From NCBI GenBank assembly GCA_001801685.1, contig MGYJ01000080.1, positions 1 to 49,063 on the forward strand: a stretch of DNA of 49,063 nucleotides, read 5' to 3'. The notes beneath the pieces were generated by a model that saw nothing but the letters and a program-made list of their open reading frames with translations, made no database searches and had not been told where the DNA came from. This DNA comes from Gammaproteobacteria bacterium RIFCSPHIGHO2_12_FULL_63_22. Lineage in GTDB: Bacteria > Pseudomonadota > Gammaproteobacteria > Xanthomonadales > Xanthomonadaceae. The translations under genes and the position numbers were made by a program. The first letter of the stretch is position 1; every line of letters begins with the position of its first letter. Below are positions 1 to 49,063 of this stretch, one piece after another.

Positions 1-87
1 CAGATATATACATGACAAAGCACGCTGATTCTGATACCACCCAAGGGCGTGACAGGCCGGTGCTAATTACGATTTCCGCTGCTTCCC
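1..87. repeat. Terminal direct repeat, left copy (circular-assembly overlap)
   Basis: These 87 bases are identical to 48977-49063. Such a repeat is the usual sign that a contig closes into a circle, either from assembler k-mer overlap or from a real terminal redundancy. The gene beginning at base 12 lies partly inside the repeat, and its ribosome-binding site is only visible by reading across the junction, which favours a circular map. The unique genome is then 48,976 bp. Confidence 0.95.
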
Positions 88-227
88 TTTGCGAGGTTTT
101 GGAGACGGAGCTTGACGTGTTGCTTTCTCAATTCTCTTCACGGCCTCATGGATATGAGGTTGATTACATAGTTGGTCGTATCGTTGAGCGCGGAAGGCAA
201 TGTCGCTGCTTCCCAGATAGCCAGTGA
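12..227 (+). CDS. Small hypothetical protein between repressor operon and left operators
   Basis: A 71-residue protein that I do not recognise. Reading across the circular junction, a GGAAGG-type Shine-Dalgarno precedes the ATG by about 11 bases. The gene follows the lipoprotein at 48529-48954 by about 30 bases and precedes the operator pair at 269-317, so it lies in the same position as rexB in lambda and would be expressed with the repressor in a lysogen. No transmembrane segment is visible; the C-terminus contains CRC. Alternative minus-strand frames overlap it, so coding is probable but not certain. Confidence 0.45.
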   Translation: MTKHADSDTTQGRDRPVLITISAASLCEVLETELDVLLSQFSSRPHGYEVDYIVGRIVERGRQCRCFPDSQ

Positions 228-268
228 AAAGGCAATTCCGTGGCCGCTGACGTGTCGGATGCATGATA

Positions 269-283
269 TTCGCAAAATGCGAA
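269..283. promoter_or_regulatory. Left operator copy 1 (O_L-like palindrome)
   Basis: Perfect palindrome TTCGCA-AAA-TGCGAA. The same TTCGCA-N3-TGCGAA design recurs at 303-317 and in the repressor/cro intergenic region at 48122-48136, as expected for sites bound by the phage HTH repressor. Its centre is 34 bp from that of the second copy. Confidence 0.75.
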
Positions 284-291
284 ATACCTTG

Positions 292-320
292 TTGACGTAA
301 CATTCGCAATATGCGAACAA
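292..320 (+). promoter_or_regulatory. Candidate early P_L-type promoter
   Basis: TTGACG at 292-297 resembles a sigma70 -35 box and lies between the two operator palindromes. The -10 is not convincing; the window 17 bases downstream reads GAACAA. The second operator at 303-317 would cover the spacer, so repressor binding would block this promoter. It would drive the early unit beginning at 350. Confidence 0.4.
303..317. promoter_or_regulatory. Left operator copy 2 (O_L-like palindrome)
   Basis: Perfect palindrome TTCGCA-ATA-TGCGAA. It contains an in-frame ATG at 311 that could be mistaken for the start of the downstream gene; the lack of a ribosome-binding site there and the operator role argue for the later GTG at 350. 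Confidence 0.75.
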
Positions 321-349
321 TCTCCCATCAACCCGATGGGAGACGCGAA

Positions 350-730
350 GTGCAACCCTGGTATCTGAGGCCTGAAGCGCTCCAAGTTCTGGACGACGCG
401 GCGCGTAATCACCCCGCCGTGGTTCGGCACTTCGATCGCTATACCCAGACTGTCGATGAGTGGACGGGCTACGACAGCAGAGACGCCCGCGTGATCCGGC
501 TGGGTCGGATTCATTGCGCCGCCGTGACGCCGATCCTCGATGAGTGCGAGCTGACCCGCGATGAGCGCACACGCCTCGCGGATGATGTTGGCCTGTCCGT
601 CACCGTCACGATGGCAATCGACGCCGCGACTGGCCGGGATGTCGGCGGTTCGACATGCTATTACCGCGACGATGTGGCGCGCGTCGCTGCGCAGATCGCC
701 GGGGCTGACCGCGCGAGGGCTGCGGCATGA
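350..730 (+). CDS. Hypothetical early protein, first gene of the P_L-like unit
   Basis: Function unknown. I chose the GTG at 350 because GGGAG lies about 7 bases upstream, whereas the in-frame ATG at 311 sits inside an operator and has no Shine-Dalgarno. The product is 126 residues, begins MQPWYLRPEALQVLDD, and is acidic with an Ala/Arg-rich C-terminus. It is the first gene behind the left operators, the place occupied by N in lambda, but nothing in it resembles an arginine-rich antiterminator motif. It overlaps the next gene by ATGA. Confidence 0.7.
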   Translation: MQPWYLRPEALQVLDDAARNHPAVVRHFDRYTQTVDEWTGYDSRDARVIRLGRIHCAAVTPILDECELTRDERTRLADDVGLSVTVTMAIDAATGRDVGGSTCYYRDDVARVAAQIAGADRARAAA

Positions 731-1074
731 GCGCCGCCCGCCCTGTAACCCTTAGCCGCTACAGTTTCGAGGCGTTTAACATCACGGAGATGGCGAGCGC
801 TTGGAACCCCAGCGCGCCGAACCGCCCGCGCCCCTATCCTGAGACGTTCGAGAATATCGACGACGCGGTGCGGTGCGGAATGTCCGCCGGGCACAAGGGT
901 AAGCTGCTCATTGTCGAGCGCGACAGCTTCACCGGAGCATCCACGATGCACATCTACGCGATCCGCAAGAAATCGCAGGGGGTCAAGCGCTACCACGCCT
1001 ACGAGACGCGCACGATCCACGACGAGTACGCCGAAAAGGTCGTGTCGTTCGTGTGGCCGGGAGATGCGGCATGA
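727..1074 (+). CDS. Hypothetical early protein
   Basis: A 115-residue protein of unknown function. It starts with an ATGA overlap with the previous gene and ends with an ATGA overlap with the next. Proline-rich patch near residues 28-40, mixed alpha/beta character, no membrane segment or recognised motif. Tight coupling suggests it is translated as part of the early operon. Confidence 0.7.
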   Translation: MSAARPVTLSRYSFEAFNITEMASAWNPSAPNRPRPYPETFENIDDAVRCGMSAGHKGKLLIVERDSFTGASTMHIYAIRKKSQGVKRYHAYETRTIHDEYAEKVVSFVWPGDAA

Positions 1075-1211
1075 CCCTCCCCGCGACCTATGATCCGCGC
1101 ATCGAAGAGGTAATGCGCGCCACCGGCATGGACCGGGTACAGGCATGGCGCCACCTCTGCCAGCGCGACGCACTGGCGGCGAAGCTGCGCCACAACAGGG
1201 GGCGCTGGTGA
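1071..1211 (+). CDS. Small hypothetical protein
   Basis: A 46-residue ORF beginning MTLPATYDPRIEEVMRATGM. It is coupled by ATGA to the gene before and by a one-base overlap to the one after. The segment EEVMRATGMDRVQAWRHL looks like a short helical pair, which may be DNA binding; this is only a resemblance. Unbroken overlap on both sides supports coding. Confidence 0.6.
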   Translation: MTLPATYDPRIEEVMRATGMDRVQAWRHLCQRDALAAKLRHNRGRW

Positions 1212-1306
1212 TGGCCCACGACCCCACAAACTACTGGTTCGTCGCGGCTATGGCTGTGTTCCTCTGGGTGTGGCTCGGATGCTTCGCGCAGGAGTTGGAT
1301 CGATGA
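1211..1306 (+). CDS. Very small membrane protein
   Basis: A 31-residue ORF with one predicted transmembrane helix (YWFVAAMAVFLWVWLGCF). It is sandwiched between two overlapping neighbours. Unknown function; small membrane proteins in early operons are sometimes exclusion or superinfection factors, but nothing specific supports that here. Confidence 0.5.
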   Translation: MAHDPTNYWFVAAMAVFLWVWLGCFAQELDR

Positions 1307-1440
1307 GCGCGATTTACATCGTCGCGATGGCCGTACTCGGTCCCGCCGCCATCCTGATGGCCTTCGCGGGCTGGTATCGCCTCAAGCGCGTCGCCCGGCG
1401 GTTCAAGGACGACATCAACGGGAAGGACTGCGACAGATGA
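1303..1440 (+). CDS. Small membrane protein
   Basis: A 45-residue protein with an N-terminal hydrophobic helix (residues about 3-23) followed by a basic tail, WYRLKRVARRFKDD. This fits a type-I-like single-pass protein with a cytoplasmic positively charged tail. ATGA overlaps on both sides place it firmly in the operon, directly ahead of the exonuclease. Confidence 0.55.
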   Translation: MSAIYIVAMAVLGPAAILMAFAGWYRLKRVARRFKDDINGKDCDR

Positions 1441-2129
1441 GTATCACCTATCACAACGACCTCATTCAAGGTTCCGACGAGTGGCACGCGGCGCGGTGCG
1501 GGCTGATCACAGGTTCAGAGGTCAAGTATCTCATCAGCCCGAAGACGCTCAAACCGCTCAACAATGACAAGACCCGTGCGCACATTTGGGAACTCGCCGC
1601 CCAGCGCATCACCAACTATGTCGAGCCGACCTATATCGGCGATGACATGCTGCGCGGACACGAGGACGAGATAGCCGCACGCGACCTCTACTCGAAGCAT
1701 TTCCAGCCTGTCACCGAATGCGGGTTCGTCACCAATGATCGCTGGGGCTTCACGCTCGGATGTTCGCCCGACGGACTTGTCGGCGATGCTGGCATGATCG
1801 AGTGCAAATCGCGCCGCCAGAAATTCCAGATACAGACCATCGTTGAGCATCATCGGATGGGAACTATCCCGGAAGATTTCGTGATGCAGGTGCAAACCAA
1901 TCTTCTCGTGACCGAGCGATCATGGATCGACTTCATCAGCTTTTCCGGTGGCTTGCCGATGCGACCGATTACGGTCGAGGCGGACCGGGAAATTCAGGAA
2001 GCGATCGAGGCGGCGACCACCGAAGCCGAACGGCAGATCGCATCGGCGATGGCCGATTTTCAGGAAGCGATTGCGCGGAAGGGCTTTGTCCCGACCGAGC
2101 GCAGGGTCGAACACGAGATGTACATCTAG
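1437..2129 (+). CDS. YqaJ/lambda-type exonuclease (viral recombinase nuclease)
   Basis: A 230-residue PD-(D/E)XK nuclease of the YqaJ/lambda Exo family, which degrades one strand of duplex DNA to make 3' single strands for annealing. Visible signatures are the N-terminal GSDEWHAARCGLITGSEV segment (residues 12-29) typical of the family, the catalytic D112 in SPDG, the E122-x-K124 pair in IECKS, and a QVQTNLLV motif further on. Length matches the family (about 200-230). The gene following by 9 bp is a candidate partner, giving an exo-plus-partner cassette in the same position as exo-bet in lambda. Confidence 0.9.
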   Translation: MSITYHNDLIQGSDEWHAARCGLITGSEVKYLISPKTLKPLNNDKTRAHIWELAAQRITNYVEPTYIGDDMLRGHEDEIAARDLYSKHFQPVTECGFVTNDRWGFTLGCSPDGLVGDAGMIECKSRRQKFQIQTIVEHHRMGTIPEDFVMQVQTNLLVTERSWIDFISFSGGLPMRPITVEADREIQEAIEAATTEAERQIASAMADFQEAIARKGFVPTERRVEHEMYI

Positions 2130-2138
2130 GAGGCAATC

Positions 2139-2798
2139 ATGAACGACATGACCGCAACAATTCTCGCCAAGAGCGACCAGATAAACGCCAGCGATTTGAT
2201 CGGCGCACCCCGCACCATCACAGTCAAAGAAGTGCGGATCAAGGCCGGTGACGACCAGCCAGTTTCAATATTGATTGAGGGCGACAGTAAGGCATTTCGG
2301 CCATGCAAAGGCGTGCGCCGACTGTTGGTTCGCGTGTGGGGGCCTGATGCCAGCAAATATATCGGGCAATCCATGACCATATTCTGCGACCCGAAAGTAA
2401 CTTGGGCCGGAAAGGAAGAGGGCGGCATCCGCGTCTCGCACATGACAGGCCTAAGTGAGAAGATCGTCGAATATATGCGCACGAGCCGCGCCGCGACGAA
2501 GCCATACCAAATCCTGCCTCTGACCGCGCCAAAAGCCACAGACAAAGAAGACCGCGCCGCCAAATGGGCGGATGGGTTCATCGGCGAGATCGAGGCGTCG
2601 CGCGATCTGGACGAGCTTATGGCACTTCAGAACAAGTACACCGAGCGCTTGGCCGAACTGAAGGAAAAGCGCGCCGAACTACGCCAGAGGATCGATGATG
2701 CGGCGCAGGCCCGCGCATCATCCTTGGCCGGAGAGAAACGTGCCGAGCCGGATATGGTCGAGGGATTTTCCGACGAAAAAGCCGACATTTTCGATTGA
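2139..2798 (+). CDS. Exonuclease-associated protein, possible ssDNA-binding/annealing partner
   Basis: A 219-residue protein starting 9 bp after the exonuclease, behind an AGGAGG Shine-Dalgarno. The N-terminal two thirds look like a compact beta-rich domain (LLVRVWGPDASKYIGQSM, VTWAGKEEGGIRVSHM) often found next to YqaJ nucleases in alphaproteobacterial phages; the C-terminal 70 residues form a charged coiled coil with an acidic end (DEKADIFD), a feature shared with single-stranded DNA-binding proteins. The family name is not known to me; a role in recombination is inferred from position and the acidic tail. Confidence 0.75.
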   Translation: MNDMTATILAKSDQINASDLIGAPRTITVKEVRIKAGDDQPVSILIEGDSKAFRPCKGVRRLLVRVWGPDASKYIGQSMTIFCDPKVTWAGKEEGGIRVSHMTGLSEKIVEYMRTSRAATKPYQILPLTAPKATDKEDRAAKWADGFIGEIEASRDLDELMALQNKYTERLAELKEKRAELRQRIDDAAQARASSLAGEKRAEPDMVEGFSDEKADIFD

Positions 2799-2861
2799 TT
2801 TTCAACAGGGACGGCCCGTCAGCCCAATAAGCGGGGCCGGGACTTTTATAGGGAGGGCACC

Positions 2862-3056
2862 ATGTTCGTATCGAAGAAGAAATATCAGGCGGCGCTGGAT
2901 GAGATCGCGGACCTGAGGGACCGGCTCATGTCGGCCGACGCGAGGGCATGTGCCCTTCGCGCCAACGCCTTCATCACCAACGAGCGCGGCCACCGGGTCC
3001 GTTATGCTGATGCGAGCATCGCGCGGCGCATGAAGGCGGAAGGGCTGGGGAAATGA
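2862..3056 (+). CDS. Small coiled-coil hypothetical protein
   Basis: A 64-residue protein behind a strong AGGGAGGG Shine-Dalgarno. The N-terminal half (KKKYQAALDEIADLRDRLM) is a heptad-like helix; the C-terminus is basic. The preceding 63-bp gap contains a GC-rich inverted pair (GGCCCG with CGGGGCC) but no U-tract. Unknown function. Confidence 0.6.
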   Translation: MFVSKKKYQAALDEIADLRDRLMSADARACALRANAFITNERGHRVRYADASIARRMKAEGLGK

Positions 3057-3241
3057 CACTCCTCCAGACCATCGCCTGCGGGCGGATCGCGGTCGACGTG
3101 TCCGCGTATCCCGCACCAGAACGCCCGCTTGAAGTATGTCGCGGCCCCTACACATGCCGCGAGTACCCGATGACGGTTGCGCGGGTGCGGGAGATCAAGC
3201 GCCGGGATGCTGGCGAGATCGTCGGCGTGGAGCGGGTATGA
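3053..3241 (+). CDS. Small hypothetical protein
   Basis: A 62-residue protein coupled by ATGA to its upstream neighbour and to the macro-like gene downstream. It contains two cysteines (C-9 and a C-R-G-P-Y-T-C arrangement near residues 29-35) that could bind a metal, but the family is not recognised. Confidence 0.6.
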   Translation: MTLLQTIACGRIAVDVSAYPAPERPLEVCRGPYTCREYPMTVARVREIKRRDAGEIVGVERV

Positions 3242-3600
3242 GCACGCCAGAAATCATCTTCGTGTTCGGCAGCAACGTGAACGGCTTCCATGCGGGCGGA
3301 GCGGCACGGTACGCACTTGACCACTACGGGGCAATATGGGGGGCTGGCTACGGGTTGCAGGGCAATGCCTACGCCATCCCGACGATGGATCACGAGATGC
3401 AGACTCTGTCCGTCGACGCCATCGCGGATCATGTCGCTGAGTTCATCAGCTTCGCCCGCGAGCGTCAACAGATGTCGTTCCTTGTGACCGCAATCGGCTG
3501 CGGCATTGCCGGGCATGATCCAGCGGACATCGGGCCGCTGTTCGCCGGAGTGCCGGAGAATGTCTTTCTTTCAGGGAAATTGACCGCAGCGCTGCGGTGA
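3238..3600 (+). CDS. A1S_2505-type phage non-structural protein (macro-domain-like)
   Basis: A 120-residue protein; the ATG at 3238 overlaps the previous stop (ATGA) and is preferred over upstream in-frame starts. It shows the pattern FVFGSN...GGAARYALDHYGA...LQGNAYAIPT...VTAIGCGIAGHDPADIGPLF characteristic of a phage family annotated A1S_2505-like, whose fold resembles macro domains that bind ADP-ribose derivatives. The GSN and GCGIAG segments would be the ligand loops. In this genome it could act on NAD-derived metabolites, but no activity is established. A perfect 16-bp palindrome occupies its last codons (3583-3598). Confidence 0.8.
   Translation: MSTPEIIFVFGSNVNGFHAGGAARYALDHYGAIWGAGYGLQGNAYAIPTMDHEMQTLSVDAIADHVAEFISFARERQQMSFLVTAIGCGIAGHDPADIGPLFAGVPENVFLSGKLTAALR
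3583..3598. repeat. Perfect 16-bp palindrome at the end of the macro-like gene
   Basis: ACCGCAGC followed directly by GCTGCGGT, no spacer. It lies just before the GTG start at 3611. There is no T-tract, so it is not an intrinsic terminator in itself; it may be a protein site or chance within a GC-rich coding end. Confidence 0.3.
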
Positions 3601-3610
3601 GGGGGAAATT

Positions 3611-4720
3611 GTGACCGATTTTGTTGAGGTAAAAACCAAGGCGGCGGCTGAAAAAGCCATCAAGGCTGGAAAAGGCCTTCAGATCATAGCTGGGTCGTTC
3701 TCGCTGACGCTGGCGAATATCAGTGTCCCGATCGTCGTTACTGGCTCCGCTGATCCAATTCTAATTTTGGAAGGAACCAGCGCGCCCAGCATCGTGACGA
3801 GGGGAACCAGCGCGCCCAGCATCGAGACGTGGGGAGCCAGCGCGCCCAGCATCGAGACGTGGGGAGCCAGCGCGCCCCGCATTGTGACGAGGGAAACCAG
3901 CGCGCCCCGCATCGAGACGTGGGAAACCAGCGCGCCCAGCATCGTGACGAGGGAAACCAGCGCGCCCAGCATCGAGACGTGGGGAACCAGCGCGCCCAGC
4001 ATTGTGACGAGGGAAACCAGCGCGCCCAGCATTGTGACGTGGGAAACCAGCGCGCCCAGCATCGAGACGTGGGGAGCCAGCGCGCCCAGCATTGTGACGA
4101 GGGAAACCAGCGCGCCCCGCATTGTGACGTGGGAAACCAGCGCGCCCAGCATTGTGACGAGGGAAACCAGCGCGCCCCGCATTGTGACGTGGGAAACCAG
4201 CGCGCCCAGCATTGATGCAAACGGATTCTCCTATGTTTTTACTCAAGGGGGTCGCCTGGCGGGAAAGGCATCCCCAAACGTGCTGCTACGCATACGGGGG
4301 GGCGCACAAATCGTAGGCGGGCAGCAGTTCCATATCAATCTTTCGACCAATTATGATTGGTGCGAATATTACGGAGCGCCGGTCGAGGCTGATGGGATCG
4401 TCGTCCTCTTCAAAGGCGTTGATGCCGAGTACCGCTCTGGCCACGGTGGCGACTATACGCCGGGGACTATGCCGGAGGCGGACAAATGGGACGGCGGCAA
4501 GGTCGAGTGTTCGCATGGTCTTCACTGGTCGCCGACACCACAGCATAGCTATGAGTTTTGCACACCTGCCCGGTATATAGCGGCACCGCATCATATTGAC
4601 GATCTCGTTATCCATTGGGACGGCCGCTACCCCCAGAAGGCGATGACGCGCGCCACCGCTGGCCCTGTGTTCGAGGTGGACATTGACGGCAAGCCGATCC
4701 CCGTCGAGGTGCAACCATGA
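3611..4720 (+). CDS. Tandem decapeptide-repeat protein with conserved C-terminal phage domain
   Basis: A 369-residue protein starting at GTG behind GGGGGAAA. Residues 1-56 lead into 14 exact-length decapeptides plus a 15th partial unit (residues 57-201) of the form SAP[S/R]I[V/E]T[R/W][G/E][T/A]. This periodicity suggests a stacked beta structure like pentapeptide-repeat helices. The C-terminal 110 residues (VVLFKGVDAEYRSGHGG, then ECSHGLHWSPTP and ARYIAAPHHIDDL) resemble the DUF7666-type domain found in phage repeat proteins, with a Cys-x-x-Gly-Leu-His motif. Function unknown; pentapeptide-like phage proteins can mimic DNA, but this is only an analogy. The next gene overlaps by ATGA. Confidence 0.75.
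   Translation: MTDFVEVKTKAAAEKAIKAGKGLQIIAGSFSLTLANISVPIVVTGSADPILILEGTSAPSIVTRGTSAPSIETWGASAPSIETWGASAPRIVTRETSAPRIETWETSAPSIVTRETSAPSIETWGTSAPSIVTRETSAPSIVTWETSAPSIETWGASAPSIVTRETSAPRIVTWETSAPSIVTRETSAPRIVTWETSAPSIDANGFSYVFTQGGRLAGKASPNVLLRIRGGAQIVGGQQFHINLSTNYDWCEYYGAPVEADGIVVLFKGVDAEYRSGHGGDYTPGTMPEADKWDGGKVECSHGLHWSPTPQHSYEFCTPARYIAAPHHIDDLVIHWDGRYPQKAMTRATAGPVFEVDIDGKPIPVEVQP
3779..4213 (+). repeat. 30-bp tandem repeat array (14.5 units)
   Basis: Fourteen consecutive 30-bp units plus half a unit, without a single insertion or deletion. Most bases, including third codon positions, are invariant; variation is limited to a few positions that alternate between two states (GTG or GAG, ACGA or ACGT, GGGG or GGAA, CCCAGC or CCCCGC). 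This pattern suggests recent amplification with shuffling of units, not long divergence. Confidence 0.95.
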
Positions 4721-5406
4721 CCCCCACCGAGGCGCTGCTCGCGCACATCAGGGCTCTCGTGGACGCCGACACCCCGTTCGACGGTACTCGCGTCGCCAAG
4801 GCGTTTGGGAAAAGCCGCAGCACCATTACCGGCTACCTGCGCGAACTGTCTATTGCCGGCATGATCGAGATCGACCGGCGGCATTACCACCAGACGCAGG
4901 TCACGCGGGTCACGGTCATTGGACATGGCTCGACCCCGTGGCCAGCGTTGAACGATGCCGTCAGGGCTGATGTGGTCGAAACGTCCGTCGCGCGGCTTAC
5001 CGCGTGGATGGATCGCAACGGCTGGTCACAGAACCAGCTCGCGCGCGGGATCAGCATGGTTCGCGGTGCCGGATTCAACAGTGCTGCGATCAGCAAATTC
5101 ATCGGTCAGGGCGAATGCTCGCCATCGGTCAAGCAGGATATTGCCGGGTTCATCGACACGTACCCGCGGGCGGGATCGTTCGAGGCATGGTTCGCGCGAT
5201 ACAACGCCACCAGGAACAAGGTGGACGACGACGAAATACAGCGTCGCCGTGACGAGGTTGAGCGCGAGCGCGTGGCCCGGCGCCGTGCATTGCTGGCGAA
5301 CGAGCGTCGCCCATGGAAGCGCGCGGACAATGACGACTTTGACCTCGACGCCGCGACAATCCGCGCGCTGTCGGGTGGCACTATTGGAAGGTTGGGACAT
5401 GGCTGA
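4717..5406 (+). CDS. Putative DNA-binding protein with two HTH segments
   Basis: A 229-residue protein. Residues about 1-52 look like a winged helix (TRVAKAFGKSRSTITGYLRELSIAGMIEI). Residues about 90-150 look like an XRE-type helix-turn-helix (LTAWMDRNGWSQNQLARGI, then NSAAISKFIGQGECSPSVKQDI), recalling the N-terminal domain of Mu B-like proteins. The C-terminus is a charged, arginine-rich helix. It lies mid-operon with ATGA overlap upstream. Likely a transcription or DNA-accessory factor; its target cannot be told from sequence. Confidence 0.65.
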   Translation: MTPTEALLAHIRALVDADTPFDGTRVAKAFGKSRSTITGYLRELSIAGMIEIDRRHYHQTQVTRVTVIGHGSTPWPALNDAVRADVVETSVARLTAWMDRNGWSQNQLARGISMVRGAGFNSAAISKFIGQGECSPSVKQDIAGFIDTYPRAGSFEAWFARYNATRNKVDDDEIQRRRDEVERERVARRRALLANERRPWKRADNDDFDLDAATIRALSGGTIGRLGHG

Positions 5407-6223
5407 CCGTGGAATCCTTTTCTCTGCGCCGATGGTGCGCGCCCTGCTGGACGGGCGGAAAACCCAGACGCGGCGGCTGTTGAAGCCGCAGCCTGAAGTG
5501 TTCCCGGTAGATGATGCGGGCACCCCCTGCGATGTTGGTTTACTCCACGTCGAGGGGGACAGACTCCCGCGCGTCACGACAGGCCTCGTTATTACCAAGC
5601 AGGAGGTTCGCTTCGCCATCGGCGACCGGCTCTGGGTGCGCGAGGCGTGGCACGCTGCTCGTTCGCTGGACCGCACACCGCCGAGAGACATTCCGCGCGA
5701 CGCCAGCATCGAGCACGCTGCGACCGCGCGCAGCTACGCTGAGATCGGGCTGAAAGGCCGACTCCGCCCCGGCATGTTCATGCCCCGCTGGGCCTCGCGC
5801 CTGACCTTGACCGTGACGGACGTTCGGGTGCAGCGGTTGCAAGAGATCAGCGAGGCTGATGCGTTGGCGGAAGGCGTCGACCTTGGTGCGGCTGCCCGCC
5901 ATGCGCGGGGGTTAAACCGCGAGTGGATCGCAGGGCATTGCTACGACTGCGAGTTTTGGTCGCCGGTGACTGAATGGAAATTGCCCGGATGTGGCTACCG
6001 AACCGGGGATGAAAGCGACTTCCGCCCGCGTCTGTCATCAGGGGCTGGGTGTTCGCATGGCTTCAAACTGCGAGAGGCAGAGGACCCGAAGCGCTTTCAA
6101 TACCAGTTCCTCTGGAACAGCCTCCACTACAAGACCGGCGAGCACTGGGAAGACAATCCATTCATCGTCGCGATCAGCTTTGACGTGCGGAAAGGCAATA
6201 TCGATGAGGAGTCCCAGGCATGA
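5399..6223 (+). CDS. Prophage ASCH/PUA-like protein with zinc-knuckle insert
   Basis: A 274-residue protein. The ATG at 5399 overlaps the previous stop and begins MADRGILFSAPMVRALLDGRKTQTRR, the hallmark start of a widespread prophage family with an ASCH/PUA-like fold (LFS.PMV.ALLDGRKTQTRR, GDRLWVREAW, MPRWASRLTLTVTDVRVQRLQ). ASCH domains are thought to bind RNA or nucleosides. Inserted at about residues 180-225 is a cysteine-rich region (HCYDCEFW, CGYR, GCSHGF) that could bind zinc. Usual family length is 200-280. Exact role unknown. Confidence 0.75.
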   Translation: MADRGILFSAPMVRALLDGRKTQTRRLLKPQPEVFPVDDAGTPCDVGLLHVEGDRLPRVTTGLVITKQEVRFAIGDRLWVREAWHAARSLDRTPPRDIPRDASIEHAATARSYAEIGLKGRLRPGMFMPRWASRLTLTVTDVRVQRLQEISEADALAEGVDLGAAARHARGLNREWIAGHCYDCEFWSPVTEWKLPGCGYRTGDESDFRPRLSSGAGCSHGFKLREAEDPKRFQYQFLWNSLHYKTGEHWEDNPFIVAISFDVRKGNIDEESQA

Positions 6224-6513
6224 CTGACCAAGACGAAATCGAGCAGGCGTATACGGATGAGGCGGAGAAGCGCCTTGTTAAGGCGTGTGCGCCCTACAGC
6301 CTCAAGGCCATCAGCGTCCTCGCCCGCGCGCTCAAGGAACCCGCATGGGTTCCGCCCGAAGACCCGCTTGTTACGCGGCTTCGCGAGATCGCGGCGGAGG
6401 AGTATCGTGCGGATAGGTGGGCCGTCGAAGCCATCGAGATTGAAGCCGGAAAATCAGACCGCCGCCCTTGGTTCCGCGCCGCCATCCGTCTCGCGCGGGA
6501 GGTGCAGGGGTGA
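6220..6513 (+). CDS. Hypothetical early protein
   Basis: A 97-residue helical protein overlapping both neighbours (ATGA upstream, one base downstream). The motif WFRAAIRLAREVQG at the end and acidic N-terminus are unremarkable. No family recognised. Confidence 0.6.
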   Translation: MTDQDEIEQAYTDEAEKRLVKACAPYSLKAISVLARALKEPAWVPPEDPLVTRLREIAAEEYRADRWAVEAIEIEAGKSDRRPWFRAAIRLAREVQG

Positions 6514-6851
6514 TGAGTGAAGAACCACGTACCACGCTCACGGATGGACGACAGGTCTATCCAGAGCATCGCAACAAGATCGCCGATGGACCGCGAAAGG
6601 GCCAGCAACAAGACTATGTTGTGTTGGCCGAGGAAGAGCGCGCCAAGGGGTTCATTCGCCCGGTTAGGCGCTCGTACAAGCACCTGAAATGCGGCGTCGT
6701 CACGACGATGGGCATGACGCTGGCGGAGACATACGCTCGCGACCCCTATTTCTACAGCGGCACTTTCTGCTGTGGATGCGGCGCACACTTCCCGGTCGGG
6801 GATGATGGTGAATTTGTATGGGATGGCACCGATGAAAGGGTTGGCACATGA
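6513..6851 (+). CDS. Hypothetical protein with C-terminal zinc-ribbon-like motif
   Basis: A 112-residue protein; the ATG at 6513 overlaps the previous stop. The C-terminal third, FCCGCGAHFPVGDDGEFVWDG, is a motif shared by many small phage proteins in alphaproteobacterial phages. The middle contains a conserved-looking FIRPVRRSYKHLKCG. The cysteine cluster (C-C-x-C) plus an upstream Cys could bind one metal. Function unknown. Confidence 0.7.
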   Translation: MSEEPRTTLTDGRQVYPEHRNKIADGPRKGQQQDYVVLAEEERAKGFIRPVRRSYKHLKCGVVTTMGMTLAETYARDPYFYSGTFCCGCGAHFPVGDDGEFVWDGTDERVGT

Positions 6852-7108
6852 AGATGAAAACCAAAGCCCCAACGCCTGATCATGAGGCGTTCCGGATCGA
6901 CCTGATCGCGGTGTTGAATAAGCACGCCGGGGCGCTCGACGCAAGCGAACTGCTGGCCATTGCTGCCTATACGACAGGCCAGATCATGGCGATGCAGGAC
7001 GCGCTCAAATGGACGCCGGACCTCGCAATGGAAGTGGTCGCTCGGAATATCGAGGCCGGGAACGCACAGGCAATAGCCGAAGCCCATAAGTGGATGCCAA
7101 GCGCATGA
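6848..7108 (+). CDS. Hypothetical early protein
   Basis: An 86-residue alpha-helical protein with ATGA overlaps on both sides. The segment LDASELLAIAAYTTGQIMAMQD suggests an amphipathic helix pair. No motif recognised. Confidence 0.6.
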   Translation: MKMKTKAPTPDHEAFRIDLIAVLNKHAGALDASELLAIAAYTTGQIMAMQDALKWTPDLAMEVVARNIEAGNAQAIAEAHKWMPSA

Positions 7109-7485
7109 CCACCACCTCACAGCGGGCGCGGAGAGCACCTAAGATAATTCTGCGGGCTTCGCGGTGTGGACACCACTTCCGAGAAGACTGCACGTCATGC
7201 CTATCCGCATTGGAATGCACCGATGCGGAAATAGATCGGCTCCACGCCCAGATCGCCACCCTCGAAGCCGAAGCCCACGCACGCGGCAAGGCGGAAGGCT
7301 ACGCGCTGGCGAAAGCGGAGGATCGAGCGGTGGCGGCGGCTACCATTGCCGGGATCAAATGTGAGTGTGGAGAGCCTGCGACCACTAAATATGACGGCGA
7401 TGATTATTGCCGGAAGTGCGCAGAAGCCTGCGCTTGGCGCGACTTTGAGGAAGGCGACATGCCGGGAGGTTTTGGTGAGGGGTAA
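7105..7485 (+). CDS. Hypothetical protein with zinc ribbon
   Basis: A 126-residue protein. ATG at 7105 (ATGA overlap) is preferred to the in-frame GTG at 7090. N-terminal cysteines (CGHHFREDCTSCLSALEC), a central coiled coil (about residues 40-75), then a C-terminal zinc-ribbon pattern CECGEP...YCRKC. Probably a metal-binding nucleic-acid or protein interaction module. Function unknown. Confidence 0.65.
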   Translation: MTTTSQRARRAPKIILRASRCGHHFREDCTSCLSALECTDAEIDRLHAQIATLEAEAHARGKAEGYALAKAEDRAVAAATIAGIKCECGEPATTKYDGDDYCRKCAEACAWRDFEEGDMPGGFGEG

Positions 7486-7521
7486 ATTTGCCGCCGCAAT
7501 CGAGAAGATGGAGATGAAGGG

Positions 7522-7770
7522 ATGAAATACCTACCGATTGTATTCGTCGCAGCGCTGGGGTTGCTATGGGGACAGGCGCAGTACGTGCGCGGCTTTAATG
7601 CCGGTGCGGATACGTCGCTCTGTGTCGGAGAAAATATACTGCTGAAAACGCCCATAAAAGAAATCCCCGCTTGTCAGAATGCGGAGTCTGAACTTCACGG
7701 CGTCAACGGCAAGACAGTGCTGGCATGGCGTAAGATAGCCGGAGACGATGTGCGGGAGATAAAGCCATGA
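7522..7770 (+). CDS. Small exported or membrane-anchored protein
   Basis: An 82-residue protein behind GAAGGG. The N-terminus MKYLPIVFVAALGLLWGQAQ is a signal peptide or anchor; the remaining 60 residues hold two cysteines that could form a disulfide in the periplasm. Function unknown. It overlaps the next gene by ATGA. Confidence 0.6.
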   Translation: MKYLPIVFVAALGLLWGQAQYVRGFNAGADTSLCVGENILLKTPIKEIPACQNAESELHGVNGKTVLAWRKIAGDDVREIKP

Positions 7771-8108
7771 CAGACGAGATTAAATATATTGATCCTAGAG
7801 CGCTTGGGTCGATCACTTCCGGCATTCTCATGCTAGACGACTTTAGCAAGGTCCACGAAGCATTTGAGTGGGTGCTTGGCTATCCAGTTTGGACGCATGA
7901 ATTTCCCGCCCTTCAATCAGAGGCTACTGCGGCGATTGATGCTCAAATATCGGGAATGCCTCATGGCGCTGTTGCCAACTGGGAGAAAACTGCTGAGTTT
8001 TTGTTAAGGAAACACGGTCCCGCAGTTCCAATAAAACGCGGGTCTGGTGTTAGGGCGGTAGACCCGGTCACGACTGCCGAGCAGATTATGTTTGGACGCC
8101 AGCCATGA
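7767..8108 (+). CDS. DUF7736-type phage protein
   Basis: A 113-residue protein. The block TSGILMLDDFSKVHEAFEWVLGYPVWTHEF is typical of a small phage/prophage family that I recall as DUF7736. No catalytic residues are evident. ATGA overlaps on both sides keep it in the early operon. Confidence 0.65.
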   Translation: MTDEIKYIDPRALGSITSGILMLDDFSKVHEAFEWVLGYPVWTHEFPALQSEATAAIDAQISGMPHGAVANWEKTAEFLLRKHGPAVPIKRGSGVRAVDPVTTAEQIMFGRQP

Positions 8109-8554
8109 CGCATGAAGAGATCGCGGCGCTGCTGAAGGATATTGATATTCTCCATGTGTGGCCACAGTCTATTGCCGATCATCACGCAGACACCCTGGCC
8201 CCACGTCAGATTGAGAAGCTGTACGAAGTCGGTGTTGTTGCGACCTTAGCCACCACCGCCCTCCGCCAGCTTGTGGCTGAGAATGAGGGGGTAAGGGGGG
8301 CTTTGAGGGCCGAACGCCTAAAACCATGTCGCCACACGCGCACACTTGCCGAACAGCCAGACCGCGCAGATTTGAAAGCGTGGCAAGAGTCGCAAAGTGA
8401 GTGGCTTGACCCGACTATCCTTGGGATAGTCTCTGAATATGCCGCATGGCGAGACGACCATGACCAAGGCAAAACAACTGCGCTGAAATTGATCGCGAGA
8501 CGGGAAAGTTCTTCTGGAGACATCGCCCGCGCCGCCCTCGGAGAACAGCCATGA
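8105..8554 (+). CDS. Hypothetical early protein
   Basis: A 149-residue, mostly helical, charged protein overlapping its neighbours by 4 bp. Contains a basic stretch with Cys-Arg-His (KPCRHTRTL) and a long acidic helix. No family recognised. Confidence 0.6.
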   Translation: MTHEEIAALLKDIDILHVWPQSIADHHADTLAPRQIEKLYEVGVVATLATTALRQLVAENEGVRGALRAERLKPCRHTRTLAEQPDRADLKAWQESQSEWLDPTILGIVSEYAAWRDDHDQGKTTALKLIARRESSSGDIARAALGEQP

Positions 8555-8907
8555 CCGACCCGGCAACAGCGGCGACGATCCCGCACGAAAGCGGGGATTT
8601 CAGTATTGGCGGGTCTTTGTGGCCGGGCCTTTCAAAGCTCATAGAGGAATGCGGCGAGGTCCTACAGGTAGGCGGAAAACTGATTGGCAGTGAGGGTCGG
8701 ACCGACCACTGGTCCGGCGACCTTAACCAAATGCTTGTGGATGAACTTGGCGACCTTCTAGCCGCGCTCCGGTTCTTCATGGAGGCCAATAACATTGACA
8801 CCTCCTCCGTAGCCGCTCGCCAGCGCCGAAAACTCGCGGTGTTTTGGGAATGGCACAGACAGGGCCTCGCCGTCCGCGCAATCTTGCAGGAGCAATCCAA
8901 TGGTTGA
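8551..8907 (+). CDS. MazG-like nucleotide pyrophosphohydrolase
   Basis: A 118-residue all-alpha NTP pyrophosphohydrolase of the MazG/dUTPase-2 class, which hydrolyses nucleoside triphosphates to monophosphates. The metal-binding residues are visible as E32-E33-x-x-E36 (EECGE) and E65-x-x-D68 (DELGD). Phage MazG proteins may adjust nucleotide pools or lower the alarmone ppGpp; that role is not shown here. It overlaps both neighbours in the early operon. Confidence 0.8.
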   Translation: MTDPATAATIPHESGDFSIGGSLWPGLSKLIEECGEVLQVGGKLIGSEGRTDHWSGDLNQMLVDELGDLLAALRFFMEANNIDTSSVAARQRRKLAVFWEWHRQGLAVRAILQEQSNG

Positions 8908-9484
8908 AATAACACAGGCCGACCGGGAGGCTGCGTTAGCGCTTCGTCTGCATACGAGTAGTTTGTCAGCGTCGGATTATAGGGCAGTTGAGCATACGCG
9001 AGCCTTTCTGGCGGGCGAATGCGACGATTGGGAGAGTGTCCAAGCCTTCTCCCGTCACCGCATCGCCGCCGAGCAGCGCGCCCAAGCCGGGGGTGAGCCA
9101 ACGGATAGAAATGTTTACCGCTTGCAGCTTGCGTTGAAAGATGTTTGCGAAGCCTTGCGTTCATGCAGAGACCAATTCGATTTTTACGCAAAGGAACATG
9201 AGAAAGCGGGCAAGAGCGAGAAAGCCGCAACTAACCGCGCATACGCTGACTTGGCGACCCAAGCGCTCAAAAAGAAGATTGCTGCCAACCCACCCCAAGC
9301 CGACGCGGACAGGCTGCGGGAAGCGCTGAGGGGCTATGATAGGGCAAGTATCGATCATGCTCTTCAAGAGATAGATGCGCTTCGCGATGAGCTACCTTAC
9401 ACGATACCGAAGTACGTTGAGCCTGTACTTAAGAATACTGCATGGTTGCTTACCCGCATCGACGCCATACTGGGAGAGGGGTGA
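8900..9484 (+). CDS. Hypothetical helical protein
   Basis: A 194-residue, highly charged, largely alpha-helical protein. The central part (QFDFYAKEHEKAGKSEKAATNRAYADLATQALKKK) looks like a coiled coil. It overlaps the MazG-like gene by 8 bp. No motif recognised. Confidence 0.65.
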   Translation: MVEITQADREAALALRLHTSSLSASDYRAVEHTRAFLAGECDDWESVQAFSRHRIAAEQRAQAGGEPTDRNVYRLQLALKDVCEALRSCRDQFDFYAKEHEKAGKSEKAATNRAYADLATQALKKKIAANPPQADADRLREALRGYDRASIDHALQEIDALRDELPYTIPKYVEPVLKNTAWLLTRIDAILGEG

Positions 9485-9765
9485 TGGGCGACTATCTCAA
9501 TGGCTTCACGCCGGACATCGAATGCAAACGATGTGATGGCAACGGCTGGATACCCAAGCGCTGGGGCTTCAACAGCAGGGTGCAGTTGACCGAGGAAGAC
9601 TGCCCGGACTGCTGCGGTCATGGCTGGCGTCCGATGACACAGGACGAGATTGATGACGCTGCGGCAGATGCATTCTCCGACATGTGCGAAGGTGAGCCAC
9701 CGCTGAGCGCGGACGAGCGCCATCAGGCAGCGTGGAAGCAGAAACAGGAATTGAGACGTGGCTGA
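9484..9765 (+). CDS. Small DnaJ-type zinc-knuckle protein
   Basis: A 93-residue protein; the ATG at 9484 overlaps the previous stop by one base. Two knuckles, CKRCDGNGW and CPDCCGHGW, match the CxxCxGxG repeats of the DnaJ zinc finger, giving one zinc site. The C-terminal half is acidic. Possibly a protein or nucleic-acid adaptor; function unknown. Confidence 0.7.
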   Translation: MGDYLNGFTPDIECKRCDGNGWIPKRWGFNSRVQLTEEDCPDCCGHGWRPMTQDEIDDAAADAFSDMCEGEPPLSADERHQAAWKQKQELRRG

Positions 9766-10066
9766 CGACCCGCACAACACCATGATGGAGCGCAAGCCCT
9801 ATCGCCCGTCGAATGGATCTGAGGGCGAAGCCTTCATGTGCACTTGGTGTGCCAAGTGTGAGCGCGACCGCGCCCACCGCGAGGACTGGTCCGTCGATGG
9901 ATGTCCGATCATCGTCGCCACCATGGCGCTGGTAATCGACGACCCAGACTACCCCAAGGAATGGGTCTATGGCGCAACGGGATACCCAATCTGCACCGCA
10001 TTTACCGTCTCGCCCGACCATCCTGAGCCGCTCGATCACAACGCTGTTGTGAGGCCACTACTATGA
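9758..10066 (+). CDS. Hypothetical Cys-containing phage protein
   Basis: A 102-residue protein starting at GTG within an 8-bp overlap. YRPSNGSEGEAFMCTWCAKCERD is characteristic of a small protein common in alphaproteobacterial phages, with CTWCAKC as a likely metal site plus later cysteines (GCPI, ICTAF). Function unknown. Confidence 0.7.
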   Translation: MADDPHNTMMERKPYRPSNGSEGEAFMCTWCAKCERDRAHREDWSVDGCPIIVATMALVIDDPDYPKEWVYGATGYPICTAFTVSPDHPEPLDHNAVVRPLL

Positions 10067-10107
10067 GCGCCGCCAGCAACGTCCGCGCCGGAATGTGGGA
10101 GGGGTAG

Positions 10108-10425
10108 ATGACGGCGCTTCCCGACATCGCCCGGCACTGGCTGTCCCAAACCGAGAAGGGGAAGGGCATCAGACTTGACGCCGATGCAATGGACATACTC
10201 AATGCGATTGGATTCGGCGAACTGCTCGCCACGGAAGCCGCGAAGTACCAGAGGGAACAATGCCGAAACAGAAGCGCGCGAAACCGATCTATCAGAGGGG
10301 AGAGTTCAGGCTCTACCCGCGCCCCGGCCGAAGCCATGAAATCATCTGGTATGACGAGGATCGAAAGCGGGAAAGAAGCATTAGCGCGGGCACGACAGAC
10401 GAGCGTGAAGCCAAGGCGCGATTAG
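10108..10425 (+). CDS. Small protein overlapping integrase; excisionase candidate by position
   Basis: A 105-residue ORF starting after GGGAGGGG. Its first 52 residues (MTALPDIARHWLSQTEKGKG, LDADAMDILNAIGFGELLATEAAK) look like a genuine conserved small protein, while the last half runs out of frame through 166 bp of the integrase gene and has biased composition. Position directly upstream of int is where excisionases are found, but no winged-helix signature is clear. Whether the overlapping tail is functional is uncertain. Confidence 0.5.
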   Translation: MTALPDIARHWLSQTEKGKGIRLDADAMDILNAIGFGELLATEAAKYQREQCRNRSARNRSIRGESSGSTRAPAEAMKSSGMTRIESGKEALARARQTSVKPRRD

Positions 10426-11435
10426 ATAACGAGTATGTCGCCAGGCACGGCGGCATCAGGACGTGCCCGGCCTGCGGGCAGGCGATCAATCAGAAAGGCG
10501 AGTTCGTGACCGTTCTCATCGCCAACTACAAGGAGACAAAGCCGTCGGGCGATGCGATCCACCCGCGCCTCGATCACGTTCTCCTGTTCATTGAGGAGAC
10601 GAGCCGGGCGAACGATACCGTCGAATCGGTCGACAAGGCGTGGGCGTCGGACTTCCGGCAATGGATGGCCGGGCGAACAGACAGGGTGCGATCCCCCAGC
10701 ACGATCGAGAACAGCCTGATCCAGTTGGCTGCCGCGATCCGCTTCGGCGGGGTAGAGCCGGGCTTCACGACGATCCCGACGAGCGAGGTTAACCGGACGC
10801 CGCAGTACCGCGCCGACATCAAGACGCTCGCCGCCATGTTCCGCTATGCGCTGGAGCCGAAGAAGAAGCGCGACAACCTGCTGCGCTACCTGCGCGCCGC
10901 CGTCGCCACATGGGCCCGGCCGGACGCCATCTACGACATCAGCACAGATCCGAAGCGCCACCAGTGGCATTCCCGCGCGCGCGTGCTGGCGCTCAATCCG
11001 CTGGGCCGGAAACAGACCCGCAAGTATCGCGCCACCATCCCCGTCGCACGCCAGTTCGCGCCGCACCTGGATGAGGCCAAGGGCTTCTACCTCCCCGTCG
11101 ACAGCATCCGGTCGGCATGGGAGGCAATGGCCGACGAGATCGGACTACCCAAAGAGGGAGAGGCTGGCACGAAGCTGATCCGCCGATCTGTGGCGCAGAT
11201 CGCGCGGGCGAGGCTGGGCGAGGAGCATTGGGCTCAGGGCCGCATGATGCTGGGCCACCACAAGGCGTCGACGAGCGATATTTATGCGCTGTTCGACCCT
11301 GCCAATCTGGGCCGCGCATTGGCGGTGACGGAGGCAATTATCGACGAGATCGAGGCGTTGGCCACCGGAAGTTACCGCGCCGATACCGCACAGGCCGACA
11401 ACGTCATTTCGATAGGAGTTGCCAAAAATGGCTGA
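10260..11435 (+). CDS. int: Tyrosine-recombinase integrase
   Basis: A 391-residue site-specific recombinase expected to integrate the phage at attP/attB. The catalytic domain shows the first Arg (R220 in TWARPDA), the second Arg cluster (R308/R309 in KLIRRS; the usual H-x-x-R is weakly matched), the histidine block LGHHKAST (H333/H334), and the nucleophile Y342 in DIYALF. Residues 69-80 (CPACGQAINQ) hold a CxxC pair. Length fits the family. It ends 17 bp before a tRNA-derived attP core, the classical int-attP order. Confidence 0.9.
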   Translation: MPKQKRAKPIYQRGEFRLYPRPGRSHEIIWYDEDRKRERSISAGTTDEREAKARLDNEYVARHGGIRTCPACGQAINQKGEFVTVLIANYKETKPSGDAIHPRLDHVLLFIEETSRANDTVESVDKAWASDFRQWMAGRTDRVRSPSTIENSLIQLAAAIRFGGVEPGFTTIPTSEVNRTPQYRADIKTLAAMFRYALEPKKKRDNLLRYLRAAVATWARPDAIYDISTDPKRHQWHSRARVLALNPLGRKQTRKYRATIPVARQFAPHLDEAKGFYLPVDSIRSAWEAMADEIGLPKEGEAGTKLIRRSVAQIARARLGEEHWAQGRMMLGHHKASTSDIYALFDPANLGRALAVTEAIIDEIEALATGSYRADTAQADNVISIGVAKNG

Positions 11436-11451
11436 AATGCTGGGAGGAAAA

Positions 11452-11496
11452 TGGTGGGCGTGGCAAGGATTGAACTTGCGACCCCTGCGATGTCAA
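11452..11496 (-). other. attP: attP core: 3' end of a tRNA-Val(GAC)
   Basis: On the minus strand this reads as the 3' part of a tRNA: anticodon loop TTGACAT (anticodon GAC), stem CGCAG, variable GGGTC, a perfect T-arm GCAAG-TTCAATC-CTTGC, acceptor strand CACGCCC and ACCA. No 5' half is present: the sequence upstream lacks the matching acceptor GGGCGTG, so this is not a functional tRNA gene. It is the identity block that would restore a host tRNA-Val gene after integration. The 5' anticodon strand is nearly kept too (CTTCG for expected CTGCG). Confidence 0.85.
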
Positions 11497-11627
11497 CGAA
11501 GCGCCTTATCGCGTTTCGCGCAGAAAACCGCCACTTCTGACAATCTGAATAGCGGAACGGGCGGGGAACAAACCCGATTCGCGAGGCCGGTTTACCGCGC
11601 GCTTACCGCGACCCCCGGACCCCGCCC

Positions 11628-12797
11628 ATGACGGCGGCTCCCGGCATGAGGGTGGTGGATCTGTTTTCAGCCGCTGCGGGTGGCTGGTCGCTGGGAATGC
11701 ACCGCGCTGGCTTCACCACCATTGCCGCGTGCGAGGCCGTCGAATGGCGCCGCATCCTCTATGCGCAAAACAATCCGGGGGTTCCGATTTATGAAGATGT
11801 CCGCACTCTCACCGCAGAGCGACTTTTGCGAGATATTGGAGAGCTTCCATCCATCATCGTCGGATCGCCGCCATGCCAGGACATCAGCAGCGCCAACACC
11901 AAAGGCAAAGGCGTCGAAGGCGAAAGGTCCGGCCTCTTCTTTGAAGCCATCCGCATCATCGGAGAGTGCCGCCCTCGTTGGTTCGCTCTTGAGAACAGCG
12001 CTAATATCCGAACTCGGGGCGCTGACGCCGTGCTCGCTGCACTGGAAGACATCGGCTACGCCTGCTGGCCGCTCGTGGTACGTGCTTCGGACATCGGAGC
12101 CAACCACGAACGGCCCCGGTCATGGCTCATCGGATGCGACCTCGGGCAGGTTGGGAACACCAACATCGAACGCGGCGCCGCGCGGGTCAGTCCTGCGGCG
12201 CGAGAAGGGCGCGATGCATTCGAAACAGGACAACTTCGACCGGACTCCGAGCCCCGGCGAGATTGTTCACTTCATGCTGCCGACGCCGGTTGTTCAATCC
12301 CAGCAGGGCGGGATGCGATGGGAAGGCGGAGCCGGGGGCAGGAAGGTCCTGAAGGAATCCGGCCTGATGGACGTGATGCGCGAGAAACTCCCGACCCCGA
12401 CCAAGCGGGACAAGCGGATGGATGCATGGTCGCCAGCCTACGACAAGAGAAAATCGCCGACGATGGACGCGGTGATGGATGGAGCGCTGACCGATCGGGC
12501 ATCGGACAAGTGGCAGTATGCGCGGGAGATCGCGGCGATCCTGACCGAGCATGGCCTCTCTGGAGCCTCGATGACCTTGCCGCTCGTTTACGGCTGGATG
12601 CTCGGATTCCCGCCCGGCTGGCTGGAACGCGCGTTGCTGTCGGCGGTCCAAGAGGGATTTCTGCCGCAAGTCTCATCGTCGAAGCCTACGGGGACGCGGT
12701 AGTGCCGCAGATCCCTGAGGCTATCGGACGCGCGATCCTGCGGGTGGAGCGCGCCATGTCTGCACTAACACAGCCCGCGCGGGCGGAGGAGGGGTGA
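11628..12797 (+). CDS. C5-cytosine DNA methyltransferase, conserved blocks split over two frames
   Basis: A 389-residue frame carrying the core motifs of C5 methyltransferases: I (DLFSAAAGGWSLG, residues 11-23), IV with catalytic C83 (GSPPCQD), VI (ENS, 122-124) and VIII (ERPRSWLIG, 161-169). The end, EAYGDAVVPQIPEAIGRAI, is the family C-terminal motif. Between about 12150 and 12640, however, family-like sequence appears in the +1 frame instead (LGTPTSNAAPRGS, KLPTPTKRD, YGWMLGFPPGWLERAL). The gene therefore seems to carry two compensating frame changes. It probably modifies phage DNA against restriction. It lies just past attP. Confidence 0.75.
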   Translation: MTAAPGMRVVDLFSAAAGGWSLGMHRAGFTTIAACEAVEWRRILYAQNNPGVPIYEDVRTLTAERLLRDIGELPSIIVGSPPCQDISSANTKGKGVEGERSGLFFEAIRIIGECRPRWFALENSANIRTRGADAVLAALEDIGYACWPLVVRASDIGANHERPRSWLIGCDLGQVGNTNIERGAARVSPAAREGRDAFETGQLRPDSEPRRDCSLHAADAGCSIPAGRDAMGRRSRGQEGPEGIRPDGRDARETPDPDQAGQADGCMVASLRQEKIADDGRGDGWSADRSGIGQVAVCAGDRGDPDRAWPLWSLDDLAARLRLDARIPARLAGTRVAVGGPRGISAASLIVEAYGDAVVPQIPEAIGRAILRVERAMSALTQPARAEEG

Positions 12798-13084
12798 TGT
12801 GCATCGGAAAGCCGGAATGCCAGCGGTGCGAAACGTGCGGACTGAGGAAATACCAATTTTGGGTTGGAACCGTCATGCACAATCGCGGGTGCCCTTGGGG
12901 GTATGGGCAGATGAATGAATGCCCAGACGCCGTAAACACCGCGCGGATGATCCATCGGGCGACGAGCGACGGCGCTTTTGCGACCGCAACTGGCCAGGCG
13001 TTTTGCGCGCAAATGGCCGCATCTGGGGTCGACCTGAACGAACCTCAGATCGAATGGATACCTTCCCCCACCACAGAGGAGTGA
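12797..13084 (+). CDS. Cys-rich hypothetical protein
   Basis: A 95-residue protein; ATG at 12797 overlaps the methyltransferase stop by one base. The N-terminus MCIGKPECQRCETCGLRK has the CxxC-CxxC spacing of a zinc knuckle, with more cysteines at GCPWG and NECPD. Function unknown. Confidence 0.6.
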   Translation: MCIGKPECQRCETCGLRKYQFWVGTVMHNRGCPWGYGQMNECPDAVNTARMIHRATSDGAFATATGQAFCAQMAASGVDLNEPQIEWIPSPTTEE

Positions 13085-13282
13085 ATGATGCAGGGTAAAG
13101 GCGATCCGATCCTGACACCACGCCGTGCACCGATGTCGCTGCGTCACACCGGCTTTCACCCCAGCGATCCAGACTGGACCGAGGGACGGGGCATAGCGAT
13201 CCGCGAGGCCAACGCTCAGGCGCGGAAAGACACGTTCGTTATGCGCCGCGCAACTTACACCAAGGAGACCACCGATGCCTAA
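13085..13282 (+). CDS. Small hypothetical protein
   Basis: A 65-residue basic protein that starts immediately after the previous stop and overlaps the ASCH gene by 8 bp. No motif recognised. Confidence 0.5.
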   Translation: MMQGKGDPILTPRRAPMSLRHTGFHPSDPDWTEGRGIAIREANAQARKDTFVMRRATYTKETTDA

Positions 13283-13706
13283 GCCAACACCAGAGGAAAT
13301 CGCCCGGATCGCGGAGCGTGTGGATCGCGGCGAGATCAAGGCGCTGTCGATCAAGCAGCCATATCCGCATCACATCTTTCACGACTGCAAGGATGTCGAA
13401 AATCGCGACTGGCCTACAAAGGGCCGGGGGTGGTTCATCATTCATGCCGGCGTATCGAAATCGGAATGCGCACCATCTCAATACGATCTGCCGCGTGGTG
13501 GCGTGGTCGGCATGGCGCGCATTGTTGATTGCGTCGAACAGATGGACAGCGACTGGTTCTTTGGCCGCTATGGTTTCGTCCTGCGCGACGCATTCCCGCT
13601 GCCGTTGATCCCGTGCAGGGGGCAACTTGGGTTCTTCCGGTTGCCTGACGATGTTCTGGCGGCCACGGCAAGCACCCTCCGCGCCCACCTTCAGGAGCGC
13701 GGGTGA
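13275..13706 (+). CDS. ASCH-domain protein
   Basis: A 143-residue protein. ALSIKQPYPHHIFHDCKDVENRDWPTKGRGWFIIHAG followed by GGVVGMARIVDCVE is the ASCH fold signature (lysine in SIKQPY, ENR and the GW-IHAG strand). ASCH/EVE-like domains bind nucleic acids or modified nucleosides. It lies in the methyltransferase cluster downstream of attP, so a role in DNA or RNA modification biology is possible but unproven. Confidence 0.8.
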   Translation: MPKPTPEEIARIAERVDRGEIKALSIKQPYPHHIFHDCKDVENRDWPTKGRGWFIIHAGVSKSECAPSQYDLPRGGVVGMARIVDCVEQMDSDWFFGRYGFVLRDAFPLPLIPCRGQLGFFRLPDDVLAATASTLRAHLQERG

Positions 13707-13831
13707 TGGCGGCACTCATCGTCCTGCTATGTATGGTGGCCTTTGCGTGCGGCACGGCGGCAGGCTTTCTCTTGGAGAGGAAGAGACCTAGCCGCCACTA
13801 CTGCACAAGGTGCGCCAGGAGAATGCCATGA
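13706..13831 (+). CDS. Very small membrane protein
   Basis: A 41-residue ORF: an N-terminal transmembrane helix (ALIVLLCMVAFACGTAAGFLL) followed by a basic tail with HYCTRCARR. It overlaps the ASCH gene by one base. Function unknown. Confidence 0.45.
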   Translation: MAALIVLLCMVAFACGTAAGFLLERKRPSRHYCTRCARRMP

Positions 13832-13884
13832 CCCGCGAGCAAGCAGCCCGCCAAGCCCTCACCCCGCCAGACTTCCCTCAATAA
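13828..13884 (+). CDS. Tiny ORF at the end of the plus unit
   Basis: An 18-codon ORF (MTREQAARQALTPPDFPQ) coupled by ATGA to the preceding gene. It converges on and overlaps the stop of the minus-strand beta-helix gene by 7 bp. It may be a real micropeptide or chance. No intrinsic terminator is visible between the two converging units. Confidence 0.25.
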   Translation: MTREQAARQALTPPDFPQ

Positions 13885-14807
13885 TCGTACAGCGGCGGCC
13901 TCGCCCCGTTGACGTTGCCGGAGATCGTGCAGCGCAGGCAGTTGGTCGTCCGCACCTGCGTCATCCAGCGCGCACCCTTCGGCGTCCGGGCGATGTTGTT
14001 CGTCACGGTGCAATCGCGGCAATCGCTGATCACCACGCCGCTCGGCCTGGGCCCCGCCGCCGCGTTGCCGTCGATCACGATCCGGTCGAACCCGCCATCG
14101 TTCACGCCGTTACGGACGTGGTTGAACCCGGTGAAGCCTTGCAGGTCGCCAATCGACGAATTCCCGCGCAGGGTCACGTCTGCGGTCGGTGTTGACCCGG
14201 CCACGCTCCACAGCTGGATGCAGTCCGGATGCGCGTCTCCGGTGATGAACGCATAGCATTTGCTGTTCGTCACGGTGACCCGCTGGCTGGCGGCGATGTT
14301 GATCCCGTCGATCCGCCCGCCCGAAATGTCGGCCTTGTCAATGGCGATGTCCTGCGACTTGCTGAGCACGATTCCGCGCAGGTTGTCGACCAGCACCGGC
14401 GCGTTGAAGGTCAGCCGCTTGCTGTTCAGTACATAAACGCCATAGCCAGACGCTGCGGTGCCCATCGCGCCCTTGTAGACGCCGCCGTTGACGATCCAGC
14501 CCGCCGACCCCTTGAACTGGAGCTTCAGCAACGCCTTGCCCGCGTTGATCGTCACCGGGGCCGTGTGCACCCGGTTCGTGATGGCGAGGGTGCCGTAATC
14601 GACCCCGTCGGCAAGGGTGATGACCGCGCCGTCCTTCGCGCCGTCGATAGCCGCCTGAGCACCCGCCACGGGCGTGACGGGGGCCGCAACTGGAACCGGC
14701 GCAGGGGCCGGTGCGGGCGCGGGCGTGACGACTGGCGCGGGAGCCTCCGCGATGGGAACGCACGGTGCCGTGGTCAGGGCGGCGGCGAGCAAAAGCATCT
14801 TGATCAT
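13878..14807 (-). CDS. Exported right-handed beta-helix protein
   Basis: A 309-residue protein with a signal peptide (MIKMLLLAAALTTAPCVPIA), a Pro/Ala linker (residues about 22-46) and a body typical of parallel beta-helices (GAVITLADGVDYGTLAI, NGGVYKGAM, GIVLSKSQDIAIDKADISGG, RIDGINIAASQRVTVTNSKC, DCTVTNNIAR). Such folds occur in pectate lyases and depolymerases; no catalytic set is identified. It is the last gene of the late operon, overlapping the o-spanin gene by ATGA. A signal peptide is unusual for a virion protein, so it may act in the periplasm or after lysis, or be a conversion factor. Confidence 0.7.
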   Translation of the reverse strand: MIKMLLLAAALTTAPCVPIAEAPAPVVTPAPAPAPAPVPVAAPVTPVAGAQAAIDGAKDGAVITLADGVDYGTLAITNRVHTAPVTINAGKALLKLQFKGSAGWIVNGGVYKGAMGTAASGYGVYVLNSKRLTFNAPVLVDNLRGIVLSKSQDIAIDKADISGGRIDGINIAASQRVTVTNSKCYAFITGDAHPDCIQLWSVAGSTPTADVTLRGNSSIGDLQGFTGFNHVRNGVNDGGFDRIVIDGNAAAGPRPSGVVISDCRDCTVTNNIARTPKGARWMTQVRTTNCLRCTISGNVNGARPPLYDY

Positions 14808-15103
14808 GGTTCATTTCCTTCCGGGCAAAAATCGACGCCGGGCATCCCCGTGCGCTGGAAAAATCGGCACAGCCGCGCCCCGGCGCTGTGCAGGCGGTCG
14901 CCCCAGCTTTCGAGCGCCGCGTTGTAATGCTCGGCCGCCACCGGATCAGTGACGATCGCGTCAGTGGGGACCGGCTTCGGCTCCACCGCCGCTCGCAGAT
15001 CGGCAAGCCTCGGGTATCCGCCCGAGCTTGCGCAGCCGCTCGCAATTGAGAGCAAGAGCGGCAGGGCTGAGAGCGCCGCCAGACGGCGCGGAGCGAATCG
15101 CAT
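14804..15103 (-). CDS. o-spanin (Rz1-like lipoprotein)
   Basis: A 99-residue lipoprotein; the ATG at 15103 gives MRFAPRRLAALSALPLLLSIASGCASS with a lipobox (IASGC). It begins inside the i-spanin gene in another frame (143 bp overlap), as in Rz/Rz1 pairs, and is expected to reside in the outer membrane and fuse it with the inner membrane at lysis together with the i-spanin. The C-terminal half has two further cysteines (LCRFF, FCPEG). Confidence 0.75.
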   Translation of the reverse strand: MRFAPRRLAALSALPLLLSIASGCASSGGYPRLADLRAAVEPKPVPTDAIVTDPVAAEHYNAALESWGDRLHSAGARLCRFFQRTGMPGVDFCPEGNEP

Positions 15104-15356
15104 CGTGCAGATCCTTTTCGTTGTGGGTGTTGCGGATGGTGTCGACGGCCTGTTCCTCGGCCGCGACCTCGCGCGCGGCGCTGGTCTTGGCCTCGCGCGC
15201 CGCCTCATGTTCGGCGATCACGCTGCGGTCATAACTGCACTTGGCGACGCCGAGCAGGCCGACGAGCGCGGTCACGGCGACGGACAGGATCAGCGGCTTG
15301 CGCAGCCAGTCCGGCACGCCCCAGCGGGCGAGCAGGTTGAGGAGGATGACGGGCAT
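14961..15356 (-). CDS. i-spanin (Rz-like)
   Basis: A 131-residue protein with an N-terminal transmembrane helix (LILSVAVTALVGLLGVAKC) and a periplasmic coiled coil (AAREAKTSAAREVAAEEQAVDTIRNTHNEKDLHDAIR), the layout of Rz. The LALNCERLRKLGRIPEACR segment recurs in alphaproteobacterial phage spanins. The overlapping out-of-frame lipoprotein gene confirms the pair. Confidence 0.8.
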   Translation of the reverse strand: MPVILLNLLARWGVPDWLRKPLILSVAVTALVGLLGVAKCSYDRSVIAEHEAAREAKTSAAREVAAEEQAVDTIRNTHNEKDLHDAIRSAPSGGALSPAALALNCERLRKLGRIPEACRSASGGGAEAGPH

Positions 15357-15358
15357 CG

Positions 15359-15568
15359 CTACAGCCCCTCGATCATATGCCGGACCATGGCCTCGGCCTG
15401 TATGGCGGTAAAAAGATTGGTGCCGATGGGGCCGTCGCGGGCATGGTCATATTCGCAGCCGGGGTTCACATGAGGCGCGAACTTTATCCCGGCATCCGGG
15501 TAAAAATCCTCCGGCAGCTTCCAACCCAAGAACCTGTTGGCCATGTGCTTGATCTGTTCATCCGTCAT
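15359..15568 (-). CDS. Small conserved protein of the lysis region
   Basis: A 69-residue protein starting MTDEQIKHMANRFLGWKLPEDFYPDAGIKF behind GGGAG. Related small proteins with FLGWKLP and a C-terminal MVRHMIEG are common in alphaproteobacterial phages. No enzymatic motif. Confidence 0.75.
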   Translation of the reverse strand: MTDEQIKHMANRFLGWKLPEDFYPDAGIKFAPHVNPGCEYDHARDGPIGTNLFTAIQAEAMVRHMIEGL

Positions 15569-15579
15569 CAATCTGCTCC

Positions 15580-15939
15580 CTACTCTTCCTCCGGCGGCGA
15601 TACGCTCTCGCCCCGGTCGCGCACGTTGGCACTGATGTCGACGAACTCGCCGAGGCGAGCCTTGAAGCTGTTGGCCTGTACCGCGATGACGATCACGCCG
15701 CCGACCATGCCGAGGCGCAGCCATTCGCTGTAGAGGATCACCATCTCCACCAGATTGCGGTCGAGGCGGCGGGCGGCGAGCAGCAGGAAAATCACGCACA
15801 CGCCCTCAACGGCGATGCCGAGGACGATGGCCCACACGGTCAGGGCGCGGATTCGCCGCGCATTCATGTCGAGCGCAAAGCGGACCGATCGCGCGATCCA
15901 CCCGAACGCCCACGCGGTCCACTCGCGCAGCCGGATCAT
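15580..15939 (-). CDS. Putative holin
   Basis: A 119-residue protein with two hydrophobic segments (ALTVWAIVLGIAVEGVCVIFLLLAA, then LGMVGGVIVIAVQA), a basic N-terminus and an acidic C-terminus. It overlaps the endolysin gene by ATGA. Position and topology fit a class II-like holin that would open the inner membrane for the endolysin; sequence family not identified. Confidence 0.65.
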   Translation of the reverse strand: MIRLREWTAWAFGWIARSVRFALDMNARRIRALTVWAIVLGIAVEGVCVIFLLLAARRLDRNLVEMVILYSEWLRLGMVGGVIVIAVQANSFKARLGEFVDISANVRDRGESVSPPEEE

Positions 15940-16475
15940 GCGACCCTCGTCCGCAACCAGCCGAACATGAACGCCTCGTTCGCTTGCCGCGCCTCGCCCA
16001 GCGATATGTAGCGCTCGGCCTGCAACCCGTTAAGCGCGGCGAGCATCACCTTCTCACCATCCGCGCCGCGCTTGGCCAGATAGGCGGTCAGCGCCGCGCG
16101 CGTGGCCGCGCCCGCGATGCCGTCCACCGCCATATCGGCATAGTCGCGGCCCTGATTGTTGAGCGCGTTGAGCACCCGCTGAAGGAACTTCCCGGCGACC
16201 GCTGGCCCCATGTTGACGCCGGTGTCGACCAGTTCGGCGGCGATTGCCGGGCTGATGTCGGCGATCTTGTCAAAGCCCGGCGCGACGACATAGCGGCGGC
16301 GATAGATCGTCTTTGCCAGCTCGCGCGGCAAAGCGCGCATAGGGCCGGAATATCCGGCGGCGCGGGCAGTGGCGGCGGTGATGCCGAAATTTGTTTCACC
16401 ACCGGCGTCGCGGGCATCGTTGACGTATCCACCCTCGCGCGACAGCACTTCCTCAATCACGTCGTCGATGCCCAT
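15936..16475 (-). CDS. Endolysin, glycoside hydrolase family 108 lysozyme
   Basis: A 179-residue muramidase. SREGGYVNDARDAGGETNFGIT contains the catalytic Glu (E14) and is the GH108 signature; the C-terminal region (MAVDGIAGAATRAALTAYLA) matches the peptidoglycan-binding domain usually fused to it. No signal peptide, so export would depend on the holin. Confidence 0.9.
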   Translation of the reverse strand: MGIDDVIEEVLSREGGYVNDARDAGGETNFGITAATARAAGYSGPMRALPRELAKTIYRRRYVVAPGFDKIADISPAIAAELVDTGVNMGPAVAGKFLQRVLNALNNQGRDYADMAVDGIAGAATRAALTAYLAKRGADGEKVMLAALNGLQAERYISLGEARQANEAFMFGWLRTRVA

Positions 16476-16735
16476 TCTTCCCTCACCCTTATCTCGGAAA
16501 TCGCCGCCTGTAGCTGCTCACGCAGCGGCCCCGGCCCGTGCATCAGAAGTAGCGTTTCAAGCTGAGCGATCCGCGCCTGCGCGCGGTCGTCGCGCTTTTC
16601 GCAGTCAGACTTCAATTCAGCCAATTGGCGCTTCAAAGGACCAATAAGGATCATCTGAATGAACCCCCATGTAGCTGCGCAACCCGAAGCAAAGGCCCCC
16701 GCCAAAGCTCCCCCATCAGCCCCGCCAAAATCCAT
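16457..16735 (-). CDS. Small membrane/coiled-coil protein upstream of endolysin
   Basis: A 92-residue protein; the ATG at 16735 follows AGGAAGAGG. It has a hydrophobic N-terminal segment (GGALAGAFASGCAATWGFIQMILIG) and a coiled coil (LKRQLAELKSDCEKRDDRAQARIAQLETLLL). It overlaps the endolysin start by 19 bp. It may be a second holin-like or pore regulator; uncertain. Confidence 0.6.
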   Translation of the reverse strand: MDFGGADGGALAGAFASGCAATWGFIQMILIGPLKRQLAELKSDCEKRDDRAQARIAQLETLLLMHGPGPLREQLQAAISEIRVREEWASTT

Positions 16736-16786
16736 TCCGCCTCTTCCTATAGTGTGCGACCTAACGTTCATAACGGCCCCATACAC

Positions 16787-16915
16787 ATGCCACCTGCCGA
16801 CTTCGGGCCTGTCGGCTTGGGTTTTGGTTTACTGGTCATGGGGTTGATCCTGTTCTTTAAACCACGCCACAAAGGCGGAGACGGTTATCCCAACGTCCGC
16901 GACGTGCTTTGCTGA
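16787..16915 (+). CDS. Possible small plus-strand membrane protein in a late-region gap
   Basis: A 42-residue ORF (MPPADFGPVGLGFGLLVMGLILFF then a basic tail) in the 232-bp gap between the tail spike and lysis genes, opposite to its neighbours. No ribosome-binding site is evident, so this is a weak call. It would be a moron if real. Confidence 0.2.
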   Translation: MPPADFGPVGLGFGLLVMGLILFFKPRHKGGDGYPNVRDVLC

Positions 16916-16967
16916 TTCCTGATGTCCGTTCACCGCCGGCCCCCGCCGTTGTGTTCTGTTGCTGCGG

Positions 16968-19013
16968 TCATGCGACAACCGCCTGCCATGCAAACCCTAC
17001 GTTAGCCCCCGGATCGGCATTTACGCGGATTGTAAACTGACTGCTGGTGTAGTCGGCAGTCGGAACGCGGAACTTGCTCGCGGTCCCCAGATCATCGAGC
17101 GGCGTCACCATGATCTCACCGGCTATCGGGGTTAGGGACAAGCCGTGATTCACTGCGATGGACGTTGTGCCGTTGAGAAGTGTGGCCGAGCCCTGCGCCT
17201 CGGTGATGTAGCCGGTGTTGTTGCGCATGAAGATCGTGCGAGGGTTGGCGGACGCCCACGAGATCGCGCCCGTGACGTTGCCGCTCAGATTGCAATCGAC
17301 GATAGTGCTGTCGGCAAAAACGGGGCCTGTAGCGGCCTCCACCTCGATTGCATATTTCTGGCTGTTGGAGAAACCTTCCAGCGGTGTGATCCGCGTATTG
17401 GACAGGTTCATGTCATTATAGGTGCCGCCATTGGCGAAAAAGATTCCTGAATAAGTGCCAGACGAAGACGTGCTGTTTCCTGATATGATTCCATCAGTAT
17501 AGGAAAACCCGTCAACCGGCTCCTGAAAGTTGAACCCGTAAGACCCACAGTTAACGGTTCGCCAGCTATCGAACGTAAGCCCGGTGACGCTCGCGCCCGC
17601 TTCGATCTCTACACCGCTATTACTGTGGGACCCATTCCATCCGGCAGAAAACACCAGGCGTCTGATATTTCCTCCGGAATTCTTGAAAAGTATGCCAACC
17701 CCGGAACAGGTATCAAACGATGCACCGGACACGAACATGTGGTCAAAATTGGTGGCGGCGGGCGGGGCTATAACAAGTGCGTTGCCGCAGCGGTTAAACT
17801 GCGTCCCCGCGCTCATGAATACGCCGTCCCACTCTTCGACGTATAGCCCAGCATAGCATTGCGTTCCGACACCACCGTCCACGGAGAGGTTTTGAATTAT
17901 GAGGTTTGAGCCGCCCGATCTGGCTGAAACCGCCTTGCCGTTGGTCGCCACCATGTTGACGCAATGACTGTCGCGAATGGTTGTCCATTGGCATGTGACG
18001 AGATCGACGAGCCCGAAATATCCGTCGCACCGGACATTGCTGACCTTGAGGCCAAATGTCTTGCTCGCCTTTACCAGGTAACCCGCCGTCTTGGTCGACG
18101 CGACGGTAAACGACATGTTGGAAATCGAAGGTGAGTAACGCAGCGTCACCCCGGCCCCGATAGTGAACAAGTCGGCAGTCGTGCTGGTCTGCTGAATGAT
18201 GGTCAGGTCAGGCCCGGCACCGTCAATCACAACACCATCGCGATCAAGCGCGGTCAGACTGGATATTTTGAAAGTGCCGGAAGGCACTTTGACCGGGCGG
18301 CCTGTTGCAAGGGCATCATTGAACGCCGTCGTGCTGTCCGCCGCACCTGTACGGTCTGCAAGCCACGGCGCGGCTGTAACGTCTGCCCAGTTCCATAGAA
18401 TCGCGCCGACCGTCTCGCTGGTTTGAGCGACAGACAGATCGATGCCGATTAGCGACGCCCCCTCCCCGCTCGCGGTAGAGGCGAGGTCGGAAATCAATTG
18501 AAGCGTTTGGTTGAGATTCCACATGCGCCACGTCTGCGCAGTCGTGCCAACCGTGATCGGATCTGCGGTCGTCAGCACCCATGCGCCAGCATTGTCGCCG
18601 CCTGTGACCGGGACATAGCTGCCCTGCACCACTTCCGCCGTCTGATCGAAATCGGTTGCGCGCGCCCACGCGCCAGCGGCTGTTACATATATGCCATTTT
18701 CGGCAGGTGCCGTCTGGTCCATCAACAGGACGCGGCTCGTGCTGGTCATCACGCCAGCGATAGTCTGCTCGCCGGTCAGGGTAATATTGCCATCGGAGTT
18801 GAGCGCGCTCGTGCCGGTCTCAACCGCATCGATAACGGTGTACCCGGCCGCCGCGACGATCTCGGCGAAATTCGACGACAGTGCCGCCATGACTTCAGCG
18901 TCGGAATATGTCGACGGAATCGTAATATCGCCGATGGCGCCAATGCGGCGCGCGACATCAGCGAAGCTCTCTCCGCGCGCGTTATTGACCACAACTCGCG
19001 TGGGAGTGCTCAT
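16968..19013 (-). CDS. Tail spike/fibre with pectate-lyase-like beta-helix
   Basis: A 681-residue protein. Residues about 60-165 carry the phage tail module ITLTGEQTIAGVM...RVLLMDQTAPAENGIYV...ATDFDQTAEVVQGSYVPV. Residues about 220-600 form a repetitive Ser/Thr/Gly-rich beta-helix opening with DSTTAFNDALATGRPVKVPSGTFKI, typical of pectate-lyase superfamily tail spikes. The last 80 residues form a distinct C-terminal domain. It probably recognises and may cleave surface polysaccharide. It overlaps the upstream tail gene by ATGA. Confidence 0.85.
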   Translation of the reverse strand: MSTPTRVVVNNARGESFADVARRIGAIGDITIPSTYSDAEVMAALSSNFAEIVAAAGYTVIDAVETGTSALNSDGNITLTGEQTIAGVMTSTSRVLLMDQTAPAENGIYVTAAGAWARATDFDQTAEVVQGSYVPVTGGDNAGAWVLTTADPITVGTTAQTWRMWNLNQTLQLISDLASTASGEGASLIGIDLSVAQTSETVGAILWNWADVTAAPWLADRTGAADSTTAFNDALATGRPVKVPSGTFKISSLTALDRDGVVIDGAGPDLTIIQQTSTTADLFTIGAGVTLRYSPSISNMSFTVASTKTAGYLVKASKTFGLKVSNVRCDGYFGLVDLVTCQWTTIRDSHCVNMVATNGKAVSARSGGSNLIIQNLSVDGGVGTQCYAGLYVEEWDGVFMSAGTQFNRCGNALVIAPPAATNFDHMFVSGASFDTCSGVGILFKNSGGNIRRLVFSAGWNGSHSNSGVEIEAGASVTGLTFDSWRTVNCGSYGFNFQEPVDGFSYTDGIISGNSTSSSGTYSGIFFANGGTYNDMNLSNTRITPLEGFSNSQKYAIEVEAATGPVFADSTIVDCNLSGNVTGAISWASANPRTIFMRNNTGYITEAQGSATLLNGTTSIAVNHGLSLTPIAGEIMVTPLDDLGTASKFRVPTADYTSSQFTIRVNADPGANVGFAWQAVVA

Positions 19014-19354
19014 GCTGTAACCTCCGTGGTGATGTAGAGTGTGCCGCGTGTCAGCGCGATCGGCAGACTTCCAGCGACAGCCTTGATGTCGATGGCGGCC
19101 GTAGCGAGGCCCATCACATCGCCATAGGCGTCAAATTGAGAGCCGATCCACTGTGCCGAGAATGTGCCGTTCGTCGGCTCAACCAACGCGACCGTTGCGG
19201 TGGCGATGACGGTTCCTCCAGCCGCATCCCGCGCCTGTGCAGTTATCGTCCACCCGGTGATGTCCATTGCAGCACCCGTCGCGTCGACAAGCTGATATTC
19301 GCGGAAATCAGAGCCGTTGCGCGGAACCTCGATGTCGAACCAGAAAGGTGTCAT
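19010..19354 (-). CDS. Tail-tip beta-sandwich protein
   Basis: A 114-residue all-beta protein (FWFDIEVPRNGSDFREYQLVDATGAAMDITGWTITAQARD) that resembles the baseplate-upper-protein N-terminal type domains that attach receptor-binding proteins. It lies between the 222-residue tail protein and the spike with ATGA overlaps, supporting an adaptor role. Confidence 0.65.
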   Translation of the reverse strand: MTPFWFDIEVPRNGSDFREYQLVDATGAAMDITGWTITAQARDAAGGTVIATATVALVEPTNGTFSAQWIGSQFDAYGDVMGLATAAIDIKAVAGSLPIALTRGTLYITTEVTA

Positions 19355-20019
19355 GCCGCGTTCTCCAGAAAGCGGATCGACGCTTCACCGCGACGGCCGA
19401 ATTGCAGTGCGGGCGACCAGCTTTCGCCCGGCGCTGACCGGCACTTGATGAACGGCCAGTCGAAGATGCATGTTGCGCCGGCTGAAACAGCCTCGCGCAA
19501 AGGCGGCTCGATCTGGTAAAAGCCAGCGCCCAATGGGCGGACAACGCGGTAGCCGCGCCCGCCGACGCTGAATTTCTCACCCCCTACAAGGGCCGCGCCT
19601 TTTGCCACAGTGATCGCCACAATGGTTGCCCTGAGTGCCGCAGCAGCGCCTATCGTGGCGGCGATGGCCGAAGCGGAATAGGCCACCGATGTCGGAAAAA
19701 CCGGATCGTCATACACCAACTTCGATGCGACCAGCGGCAAGCGTCCGTGCACCGGCCTGTTGGCGTGAGCGAGCGACAGGATCGGAACGAGGCAATCGGT
19801 CTTGCCTCTGCCCAAATAGCCCTCCCACGCCTCCCATGCCTTGATCTGGGCAGGCGTGCGAAGCGTGACGCCCTCGAATGCGATTTCCCAGCGCCCGCCG
19901 CCGTCCGTCGCAATCACGTCTTCCTCGCCGGATAGGGCGACCCCGCCGGATATGACGGATTCCACAATCCGGGCCGTTATGCTGGTCGGATTGAAGATGT
20001 GGACAGGAAATATAAACAT
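19351..20019 (-). CDS. Tail protein of unknown role
   Basis: A 222-residue protein; the ATG at 20019 (MFIFPVHIFNP) is preferred to an upstream TTG. Beta-rich, with FEGVTLRTPAQIKAWEAWEGYLGRG, ending GRRGEASIRFLENAA. Its position between the tail-tip host-specificity protein and the spike indicates a minor tail component. Only a weak AGG Shine-Dalgarno precedes it; the GTCCGTA motif lies 35 bp upstream of the ATG. Confidence 0.65.
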   Translation of the reverse strand: MFIFPVHIFNPTSITARIVESVISGGVALSGEEDVIATDGGGRWEIAFEGVTLRTPAQIKAWEAWEGYLGRGKTDCLVPILSLAHANRPVHGRLPLVASKLVYDDPVFPTSVAYSASAIAATIGAAAALRATIVAITVAKGAALVGGEKFSVGGRGYRVVRPLGAGFYQIEPPLREAVSAGATCIFDWPFIKCRSAPGESWSPALQFGRRGEASIRFLENAA

Positions 20020-20052
20020 GGCCCACAACCTGCGGGGAACGCGCCTTCACCG

Positions 20053-20061
20053 CTACGGACG
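20053..20061 (-). promoter_or_regulatory. Late intergenic motif, site G
   Basis: Minus strand CGTCCGTAG in the 44-bp gap before the 19351-20019 gene. From the last A of the core to the start codon is 35 bp. Confidence 0.7.
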
Positions 20062-20063
20062 AA

Positions 20064-22202
20064 CTAGGTCACCGTCACCGCGATTGGGCCGGTTGTGGAC
20101 GCTGCGCTGTCGGCTGCGTTGTATGCCACAGACCAGAGATAATAGTCGTCTGCCGACAGGCTTTCGCTGAACGCCTCTGTCGCGCCAGCAACGCCCGAAT
20201 AGTCGCTGCCCAGCTGTGATGCCGATCCAAATACGCTGGTCGTGCCGTACCACAATTCGCTGTGGCCGAAATTCGACGACGTGCTGTTCGACCACGATCC
20301 GGAGACCGAGCCGCTTCCGCCTGATGCCGTGAACGCAGTGTTCGGCGATGGGGCAAGTGCCGCCGTGCTGGTGCTGATCGTCTCTGTCGCCGACCATCCC
20401 GAAAACTGGCCAGATCCGGTGGAATAGGAAACCTCGACCTCAACCGACTGATCGACCGGGACGAGATCGGACACAAGATCGATGCTCGTCCCTTGCGCGA
20501 TGTCGCTATATTCCTGCTCGTTCCAGACCGTTTCACCATTCAGGCGCCAGTGTAGATACCATGTCAGATCCGCGCGGTCGGGGCTTGAACATGTGATGAG
20601 AATGCGCGCGCTGCCACCGTCGAGTTGCGCCGAACTGGACGACACGACAGGCACAGACAGCGCCGCCATCGCCACCCCATCGCCGACAGGGGCAGGATCG
20701 CCCTCCTCAGTGACTTCGTTCCAATCATCGAGCGCGGCGCTCACCGCCGCCCATGTGAAATTGACGCCGCTGGTCTGGTGGTTGCGCTCAATGGTGAGAA
20801 TTTCGGCGAGGCCGTCATAAAATATCGTTCCGGCTTCCTCGACAGTCAGATTGATGTACCGTTGCCCGATGACCGATCGGCCGGAATAGTTCGTTGAGAT
20901 GGTGCCGGAATATTGGGCATTCTGCCGTGCCATCATCCGCTTGGCGAGATACTGCACTTGAGCGTGACTCGGAACCTGCGGCGCGAATGGCTGCGATACC
21001 TTCCGCCCGCGTTCGGCAATGTCAGCGCTGTCGAGCCATGCGGTTGCCTCGACCGTGTTAAAGTCATGCTGGTCGCTGATGTAGGAGACGATGACCTCGT
21101 TGAGGCGGTCCTCGTCCTCGACAAAATTCTTGACCTCGTAGTCGATGATTTCGGTCGATGTGATCGTCACGGTCGGCGTGTAAAGCTGACCCACATAGAT
21201 GATGAGATACCCCTCTGGCGTCTCCCCCATCCATCCGTCGCAGGTTTTTAGGAATTCAGATATCACCTCGTGCGGCTTGGCGCTGCTGTCGTACATGATC
21301 CAGCCTCGGTAGAGCTTTTCCGCCCCGCCGGCTTTCAACGCTCGTGCTGTGTCGCAGATATTGGCGGCGGCGATCCAGTAATCGATCACCGGTAAAATCT
21401 TCGTGTCGTAATCGACAGGCCGCTTCGTCACGAGATAATGCAACAGGCCGAGGACCGGATTGTCGAAAGAGCCGGTCCAGGTATCATCGTCCGCCCAGTC
21501 CTGCCCGGTCAGGCGAGGATCGAATAGCGTCATCCCATCGATCACGAGCGACAAGGTGATATTGTCGCCCTGCGGATAGACATCCAGAAAATGCTTCTGC
21601 TTGACCGGCGTCTTGAGCATGTAGCCCGCCATCACGCCGTCGCCGCGATGGGATGATGTCCATATGCCGGGCAGCTTGGATATGACGGCAGAGAATGCTG
21701 TTTCCGTCGCCAGACCGAGATTATAGCCGACATTTACCGCGCTGCTGGCATAACGGCCATCGGCCAGCGCGTTGACCGAACTGCCGGTCAACGTCACCAG
21801 ATCGTCGTTGAGATAGATCGCATGGACAGCCGAAACGCGCCCGTCGGCAAACGCGATGACATCAACCGCCGTGCCATCGGTTGCCGTCTCGAATAGCACC
21901 AGAGCGCCATAGGAACGGCGGCGACCGTAGATGTAGTTCCGCAGCGGTGTCGATGTCTTGACCTGGCGCTCTGCCGGTTCCGGTTTTGGCGCGGATGGAG
22001 CGAACAGGCTCCCGACCATCCCCAGCCCTACCGCAAAACCAAGAAGAGAGACAGCCTGAAGGGCGGTGACGGCGATGCCATAGGCCGCGAATGTTCCGCC
22101 AAGCGCGCCGACAATAGCTCCTGAGATCGCTTGCCCGACACCGGGGATGACGTTGACCGCGACAGCCGCGACCACCAGAGCAATACGACCTATCTTCCCC
22201 AT
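20064..22202 (-). CDS. Tail-tip host-specificity protein (J-like)
   Basis: A 712-residue protein; start ATG at 22202. Residues 1-90 hold hydrophobic glycine-rich segments (IALVVAAVAVNVIPGVGQAISGAIVGALGG), a feature of J-like proteins of this phage type. The middle contains the tail-hub-like core (LLHYLVTKRPVDYDTKILPVIDYWIAAANICD, ISEFLKTCDGWMGETPEGYLIIYVG). The C-terminal 200 residues are Ser-rich fibronectin-like repeats. It ends the tail-tip cluster and overlaps the DUF6950 gene by 13 bp. Confidence 0.85.
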   Translation of the reverse strand: MGKIGRIALVVAAVAVNVIPGVGQAISGAIVGALGGTFAAYGIAVTALQAVSLLGFAVGLGMVGSLFAPSAPKPEPAERQVKTSTPLRNYIYGRRRSYGALVLFETATDGTAVDVIAFADGRVSAVHAIYLNDDLVTLTGSSVNALADGRYASSAVNVGYNLGLATETAFSAVISKLPGIWTSSHRGDGVMAGYMLKTPVKQKHFLDVYPQGDNITLSLVIDGMTLFDPRLTGQDWADDDTWTGSFDNPVLGLLHYLVTKRPVDYDTKILPVIDYWIAAANICDTARALKAGGAEKLYRGWIMYDSSAKPHEVISEFLKTCDGWMGETPEGYLIIYVGQLYTPTVTITSTEIIDYEVKNFVEDEDRLNEVIVSYISDQHDFNTVEATAWLDSADIAERGRKVSQPFAPQVPSHAQVQYLAKRMMARQNAQYSGTISTNYSGRSVIGQRYINLTVEEAGTIFYDGLAEILTIERNHQTSGVNFTWAAVSAALDDWNEVTEEGDPAPVGDGVAMAALSVPVVSSSSAQLDGGSARILITCSSPDRADLTWYLHWRLNGETVWNEQEYSDIAQGTSIDLVSDLVPVDQSVEVEVSYSTGSGQFSGWSATETISTSTAALAPSPNTAFTASGGSGSVSGSWSNSTSSNFGHSELWYGTTSVFGSASQLGSDYSGVAGATEAFSESLSADDYYLWSVAYNAADSAASTTGPIAVTVT

Positions 22203-22591
22203 GACGCCACCAGATTGGCAGGATCGATGGATGCGCCGCCGATGCCACGCGGAGAACGAAAGCACCAGCGCTTGCCGGAGAATATCGCGCCGATGTCGAT
22301 CGGTTCACCGTCCTGCCCTTGAACCGTGATCAGGCCGATATTGCCAATCGCGGGATCACCAGAGACGCGCGGCCAAATATCGATCATTCCCTCGCCCCAG
22401 AGCGCCAGCAAGCCGCCCGCCTCGGCAATTAGCAATTCGACTTCGATGTCGGTTTTGTAGCCGCGCCATTTGGCCATAGGATCGATGCCAGTGACCGATT
22501 TGACCCAATCGGCGGCGAAGGTGGTGCAATCGGCAAAACCCCACGCCCACGGCCGCGTCGCCTGCAATTTGAGATATTCGCCCAGATCCAT
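22190..22591 (-). CDS. DUF6950-type tail assembly protein
   Basis: A 133-residue protein. WGFADCTTFAADWVKSVTG has the Cys positioned as in NlpC/P60-derived tail assembly proteins, and the ALWGEG, DIWPRVSGDPAIGNIGLI and CFRSPRG segments match the DUF6950 family that I recall. It probably acts at the tail tip. There is no Shine-Dalgarno before its ATG; the GTCCGTA motif is 34 bp upstream. Confidence 0.75.
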   Translation of the reverse strand: MDLGEYLKLQATRPWAWGFADCTTFAADWVKSVTGIDPMAKWRGYKTDIEVELLIAEAGGLLALWGEGMIDIWPRVSGDPAIGNIGLITVQGQDGEPIDIGAIFSGKRWCFRSPRGIGGASIDPANLVASWGR

Positions 22592-22623
22592 GTTGGTAAG
22601 TGGCCGAAATCAAGCTGGCGCTG

Positions 22624-22632
22624 ATACGGACA
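22624..22632 (-). promoter_or_regulatory. Late intergenic motif, site H
   Basis: Minus strand TGTCCGTAT in the 44-bp gap before the DUF6950 gene. Core-to-ATG distance is 34 bp. Confidence 0.65.
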
Positions 22633-22635
22633 GAC

Positions 22636-23193
22636 TTAAGCCGGGCCGAATCGCCGCGACGTTCCGGCATTGATTTTGCCGACATGGCTGAAAAATGCAT
22701 CGTCGGAACTTCGTCCGCGCTGATCCGCGTCGGTAAAGAATGCTGGCTGTGGATTTGATCGCGTGGTGTCGCCACTGCGGATCGATACCGTCAGCACTCT
22801 TTCGCGGCCCTTCTCGGAATTGCCGGACGCGATCGTCATGCTGTCGGCTACCCCGAGCCACTCCCAATTGATCGTTCCGGACACCTGCCAGTCGTCATCG
22901 AACTCAACCCGCCCGATCAGGACTTCAGCCTCCTGCACTTCGGGGCGGTCCTCCTCGACCAGGCGCAATATCTCCGCCGTGATTCCCGACAACCTGATGT
23001 CGATGCGGTCGGCGGCACCATTCAGCAGCAGCTTGAGCGATGGAACCGAGACGACATGCCCGCCGCCAAGCCATGTGGCGCCGGACGCATCGACGCTATC
23101 GGCTGGCGTTTCGAGTGCACCGTGACCTGACCAGATATAAAGGACCGGCGATACCGCCATCCGAAAGACATAGCTGTGCCGATAGGTCGCCAT
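22636..23193 (-). CDS. Minor tail protein
   Basis: A 185-residue beta-rich protein (YVFRMAVSPVLYIWSGHGALETPADSVDASGATWLGGGHV). Location between the tape measure and DUF6950 genes suggests a distal-tail or hub component comparable to DUF2163 proteins of GTA-like clusters. It starts one base from the tape-measure stop. Confidence 0.7.
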   Translation of the reverse strand: MATYRHSYVFRMAVSPVLYIWSGHGALETPADSVDASGATWLGGGHVVSVPSLKLLLNGAADRIDIRLSGITAEILRLVEEDRPEVQEAEVLIGRVEFDDDWQVSGTINWEWLGVADSMTIASGNSEKGRERVLTVSIRSGDTTRSNPQPAFFTDADQRGRSSDDAFFSHVGKINAGTSRRFGPA

Positions 23194-25568
23194 CAGGAAC
23201 CAAACCTCTGCCTGCGCGCGCTGATGATCGGCGTGTCCCTCACGGCGCTGGCATAGGCTTTCTGGCCTTCCTGCGATGCCGTCTGGTTGACGTAGTTGAT
23301 CAGTTCCGGCGTCGTGATCCCGTAGCGCGCGTCCAGCACGAAGGTCTGTCGCACGACCGTAGTGCCGCCACCCCCGCGCGACAGTGGGCTGTTGCTGACG
23401 TTGACAGTCTCGCCACGGCTCACATTGGCGATGGGCCGACCATTGAGAGAGAGTGTGTTGCGATCGGTTCCGCCACGCCCGCCGATCTGGAATGACCCGC
23501 CACCGGCAAAGCCGAGCAAAGCGGAACCCACGGTAGCAATAACGCCGAGTAGGCCGCTTCCGCCGCCTCCACCAGATGCCCCCGCCAGCGCTTCCGCCAA
23601 CGGGCGCATGATGACCTGTTCGATCAGCAGATTGATCAGCCCGGAAATCAGCGGGTCTTTGGTGCCGATGGCCTTTTGCAGCGCCCCAGCAATACCCTCC
23701 TGCACTGATTGCAGCTCGTCGACGACGTAGGATTCGATGCGGTCTTGCGTATCGGTCTGTGTCAGGCCGCGAGCGTAGCGGTCAAGGGGGGATTCATATT
23801 GTTGCGCCAGCGCCTTGCGCTCATTGGCTTGGCTCGCATCGAGACGGGCAAGGCCAGCCTGCCCCTTGAGAACATCCGTCTGATCGCGGCTCTGGATCAG
23901 ACGCTCATATTCCGCGCGCTCCTGCGACTGCTTCAATTTCAGGATGCGTTTTTCAATCTCATATTGCTCGCGGCGGTTTGCGGTGAGATCAAGGCTCGAC
24001 CGCGCCAGATCTTGCGCACCTCGATTGGCGTCGGTTTCAAGATCGTATTGGCGCTCAAGGATTGCCTCTTCGCGCTTGCGGATGACGGATGCCGCCTCGA
24101 TTGCCGCCACGGTATTGGTGAGCGCCGAAACCTGCTGCTTTTGCAGGGCGGTGTAGCGATCGTCCGCCGCGATCTCTTTGATGGTCGCCTGCCTACCCGC
24201 CTCGATGCGCTGTAGATCAATCGCCGCGCGTTCCTCGGCATCGGTTATTTCGTTGGACTTGAGGCCAAGGATACGATCATTGAGCGCCGCTTCCTCGCGG
24301 GCGAACGCGTCCGCATCGAGCGGCGACTTAGGCCCTTTCTTTGTCCTACCCGTGCCGGTCGGGGTGATCGCGGGCGTGCCCGTGTCCTTGGACTTTCCGT
24401 CGATGCCGACGCCGGGCAGGATGCTCTCGATAAGACCTTGCCACTTGCGATCGGTCGCGTTGTTTTCGAGGCGCTGGCGAGTGTCGCCGCGAGCGTTCTG
24501 AAATGCCGATGAGTTGCCAATCCCGCGCATCCCAAATCCGAACGGATTGAGGTTCTGCGCGACATCGTTCACCCCTTGAACAAATCGCCCAAATCCGGAA
24601 TTTCCTATCGATTCCATCAACCCGATAATGCCGGAAATGACGCTATACGCCTCTTTGCCGACCGCGATCAGTCCAGTAAGTTCCGACCGAACAGTGATCC
24701 CAAATTGTTCCGCCTTGTCCGCCAGGCCATCAAACCCATCCGAACCGTCGCTCACGAAATTGGCGAGCGCGGTGGAAAATTCGCCGCCCCGGTCAAACGC
24801 GCCGAACGTCGTCACGGCAGCGTTATGGACGCGGGTCATCGCTTGATCGAAGGTTACGGGAAGTTGCTTAAATTCAGCGTCTATCTGTTTGGAAGCACCC
24901 GCCAGAGCGTCGATGACCTTCTTGCCCGTGATCTCACCTTCTGCCCCCATCGCGCGCAACTGGCCGATGGTGACGCCGAGCCCGTCCGCCAAAGCCTTCG
25001 CCAGACGCGGCGCATTCTCAAGCACGCTATTCAACTCTTCGCCGCGCAGCGTGCCGGACTGAATGCCCTGTAGAAGCTGTCTGACACCGCCAGCGGCTTC
25101 CGCCGCCGTAGCGCCAGATATTTGGAAAGCCTTTGTGATCGTCTCCGTCGTACGCGCGGCCTCCAACTGTGTGATGCCCAATTGCTTGGCGTTCCGCTGG
25201 AACGTGCCGTACAGCGCGGCGGCTTCCGCCAGCCCGCTGCGCGTCTCATTGGCAATGCGCAAAACATCCTTCTGGGCCTGCGCGAATGAACCGGATTCAC
25301 GGGTTGCCAGCTTCAGTTGAGCATCAAGATTTTTGGCTTCATCGGCAAGGCCGAGAAACCCCTTGGCCAGCGCGACGACCGACACTCCAGCGAGCGCGGC
25401 GCCCATGACGCCAGCCGCACGACTGACGACGCGCTCGGTGCCCGCCGCGTTTTTCTGGATATTGCCCATCGCGCGGTCGAACTTCTGATCGGCGCGCACG
25501 AGGTTAGCCTCATAGCGATCCAGCCTGGCCTCAAGCTCGACGACGACGCGATCTGCAACAACAGCCAT
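23193..25568 (-). CDS. Tape measure protein
   Basis: A 791-residue protein. Residues about 60-260 contain the tape-measure domain (DLDAQLKLATRESGSFAQAQKDVLRIANETRSGLAEAAALYGTF, LLQGIQSGTLRGEELNSVLENAPRLA). The centre is a long coiled coil (residues about 400-570), and the C-terminus is glycine-rich (GGGGGSGLLGVIATVGSALLGFAGGG). Using the usual 0.15 nm per residue, the tail would be about 120 nm long, which fits a siphovirus. It begins two bases after the end of the frameshifted chaperone. Confidence 0.9.
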   Translation of the reverse strand: MAVVADRVVVELEARLDRYEANLVRADQKFDRAMGNIQKNAAGTERVVSRAAGVMGAALAGVSVVALAKGFLGLADEAKNLDAQLKLATRESGSFAQAQKDVLRIANETRSGLAEAAALYGTFQRNAKQLGITQLEAARTTETITKAFQISGATAAEAAGGVRQLLQGIQSGTLRGEELNSVLENAPRLAKALADGLGVTIGQLRAMGAEGEITGKKVIDALAGASKQIDAEFKQLPVTFDQAMTRVHNAAVTTFGAFDRGGEFSTALANFVSDGSDGFDGLADKAEQFGITVRSELTGLIAVGKEAYSVISGIIGLMESIGNSGFGRFVQGVNDVAQNLNPFGFGMRGIGNSSAFQNARGDTRQRLENNATDRKWQGLIESILPGVGIDGKSKDTGTPAITPTGTGRTKKGPKSPLDADAFAREEAALNDRILGLKSNEITDAEERAAIDLQRIEAGRQATIKEIAADDRYTALQKQQVSALTNTVAAIEAASVIRKREEAILERQYDLETDANRGAQDLARSSLDLTANRREQYEIEKRILKLKQSQERAEYERLIQSRDQTDVLKGQAGLARLDASQANERKALAQQYESPLDRYARGLTQTDTQDRIESYVVDELQSVQEGIAGALQKAIGTKDPLISGLINLLIEQVIMRPLAEALAGASGGGGGSGLLGVIATVGSALLGFAGGGSFQIGGRGGTDRNTLSLNGRPIANVSRGETVNVSNSPLSRGGGGTTVVRQTFVLDARYGITTPELINYVNQTASQEGQKAYASAVRDTPIISARRQRFGS

Positions 25569-25569
25569 A

Positions 25570-26165
25570 TCAATGCACCTTCGCTATGCCAGCGCGTTCC
25601 ATGCGCAGGAACATCGCCGAGACTTCATCCGCCGCAGGCGCTTCCGGTTCAGCACCATCGCTGTTGGTGGCGTTGTGGAAGTGCGAGATGGCGAGATATT
25701 CGGGCATGGTGATCCTCTCCGCGTCGTGGAGCGTCAATCCGAGAGTGACGCAGTTGTGGAGGATGAGGCCCCAGTCGATTTTCTTCGGCTCCCGGTCCTC
25801 TGTTGCGGCGGGCTTTTTTTTTGCGCCGGTTCCGGCTCGTATCCGACATAGAGGGCGCTGATGATCGCGCGCGCGATGACATGGCTTTGCGCGAGCGGTT
25901 TGTCCTCGACGTAGTTCTCGATCAGGCTATTCGCCTTCAGGTCGCTCACCACATATTCGATGCCGTTGACCTCACCCTTGCCGCCGCCGATCAGCCCTTG
26001 CCGGATCGTCTCGACAACATCGTGGATCGAGAAGCCACCGGAGATAAGGCGATGGCGCACCAGATCGATCGGTCCTGCTTTCGCTTCGATTTCGACGATG
26101 CGCTTGATGGGCAGGCGGAAATGATAGTTGCCGTCTGCGAAGCTGAGGGAAATTCCTGTTTGCAT
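25570..26165 (-). CDS. Tail assembly chaperone GT, -1 frameshift product
   Basis: Reading the upstream frame to the A9 run and then shifting -1 gives a 198-residue fusion. After the shift the sequence is protein-like: KKIDWGLILHNCVTLGLTLHDAERITMPEYLAISHFH and ending MFLRMERAGIAKVH, with the stop two bases before the tape-measure start. The T part has no good start codon of its own near the slip. This is the arrangement of gpG/gpGT in lambda, where the T domain recruits the tape measure. The unshifted frame ends in low-complexity sequence (TGASSSTTASLSD). Shift efficiency is unknown. Confidence 0.75.
25734..26165 (-). CDS. Tail assembly chaperone G, GTA-gp10-like
   Basis: The unshifted 143-residue product. 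SLSFADGNYHFRLPIKRIVEIEAKAGPIDLVRHRLI and YVVSDLKANSLIENYVEDKPLAQSHVIARAIISALY match the gp10-type protein of gene-transfer-agent clusters, which occupies the chaperone slot between major tail protein and tape measure. Start ATG at 26165 has no Shine-Dalgarno; the GTCCGTA motif lies 34 bp upstream. Confidence 0.8.
   Translation of the reverse strand: MQTGISLSFADGNYHFRLPIKRIVEIEAKAGPIDLVRHRLISGGFSIHDVVETIRQGLIGGGKGEVNGIEYVVSDLKANSLIENYVEDKPLAQSHVIARAIISALYVGYEPEPAQKKSPPQQRTGSRRKSTGASSSTTASLSD
25814..25822 (-). other. A9 slippery run, programmed -1 frameshift site
   Basis: The minus-strand mRNA reads CAA AAA AAA AGC in the zero frame. Tandem AAA-AAA codons allow slippage back by one base to give CAA AAA AAA AAG CCC. 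Nine A in a row is the longest homopolymer I noticed in this GC-rich genome. A single-base assembly error is the alternative. Confidence 0.75.
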
Positions 26166-26197
26166 GGCGCGAGGCTATGGGCTCGCGGCAGCGCTCG

Positions 26198-26206
26198 CTA
26201 CGGACA
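26198..26206 (-). promoter_or_regulatory. Late intergenic motif, site F
   Basis: Minus strand TGTCCGTAG; its first base belongs to the T-tract side of the terminator just upstream. Core-to-ATG distance for the chaperone gene is 34 bp. Confidence 0.65.
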
Positions 26207-26229
26207 AAAAGGCGGCCCGAAGACCGCCT
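26206..26229 (-). terminator. Rho-independent terminator after the major tail gene
   Basis: On the minus strand, AGGCGGTC-TTCG-GGCCGCCT forms an 8-bp stem (one G-T pair) with a UUCG tetraloop, followed by TTTTT (the last stem T starts the run). It lies between the major tail protein and the chaperone, where termination would keep the abundant tube protein transcript separate from the low-abundance tail genes. Confidence 0.85.
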
Positions 26230-26251
26230 GTAGGTGCAGGGTTGCGATGGA

Positions 26252-26704
26252 TCAGGGGATGGCAACGAAGCTTTTTGCGCCGCCCGCCGTAATGGTCAGG
26301 CTGATCTGGATATATTCGCCATTTGTGGCAGTGATATTGAGATCGGTGACGATGCCGGGGCCTTCATAATAGCCGCTGATGACCTCATCGCCCGACGCCT
26401 CATCGAAATAGAAGCGGAAATTGGTCGTGGTCGTCGTGTCATAAGCCGCCTGCAATGTGGCGAGCAACGGGCGGTGCAGAAGGCCAGAGCCTGAAATAGA
26501 CCAGTCCGTTGCGTTGACATCGCGGGTGATGACCGGGATCGCATCGGGATCAGCGCAATCCCAATCGGTGGTGTCCGAGGTGGCGCGGGTCTGCTGGAAT
26601 CCCTTGGTCGAAATGCCGCACAGCGTCGTAAAAACCTCTGGCGTCGCGCCATCGCCGATCATGATGGCAACGCGCGTACCCTTGAGCTTGTTGGTATAGG
26701 CCAA
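26252..26704 (-). CDS. Major tail (tube) protein
   Basis: A 150-residue protein starting at TTG behind GGGAG. LKGTRVAIMIGDGATPEVFTTLCGISTKGFQQTRATSDTTDWDC and FRFYFDEASGDEVISGYYEGPGIVTDLNITATNGEYIQISLTIT match the TP901-1-like tail tube family. Position between the tail terminator and chaperone genes agrees. It is followed by a strong terminator. Confidence 0.85.
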   Translation of the reverse strand: MAYTNKLKGTRVAIMIGDGATPEVFTTLCGISTKGFQQTRATSDTTDWDCADPDAIPVITRDVNATDWSISGSGLLHRPLLATLQAAYDTTTTTNFRFYFDEASGDEVISGYYEGPGIVTDLNITATNGEYIQISLTITAGGAKSFVAIP

Positions 26705-26759
26705 TTCCGGAACTCCCGAATTAATTTACGGGAACGGTATGGCCGTCAAGGCCAAGGCT

Positions 26760-26768
26760 CTACGGACG
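26760..26768 (-). promoter_or_regulatory. Late intergenic motif, site E
   Basis: Minus strand CGTCCGTAG in the 69-bp gap before the major tail gene. Core-to-start distance is 57 bp and the gene has a Shine-Dalgarno. The window 22-27 bases after the core reads TACCGT, a poor -10. Confidence 0.7.
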
Positions 26769-26773
26769 GGCGA

Positions 26774-27172
26774 TCAGACCTTGGAAAGGCGGAATGGGAC
26801 CATGCCGTGGAAGGCGTCGGCTTCCTCCGGGTCCATGATAATCTGCACAACGCCGATATGGCATTCGCCCAACGCTTCAAGCGCTGTGCCCATCAGATCG
26901 CAGATCGACATTGCCTGCGCCTCGGGATCGAGGACCGAAGTGTCAACCTTCGTGAAGCAATGCGCGGTTCCGGTGATTTCCGACCCTTCCGCGCAGTCAT
27001 AGCGCCCTGGCGTCGCCGTCATGCTGTCGATGCGGATGAACGGCCATGTCGGGCTCGCTGGCGTCTTCTGGGGCCATATGCGTGACGCTGGCACAACAGC
27101 CGTCAGTGCGCTGTCAGTCTTGAGGGTCGAGAGAATCTCGCTTCGCGCAGAGTGTAACGGGAGAATTGTCAT
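26774..27172 (-). CDS. Tail terminator/completion protein, DUF3168-like
   Basis: A 132-residue protein. SARSEILSTLKTDSALTAVVP, WPFIRIDSMTATPGRYDCAEGSEITGTAHCFTK and an internal TALEALGECHIG are the DUF3168 pattern (tail terminator of siphoviruses). It begins with an ATGA overlap with the 90-residue gene. Confidence 0.8.
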   Translation of the reverse strand: MTILPLHSARSEILSTLKTDSALTAVVPASRIWPQKTPASPTWPFIRIDSMTATPGRYDCAEGSEITGTAHCFTKVDTSVLDPEAQAMSICDLMGTALEALGECHIGVVQIIMDPEEADAFHGMVPFRLSKV

Positions 27173-27278
27173 TGGCCGGATGTTTCATCCCCGTGCACCG
27201 GAATGCCGTCCCCACTATCAGCGTGACCGTCGCATCCAGCCAGTTGGTCAGTTGCTGCCATGTCGGAGGTTTCGGCAT
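27114..27278 (-). CDS. Overlapping small ORF with PANDN motif
   Basis: A 54-codon frame starting MPKPPTWQQLTNWLDATVTLIVGTAF and containing KHPANDNSP, a motif common in short alphaproteobacterial proteins. It overlaps the end of the 27169-27441 gene and the start of the DUF3168 gene in a third frame. It looks more protein-like than the C-terminal half of the 90-residue frame, so this stretch may be dual coding. Confidence 0.35.
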   Translation of the reverse strand: MPKPPTWQQLTNWLDATVTLIVGTAFRCTGMKHPANDNSPVTLCAKRDSLDPQD

Positions 27279-27441
27279 CGGCGCGATTCTTACCACGTCC
27301 GCGCACTTCTGTCGCGTACCCTTTTGATACAGCCGCTTCACCCGCTTCACGCTTGACCGTCCCCTCCCAGCCAGCCGGGTAATGCGTTATTGCCCGGCTG
27401 GGCCATCGGTGATCATAGCCTTTTGAGAAGCGGACCTTCAT
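27169..27441 (-). CDS. Small hypothetical head-tail region protein
   Basis: A 90-residue protein. The first 55 residues (MKVRFSKGYDHRWPSRAITHYPAGWEGTV, YATEVRGRGKN) look like a conserved short phage protein; the rest is hydrophilic and low complexity and lies over another ORF. ATGA coupling with the DUF3168 gene supports expression of the full frame. Confidence 0.6.
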   Translation of the reverse strand: MKVRFSKGYDHRWPSRAITHYPAGWEGTVKREAGEAAVSKGYATEVRGRGKNRADAETSDMAATDQLAGCDGHADSGDGIPVHGDETSGQ

Positions 27442-27444
27442 TCA

Positions 27445-27960
27445 TCACGCCGCGACGGAGCGCCCGATGATCACAATATCATAGGTGACGCCAGTGCCGG
27501 ACGAGCTGTTAGTGATGGTGAGCAGATCCCCGGTTCCAGCCGTCACTGCCCATCCGGTTTGCGAGACGAGCAGCGCATATTCGCCGGGCTTTACGCCGAT
27601 ACCATCGCCAGCGGCAAGGAATGGGCCGACAAAGCCATTCGAGGCTGGGCGGGTGACGTTGACGTTGTTGGTGTTGCCGGACGCCGCTTCGATATAGATC
27701 GCGACGATTTCGGCCGCCGTAATGGTGGCGCCGAATGCGTTGGTCAGCACGCCAGCAAGATCGAGGTCTTCGGTTGCGCTGGCAGCGAGCGTGCGCTGAT
27801 CGGCGAACATCAGATCGGCCTGATTGACAGCGGCGGTGCCAGCCGAAATCTGCAAAAGCTGCGTGATGGTGTCGATACCCGCGCGCGGGGTGCCGAGATC
27901 GGCGGTGCCGGACAGGGATGCCTTGATGCTGAGGGAAATTTCCCCGGTTACGCCAGCCAT
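27445..27960 (-). CDS. Minor structural protein of the head-tail region
   Basis: A 171-residue beta-rich protein (VTGEISLSIKASLSGTADLGTPRAGIDTITQLLQISAGTAAVNQADLMFADQRTL) with Ala/Thr/Gly-rich content. Similar proteins in alphaproteobacterial siphoviruses lie between neck and tail genes. It may be a decoration or neck fibre protein. Good AGGAG Shine-Dalgarno. Confidence 0.65.
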   Translation of the reverse strand: MAGVTGEISLSIKASLSGTADLGTPRAGIDTITQLLQISAGTAAVNQADLMFADQRTLAASATEDLDLAGVLTNAFGATITAAEIVAIYIEAASGNTNNVNVTRPASNGFVGPFLAAGDGIGVKPGEYALLVSQTGWAVTAGTGDLLTITNSSSGTGVTYDIVIIGRSVAA

Positions 27961-28018
27961 ATTCTAATCTCCTGATCTATGGATCAGGCGGCATTGTGGC
28001 GATGGCTGTGGGGGATTA

Positions 28019-28027
28019 ATACGGACG
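28019..28027 (-). promoter_or_regulatory. Late intergenic motif, site D
   Basis: Minus strand CGTCCGTAT in the 74-bp gap before the 27445-27960 gene. Core-to-ATG distance is 60 bp; the window 22-27 bases after the core reads CACAAT, an acceptable -10. Confidence 0.7.
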
Positions 28028-28034
28028 AGCGCGG

Positions 28035-28448
28035 CTAGAGCTTTTTCCCTGCGACGGCGCGCTTTGTCGCCGCGCGCACGAATGCTTCCGCCTTGGGCCT
28101 GATACGTTCGGCGGCAGGCTTCATGTAAGGGCGGGCGGCCATCTTTGACGTACCAAATTCGAGCGCCGCAGCGTATGGCGCGTTGGCGCTGACCTCGGCG
28201 GTGAGCGGCCCGGTTTTCGTTGCTTCGATCGATCTGTCGAGCAGATGGGTGTCGGAATTCGGCGGTTCGCCCGGCGCGCTCACGACGTGGTTCTTTCCCG
28301 ACACAGCCCCTTCCGTGATCGATAGCGCGGCATCCACCGCAAGCGCATCGGCAGCAACGAATATCGCCTTGCCCACCTCGCGCGCGGTTGCGGAACGAAT
28401 CGCCCGGAGATGAGCCTTATGTTCGCGTGCCCCGGTGATCCTCGCCAT
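28035..28448 (-). CDS. HK97 gp10-like neck/tail completion protein
   Basis: A 137-residue protein; ATG at 28448 overlaps the upstream stop. NHVVSAPGEPPNSDTHLLDRSIEATKTGPLTAEVSANAPYAAALEFGTSKMAARPYMKPAAE is the HK97-gp10 pattern, especially YAAALEFGTSKMAARPYM. Confidence 0.85.
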   Translation of the reverse strand: MARITGAREHKAHLRAIRSATAREVGKAIFVAADALAVDAALSITEGAVSGKNHVVSAPGEPPNSDTHLLDRSIEATKTGPLTAEVSANAPYAAALEFGTSKMAARPYMKPAAERIRPKAEAFVRAATKRAVAGKKL

Positions 28449-28813
28449 TACGCCGCGCGCCCACGAAGCACCCAATGACTGGACGCCGCATCGAGATCGG
28501 CGCTTTTGACCATCCACCGATTGCCGTCGCCATCGGTCACATGCATGTCCGTTGTGACGAGAATGTCCAGCCCATCGGCGAGGATGATCAGCATCACATC
28601 GCCATCTGAGAACCCCTGCGCCCGCTGCATCGAATAGGAGCAGGCGTCGCGTTGAACCTTGATCGCGATGTCTTCCGCCGTGGAATACCCGGTGATGTTG
28701 CCGAAGCTGTCATAGACGGGCTCGGTGCCGTCCCTGTGTAGTAGGCCATCAGGGTAGAGCCCGCCGAAAACCGAGCCGAAAACCGATGCGATGCCACCGT
28801 CAAGCAAGCTCAT
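28448..28813 (-). CDS. Head-tail joining protein (stopper-like)
   Basis: A 121-residue protein; ATG at 28813. YSTAEDIAIKVQRDACSYSMQRAQGFSDGDVMLIILADGL and GNRWMVKSADLDAASSHWVLRGRAA fit the small beta-barrel head-tail stopper type. It lies between the DUF4054 connector and the gp10-like gene, with overlaps at both ends. Confidence 0.7.
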   Translation of the reverse strand: MSLLDGGIASVFGSVFGGLYPDGLLHRDGTEPVYDSFGNITGYSTAEDIAIKVQRDACSYSMQRAQGFSDGDVMLIILADGLDILVTTDMHVTDGDGNRWMVKSADLDAASSHWVLRGRAA

Positions 28814-29469
28814 GTGAGGCTCGGATAGACGGGGTATGTGCCGGTGGCCATCACCCGAGGTCCGCCCATATATGCCTTGAGATAGGGCCATAGCATCCGC
28901 CCATAGGAGGTCTTGCCATATTCGCCCATCTCGGCCCGGGCCTCGGCGAACTTGAGCGAGATCGTGCCGGATTTCATTTCGGAAACGCCGGTTTGCGCCA
29001 ACTTCGCCTGTTCGCCGGTGCCGATCCCCTGCAAGGTCATCAGGTGGCAGGCGAGCAGCATCTTGGCGTAGTCCTCATCGTCGCCGAATGTGGATGTGAC
29101 GGTGCGCGCGGCGATGGTCAGCCATGTGTCGACGGTTCCGGCGGTGACGGACGCGAACGCCGGGAACATATCGACCAGGGTATTGGCGAGAGCAGAACCC
29201 GTCGTCGCCCTGATCGGCAGGATGATGGTTTCCTCGAACGTGCGTCCACCCGTAGTCGTTGCCCGCGCGAGAAATTCAGCAATCTCGCCATCCGCGCCGC
29301 CCGATAGAAACGCGACGAGGATGCCGGTCGAATCGTCCTGACTGTCGATCGCCACCGAGCCATCAATAACGCTAAGGGTCGCCGTCGATAGTGTGTCGCC
29401 CGTATCGATCGCGGGCGTCCAGCTATAATCGAGAACCTCGTCGGGATCTTTCGGGGACCATTTCAGCAT
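28810..29469 (-). CDS. Head-tail connector: Ig-like adaptor fused to DUF4054
   Basis: A 219-residue protein behind AGGAG. Residues 1-90 (WSPKDPDEVLDYSWTPAIDTGDTLSTATLSV, GGADGEIAEFLARATTTGGRTFEETIIL) form an Ig-like fibre-tail adaptor domain usually found as a separate gene. Residues about 95-219 (LVDMFPAFASVTAGTVDTWLTIAARTV, DEDYAKMLLACHLM, AEMGEYGKTSYGRMLWPYLKAY) are the DUF4054 adaptor that docks on the portal. Confidence 0.75.
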   Translation of the reverse strand: MLKWSPKDPDEVLDYSWTPAIDTGDTLSTATLSVIDGSVAIDSQDDSTGILVAFLSGGADGEIAEFLARATTTGGRTFEETIILPIRATTGSALANTLVDMFPAFASVTAGTVDTWLTIAARTVTSTFGDDEDYAKMLLACHLMTLQGIGTGEQAKLAQTGVSEMKSGTISLKFAEARAEMGEYGKTSYGRMLWPYLKAYMGGPRVMATGTYPVYPSLT

Positions 29470-29478
29470 TTGGCACTC

Positions 29479-31296
29479 CTATGAACTTGAAACCGACCTC
29501 GATACCGACATCGACGCCGCATCGCGTGCGAACGAGATCGACACAGCGGCGCGCGGCCCGGCGATGCTGTCGACGTTGCGGATCGACGGAACCGCATAGG
29601 TGATGGCGCCCGAATAGGCGAGCGCAGCATCGCCGATGGTCGCTATGAATGACCCCACGCCCGCCACAAGCGAAAGGTCGCGATAGAACGTCACGTCGCC
29701 AGCGGTGAGCGTATAGCCGACCGAATCCGCCTGCATCCTGTGCCCATAGTTCAACCCGGCATCAGCAATGGCGAGGCTGAACGAGGCGGCGCTGGCTGGG
29801 ATGATGCGGCTCAGGGTCATAGCGGCCGCAGATCCCGTGAACGCGAACGCCCCGGCATCGGACGCCATCGACATGCTGCGCGCAAAGCCAGCGTCGGCCA
29901 CCGCGAGACTGAACGACGCGGCTTCGGCGGTCATGAACTGATCGCCGCTGAACACGACATCCGCGCCAGTGAACGTATAGGACGCGACCTCAGTGGGCAT
30001 AACCAGACCGCGCAGGAATGTTACGCCACCGCCGGTCAGTGTGTAGGAGGCGGCGCCAGCGGTCATACCCAGCCCAAGCGCGAACGATGCATCGGCGACG
30101 GCAAGTGAATAGGACGCCGCCTCGCTGACAAGGATATTGCCGCGCAGGAAAGACGCATCGGCCAATGTCAGCGCGAAGGACGCCGCGTCGGCAGTAAACG
30201 CCGCAGAACCGGCTATCGCAGCATCGGCGGCCGTGAATGTGTATGAACCCGCCCCAGCGGTCAGAACGCGACCATATAGCGCGCTGGCATCAGCCCATGA
30301 GACCGAATAGGACGCGACCCCCGCCGACATTATCAGGCCATAGGAAATTGTGGCGTCTGCACCGGCAAACGAAAACGACGCAACATCCGCTGTGAGCGTC
30401 CTGCTTGCTGAAAAACCAGCATCCGCGCCGGTCAACGCGAATGATCCTGCCGCAGCGGTGATCGTGCGGCTGACGGAAAGCCCGGCATCGGCAACGCCGA
30501 ACGAGAATGACGCAGCACCCGCAGACAGTGACCGCGACGCCAGAACTCCGGCCGCCGCCGGAGTGAAGCTGTAGGAGGATGCATCGGCCGTGAGGGTGTA
30601 GCCCGATGACGCCGGAATCAACTCGATCAGTTGCCCAACCGTGTTGTCCGTGTCCGTGCCGCTGATTGACGTGCTGACCGAAGCTCCGGAAGCCCCCGAA
30701 ATCACCTCGTAACTGGTCGCGCCGGTACAGTCGTTCGTGCCAAGCGTGCCAGTGGCGGTGCTGCCGATCAGCGTTCCGCCGTCGCCAGCAGTCACGGTGC
30801 CGAAATCCGCCTCGTGGCAGACCGCAAAATGAATTGTGCTGTCGTCAGCCGTCGTCGTCAGCGTGCCGGTGGCGGTAGCCGAGGATGCGTTGTTGTACGT
30901 GCCGATGTTCGACCCGACCGGCGTGGTCTGATCGATGTCGTTATATTCGGCAACCCGAACCACCATCGCGCGGTGCAGGTTGGTGCAGGTTATGGAGAAA
31001 CTTGAGGAACCCGCCGTTGGATTGACGACAACGAAATTTTGAACCCAGCTCGCGCCATTGCGGGTGTAAGACCCCAGCGCAACAATCTGGCCGTTCGCAA
31101 TACTGTGCGTGCCGAACACCATTGCCGATGCGCCGGGCGTGCCGGAGCCGGAGTCCAGATAGCCGCACACCGAAATAATAACGGCGCGATTTGATCCCGA
31201 ACCGACCGTATAAGCGCTGCCGCCATTGGCGTCGGTATAGGTCGATTGACTGGCCGATGAATCGACCAGCAAGCCGTTTCCGACAGGAGCGCCCAT
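29479..31296 (-). CDS. Head-fibre-like protein with 15 tandem 22-residue repeats
   Basis: A 605-residue protein. Residues 1-234 form a Ser/Thr/Gly-rich beta domain. Residues 235-564 are exactly fifteen 22-residue repeats without indels; the consensus resembles LTADAASFSLxxADAxFxxxRx, with the invariant core [S/G]-[F/Y]-x-[hydrophobic]. The last 41 residues are distinct. Such repeats are seen in capsid or head fibres of alphaproteobacterial phages. Its place among head genes, between capsid accessory and connector genes, suggests a head-attached fibre. No enzymatic motif. Confidence 0.75.
   Translation of the reverse strand: MGAPVGNGLLVDSSASQSTYTDANGGSAYTVGSGSNRAVIISVCGYLDSGSGTPGASAMVFGTHSIANGQIVALGSYTRNGASWVQNFVVVNPTAGSSSFSITCTNLHRAMVVRVAEYNDIDQTTPVGSNIGTYNNASSATATGTLTTTADDSTIHFAVCHEADFGTVTAGDGGTLIGSTATGTLGTNDCTGATSYEVISGASGASVSTSISGTDTDNTVGQLIELIPASSGYTLTADASSYSFTPAAAGVLASRSLSAGAASFSFGVADAGLSVSRTITAAAGSFALTGADAGFSASRTLTADVASFSFAGADATISYGLIMSAGVASYSVSWADASALYGRVLTAGAGSYTFTAADAAIAGSAAFTADAASFALTLADASFLRGNILVSEAASYSLAVADASFALGLGMTAGAASYTLTGGGVTFLRGLVMPTEVASYTFTGADVVFSGDQFMTAEAASFSLAVADAGFARSMSMASDAGAFAFTGSAAAMTLSRIIPASAASFSLAIADAGLNYGHRMQADSVGYTLTAGDVTFYRDLSLVAGVGSFIATIGDAALAYSGAITYAVPSIRNVDSIAGPRAAVSISFARDAASMSVSRSVSSS
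29605..30594 (-). repeat. 66-bp coding repeat, 15 units (22-aa period)
   Basis: Protein-level tandem repeat; DNA copies have diverged considerably, unlike the 30-bp array at 3779-4213. Each unit carries a SF/SY-x-[LF] strand and an ADA turn. Confidence 0.9.
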
Positions 31297-31314
31297 ATTG
31301 CTACACCCTTAGCG

Positions 31315-31581
31315 TCATTCAGCGAGCAGGCGCTTGGCTCCCAACGCACGCGCGCAATTTGCTCGCTCGTCATCGATCGGCGCCAGTTTGGCATTCAAGG
31401 CCTTGATCTCGTCGCGGATGGTCGATTCGCGCGCGCGGGCATCCTTGACCGACAGTTCGGTATCGCCAGCGCTCAGCGCGCTCAGCTCGGCCCACAACGC
31501 ATCGCGCTGATCCGATAGCGGCACGCGCTGTTCGCCCAGCTCATCCATGCGCTTCTGGATTGCTTCAGTCGTGAATTTCAT
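31315..31581 (-). CDS. Small coiled-coil protein
   Basis: An 88-residue protein; ATG at 31581 behind AGGGA. Two long helices (IQKRMDELGEQRVPLSDQRDALWAELSAL and VKDARARESTIRDEIKALNAKLAPIDDERANCARAL) form a probable helical hairpin. It sits between capsid accessory and fibre genes; it may be a fibre-attachment or assembly protein. Function not known. Confidence 0.65.
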   Translation of the reverse strand: MKFTTEAIQKRMDELGEQRVPLSDQRDALWAELSALSAGDTELSVKDARARESTIRDEIKALNAKLAPIDDERANCARALGAKRLLAE

Positions 31582-31591
31582 CGTTCGTCCC

Positions 31592-32029
31592 TCAAGCAAG
31601 CGTCATGGTGCCAGCGGCGAAGTCGATTGTCAGCGTCTCACCACTATTGAGCGTGATCGACGATCCGTAATCCCAATACCCGATCAGCGGATCGGCGGGC
31701 GACGTGGGCGTGTCGTTGTAGATGTAGACGTAGCGGAATGCCCCGACCGTGCCACCGCTCGCCGTCAGAACCAAATCAGTCAGCGCCAGCGTATAGGTGC
31801 CAGCCGACTGCGCGCTCGATGACGTCGTGATATTGCGGGTCGAGCAGTTGGTGTAGCTGATCTGCGTGATGTTCGCGAGGATATTGGTGCCGGTTGCGCC
31901 GGTCGGAGGCGTGGTCTCCGAGCCGGGCGCCGTGTTCGAAAGGGCGATGACGAGTTGATCGCTGCCGAGGTTGTGGACCTTTTCGGCGAGATCCTCGACA
32001 AAACCATTCAGCTTGGTGAACGCGACCAT
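31592..32029 (-). CDS. Conserved minor structural protein
   Basis: A 145-residue protein. FTKLNGFVEDLAEKVHNLGSDQLVIALSNTAPG, ITQISYTNCSTRNITT and FRYVYIYNDTPTSPADPLIGYWDYGSSITLNSGETLTIDF are a well-conserved block among alphaproteobacterial and other siphoviruses, located near the capsid gene. Beta-rich; probably head-associated. Exact role unknown. Confidence 0.75.
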   Translation of the reverse strand: MVAFTKLNGFVEDLAEKVHNLGSDQLVIALSNTAPGSETTPPTGATGTNILANITQISYTNCSTRNITTSSSAQSAGTYTLALTDLVLTASGGTVGAFRYVYIYNDTPTSPADPLIGYWDYGSSITLNSGETLTIDFAAGTMTLA

Positions 32030-32032
32030 TTA

Positions 32033-32203
32033 TCAGCCCTCTTTGTCCGCAGACTTTACCGCTTTTGCCGCGATCTTTTCGAACCACTCTTCCGAGAAGT
32101 CGTCCGCCTCGATTTCTTCGCCCGGCGCGGCCCACACGAGCACACCATCGAGATATGCGCCGCGTGGGCCGGTCGAGATGTTCCTGACCTTGGCCTTAGC
32201 CAT
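32033..32203 (-). CDS. Small protein directly after capsid gene
   Basis: A 56-residue protein (MAKAKVRNISTGPRGAYLDG, VWAAPGEEIEADDFSEEWFEKIAAK) with a one-base overlap to the capsid stop. A short N-terminal beta part resembles the small head-accessory proteins with RNISTGPRGAY that occur next to phage capsid genes. Function unknown. Confidence 0.65.
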   Translation of the reverse strand: MAKAKVRNISTGPRGAYLDGVLVWAAPGEEIEADDFSEEWFEKIAAKAVKSADKEG

Positions 32204-33300
32204 CAGAAGCTGTCCCGGTAGACAATTGCCTTGGGAAGCCGGATTTCCAGCCCGCCGACGTTCATGATCCCACCGACTTCATAGGTCATGCTCGACTTCT
32301 GGAACGGCGGCAGGAACTGATGCGCACCGGGCAAGTGGAACTTCAGCACCTGGCTGTTGTTGTCATAGGCGACCATGCGTGTGGACGATCCGGTGCCAGC
32401 GGTTTCCAGCGCGCGGCTCTTGAGGATCGTCAGACCTTCACCAGCCACGTTGTTCGCCAGCAGGAAGGACAGGATCGTCGCGTTGGTGTCGCCGATGCGC
32501 TGAGTGGCGATGTAGTTGTAGCTCGTGGTAGGCAGGACCAGAGTATTTGCCACATGCGTTTCGCCAGTGCCGGTTTCGACCGTCGTCAGCGCCTCGTTAA
32601 TATCGCGCAGGATGAGGTCCGCCGTTTTTGCCGACCACAGCCGCGATGACGCGGTGCCATCGGCTGCAACCTGCGCGGAAGGCGCCGACCCGTTGTTGAT
32701 GAACCCGGTCCAACCCTTTTCGGCCACGGCGGTCGGCGTCTTGCCGTCCATCGCGATCTGGTAGATGAAGCGATCGGCCGCCTGTTTGGCAGCCATCGCC
32801 TTGTCGTTCGAGAGCGAACGTCCCAACTTGGCGGCGCGCTGCAATTCCTGCGTGTTCCACTCATAGCCAACGGCAGCGAGGTGAAAGTTATGCGTGGCCT
32901 GCGCCATCTTGGCGGATGCATAAGGCATATCGAAGGATGCGCCGGACAGAAACTCAGCCTGTCCAACCTGATCCATCGAATAGACCAGGGTGCCCACGTC
33001 CCACATATCACCCGAGGTATCGACCGTCATGAAACGGCTGATGTCGAAGCTGGGATACCGGGTCATATAGACCTCAGTTTCGATGCGGTAGAGCTGCGGC
33101 GTCAGGAAGGCGTAACCAACCTGAGAGTCGCTCAGGAATGCGTCAACCTTGTCTGCAAACGTCGCGGCGGTGCGGGCGTTGTCCGCAGCCCACACCCGCA
33201 TGACATGGGCCTTCACATCCGCCGGGGCGGCCATGAATGCGACAGGATCGGTGATGCGACCCGAAGCGCTGTCGAAGAAATTATGAGTGATCGCGTTCAT
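32203..33300 (-). CDS. Major capsid protein, DUF2184 family
   Basis: A 365-residue HK97-fold capsid protein. FLTPQLYRIETEVYMTRYPSFDISRFMTVDTSGDMWDVGTLVYSMDQVGQAEFLSG, then FHLAAVGYEWNTQELQRAAKLGRSLSNDKAMAAKQAADRF and a C-terminal PFQKSSMTYEVGGIMNVGGLEIRLPKAIVYRD are the DUF2184 signature. It follows the protease-scaffold and cement genes, the normal order. Confidence 0.9.
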   Translation of the reverse strand: MNAITHNFFDSASGRITDPVAFMAAPADVKAHVMRVWAADNARTAATFADKVDAFLSDSQVGYAFLTPQLYRIETEVYMTRYPSFDISRFMTVDTSGDMWDVGTLVYSMDQVGQAEFLSGASFDMPYASAKMAQATHNFHLAAVGYEWNTQELQRAAKLGRSLSNDKAMAAKQAADRFIYQIAMDGKTPTAVAEKGWTGFINNGSAPSAQVAADGTASSRLWSAKTADLILRDINEALTTVETGTGETHVANTLVLPTTSYNYIATQRIGDTNATILSFLLANNVAGEGLTILKSRALETAGTGSSTRMVAYDNNSQVLKFHLPGAHQFLPPFQKSSMTYEVGGIMNVGGLEIRLPKAIVYRDSF

Positions 33301-33313
33301 TTTTGTCGTCTCC

Positions 33314-34027
33314 TCAGCGCTTCACGATCTTGACAAGGTTCGTATCAGCCCCGCTCGTATCAAAAACCCAGCCGGGCAGCGGGATGCCGCTGGTATCGAA
33401 ATCGCCATCGGCAGCGACATGGACGGCGGCGCCATCCGTTACCGTACCGCCAGCGGTCACCCATATGGCCCCAGAAGTCAGGATCGGCACGTTGTCATAC
33501 TGCTGATATTCGTCAGCATCCTGCCCGGTGAGAATCTGCTGACCCGACGTGGCAATGGAGATGCCGAGGAAGGCGTTGCCGGTGACGTCGACATAGGCCT
33601 GATCGCCAATCGTCATCGTGTCGCCGTTCGCCCAGGTGAAGGCGACACCACCAGCACTGAATGCCGTGGCAATCTTGCCTGTGCCGATAACGATGCCATC
33701 GGGATCGGTGACATTGAAAGCGCCGGTCGCCGAAGTAGCGAGCAGGGTGACGGTGTAGCGCCCGATCTTTGCGCCAGCCGAAATCGTCGGCGTAGCGGTA
33801 ATCGTGCCGGTGCCGACGTTGCCAGCGGCCTCCGAACCCGCGCCTGCCAGCGTCTGCGCAAGGAGGCATCCGTGATCGTTCGCGCCGCGATACACGGCCT
33901 TACCGAAGCCGATCCCGGCAGCGGTTTCACATGTGCGGGTGATGCGGTTGCCCGTTTCACCATTGGCGATCATGCCTGCATAAGCGGCGGCGATCGTGTT
34001 GGAATAGGTGGTCTGAAGTTCAGCCAT
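33314..34027 (-). CDS. Structural cement/decoration protein
   Basis: A 237-residue beta-rich protein, start behind GGGAGG. AYAGMIANGETGNRITRTCETAAGIGFGKAVYRGANDHGC and YDNVPILTSGAIWVTAGGTVTDGAAVHVAADGDF match the structural cement (gp24-like/DUF2190-type) proteins. The middle (residues about 70-150) looks like an inserted Ig-like domain. Confidence 0.75.
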   Translation of the reverse strand: MAELQTTYSNTIAAAYAGMIANGETGNRITRTCETAAGIGFGKAVYRGANDHGCLLAQTLAGAGSEAAGNVGTGTITATPTISAGAKIGRYTVTLLATSATGAFNVTDPDGIVIGTGKIATAFSAGGVAFTWANGDTMTIGDQAYVDVTGNAFLGISIATSGQQILTGQDADEYQQYDNVPILTSGAIWVTAGGTVTDGAAVHVAADGDFDTSGIPLPGWVFDTSGADTNLVKIVKR

Positions 34028-34038
34028 TATCGCCTCCC

Positions 34039-35142
34039 TTAATACTGAGCAGCGCGGACGAAATCGCGCACGCTAGCGTTGTCGTTCGTGGTGGAATGCC
34101 GCTGATCCCGCAGGTTTTGCGCGATGGGGTCGCTCGTGCCGCCATCCTTGAGCCCGTCGAAACGCGCCTCGATGTAGTCGTCGGACTTATCCGCAACCGC
34201 AGCGTCGCCGAGCTTGGCCGCAACAGCCATGCGGCGAACGTCCGCGACGGTCTTGCCGGCGGTGTCGCCGAGCTTGTCCCCAGCGATCTTCTTTGCATCG
34301 GCGACGACGGTTGCCTTGGCGTCGGCGAGCGCGTCGATCTTCGCCTGATCGACCACCTGGCCTTTCAGCTTGTCGATCTCTGCGTCCTTCGCGGCCATCT
34401 CCTTGTCGTGGGCGGCCTTTGCGTCGGCGAGGGTTTTCTGAGCGGCCGTCGCGGCGTCCTGAAACTTTTTGATCGCGGCTTCGACGGCAGCCGCGTCCGA
34501 CAGATCGACCACAAGGCCGTCAAGCGTGATCTTTGGCACTTTCTTCTCCATATTGAACGCCGACATCGCGGCGGGGTTTGCGTCGCAAATGGCGAATTTC
34601 TCGCCATCCTTGATCGCGCAATTGGAACCGGCGCGGCCATGATCGACCAAAGCGACATGGTTGCCGGAAATGCTGGCCTGCCGAACCGGGCACACGGTGC
34701 CATCGGCGGCGGTGAACAAGCCGAACTCGAGATCGGCGGCGTATCCGTTGGACAATTCGCGCTTGCCCGCTTCGATCTTGCTGATTGCCTCAGCATCCGT
34801 GACCATCAGGTCGAAGGCGAGATAATCGCCGTCGCGCATTGCCCCCATGACGGTGCCGCGCGCGTGCTGCCGCCAGTTGTCGGCGGTGACGGCTTGACTG
34901 GGATGATTGTCGGTGATCGGTTTACCGATGAAGCTCTTGACCGCGCGCTCGTCGAAAACGGTATTTTCGTCGCGCAGCACCTTGACCGTCGCCTGATCGC
35001 GCAGGCCGTGCTTGTTCTCGGGGTCTACCTCGCTGCCTGCATAGTCATAGACGCCGAGCCGCGCAGCCTTGGCGCGAACGGCAAGAAAGCCATCCTTGGT
35101 GCGGCGCGGTGCGTCCAGAGTGAGGCGGTCGGCAAAATACAT
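34039..35142 (-). CDS. Prohead protease-scaffold fusion, DUF2213-like
   Basis: A 367-residue protein. The N-terminal half is a DUF2213 protease (YAGSEVDPENKHGLRDQATVKVLRDENTVFDERAVKSFIGKPITDNHPS, with His in TDNHPS, Ser in KRELSNGY and the HVALVDHGRAGSNCAI block). Residues about 220-290 form a long coiled coil (scaffold part). The C-terminus ends RDFVRAAQY. No Shine-Dalgarno before the ATG; the GTCCGTA motif lies 35 bp upstream. Confidence 0.85.
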   Translation of the reverse strand: MYFADRLTLDAPRRTKDGFLAVRAKAARLGVYDYAGSEVDPENKHGLRDQATVKVLRDENTVFDERAVKSFIGKPITDNHPSQAVTADNWRQHARGTVMGAMRDGDYLAFDLMVTDAEAISKIEAGKRELSNGYAADLEFGLFTAADGTVCPVRQASISGNHVALVDHGRAGSNCAIKDGEKFAICDANPAAMSAFNMEKKVPKITLDGLVVDLSDAAAVEAAIKKFQDAATAAQKTLADAKAAHDKEMAAKDAEIDKLKGQVVDQAKIDALADAKATVVADAKKIAGDKLGDTAGKTVADVRRMAVAAKLGDAAVADKSDDYIEARFDGLKDGGTSDPIAQNLRDQRHSTTNDNASVRDFVRAAQY

Positions 35143-35175
35143 GCGCCATGTTTGGCGCGAGCATGGGGTTATGCT

Positions 35176-35184
35176 CTACGGACG
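35176..35184 (-). promoter_or_regulatory. Late intergenic motif, site C
   Basis: Minus strand CGTCCGTAG in the 77-bp gap before the protease-scaffold gene. Core-to-ATG distance is 35 bp. After the motif are two short hairpins, GAGCAT-ATGCTC and GCGCCA-TGGCGC, the second of which runs up to the ATG. Confidence 0.7.
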
Positions 35185-35219
35185 GTCATCCGAACTCTGT
35201 GATGTCCCACCAATCGGGG

Positions 35220-35594
35220 TCATGGTAGCGCCTTAACCACACTGACTTTGAACAGTTCGGGATAACAGCGCTTCGCTGTCTGCTTCCACAAATTCTTGAT
35301 TGCGCCGCGCCATGTACCGAATCCGTACATCAGCAGCGAATTACCACCTTCTGTGGCATGAATTTCCATGGAAACGGTAGGGTCTTTGACGGCACCTCCG
35401 AAATTGCCGAAGCGAAAATCGACCTTAAAGCCATAGGCCGTCACACCAACGTCGGACCTACCTCCTTCGTCCCAATAACCAGCAACACATTGCGCAATTT
35501 CCTGCGCCGGTCGCTCTGTATCGACGAGAATATATGATCTGTCAGCAGGAGGCTGAACTGACGCGGTAAGGGCAGTCAGAGTGAGGATCATCAT
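35220..35594 (-). CDS. Exported small protein, probable moron
   Basis: A 124-residue protein with a short hydrophobic N-terminus (MMILTLTALTASVQPP) that could be a signal peptide, two cysteines and no recognised family. It sits between the MuF and protease genes, a place normally without a gene, and its DNA is visibly more AT-rich than its neighbours. Both features suggest a later insertion (moron). It is followed by motif site C. Confidence 0.6.
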   Translation of the reverse strand: MMILTLTALTASVQPPADRSYILVDTERPAQEIAQCVAGYWDEGGRSDVGVTAYGFKVDFRFGNFGGAVKDPTVSMEIHATEGGNSLLMYGFGTWRGAIKNLWKQTAKRCYPELFKVSVVKALP

Positions 35595-35625
35595 GATGGG
35601 TGCTTAACACAGAAACCTGTGCTTC

Positions 35626-36438
35626 CTAAAGCCCAAATTCATCCATAAGGGGGAGGTAGGCTTGAGCGCGGCAACCGCAGTACGGCGCCTGCCCTGGCGT
35701 GTCTCCTGACGGCTCACCCAGCTTGAACAACTTCCCGTTGCGCGCCTGATGCTCGAGCCGTGGATGCGCTTTTCCACTATGACGCCAGCGATATTGCTCA
35801 ATCGCAGCCTCGGCCTGCCGCTCCATGTCGAGTTGCGCCGACAGCTTCGACGATTGATCGGCGGCTATCCGTATCGCGCGCTTCCGGCCCAACGCCGCAG
35901 CCTCGTTCAGTTGCTTGGCGACTTCACGGATGGGTGTGCGGTTCTGATACTCGCGGAACACGATGTCCGAAATTCGCCCGCGCGTCTGATCCGAGACATC
36001 GCGGACCAAAGCGACATTGCGCTCAAGCCACGAGCCGAGCGTCTCCTGAACCGGCATCGCCGTCAACACATTGGACAGATCGACATTCGTTGCGGTGTTG
36101 ACGGCGTCGATCCACTTGCCGCGATGCCACTTCTCGATCTTCGCCGACCAGTTGCGCAATTGCGCCGTGATCGGGATGACCAGTCGGGAAATCTCGCTGT
36201 TCGCCGTTTCGATGGCCCCACGCATGGCGTCGGCGGTGTCTGTGAGCATCGCATCGCCGAGCGGTTTCGGATCGTACCCGGCAAGGATGGCAGGTAGCCA
36301 GCTTTTCCAGACGTTCGTCACCTGCACGAGAATGGCGGCGAGTTCCTGCGCCTGCGCCTGCGTCGGGTTGATCGGGCGGAGGGTAACCGCCCTTTTTATG
36401 CCTTTCGCGCGTGCGAGTGTGGCGAGGTCGATGGGCAC
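35626..36438 (-). CDS. Mu F-like head morphogenesis protein
   Basis: A 270-residue protein. The C-terminus (YRWRHSGKAHPRLEHQARNGKLFKLGEPSGDTPGQAPYCGCRAQAYLPL) is the MuF minor-head signature, with conserved Pro-x-x-x-Cys-Arg-Cys-like ending. The N-terminal 150 residues are helical. It follows the portal gene by 3 bp. Confidence 0.85.
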   Translation of the reverse strand: MPIDLATLARAKGIKRAVTLRPINPTQAQAQELAAILVQVTNVWKSWLPAILAGYDPKPLGDAMLTDTADAMRGAIETANSEISRLVIPITAQLRNWSAKIEKWHRGKWIDAVNTATNVDLSNVLTAMPVQETLGSWLERNVALVRDVSDQTRGRISDIVFREYQNRTPIREVAKQLNEAAALGRKRAIRIAADQSSKLSAQLDMERQAEAAIEQYRWRHSGKAHPRLEHQARNGKLFKLGEPSGDTPGQAPYCGCRAQAYLPLMDEFGL

Positions 36439-36441
36439 GGC

Positions 36442-38373
36442 CTACTCCTCCGAGACCTTCACCTTCCAGTCCAGATCCAAGGGTTCAAAAATCTCCGGGC
36501 CGAACACGAGTTCGCCGTTGAATGGCTTGATTGCGTCCAGATCAACATCATCGGGAACGGTATAGCTCAGCGTTACATGGGGCCGATATTCGTCATAGTC
36601 ATGACTTCCGCCCGCCTCGATCAGATCGCGGTGGCGATATTCGAGTGACGGCGCGACAAAGCGCAACACGACGGCGTTTTCGCCCAAGCGCTCTATGGCA
36701 CGTGGGCCACCTGGTCGAACGATAATCCGGCCTTTCTCGTCCTCTGACCAGTCACGGCCCATCTTCATCGGATCGACCGGGGCGCGAGAGTACAGCACCG
36801 TCACATGCATGTCGGTTGCCGCCAGTGTCGACGCAAAGCCATTCGCCTTTGCCCAATCAACCAGATCGGCGGCGTTCAAGATCTTGCGCTGAACGTAAAG
36901 CGGGCGAGGTGATGCATCGGCAAGCCACGCGTCATTCGCCGCACGTGCAGGGGCCGGACTTCCGCTCGGCCCCTGCGCCGTGGGAGATGTTGGATCAACC
37001 TCCTTTCCGTTCGGTTGCGTCAAAGCCGATGGGTCTTCGGAGCCCGGATCAAACGACATGTCCGGAAGTTCCTCAATCGCTTGTTCAAGGCCGGGCCAGC
37101 GTTGCGATTCGATCATGCGGTTCTGCACAGCCTTTGACAGCGCGGGATCGGGCACGAGGCCGGTCGATACGATCTTCGAGACGGTATCCGCCTCCATGTT
37201 CTCGATCTCGGCGCGCTCCTTGTCGGATATGATCGCCAGCGAGTTCCAGACGTAGCTGATGCTGGCGGGATCAGTGCCCAGAACGGACGGGATCAGCACA
37301 TCGTCGATGCGATCGATGGTCGGCGCGAGGTAAAGCCGCTGCTTCGACCGGATCATCGTGTGGTAGTTTTTCTCGTCACCCTCTCCAGTGGCGTTCATGC
37401 CCTGCGGGGCGCGACCGAGCAGGCGTGTCGCTGGGATATCGGCGGCGCCGGCCACGACCGCCATCAGGCACTCGATCATTTCCGGCATTCCGGTCAGGGT
37501 AAGCTGGCGCTGGATGAACTCGTCATCCTTGTCGAGAAATACCCCGCGCAGGGAAGATTTGCCCGCGTCGGTATATTCGACGCGCTGGCGGACGGTGGCC
37601 TCATTCGCCGCCAATTGCTCCATGAAGCCTGCCATGCGGTAGACATCGATCTTGGCTTCGTCAATCAGGCGCGCGAACCCGTCGTTGGCCTTGACCGCGT
37701 TTTTGACGGCGCGGTCGACGCGCTGGATCACGCTGTCGCCCCAGAACTGATCCTCCCATGTCGTCATGCCCATGTTCGGGACCGGCGCGCCGGGGAATAC
37801 GACCATGCGCGATGGATGGATGGGGACGGACTGATAATCGCTGGCGATGCGGAAATATTGGGGATGTCCGTACCATGGCGACGTAATGTCCTTGTTTTTC
37901 TCCCCAAGGCTCAGTTCGAAACGGTTGAAAACATGAACGTATTTGAGCGCGTCGAGGCCGATACTGGAAGGGCGCGGCATGGACGGATTGACATCGCCAA
38001 AACCGAGCAGGATCGCGGCGCCACCACACAGCCGCGACAATGCGAGCGCGGACTGAACCTTGCCAACGATGCCGAATTTGCGCTCGGCTTCCTCCAGTTT
38101 CTCGATCTGGTCTTTCTCGGCCTGCCAGTTGCGCCACTCGCGCACCATGTCTTCGGCCGGAATGTCGACGATCTTGCCAACGAGCCAGTTGGATCGATAG
38201 GCGGCCATTAGCTGCTGCTGATCCATCGCCATGAACGACCACAGATCGAAGATGCTGCGGTCTCGCGATGTCCCAGCGCCACTGACGAGATTGGCGAGTC
38301 CATCGCGGTGCATACGCACGACGTTGGACCTTGGCGCGATGGGATTTCCGCGTGCGTCTAGGATGGTGACCAT
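36442..38373 (-). CDS. Portal protein fused to Acb1-like two-histidine phosphodiesterase
   Basis: A 643-residue protein. Residues 1 to about 430 are a DUF1073-type portal (SNWLVGKIVDIPAEDMVREWRNW, LSRLCGGAAILLGFGD, NMGMTTWEDQFWGDSVIQRVDRAVKNAVKANDGFARLI, ATRLLGRAPQGMNATGEGDEKNYH). A Pro/Ser linker (about 440-485) leads to residues 491-643, which carry two H-x-T motifs: H523-V-T (DMHVTVLYS) and H599-V-T (YRPHVTLSY). This pair is the catalytic hallmark of 2H phosphodiesterases and of Acb1, which cleaves cyclic nucleotide signals of CBASS defence. The enzyme would be built into the portal ring. No Shine-Dalgarno precedes the ATG. Confidence 0.85.
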   Translation of the reverse strand: MVTILDARGNPIAPRSNVVRMHRDGLANLVSGAGTSRDRSIFDLWSFMAMDQQQLMAAYRSNWLVGKIVDIPAEDMVREWRNWQAEKDQIEKLEEAERKFGIVGKVQSALALSRLCGGAAILLGFGDVNPSMPRPSSIGLDALKYVHVFNRFELSLGEKNKDITSPWYGHPQYFRIASDYQSVPIHPSRMVVFPGAPVPNMGMTTWEDQFWGDSVIQRVDRAVKNAVKANDGFARLIDEAKIDVYRMAGFMEQLAANEATVRQRVEYTDAGKSSLRGVFLDKDDEFIQRQLTLTGMPEMIECLMAVVAGAADIPATRLLGRAPQGMNATGEGDEKNYHTMIRSKQRLYLAPTIDRIDDVLIPSVLGTDPASISYVWNSLAIISDKERAEIENMEADTVSKIVSTGLVPDPALSKAVQNRMIESQRWPGLEQAIEELPDMSFDPGSEDPSALTQPNGKEVDPTSPTAQGPSGSPAPARAANDAWLADASPRPLYVQRKILNAADLVDWAKANGFASTLAATDMHVTVLYSRAPVDPMKMGRDWSEDEKGRIIVRPGGPRAIERLGENAVVLRFVAPSLEYRHRDLIEAGGSHDYDEYRPHVTLSYTVPDDVDLDAIKPFNGELVFGPEIFEPLDLDWKVKVSEE

Positions 38374-38407
38374 GGGGCGGACGGTGCCTTGTTGGCGCGC
38401 GCGAAAG

Positions 38408-38416
38408 CTACGGACG
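38408..38416 (-). promoter_or_regulatory. Late intergenic motif, site B
   Basis: Minus strand CGTCCGTAG in the 45-bp gap between terminase and portal. Core-to-ATG distance is 36 bp. Confidence 0.7.
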
Positions 38417-38418
38417 GG

Positions 38419-39747
38419 CTAAAGCGCGTCGGTCCATGGGCGAGCGCCATCGAGCATCAATTCCGTCAGCGCCCAGACCAGAGCATCGGCGCGGTCGGGG
38501 GAGCCTTCACCGACGTAGCCCGAAGCCGTCATGTTGCACATCTGATCCTCCAAATCCGGGAAATGGCCACAGTGGCTGACCTTCGCCTGTTCGTAGAGCG
38601 CTGCAATCGGTTCGGCGCGAACGACCTTGCCACGGCTTGCCACGACCTCCTTGTACGACGCTGAGCGGTCGGCGGCCTTGATGACGGCCGCGACCATAGC
38701 GCCACCATAATTGCGTTCGGCGATGATCCTGTCTGCGTTCCATCGGCGGTACATCTCGATCACCCGGCGCGCCCATCCTTCCGGGCTCAACTGGCAGGTG
38801 GCGTCTTCCAGCACATAGCCGCGCCCATCAATGCCTACACCGGCCACGACAATGCCGATGTCATCGCCTGTGTCATCGCCCTTGGTTCCGGATGGATCGA
38901 CCGCGACGACGATACGGCGAAGTTTCGGATGCTCGGCAACGCGGGTTGTGTCGATGCCGGGGATAGGCTTGCCATCGTGCGCGGAACGGTCCTCCATCGT
39001 CCAGAGCGCGCTGTTGACCTCGCTCGCCCATTCGCCCTCCTTGAACCGCAGGCGCTTGGCGGTGGACATGGTGTCGAGCACGTCGAAATATTCTTCCGGC
39101 AGGTTCTCGCGGTTGTCCTCGGGGTTGACCTTCATCTCGGCGTAATCGTCAGGGTTGGCCAGCGCCTCTTTCGTGCCTGGCTTCAGTTTCTGCCGGAAAA
39201 GCTGATAGGACCAGTGGAGCTTTGAGGGTGGATTGCAGTCGAAATATGCCTTGAGCGCGAGTGCCGTCCGCCCTGTTGCCTTGGCTATCTCGGGTGCCAG
39301 CGCGCACTTCTGGGCAAGGCGAGACATGGCGGTCTCGATCGACCCCCACGGGATTTGCGAGGATTCGTTGAAATAGACGGTGGCGTACTCAGATCCGAGT
39401 ATCTTCTCGACGCGATCCTTGTCGTCGAGGCCGGCTATCCAGATTTGCGAACCGTTGGGCAGTTCAGCGTAGAAATCCGTCTTGTCGAACCGCACCCGCA
39501 ACGTCGGGAAGCATAGCTTGATGACCTTGGGCAGTGTGTCGGCCCAGATCGATGTCTTCGCGTGGTTGAACCTGAAACGGAAGATGACATGGCGGCTATT
39601 CGGCGCATTTATCGCCCTTTGCACGATCGCCCGGCACAGGAGAAACGTCTTGCCGGAACGCGAACCGCCCCGGAGCATGATGTTGCGGGCGGGGCTGGCG
39701 AGGAGGCGGTTTGCTTCGCGTTGTTTTGGGGTGAGGACGGCGGTCAG
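38419..39747 (-). CDS. terL: Terminase large subunit, apparent CTG start
   Basis: A packaging ATPase/nuclease. Walker A GGSRSGKT (residues 27-34), Walker B VYFNE, and a nuclease domain with VAVDPSGT, DRIIAERNYGG and DRADALVWAL. The first ATG (39678) leaves the Walker A only 4 residues from the end; the reading frame upstream (TAVLTPKQREANRLLASPARNI) is the conserved adenine-binding N-terminus. The only start-like codon for it is CTG at 39747, overlapping the small-subunit stop as CTGA with GGAGG ten bases upstream. I therefore take 39747, giving 442 residues. Confidence 0.85.
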   Translation of the reverse strand: MTAVLTPKQREANRLLASPARNIMLRGGSRSGKTFLLCRAIVQRAINAPNSRHVIFRFRFNHAKTSIWADTLPKVIKLCFPTLRVRFDKTDFYAELPNGSQIWIAGLDDKDRVEKILGSEYATVYFNESSQIPWGSIETAMSRLAQKCALAPEIAKATGRTALALKAYFDCNPPSKLHWSYQLFRQKLKPGTKEALANPDDYAEMKVNPEDNRENLPEEYFDVLDTMSTAKRLRFKEGEWASEVNSALWTMEDRSAHDGKPIPGIDTTRVAEHPKLRRIVVAVDPSGTKGDDTGDDIGIVVAGVGIDGRGYVLEDATCQLSPEGWARRVIEMYRRWNADRIIAERNYGGAMVAAVIKAADRSASYKEVVASRGKVVRAEPIAALYEQAKVSHCGHFPDLEDQMCNMTASGYVGEGSPDRADALVWALTELMLDGARPWTDAL

Positions 39748-40256
39748 AGTTCCGCATCCTCCGAGCCGATGTTGATATTGATCGTGCCGGTTTGCGCGAC
39801 CTGATCGCGGAATGCTTGCACGCCGACATGTTTGCCGAGCAATTCGAGGTTCCTGACCTTATCCGGCCATTTGATCTTTTTCAGGATGCCGACAATCTGA
39901 CGATCATCGCCACGGCCCTTGAACATCTCCGCAACGTCGAAGCCTGAGAGATATCGACGCCAAACCGAAGGCCACTGTGAAATAGGCTTCAGGGTCATGT
40001 CCTCGCCCATGATGTCGAGCACATCCATATCGTCGATTTCAACAAGACGCTTCAGCACATAGGCAGCATCTATTTCGGCGCGTTCGGCGCGCTTGGCCAA
40101 AGCCTTTTCGATAGCGGCTGCTACACAAGTTTTCCCAAGCAACTCTGGGCCGATGCGATCAGCGTTTTTCTGGCTGTATCCAGCACGGCGTGCTGCGGCC
40201 GTCGCATTCAGGTCTATCAGGTATTCGCGGACGAACGCCTCTTGCTTTGGCGTCAT
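39744..40256 (-). CDS. terS: Terminase small subunit
   Basis: A 170-residue protein of the Terminase_2 type. MTPKQEAFVREYLIDLNATAAARRAGYSQKNADRIGPELLGKTCVAAAIEKALAKR is the classic N-terminal DNA-binding HTH. The start at 40256 follows GGAGGAGG. It recognises the packaging site together with the large subunit. Confidence 0.9.
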   Translation of the reverse strand: MTPKQEAFVREYLIDLNATAAARRAGYSQKNADRIGPELLGKTCVAAAIEKALAKRAERAEIDAAYVLKRLVEIDDMDVLDIMGEDMTLKPISQWPSVWRRYLSGFDVAEMFKGRGDDRQIVGILKKIKWPDKVRNLELLGKHVGVQAFRDQVAQTGTININIGSEDAEL

Positions 40257-40471
40257 GGCGAAACCTCCTCCAAAGCCGTCACATCCCCCCGCATGTAACG
40301 GCGGCGCAGGGTACGTAGACGCTCCTTGTCGCATTCGTTGAGCCACCGGAGCATGATGTCGGTACGAGCGCCGTAATAGCGTTCGATGCCGCGCCATCCA
40401 TCCTTGACGAAGCGTGACGCGAACCCCTCGGGCGCTGGTTCGTACGGACGGCAATAAACCGTTATGCTCAT
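40253..40471 (-). CDS. Small protein upstream of terminase
   Basis: A 72-residue basic protein (MSITVYCRPYEPAPEGFASRFVKDGWRGIERYYGARTDIMLRWLNECDKERLRTLRRRYMRG) behind AGGAGG, with an ATGA overlap with terS. GWRGIERYYGARTDIMLRWL looks helix-turn-helix-like. It may assist packaging; family not known to me. Confidence 0.7.
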   Translation of the reverse strand: MSITVYCRPYEPAPEGFASRFVKDGWRGIERYYGARTDIMLRWLNECDKERLRTLRRRYMRGDVTALEEVSP

Positions 40472-40526
40472 ATTTGCCCTCCTGAGCCCCATAGAGCGCA
40501 ATTATCAACTCTTGGCCCTCCGATAC

Positions 40527-40535
40527 CTACGGACG
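40527..40535 (-). promoter_or_regulatory. Late intergenic motif, site A, with candidate late promoter
   Basis: Minus strand CGTCCGTAG in the 100-bp gap ahead of the packaging genes. The best -10 of all sites, TGATAAT, follows the core by 20 bases, and the start codon is 57 bp from the core with AGGAGG in between. This would be the first promoter of the head-packaging block. Confidence 0.7.
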
Positions 40536-40571
40536 CCATTTTGTCTCTGTACGTGGCTGAGATCGTAAAAT

Positions 40572-41087
40572 TCATGGCTCTATCTCGTCCCCATGGCTTT
40601 GCGCGATCATTTCGGCGGCTTCAAGCCTGGCCGGACGCGGAAGTCGGTTCCAGTGGCGGATGAAACTTTCGAGCATGGCATCATGGCCGCGATTGAGTTG
40701 GCGTGGTTCGGATGCATGGTGCGCCTCATGCCTGACCTGCTCAGGCGTCCAGTGCTCCTGCTTGGCGCGTGACAGAAAATCGATGCGAAGTTGCGGTTCG
40801 ATGTCGGCAACGCTGGCGTGGTGGTCAATGCTCAGGCTTGCGTCGCGCATATGGGCGGGAAATGCTTCGGCGGCGCGAGCAATATCCTTCAGGCGTTTTG
40901 GGGTCATGCCGAGATTTTCGGATAGGAAATCGAACCCGGCTTGACTGAGGAATCCTTTCTCCCGGCCTTCGACCATCCAGTCGCCGATCTGCCAGTCGAC
41001 GTTGCGGCGTTGATTGGCCAGTGATCGGCCGGCCTCGACCCATCCCTCAAAAACCTGATCTGGTTCGATCGTCTGTAATGCGTTCAT
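40572..41087 (-). CDS. Hypothetical protein of the replication/late junction
   Basis: A 171-residue protein; ATG at 41087 behind GGAGGG. Mostly helical, with LSENLGMTPKRLKDIARAAEAFPAHMRDASLSIDHHASVA and RIDFLSRAKQEHWTPEQVRHEAHH resembling ParB/KorB-like helical DNA-binding segments. It could be a regulator of late transcription by position (last gene before site A); this is inference only. Confidence 0.55.
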   Translation of the reverse strand: MNALQTIEPDQVFEGWVEAGRSLANQRRNVDWQIGDWMVEGREKGFLSQAGFDFLSENLGMTPKRLKDIARAAEAFPAHMRDASLSIDHHASVADIEPQLRIDFLSRAKQEHWTPEQVRHEAHHASEPRQLNRGHDAMLESFIRHWNRLPRPARLEAAEMIAQSHGDEIEP

Positions 41088-41248
41088 CGTGCTGCCCTCC
41101 TGCGCATGTGTTCCTGCCTGAGATAATATTCCGCGACGTCCGGCCTGATGCCGTAATGGGCCGCCGCCTTGTCGGGATTGATGCGTGCGAGCTTTTCTCG
41201 TGGTTGGCGCATCAGGGCGGTGATGTAGTCGGTGAGGGGGAGGGTCAT
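41084..41248 (-). CDS. Small hypothetical protein downstream of the origin candidate
   Basis: A 54-residue basic protein, MTLPLTDYITALMRQPREKL, HYGIRPDVAEYYLRQEHMRRR, with an HTH-like turn near its C-terminus. ATGA overlap with the next gene. No clear Shine-Dalgarno. Confidence 0.55.
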   Translation of the reverse strand: MTLPLTDYITALMRQPREKLARINPDKAAAHYGIRPDVAEYYLRQEHMRRRAAR

Positions 41249-41279
41249 TTTGCACCATATTCCGTGCGCATAGACCACC

Positions 41280-41511
41280 CCTGTCTACGGGTGACTACAC
41301 CTGACCACACCCATCCCCTTAGAGCCCTTAAAATCACCCTTTTATTTATATAGTCTTTTAGAGTGTAGACAGTGTAGACAGCGGGGCAAGATGCTGGGAA
41401 TGCTTGCTTTTTTGTGTCTACGCCAGTGTGGAAAATGGCGTAGACAATTCGCCTAAAACCCGTAGACAGGTAAGTGCCAAATCGCAAAAATGCGACGAAA
41501 TGGTGTAGACA
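41280..41511. other. Iteron-rich region, candidate replication origin
   Basis: The non-coding region between the VapE-type gene and the next gene holds seven GTAGACA/TGTCTAC copies: TGTCTAC 41282-41288 and 41415-41421, and GTAGACA ending at 41371, 41380, 41446, 41468 and 41511. Two copies form a direct tandem (GTGTAGACA twice, 41363-41380). Two form an 11-bp perfect inverted repeat (TGTCTACGCCA 41415-41425 and TGGCGTAGACA 41436-41446, 10-bp spacer). A 12-mer at 41280-41291 is the exact inverse of 41459-41470. An AT-rich block (41328-41362, with TTTTATTTATATAG) lies beside them. This is the anatomy of an iteron origin. Confidence 0.65.
41482..41495. promoter_or_regulatory. Operator-like palindrome near the origin candidate
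   Basis: TCGCA-AAAA-TGCGA, close to the immunity operators (TTCGCA-N3-TGCGAA) but with a four-base centre. Another half-site TCGCAAAAA lies at about 41520. Possible binding of the repressor or Cro protein; weaker than the immunity sites. Confidence 0.35.
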
Positions 41512-41531
41512 TCGGTTCATCGCAAAAACCG

Positions 41532-42728
41532 TCATTCCGACATTCTCCACTCGCGAACACTGACCCTGTTTCCGCCGTCGCCACGGCGCTTCGCGACATG
41601 CTGTTTCCACCCCAAAAACGTCATCACATCAGCGAGGCGGGTCTTCTGGAACTGGTCAAGGCGGTCAGTTGGAACCTTGATCATTTCGGTCAAAATAGCG
41701 ACTGAGGTATAAGAGTACCCAGCGACCAGTTTGGCGGAAAGCACATCCGCCCAAGGGTCGACGGCCATGCGCTCGGACTGCTCTCCTCCAGCCACGCCCG
41801 CCTCGTCGTCATCCAGCCACCATTTCTCGCCGGAGCGGTATCTGACGACGGCCTCAGCCCAAAGATCATCGCGCTTCCGTATCAATCTGGCGATGTCGAT
41901 CGATGAGCATCTCACCGGCCAGAACCTGCGATTGCCGGTCGGGTCCGTAAGATAGCCGCTGTCGTGCTTTGGATTGACCGACGCGGCCAGAACGCATTGG
42001 CGCGGATTCTCGACCGGGTTGCGGCCATAGGACATCCTCGATCGATCGACCTGCATCGATATTATGGCCTTCACCAGTTCGACATCAGCGCGGCGGATGG
42101 CCGATAGTTCGGCAAATTCGACCACCCATTTACCGGCGATCTGTTCCATGAATTTCTTGTGGTCGCGGAGTTCGTTCACCATTTCGGTGAAAAACTGGCG
42201 GCCGAACAATGCCGCGAGCGCCGACGATTTGCCGATGTTCTGCGGGCCTTCCAGGACAAGCATATTGTCCATTTTACAGCCCGGCTGATAGACACGCGCG
42301 ACGGCGCCAATCATCCATTTCACGCCGATCATTCGCTCATATGGCGTGTCTGGCGTGCCAAAAAGGATGGGCAAAAACTGGTCCAGTCGGGTCACATTGT
42401 CCCACTGCAAGCCGTCGAGATAATCCCGCACCGGATGATAAGCGTTGTCCTTTGCGATGCGTGCCACAGCGATCGGGATGTCATTCTTGTTCGGCTGGAA
42501 ACTCGCCTGCTCGATGATCATCTGGATATCGACATAATCGGTGTCGGTGATTGGATCTCCGCGCCACTCGGTTATGCCGGTCATCTCGTTGAGCTTGATC
42601 GTCTTCCCGAGGCTGGGGAGATTACGCAGGTGAACCATTAGATTCGTCAGGTTTCGCTTCGGCCCCTTGTCTCCCATCTGGAGATTATGACGCCATGCAT
42701 TGAGATCGACGACATTGGTGCTCATCAT
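41532..42728 (-). CDS. VapE-type (virulence-associated E) replication ATPase
   Basis: A 398-residue protein. Walker A GPQNIGKS (residues 161-168), followed by FTEMVNELRDHKKFMEQIAGKWVVEFAELSAIRRADVELVKAIISMQVDRSRMSYGRNPVENPRQCVLAASVNP, the VapE core related to SF3 helicases of phage and plasmid replication. The N-terminal 120 residues contain the VapE-associated HPVRDYLDGLQWD. Its gene ends 20 bp before the iteron region, which is the usual neighbourhood for an origin. Likely replicative helicase/initiator. Confidence 0.85.
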   Translation of the reverse strand: MMSTNVVDLNAWRHNLQMGDKGPKRNLTNLMVHLRNLPSLGKTIKLNEMTGITEWRGDPITDTDYVDIQMIIEQASFQPNKNDIPIAVARIAKDNAYHPVRDYLDGLQWDNVTRLDQFLPILFGTPDTPYERMIGVKWMIGAVARVYQPGCKMDNMLVLEGPQNIGKSSALAALFGRQFFTEMVNELRDHKKFMEQIAGKWVVEFAELSAIRRADVELVKAIISMQVDRSRMSYGRNPVENPRQCVLAASVNPKHDSGYLTDPTGNRRFWPVRCSSIDIARLIRKRDDLWAEAVVRYRSGEKWWLDDDEAGVAGGEQSERMAVDPWADVLSAKLVAGYSYTSVAILTEMIKVPTDRLDQFQKTRLADVMTFLGWKQHVAKRRGDGGNRVSVREWRMSE

Positions 42729-43531
42729 GCCACCCTCTTTATTTTCTGTGACTGATGCACCCGGCTGGTTCTGGACTGGGCGTAGATCGCCTTCTGGATG
42801 GCCTTGGCGTCCACGCCTTCTCCAACCGTGATGTTGGCACCTCTAGGCCACGCCACCTTGATAGGGTCGCCAATCAGCAGCGCTGCGGGGGGCATCCCTG
42901 TCCATTTGGGCGTGATGTTGGCAACGCGCTCGGCGTTGAACTTCCCGAACAGCCACTCGACGCGGGCCGTCGCGAAGTCCCGCGCCCATAGCCTGGCGTC
43001 GGTGTGGACGGTGAGGTGATCTGTCTCGATAGGCAGGATCAGCGCTGGGTTAGAATCACCCAGAACAGACGCCTCACCGGTCTTCGGATCGATCAGAATG
43101 ATGCCATCGGGGCCACCATGCTCTCGTGCGAACGAGAATGGCTCCGGCGCAGGCAATGCCACGGCCAGCATCCACTTTTCACCATCGTTCCACGGCGTCA
43201 TCCCCGATAGCGCCAGATCGAGATTTGGACTGTCGGGGTTAAAGTTAAGAGCGCTAGCCTTCCATCTCAGCACTTTCTTCGCATTGCCGGTCAACTCGCG
43301 CATCTTTGCCGCGTGCCACGGCCTGTCCGGTAACAGTTCGCCAGCCATTTCGCCAAGTGCGCGGATATTGCGCCCCCAAAGGCGCGTCACCGCCATCGGG
43401 TCTTTGCCGTCATTCAGAGCATTGATCAGAGCCTCGTCCATCCAGTTGTAGTGATCGACGATCTGGTTGTGGATTTTGGCCTTCACCTCGCTGATGGCGT
43501 TGCCAGCGAACAGGTAATCACGGTCCCTCAC
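42725..43531 (-). CDS. Replication-region protein of unknown function
   Basis: A 268-residue protein; GTG at 43531 overlaps the VRR-NUC stop (GTGA). DYLFAGNAISEVKAKIHNQIVDHYNWMDEAL at the N-terminus, then a mixed domain (ILIDPKTGEASVLGDSNPALILPIETDHLTVHTDARLWARDFATARVEWLFGKFNAERVANI). I do not recognise it; position between nuclease and VapE suggests a replication partner, perhaps filling the primase slot, but no primase motif is visible. Confidence 0.65.
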   Translation of the reverse strand: MRDRDYLFAGNAISEVKAKIHNQIVDHYNWMDEALINALNDGKDPMAVTRLWGRNIRALGEMAGELLPDRPWHAAKMRELTGNAKKVLRWKASALNFNPDSPNLDLALSGMTPWNDGEKWMLAVALPAPEPFSFAREHGGPDGIILIDPKTGEASVLGDSNPALILPIETDHLTVHTDARLWARDFATARVEWLFGKFNAERVANITPKWTGMPPAALLIGDPIKVAWPRGANITVGEGVDAKAIQKAIYAQSRTSRVHQSQKIKRVA

Positions 43532-43851
43532 AGCAGGCCCTCCGCAGCAAGGCGCGCCCTGACGTCGTCGACCGACCATGCCGCGAAGGCTATTCCCCCC
43601 GCCCGTTCCTGCGCGACGGCAAATTTGACCTGCGCCGGTTTGAGGCGATCTTTACCGGTCTTGGCGTCAATCCAGATGGCTCGGCCTTTGAATGTCGCTG
43701 CAATGTCGAGCGCGCCTTTCGTGCCGAACTTCGCTGGCCGACCGTCGCGGGTATAAAGCAAGCCGGGGGTGTCGACTGAAACAGACACCGCCCCGATTTC
43801 GGAGAGGTAGAGGCGGATCAAGTTGACCAGATCGTCGTGTTTTGCGCTCAT
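43528..43851 (-). CDS. VRR-NUC domain nuclease
   Basis: A 107-residue PD-(D/E)XK nuclease of the VRR-NUC type, often linked to helicases in phages. LDIAATFKGRAIWIDAKTGKDRLKPAQVKFAVAQERAGGIAFAAWSVDDV shows D-(x)n-D-A-K and QxxF positions. It may resolve branched DNA in replication. ATGA overlap with the SF1 helicase gene. Confidence 0.85.
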   Translation of the reverse strand: MSAKHDDLVNLIRLYLSEIGAVSVSVDTPGLLYTRDGRPAKFGTKGALDIAATFKGRAIWIDAKTGKDRLKPAQVKFAVAQERAGGIAFAAWSVDDVRARLAAEGLL

Positions 43852-44963
43852 ATGATCACCGTGACCTTCTCGGCGGCGCGCGTGACGGCGGTGTATAGCC
43901 AGTTGCGTTGAGCCTCCCGAAATGCGCGGCTTTCGTCGAACACAATGACGTTATCCCACTGTGATCCCTGACTCTTATGACAGGTGATCGCCCAGCCGAA
44001 TGCGAACTCCTGCGTCCCCCGCTTCTCCCACCATTTAAGGCAGCTTTCAGTCCCGTTGAAAAATTCCTCGTGGACGCTCACCTCGACGGGCGAACGATCC
44101 TCATCCATGCTTTCGACGATCATATCGAGCCGACCCATTTTGTCGGCGACCTCATCGACATCCCATAGTGAGCCGTTGAAAATATGCTTCTGCCGGTCGT
44201 TTCTCAGGCAGATCACACGGTCGCCGATGGCGGGGTGCCAAGGCTGCGCGCTACCGGAAAGATTTTTCAGTGCCCGAATGCGCTGATTATAAGTGACGCG
44301 CGTTCGGTTGAGGCCGCAAAGACACTGGTCAGCAGACAAAACCAGTTGGGCCAGTTCGTCCCGGTCTATGTCCCCCCGATCGACAATAAGGCTTTCACCA
44401 TATGTGCCAGCGCGCAGGCGATTACCTTCCCGAATATCCATGCTCATGCGGACGATCGGATTATCTTGCGCTTGGCGATGGACCTCCGTCAGCATGACAT
44501 CGGGCGCAGCGTTGATGAAAAACCCTTCGTCCTTCACAGGCGGGAGCTGAGCGGGATCACCAAGCACCAGGATGCGCTTCCCGAAGCTGAGAAGGTCTTT
44601 CGCCAACGCCTCACCGACCATCGAAACTTCATCGATGATGAGGAGTGCGGCGGCGGCAAGATCGCTATCGTGATTGATCGAAAATAACGCCTCGCCAGTC
44701 TTCTCGTCTATCTCGACCTTGTAGATCAGCGAATGAATCGTTGACGCTTCGTCGCAGCCCTTACTGCGCAATACAAGTGACGCTTTGCCGGTGAATGTGG
44801 CGTACAGAACCTTGCCCTTCACTGTCTTGGCCAGTTCTTTTGCCAGAGTTGTCTTACCGGTTCCTGCATAACCAAAAAGGCGGAATACCTGCTTTCCGTG
44901 CGGGTCTTTCAACCATGTCGCAACATCGCTGATGGCGCGCTCCTGTTGAGGGGACCAACTCAT
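43848..44963 (-). CDS. SF1 (RecD/Dda-like) DNA helicase
   Basis: A 371-residue helicase; ATG at 44963. Walker A GYAGTGKT (31-38), DEVS box (111-114), LGDPAQLPPV, TEVHRQ, and C-terminal FGWAITCHKSQGSQWDNVIVF and YTAVTRAAEKVTVI. This is the RecD2/Dda-type 5'-3' helicase layout of compact length. ATGA coupling to both neighbours. Confidence 0.9.
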   Translation of the reverse strand: MSWSPQQERAISDVATWLKDPHGKQVFRLFGYAGTGKTTLAKELAKTVKGKVLYATFTGKASLVLRSKGCDEASTIHSLIYKVEIDEKTGEALFSINHDSDLAAAALLIIDEVSMVGEALAKDLLSFGKRILVLGDPAQLPPVKDEGFFINAAPDVMLTEVHRQAQDNPIVRMSMDIREGNRLRAGTYGESLIVDRGDIDRDELAQLVLSADQCLCGLNRTRVTYNQRIRALKNLSGSAQPWHPAIGDRVICLRNDRQKHIFNGSLWDVDEVADKMGRLDMIVESMDEDRSPVEVSVHEEFFNGTESCLKWWEKRGTQEFAFGWAITCHKSQGSQWDNVIVFDESRAFREAQRNWLYTAVTRAAEKVTVII

Positions 44964-46360
44964 GCCCACCGCCGATCTGGCTGGTAGCGCTGTCTGGCAC
45001 CTTGGCGCGCGGCAAAGTAATTTCTGGCCCATCCAGCCGGATTTTTATACCCGCGCTCCTGTCCTATGCGAATCAGGTCATCAATCGTTTGAGCGGCCCG
45101 TTCTTCCTGTTTGCGCGCAGCGCGAAGCACGGCAGGGTCCACCTCCTCCAGCGTCCCATCGACCACCTCGACCTCGCGCGAGGCCGCGACATAAACATAT
45201 CCACAATGAGGGCAGGACGGCGATGGACGATGCACCGCGAAGCATTCCGGACAGGATTTGATCGTTACCTCGCCGCGCTCGCCGGCCTTGCGCTTTTCGC
45301 GGTCATCAAGGCTCCATTCGCGCTCATCGTCGGGCAGGCCGTGGATCAGGCTGTTACCGGCATGGTCAAGAATGATCGCGGCGTCTTTCCCAGGCGCCGG
45401 TCTCAATGCTCGGCCCACCTGCTGCAAATGAAGGCTGAGCGATTTCGTCGGGCGCAGCAATATTGCCGCCTCGATCGCGGGAACGTCGAAACCCTCGCCG
45501 AACAGTTCACAATTTGACAGGATTAGTGTTTCGCCAGCGGTGAAGCGCTGGATGGCTCCATCGCGCGATGCCGTATCCATCGTGCCGTCGACATGCTCGG
45601 CGGGGATCCCGGCCGAACGGAACTGGTCGACGATATGGCGGCTGTGCTCGATGTTGACGGCAAAGGCCACCGCGCGCTTGCCTGAACAGAGCCTGCGGTA
45701 ATGGCCAACGGCATCGCCAACGATCGATGGCCTGTCCATGACGCTGGCGAGTTGATCTTTCTTGAAGTCTCCCGCTTGCGTTGCGACCGCCGAAAGGTCG
45801 GGCGCGGATGGAGCAAACAGCCGATAGGGAGATAGCGCACCAGCCTCGATCAGATCGGCAACACAGGGACCATTGACCATAGCCCCGAACCACCGGCCCA
45901 GCCCCTTGCCATCGAGCCGCCATGGTGTAGCGGTCAGACCGACAATCTTGGCGGCGGGGAAAGCCTCATAGATTTTCCCCCATTGGGTAGCGCCAAGGTG
46001 ATGAACCTCGTCAAAGATGATGAGATCAGGCGGTGTCAACTTGTCGAGACGGCGCGCAACGGTTTGAACCGATCCGATCTGGACAAGCTTGTGAGGGTCG
46101 GTTGAATGCCCGCCAGCGATGATGCCATGCGGGATGCCGACGGCCGCGAATGTTTTTGAAGTCTGAGCGATCAGTTCCCGGCGATGGGACAGCCACCAGC
46201 AGACATTACCGCGACGCGACGAACCCCCTATCATATGGGAGCCGCTCACCGTCTTTCCGGCACCGGTCGGCATCTGCAACAGCACCGCGCGATGACCTTG
46301 CCGAAACGCCTGCCTGGCATCGTCGAGCAAGGTCTGTTGATATGGCCGAAGCTCCATCAT
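44960..46360 (-). CDS. SF2 (DEAD/DEAH-box) helicase with C-terminal zinc ribbon
   Basis: A 466-residue helicase. LRPYQQTLLDDARQAF, Walker A PTGAGKT (31-37), DEVH box (117-120), GLTATPWR, then EGFDVPAIEAAILLRPTKSLSLHLQQVGRALRP. At about residues 370-390, CPECFAVHRPSPSCPHCGY is a four-cysteine zinc ribbon. It resembles phage replicative or recombination SF2 helicases. The last 20 residues are basic. Confidence 0.9.
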   Translation of the reverse strand: MMELRPYQQTLLDDARQAFRQGHRAVLLQMPTGAGKTVSGSHMIGGSSRRGNVCWWLSHRRELIAQTSKTFAAVGIPHGIIAGGHSTDPHKLVQIGSVQTVARRLDKLTPPDLIIFDEVHHLGATQWGKIYEAFPAAKIVGLTATPWRLDGKGLGRWFGAMVNGPCVADLIEAGALSPYRLFAPSAPDLSAVATQAGDFKKDQLASVMDRPSIVGDAVGHYRRLCSGKRAVAFAVNIEHSRHIVDQFRSAGIPAEHVDGTMDTASRDGAIQRFTAGETLILSNCELFGEGFDVPAIEAAILLRPTKSLSLHLQQVGRALRPAPGKDAAIILDHAGNSLIHGLPDDEREWSLDDREKRKAGERGEVTIKSCPECFAVHRPSPSCPHCGYVYVAASREVEVVDGTLEEVDPAVLRAARKQEERAAQTIDDLIRIGQERGYKNPAGWARNYFAARQGARQRYQPDRRWA

Positions 46361-46374
46361 CCCCCACCCCTCGT

Positions 46375-46707
46375 TTATGAATTCCCGGCGGAAGAAGATT
46401 CTCGGCGCGGTCGTTGCTCGGGCGGGAGCCCGTCACAACTGGGAAAGGATGACCCCCGCGCTCCCACCGGGCTCGGGGACGAGCACAACCCCATCGCCTC
46501 GTTATCGACGCCGCCGGACGCCGGGGAGAAATACTGATTTTGCTTCAACCGCTCGTATCCGGTCTGAGAAACGTGAAAGCGGCGGCGCACATCCTCTATC
46601 GTCGCGCCTGCGCGGATCATGCGCCGGATAGCATCGTTGGTCTGGTCCTGATGCGCCCAGCGGTTTTGCCTTGCTTGCGAACGGGCGAGGTGGTCGAGGA
46701 GGGTCAT
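46375..46707 (-). CDS. Small HTH-containing protein
   Basis: A 110-residue protein; ATG at 46707. N-terminal half contains a probable HTH (DAIRRMIRAGATIEDVRRRFHVSQTGYERLK); the C-terminal half is Ser/Pro-rich and probably disordered. It may be an early regulator; ATGA overlap with the upstream gene. Confidence 0.65.
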   Translation of the reverse strand: MTLLDHLARSQARQNRWAHQDQTNDAIRRMIRAGATIEDVRRRFHVSQTGYERLKQNQYFSPASGGVDNEAMGLCSSPSPVGARGSSFPSCDGLPPEQRPRRESSSAGNS

Positions 46708-47144
46708 GCCGCCTGTGCCCCCATTGTGGAGCGCAAATAATCGAACCGCGCCGCCCCTTGTTCTGGGCAGCACCCGATCAGTTTTGCCGCCTGCTCGAAA
46801 TCCAGTTCGTTGGCGATAGCCTCCATCAGGATAGCGTCGCGTCTGGCGTTCCATGCGGACGACGGCGTGCGGCAAGCGGGGTTGATAGTTTTTGCAATCG
46901 ATCCGCGCGTTCGCTTCCCGGTTTCGCGAATTGTGACCACACGGCTCTTGCGCGAGCGCTCAACCTTGATCATTCCATTGATCTCGAGGAACGAAATGAT
47001 ATTCGCACCAGCCGACATGCTCGCGGCGCCAATCGCGGTAGCAATCAGGCTATTGCTCGGGCAAAAGTCGTTTCTTTCTGCGGCGGCGTTCAACATGCCC
47101 ATGACAATCCGGGCGCGTTCCGACATGGGAAGAATATCCCTCAC
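46704..47144 (-). CDS. Winged-helix-like regulator or replication protein
   Basis: A 146-residue protein. The start could be GTG at 47144 (GTGA overlap) or ATG at 47126. The first 70 residues (CPSNSLIATAIGAASMSAGANIISFLEINGMIKVERSRKSRVVTI) form a winged helix; the last 40 contain a second helical segment (NELDFEQAAKLIGCCPEQGAARF). Place in the cII/O position. Function not defined. Confidence 0.6.
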   Translation of the reverse strand: MRDILPMSERARIVMGMLNAAAERNDFCPSNSLIATAIGAASMSAGANIISFLEINGMIKVERSRKSRVVTIRETGKRTRGSIAKTINPACRTPSSAWNARRDAILMEAIANELDFEQAAKLIGCCPEQGAARFDYLRSTMGAQAA

Positions 47145-47626
47145 GCCGCCACCCTTTCCGCCCGCGCAAGCAAGCTGCTGATGGCTCTCTGCGCCGCGTG
47201 CAGATCAGGGACCATGCCGAGAAGTTCGCGATGCGTGATCGCAGCGCCGCCCTCACTTCCGGACGCCTGCGCCACCGCCAGCCGATGAACCGACGCCGCC
47301 AGCGGCACCATCGCGTCGACATCTTCGGCATCGATCGGAACAACCCGCCCGCCGCATAGCGCCGCATAAGGGTCGAGCGTCGCCGGGCCGTAATGTTCGG
47401 CGAGGCGCTTGAGATAGACCGCCTGCAAATCGGTTTTCTTGTTCGCGGCATTGGAGATCGTGCCGACCGAAATGTCTATTTTCTCGGCGATTTCGACCAT
47501 CGTCTGATCGTGATCGCGCATGATATTGGTGATGATGCGCGCAATCGCCGACCGGTAAGCTGTTTGTTCCTCGACCGAATTGACGCGCAAGACATTGCCG
47601 GAAAAATCAGACACAAGGCTCTCCAT
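47141..47626 (-). CDS. XRE-type HTH regulator
   Basis: A 161-residue protein; ATG at 47626. Residues about 35-75 (IMRDHDQTMVEIAEKIDISVGTISNAANKKTDLQAVYLKRLAEHYG) are an XRE helix-turn-helix. The C-terminal half is helical. Position right after the cro-like gene suggests a CII-like or early regulator. It overlaps the 94-residue gene by 20 bp and has no Shine-Dalgarno. Confidence 0.7.
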   Translation of the reverse strand: MESLVSDFSGNVLRVNSVEEQTAYRSAIARIITNIMRDHDQTMVEIAEKIDISVGTISNAANKKTDLQAVYLKRLAEHYGPATLDPYAALCGGRVVPIDAEDVDAMVPLAASVHRLAVAQASGSEGGAAITHRELLGMVPDLHAAQRAISSLLARAERVAA

Positions 47627-47891
47627 GAATGGGGGATTTGAGATCGCGCATTGCCTGCGCAAAAGGCTGCTCGGCGGGCTGAACCGGGCGAAAGCATCGT
47701 GCGTTGAACCACGTCTGCCATTGCGGAAAGTAGAGCCATGTTCCGCTGGCGTCGGTAATTGCCTTGACGACGCGCAGGGTCTGGCGATAGGCTGGTCCGT
47801 GTCGGCGAATGCGGAAGATCAGGAGGCGCCTGAAGGCAACCCATTCGCCTGTCGCAACACAAACAGCGACATCCCCCACCCGCCAGATCAT
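47607..47891 (-). CDS. Hypothetical protein of the early replication unit
   Basis: A 94-residue basic protein. WRVGDVAVCVATGEW at the start, then TLRVVKAITDASGTWLYFPQWQTWFNARCFRPV, which looks like an SH3-like barrel with aromatic edge. ATGA overlap with the cro-like gene. Function unknown. Confidence 0.65.
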   Translation of the reverse strand: MIWRVGDVAVCVATGEWVAFRRLLIFRIRRHGPAYRQTLRVVKAITDASGTWLYFPQWQTWFNARCFRPVQPAEQPFAQAMRDLKSPIHGEPCV

Positions 47892-48112
47892 GCGGCGGCC
47901 TCCGAGGATGGATATGGCTCGATTTGCGACAGCAGGTCGATCTGCTCATCGGTGAGATCGGTAATACTGTCGTGCCGCCATCCTGTTTTCTGGAATATGT
48001 GGATGGCAAGCGGCCGCGATGGTTTGCGCGTGCCTCCCAAGATTTCGCTTGCGTAAGAAATGCTTATGCCGGCCAGCAAAGCGAGATCAGTGGGGCGTTC
48101 AGGTTTCAGCAT
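47888..48112 (-). CDS. Cro-like small HTH repressor
   Basis: A 74-residue protein; ATG at 48112. MLKPERPTDLALLAGISISYASEILGGTRKPSRPLAIHIFQKTGW contains a helix-turn-helix (ALLAGISISYASEIL). It is the first gene of the minus unit. The perfect operator at 48122-48136 lies 10 bp upstream, within a TTGCTA-N17-GAATAT promoter on the minus strand. Transcription would start at or next to the ATG, so the mRNA is probably leaderless; no Shine-Dalgarno is present. Size, orientation and position correspond to lambda Cro. Confidence 0.7.
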   Translation of the reverse strand: MLKPERPTDLALLAGISISYASEILGGTRKPSRPLAIHIFQKTGWRHDSITDLTDEQIDLLSQIEPYPSSEAAA

Positions 48113-48117
48113 GGCGT

Positions 48118-48150
48118 CATATTCGCAAATTGCGAACGTTGTAGCAAGCG
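48118..48150 (-). promoter_or_regulatory. Candidate P_R-type promoter
   Basis: Minus strand TTGCTA (48150-48145), 17-bp spacer, GAATAT (48123-48118). The operator 48122-48136 occupies the spacer and first base pair of the -10, so repressor would occlude RNA polymerase. Confidence 0.5.
48122..48136. promoter_or_regulatory. Right operator 1 (perfect palindrome)
   Basis: TTCGCA-AAT-TGCGAA, the same half-sites as at 269-283 and 303-317. Confidence 0.75.
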
Positions 48151-48156
48151 CCAAAA

Positions 48157-48171
48157 TTCGCAAAAGTGGTA
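48157..48171. promoter_or_regulatory. Right operator 2 (half-conserved)
   Basis: TTCGCA-AAA-GTGGTA: one perfect half-site, the other degenerate. Centre to centre distance from operator 1 is 35 bp, matching the 34-bp spacing of the left pair. Confidence 0.45.
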
Positions 48172-48190
48172 ACGACATACATTTCCCGCT

Positions 48191-48205
48191 TTCGCAAAAT
48201 GGGGA
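48191..48205. promoter_or_regulatory. Right operator 3 (half-conserved), next to repressor start
   Basis: TTCGCA-AAA-TGGGGA, again one perfect half-site, 34 bp from operator 2. It ends one base before the repressor ATG, so binding there could give autorepression. Confidence 0.45.
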
Positions 48206-48206
48206 C

Positions 48207-48536
48207 ATGCATGATTCCGACAAAAACGGCGGCCCTAATTACCTCGGCGACTGGATGCGTTTTCAGGGAGTGAAGGGCGCAGACCTCGCAAGAAAGCTCA
48301 ACATCACACCCGGCATGGTCAGCGATCTGGTGAACAGCAACCGCGCGCTGTCAGCAAAATGGTTACGGCGCCTTGCTCCGGAGCTCCGCACAACTCCGGG
48401 CCACCTTCTCGACCACAATCCCTACACTTTGCCATCCGACATAGTTGAGATATGGCTTAGCGCGAATGACGAGCAACGTCGCCAGCTCGTCAAAATGGCT
48501 CAGGTCATAGTGCCGAAGGATGGGACTTATGAGTAG
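48207..48536 (+). CDS. CI-like prophage repressor (XRE HTH)
   Basis: A 109-residue protein; ATG at 48207, immediately after operator 3. Residues about 12-55 (LGDWMRFQGVKGADLARKLNITPGMVSDLVNSNRALSAKWLRRLAPEL) form an XRE helix-turn-helix; the C-terminal 50 residues are helical (VEIWLSANDEQRRQLVKMAQVIV) and there is no peptidase domain, so no RecA-stimulated self-cleavage is expected. Divergent to the cro-like gene and flanked by shared operators. It is co-transcribed with the lipoprotein gene. Confidence 0.75.
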   Translation: MHDSDKNGGPNYLGDWMRFQGVKGADLARKLNITPGMVSDLVNSNRALSAKWLRRLAPELRTTPGHLLDHNPYTLPSDIVEIWLSANDEQRRQLVKMAQVIVPKDGTYE

Positions 48537-48954
48537 GATTGTGGTGTTTCTCATTCCGTTTTTGGGGGCGTGCCAATTCATACCAGGCACTGACTCGAAC
48601 CTCAGGTCAAAGGCGGAAAGTGATGTTCGCACGACGTTGAAAGACCCGCAATCCGCCATGTTTCGGGATATTCAAGTAGCCGAACCTGATGATGGTTTGG
48701 CGATGGTGTGCGGTCAGGTGAATGCGCGCAACGGACTTGGCGGGTATTCCGGGTTCCATCGGTTCGTGGCTGAACCATCATCAGGTTCGGCGATGATTGA
48801 CCCTGTTGTGTCGTCGGACGAAGCCGATATTATCAGCGCAGAAAGATTGTGCGCCATGTCTGGCGAAGAACCATGCCGCCGAGCGGATCGGCTTATCGAG
48901 GAAATCTCCGATCAGGCTGGGTTCGATGCACTTTGGAAGCACTGCACCGCATAG
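48529..48954 (+). CDS. Lipoprotein in the rex position (superinfection-exclusion candidate)
   Basis: A 141-residue lipoprotein; ATG at 48529 overlaps the repressor stop. MSRIVVFLIPFLGACQFIP has a lipobox (LGAC). The mature part, KAESDVRTTLKDPQSAMFRDIQVAE and VCGQVNARNGLGGYSGFHRFVAE, matches a small periplasmic domain seen in many bacterial hypothetical proteins, followed by a Cys pair (LCAMSGEEPC). Co-transcription with the repressor means expression in the lysogen, so lysogenic conversion or receptor blocking is plausible. Confidence 0.7.
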   Translation: MSRIVVFLIPFLGACQFIPGTDSNLRSKAESDVRTTLKDPQSAMFRDIQVAEPDDGLAMVCGQVNARNGLGGYSGFHRFVAEPSSGSAMIDPVVSSDEADIISAERLCAMSGEEPCRRADRLIEEISDQAGFDALWKHCTA

Positions 48955-48976
48955 GACGATTTGCAGAATCGGAAGG

Positions 48977-49063
48977 CAGATATATACATGACAAAGCACG
49001 CTGATTCTGATACCACCCAAGGGCGTGACAGGCCGGTGCTAATTACGATTTCCGCTGCTTCCC
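48977..49063. repeat. Terminal direct repeat, right copy
   Basis: Identical to 1-87; see the left copy. It includes the start of the small gene that continues at 12-227. Confidence 0.95.

Follow-up and report, generated by a model that had tools for sequence, protein, structure and literature searches.

Several described phage systems provide late regulators or gene-start signals with which the present locus can be compared. RinA/Ltr is a small phage protein encoded just before the packaging genes and needed for late transcription (PMC13123087). In phage Mu, the protein C is the one phage activator for several late promoters (lys, I, P, and mom), at which host RNA polymerase works (PMC4461284). 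In phage T4, two reports describe a hairpin that hides the start region of e, soc, 49, and I-TevI in the long early RNA. RNA lacking the hairpin is made in the case of e and I-TevI from a late promoter situated at the 5′ arm, and the T4 late promoters (TATAAATA) use the phage sigma factor gp55 (PMC3014915, PMC2988022). In the Cluster K mycobacteriophages, SAS sites lie immediately upstream of gene starts and the ESAS repeat differs between subclusters (PMC3203893). Among the open-licence PMC papers listed for late regulators, for late phage genes that are leaderless, and for transcription in Sphingomonas phages, no description of the system analyzed here was seen, and the letters of the motif returned nothing on phage promoters, judged by title, among the best 20 of the 524 matches listed.

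Results

GTCCGTA cores precede the late genes at two distances

The window, the whole 49,063-nucleotide stretch that was analyzed, contains 12 copies of GTCCGTA on both strands, compared with 2.67 on average and at most 7 in dinucleotide shuffles. Eight of these lie on the minus strand of the late operon, at exactly the positions given by the sequence-only reading (20054–20060, 22625–22631, 26199–26205, 26761–26767, 28020–28026, 35177–35183, 38409–38415, and 40528–40534). The remaining four (minus strand, 14111 and 40443; plus strand, 37866 and 41943) are inside or antisense to coding sequence. Simple ORF calls give 11 gaps of at least 40 bp, and the claim that every such gap holds a core is borne out for eight of them, the other three resembling coding sequence: 25569–25733, 3′ of the tape-measure gene, is coding-like when its sequence is read, 32030–32202 carries a short ORF on the same kind of reading, and 39679–39743 looks like an N-terminal extension of TerL for which a start codon is not nameable. 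Eight of the nine minus-strand copies between 19351 and 41087 fall into the 11 gaps, which make up 4.3% of that stretch (binomial P = 1.1e-10). In the assembly as a whole (4.26 Mb), the extended form YGTCCGTAG is found 28 times, with six of these in the 49-kb contig; four others, all on its contig C97, lie in or beside long opposite-strand ORFs and were judged to be chance occurrences. No Rfam match was found in the window at gathering thresholds.

The distances from the end of the core to the start codon fall into two groups, as previously noted, although the exact counts (33–35 and 56–59 bp) are one base fewer in places. The short group comprises the cores at 20054 (34 bp to the ATG of 19351–20019), 22625 (33 bp to the ATG of 22190–22591), 26199 (33 bp to the ATG of 25734–26165), 35177 (34 bp to the ATG of the head maturation protease gene, 34039–35142), and 38409 (35 bp to the ATG of the portal gene, 36442–38373). 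The long group comprises the cores at 26761 (56 bp to the TTG of the major tail gene, 26252–26704), 28020 (59 bp to the ATG of 27445–27960, with a Shine-Dalgarno (SD) sequence after a 6-bp stem), and 40528 (56 bp to the ATG, with an SD), the last of which stands before a helix-turn-helix (HTH) gene and TerS and is referred to as promoter 1.

A −10-like sequence follows the core at a constant distance

On the minus strand of the window, −10-like sequences were read as GATAAT at 40501–40506 (promoter 1), CACAAT at 27993–27998 (site 28020), TACCGT at 26734–26739 (site 26761), TAGCCT at 26172–26177 (site 26199), and CAGGTT at 20027–20032 (site 20054). An A at +29 and a T at +33 relative to the core are present in five of the eight sites (P ~5e-6), and the distance between the core and the −10-like sequence is constant across the short and long sites, as expected of a sigma-70-type promoter in which an activator site stands in for the −35 box. 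In addition, an intrinsic-terminator-like hairpin with a T run, at 26206–26229 on the minus strand (approximate ends), directly abuts core 26199. A terminator before every core was rejected as a rule, with only 2 of 163 sites showing one, compared with 1 of 1630 control positions.

Related loci exhibited the same arrangement. The core was found on the late strand 47 times versus 6 on the other strand for class A (10 loci), 127 versus 14 for class B (33 loci), and 22 versus 0 for class C (5 loci); these counts omit near copies and short contigs (L004, L006, L011, L014, L044, L059, L115, and L123) and the minor-allele loci (L009, L027, L033, L035, L036, L117, L121, and L135), retain some near copies (e.g., L013 and L019), and collapse identical sites only in the unique totals. 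The distance to the start codon peaks at 33–35 in all three classes. For class B, T and A occur at frequencies of 0.66 and 0.90 at core +28/+29 (113 sites), corresponding to a −10-like TA about 20 bp downstream, and this conservation is weaker in class A. The fixed spacing, the −10-like TA, and the terminator-like hairpin before 26199 together suggest late promoters. The proposal of the sequence-only reading that the core is their upstream element therefore gains support from comparison, and its leaderless transcripts are retained here as a prediction: the −10 pattern fits promoters that would start at or near the ATG, or else before an SD leader.

Other alleles replace the core in relatives

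For the protease gene of related phages, the alleles GGCGGTAA and GAACCTACA, as well as minor variants, were found at the same spacing. The closest relatives, except L004, which is the same phage, lack GTCCGTA and have a different allele in its position. Absence of the motif from close relatives, which had been named as grounds for rejecting the promoter reading, consequently misfires, since GTCCGTA is there replaced by another allele. Across the 37 loci with HTH, portal, and capsid matches, with minor alleles placed in class B, the promoter class changes 4 times on the HTH tree, 2 times on the portal tree, 9 times on the protease tree, and 11 times on the capsid tree. By the allele pattern, promoter identity would be set by the resident upstream module, with the genes downstream of the promoters derived from elsewhere.

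A 72-residue HTH-like protein is the best activator candidate

The gene at 40253–40471 on the minus strand encodes a 72-residue HTH-like protein, immediately upstream of the terminase and overlapping the TerS start (read at 40256), and lies in a similar place in relatives. The sequence-only reading had listed it only as a terminase-side small gene and had proposed three other genes as activators, none of which is now the best candidate; 46704–47144 and 47141–47626 were found in only 1 and 4 of 24 records, respectively. On the basis of family searches, a structural model (pLDDT 85), and co-occurrence, the 72-residue protein, previously unnamed, is probably the activator. DNA binding is predicted only from its sequence pattern and helices.

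No convincing match to the window protein or its family was obtained in Pfam, PHROGs, or NCBIfam: Pfam gave none, PHROGs gave one on the L045 copy, outside the HTH (E 0.095), and NCBIfam, searched with the window protein only, gave weak matches to metabolic enzymes far below the cut-off. None of these matches joins the protein to the RinA/Ltr/ArpU late regulators, to which it may still be remotely related. Comparison of the model with solved structures and folds yielded no PDB match worth naming, and a viral library returned an unnamed 55-residue protein, A0A516LNL1 (E 0.035, 41% identity). The HTH alignment searched against 299 genomes of the order recovered the window's own copy only, a weak negative because the first look scored 18 candidates in each of the listed genomes.

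Of the viral loci that extend 7 kb or more upstream of the protease, all 28 with the motif contained the family (the copy of L029 lying in a separately fetched piece), compared with none of the 11 that lack the motif; among genome loci, it was detected in 18 of 18 motif-bearing (L117, L121, and L135 being minor alleles) and 0 of 7 motif-less. Strains with such loci in their genomes include Sphingomonas montanisoli ZX and Sphingobium jiangsuense DSM 26189. Among 731 ORF seeds from two records, it was the only family shared by all 17 motif-bearing records and missing from all 16 motif-less ones, the latter comprising a single complete contig plus 15 partial loci. A search with the HTH protein alone yielded 29 new B-type contigs, of which 27 carry GGCGGTA 31–37 nt before an ATG or GTG, compared with 8 of 29 for the same placement on the opposite strand; both C-type and both A-type contigs likewise have their own core before a start. 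These contigs are not all independent, as the HTH sequences of L173 and L043 are identical, and L163 and L164 are apparent near-duplicates. Shared descent could explain the co-occurrence, given that the motif-less genome loci belong to different hosts and that the motif-less records are mostly partial.

The distance test used the 37 loci with portal and capsid matches, out of 60 with the motif and 44 of these with the HTH. When protease, portal, and capsid were controlled, the HTH sequence distance no longer predicted the promoter distance (partial r 0.037, p 0.25), whereas the portal distance did (partial r 0.47). The alignments, as read, pair class B promoters with three subtypes of the HTH protein and class A promoters with two. 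Autoactivation of the HTH gene was ruled out as a rule: a core lies within 110 bp upstream of it in only 4 of 26 loci, with clearly plausible spacing in the window and L138.

Inverted repeats are enriched at protease and leadered promoters

For the protease, two inverted repeats occupy the segment from the core to the ATG (35143–35176, minus strand), and the second, GCGCCA-AACA-TGGCGC, abuts the ATG. With duplicate leaders removed, inverted repeats of at least 5 bp were found in 27 of 41 protease promoters (shuffled mean 5.9), 16 of 40 leadered promoters (shuffled mean 7.3), and 6 of 72 other short promoters (shuffled mean 5.0). For the major tail gene, the predicted stem pairs the SD region. 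The computed SD accessibility in read-through RNA was 0.22, versus 0.33 with a shuffled upstream arm (n = 34, p 4.5e-4, with kinship ignored and the start site predicted). Stem arms that straddle the predicted start are sensible if the RNA begins between them; for the window site 28020, the stem lies within the promoter-made RNA as well.

Discussion

Judged from DNA and predicted proteins, it is fairly likely that the cores are −35-region elements of phage late promoters, one per transcription unit, with the HTH-like protein as activator. This protein would bind a 7–13 bp element spanning approximately −45 to −33, replace the −35 box, and recruit the host RNA polymerase, presumably late, and the polymerase would use the −10-like hexamer about 20 bp downstream of the core. 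Leaderless genes would have their transcription start on the ATG or no more than a few bases from it, and the others a start followed by a leader of about 15–25 nt that carries an SD. For the protease and many leadered genes, where the 5′ arm of the inverted repeat lies upstream of the predicted start, translation of read-through RNA would be blocked, and the promoter-made RNA would lack the blocking stem. Different lineages may use different alleles of both the element and the activator.

The promoters could also be late promoters that owe their specificity to another phage protein near the terminase and portal genes, or to a host sigma factor, with the HTH gene merely travelling along, which we regard as unlikely. 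One such rival is the 171-residue protein encoded upstream of the HTH gene (40572–41087, minus strand), a possible second regulator that the sequence-only reading had already named as a candidate: its model is ParB/Noc-like, suggesting DNA binding, and it is conserved in 13 of 24 records. This restriction to part of the group speaks against a universal role, which was not favored, as even iterated profiles failed to detect the family in six or more of the motif-bearing records (L021, L023, L028, L036, L038, and L045; genome loci L112–L136 lay outside that search). The window's TerS, the other phage protein considered, was matched in 10 of 24 records, and its TerL in 9, and a host factor would leave the allele differences among phages of one host order unexplained.

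That the core acts in RNA, as an antitermination or processing site within one long late transcript whose processed ends receive ribosomes, is quite improbable. Its preference for the coding strand in the late operon, the fixed distance to the start codon, and the nearby hairpins would suit such a role; the TA conserved about 20 bp downstream of the core is nevertheless typical of a −10 element, many leadered genes have their predicted start between the two stem arms, and at 26199 a terminator-like hairpin stands directly before the core. A start-associated translation signal like the Cluster K SAS, to which gene-start repeats within one phage group would point (PMC3203893), is hardly credible: an SAS site stands immediately upstream of the start codon, whereas the core is too far from it, at 33–59 bp, for usual ribosome contact and keeps its distance from the −10-like sequence at short and long sites alike.

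A wider interpretation of the favored promoter reading, which we hold only tentatively, at close to even chances, is that the HTH proteins form a new family of minimal activators (mostly about 55–110 residues) with lineage-specific promoter codes and mostly leaderless late promoters in Sphingomonadales phages, that the promoters of exchanged genes are rewritten to the resident code, and that a hairpin like that of T4 gene e, formed in read-through RNA only, keeps the maturation protease from being translated prematurely. If so, late promoters could be annotated from sequence alone across Sphingomonadales phages and prophages, classes A, B, and C would provide natural activator–promoter pairs for studying specificity switches, and translation of a gene would appear to be tied to its own promoter.

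Compared with the described systems, the candidate HTH resembles RinA/Ltr of Staphylococcus phages in being a small protein encoded just before the packaging genes, its role in late transcription here being predicted. RinA/Ltr, however, acts at a single promoter, located downstream of the regulator and bearing repeats from −107 to −42, whereas here many promoters are dispersed, each with one core overlapping the −35 region. As with Mu C, one activator is proposed for several late promoters, although Mu has four and here eight sites stand directly before individual virion genes; C and the HTH protein are compared by description only. The T4 gating employs the phage sigma factor gp55, whereas the device here is a predicted one, on the protease and the leadered virion genes. 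Like SAS/ESAS, the cores are gene-start repeats within one phage group, here with promoter alleles that differ between lineages; SAS abuts the start, whereas here a −10-like sequence lies between the core and the start codon.

Core sites in the window

The eight minus-strand copies of GTCCGTA, the core proposed in the sequence-only reading as the upstream element of the phage late promoters, were all present where that reading had located them. On both strands of the window, the core occurs 12 times, compared with 2.67 expected and a shuffle maximum of 7, and eight of the nine minus-strand copies in 19351-41087 lie inside gaps of at least 40 bp (P ~1e-10). The claim that every such gap carries a core was narrowed to 8 of 11 gaps under simple ORF calls; the three without a core were coding-like when read. 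The two distance groups were recovered, with 33–35 bp from the core end to the start codon at five sites (short-spacing, predicted leaderless) and 56–59 bp at three (leadered, with a Shine-Dalgarno).

TerL apparently begins upstream of its frame's first ATG/GTG/TTG, and window 39679-39743 reads like the N-terminus of TerL from the relative L045. Contig C97 (L001, L002), from the same assembly, has a 1852-aa ORF and, on the opposite strand, four YGTCCGTAG copies, which were judged to be chance.

Core alleles in relatives

A scan with the head maturation protease (34039-35142, minus strand; promoter core at 35177-35183) yielded 59 viral loci, and the 95 bp before each match were compared. GTCCGTA (class A) was observed at the same place in six viral loci (L004, L018, L025, L039, L057, L059), GGCGGTAA in most others, and GAACCTACA in six (L023, L034, L043, L044, L045, L055), with minor variants in a few; no core was found in these 95 bp in 14 loci (L042, L046, L048-L054, L056, L058, L060-L062). 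In a second set, from GTDB genomes, 18 Sphingomonadales loci carried a core (minor alleles in L117, L121, L135), as did none of the 7 loci of Rhizobium, Neorhizobium, and Pseudomonas.

The loci nearest to the window by protease, L005-L008 (L004, the same phage, was set aside), lack GTCCGTA and carry another allele at the same place. The expectation that close relatives share the motif therefore failed for the sequence itself and held for its position, and the absence does not refute the sequence-only reading. What is conserved is the position of the element and not any single sequence. In the class A promoters of L018, L025, and L116, TGGC precedes the core, and L025 and L116 have a distinct HTH subtype.

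Anatomy of the proposed promoters

Late-strand cores outnumbered those on the other strand in class A (47 vs 6; 10 loci), class B (127 vs 14; 33 loci), and class C (22 vs 0; 5 loci), and the distance from core to start codon peaked at 33–35 in all three. In 17 records examined piecewise, correctly spaced sites extend into the downstream late region, with few elsewhere. The class B block (113 sites) is CTGACGGCGGTAA, with TA (0.66, 0.90) at +28/+29 counted from the core start; this signal is weaker in class A. Five of the eight window sites combine A at +29 with T at +33 (P ~5e-6). If these positions represent -12/-11 and -7, transcription of the short-spacing genes would begin at or near their ATG.

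Among 75 class B sites with a stop triplet before the core, the triplet terminates a frame open for 80 codons or more in 34 and for fewer than 40 in 29, indicating that the preceding TGA is a motif component and not merely a stop codon. At site 26199, a terminator-like hairpin directly precedes the core, an arrangement seen at 2 of 163 sites.

Hairpins between core and start codon

Inverted repeats of at least 5 bp between core and ATG were found in 27 of 41 protease promoter leaders (shuffled mean 5.9, maximum 11), 16 of 40 leadered promoters (shuffled mean 7.3, maximum 13), and 6 of 72 other short promoters (shuffled mean 5.0; with a 6-bp minimum, 4 vs 1.0). In window 35143-35183 and the relatives' protease promoters, the repeats differ in stem sequence and bracket the -10 region; such repeats lie mainly ahead of protease and leadered genes.

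The Shine-Dalgarno of leadered genes often falls within the 3' arm, with the 5' arm upstream of the predicted transcription start. Predicted Shine-Dalgarno accessibility was 0.22 in read-through RNA, compared with 0.33 with shuffled upstream arms (n = 34; kinship uncorrected) and 0.41 in promoter-made RNA, the latter comparison being length-biased and also uncorrected for kinship. Such hairpin gating is reported for T4 genes e and I-TevI (PMC3014915, PMC2988022). Gating would not be uniform, because the stem at window site 28020 also lies within the promoter-made RNA.

Co-occurrence of an HTH family with the core

The window gene 40253-40471 (minus strand; 72 aa), which encodes an HTH-like protein and is the candidate activator, directly precedes TerS. 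Its family, collected by iterated profile search (alignment A1), was present in all 28 motif-bearing viral loci whose sequence extends 7 kb or more upstream of the protease (the L029 copy sits in an extra piece) and in 1 of 17 that extend less far; none of the 11 motif-less loci reaching 7 kb or more had it. The GTDB loci gave 18/18 motif-bearing and 0/7 motif-less. In a screen of 731 ORFs from two records (L047's and the window), it was the sole family in 17/17 motif-bearing and 0/16 motif-less records, followed by two families at 16/17 vs 0/16 and an integrase-like family at 17/17 vs 1/16; since all but one of the 16 motif-less records are partial loci, genes located elsewhere are hard to judge.

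Conversely, 27 of 29 B-type contigs found through the HTH protein alone had the core predicted for their type 31–37 nt before ATG/GTG, compared with 8/29 on the other strand, 1/29 for the class A core, and 0 for class C. Contigs of C type (2/2) and A type (2/2) found in this way had their own core so placed. MT836812.1, a phage-collection record recovered through its HTH, has a pair of class B sites, each 33 bp from an ATG, and one of them precedes the HTH gene itself; this is not general, since a core of any kind lies within 110 bp before the HTH gene in 4 of 26 loci.

Pfam, PHROGs, and NCBIfam yielded no convincing match to the HTH protein. Its structure was predicted with confidence (pLDDT 85) as entirely helical, and structure searches found no solved relative. 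Some HTH relatives (L043, L045, L023, L055, L025) have a long C-terminal extension.

Candidate reader of the core

Mapped onto gene trees, promoter class requires the fewest changes on that of the portal (2), followed by those of the HTH (4), of the protease whose promoter was classed (9), and of the capsid (11); these are quick trees, and that of HTH has 54 columns and is poorly resolved. For HTH, the shuffled mean was 12.6, and 0 of 200 shuffles were as low. Because fewer changes are needed on the portal and HTH trees, the class seems to pass down together with the HTH-terminase-portal end of the late operon, and where genes further downstream have been exchanged, their promoters seem to match the class of that end.

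Controlled for protease, portal, and capsid, HTH distance did not predict promoter distance (partial r 0.037, p 0.25), whereas portal distance did after control (partial r 0.47), and class B is common to three HTH subtypes. The core might instead be read by the neighbouring product of 40572-41087 (minus strand), which has a predicted ParB/Noc-like fold, but six or more of the motif-bearing records lack this family. Considering the tree pattern, the null partial correlation, the three class B subtypes, and the gaps in the ParB-like family, we favor the HTH protein as the candidate reader, at a little under two in three.

Comparison with known systems

In its predicted working, the system resembles the RinA/Ltr or Mu C systems, though not demonstrably in kinship; searches of three libraries revealed no homology. 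It is set apart by its numerous promoters, each with one core ahead of an individual gene, by its series of core alleles, and by the predicted gating hairpins.
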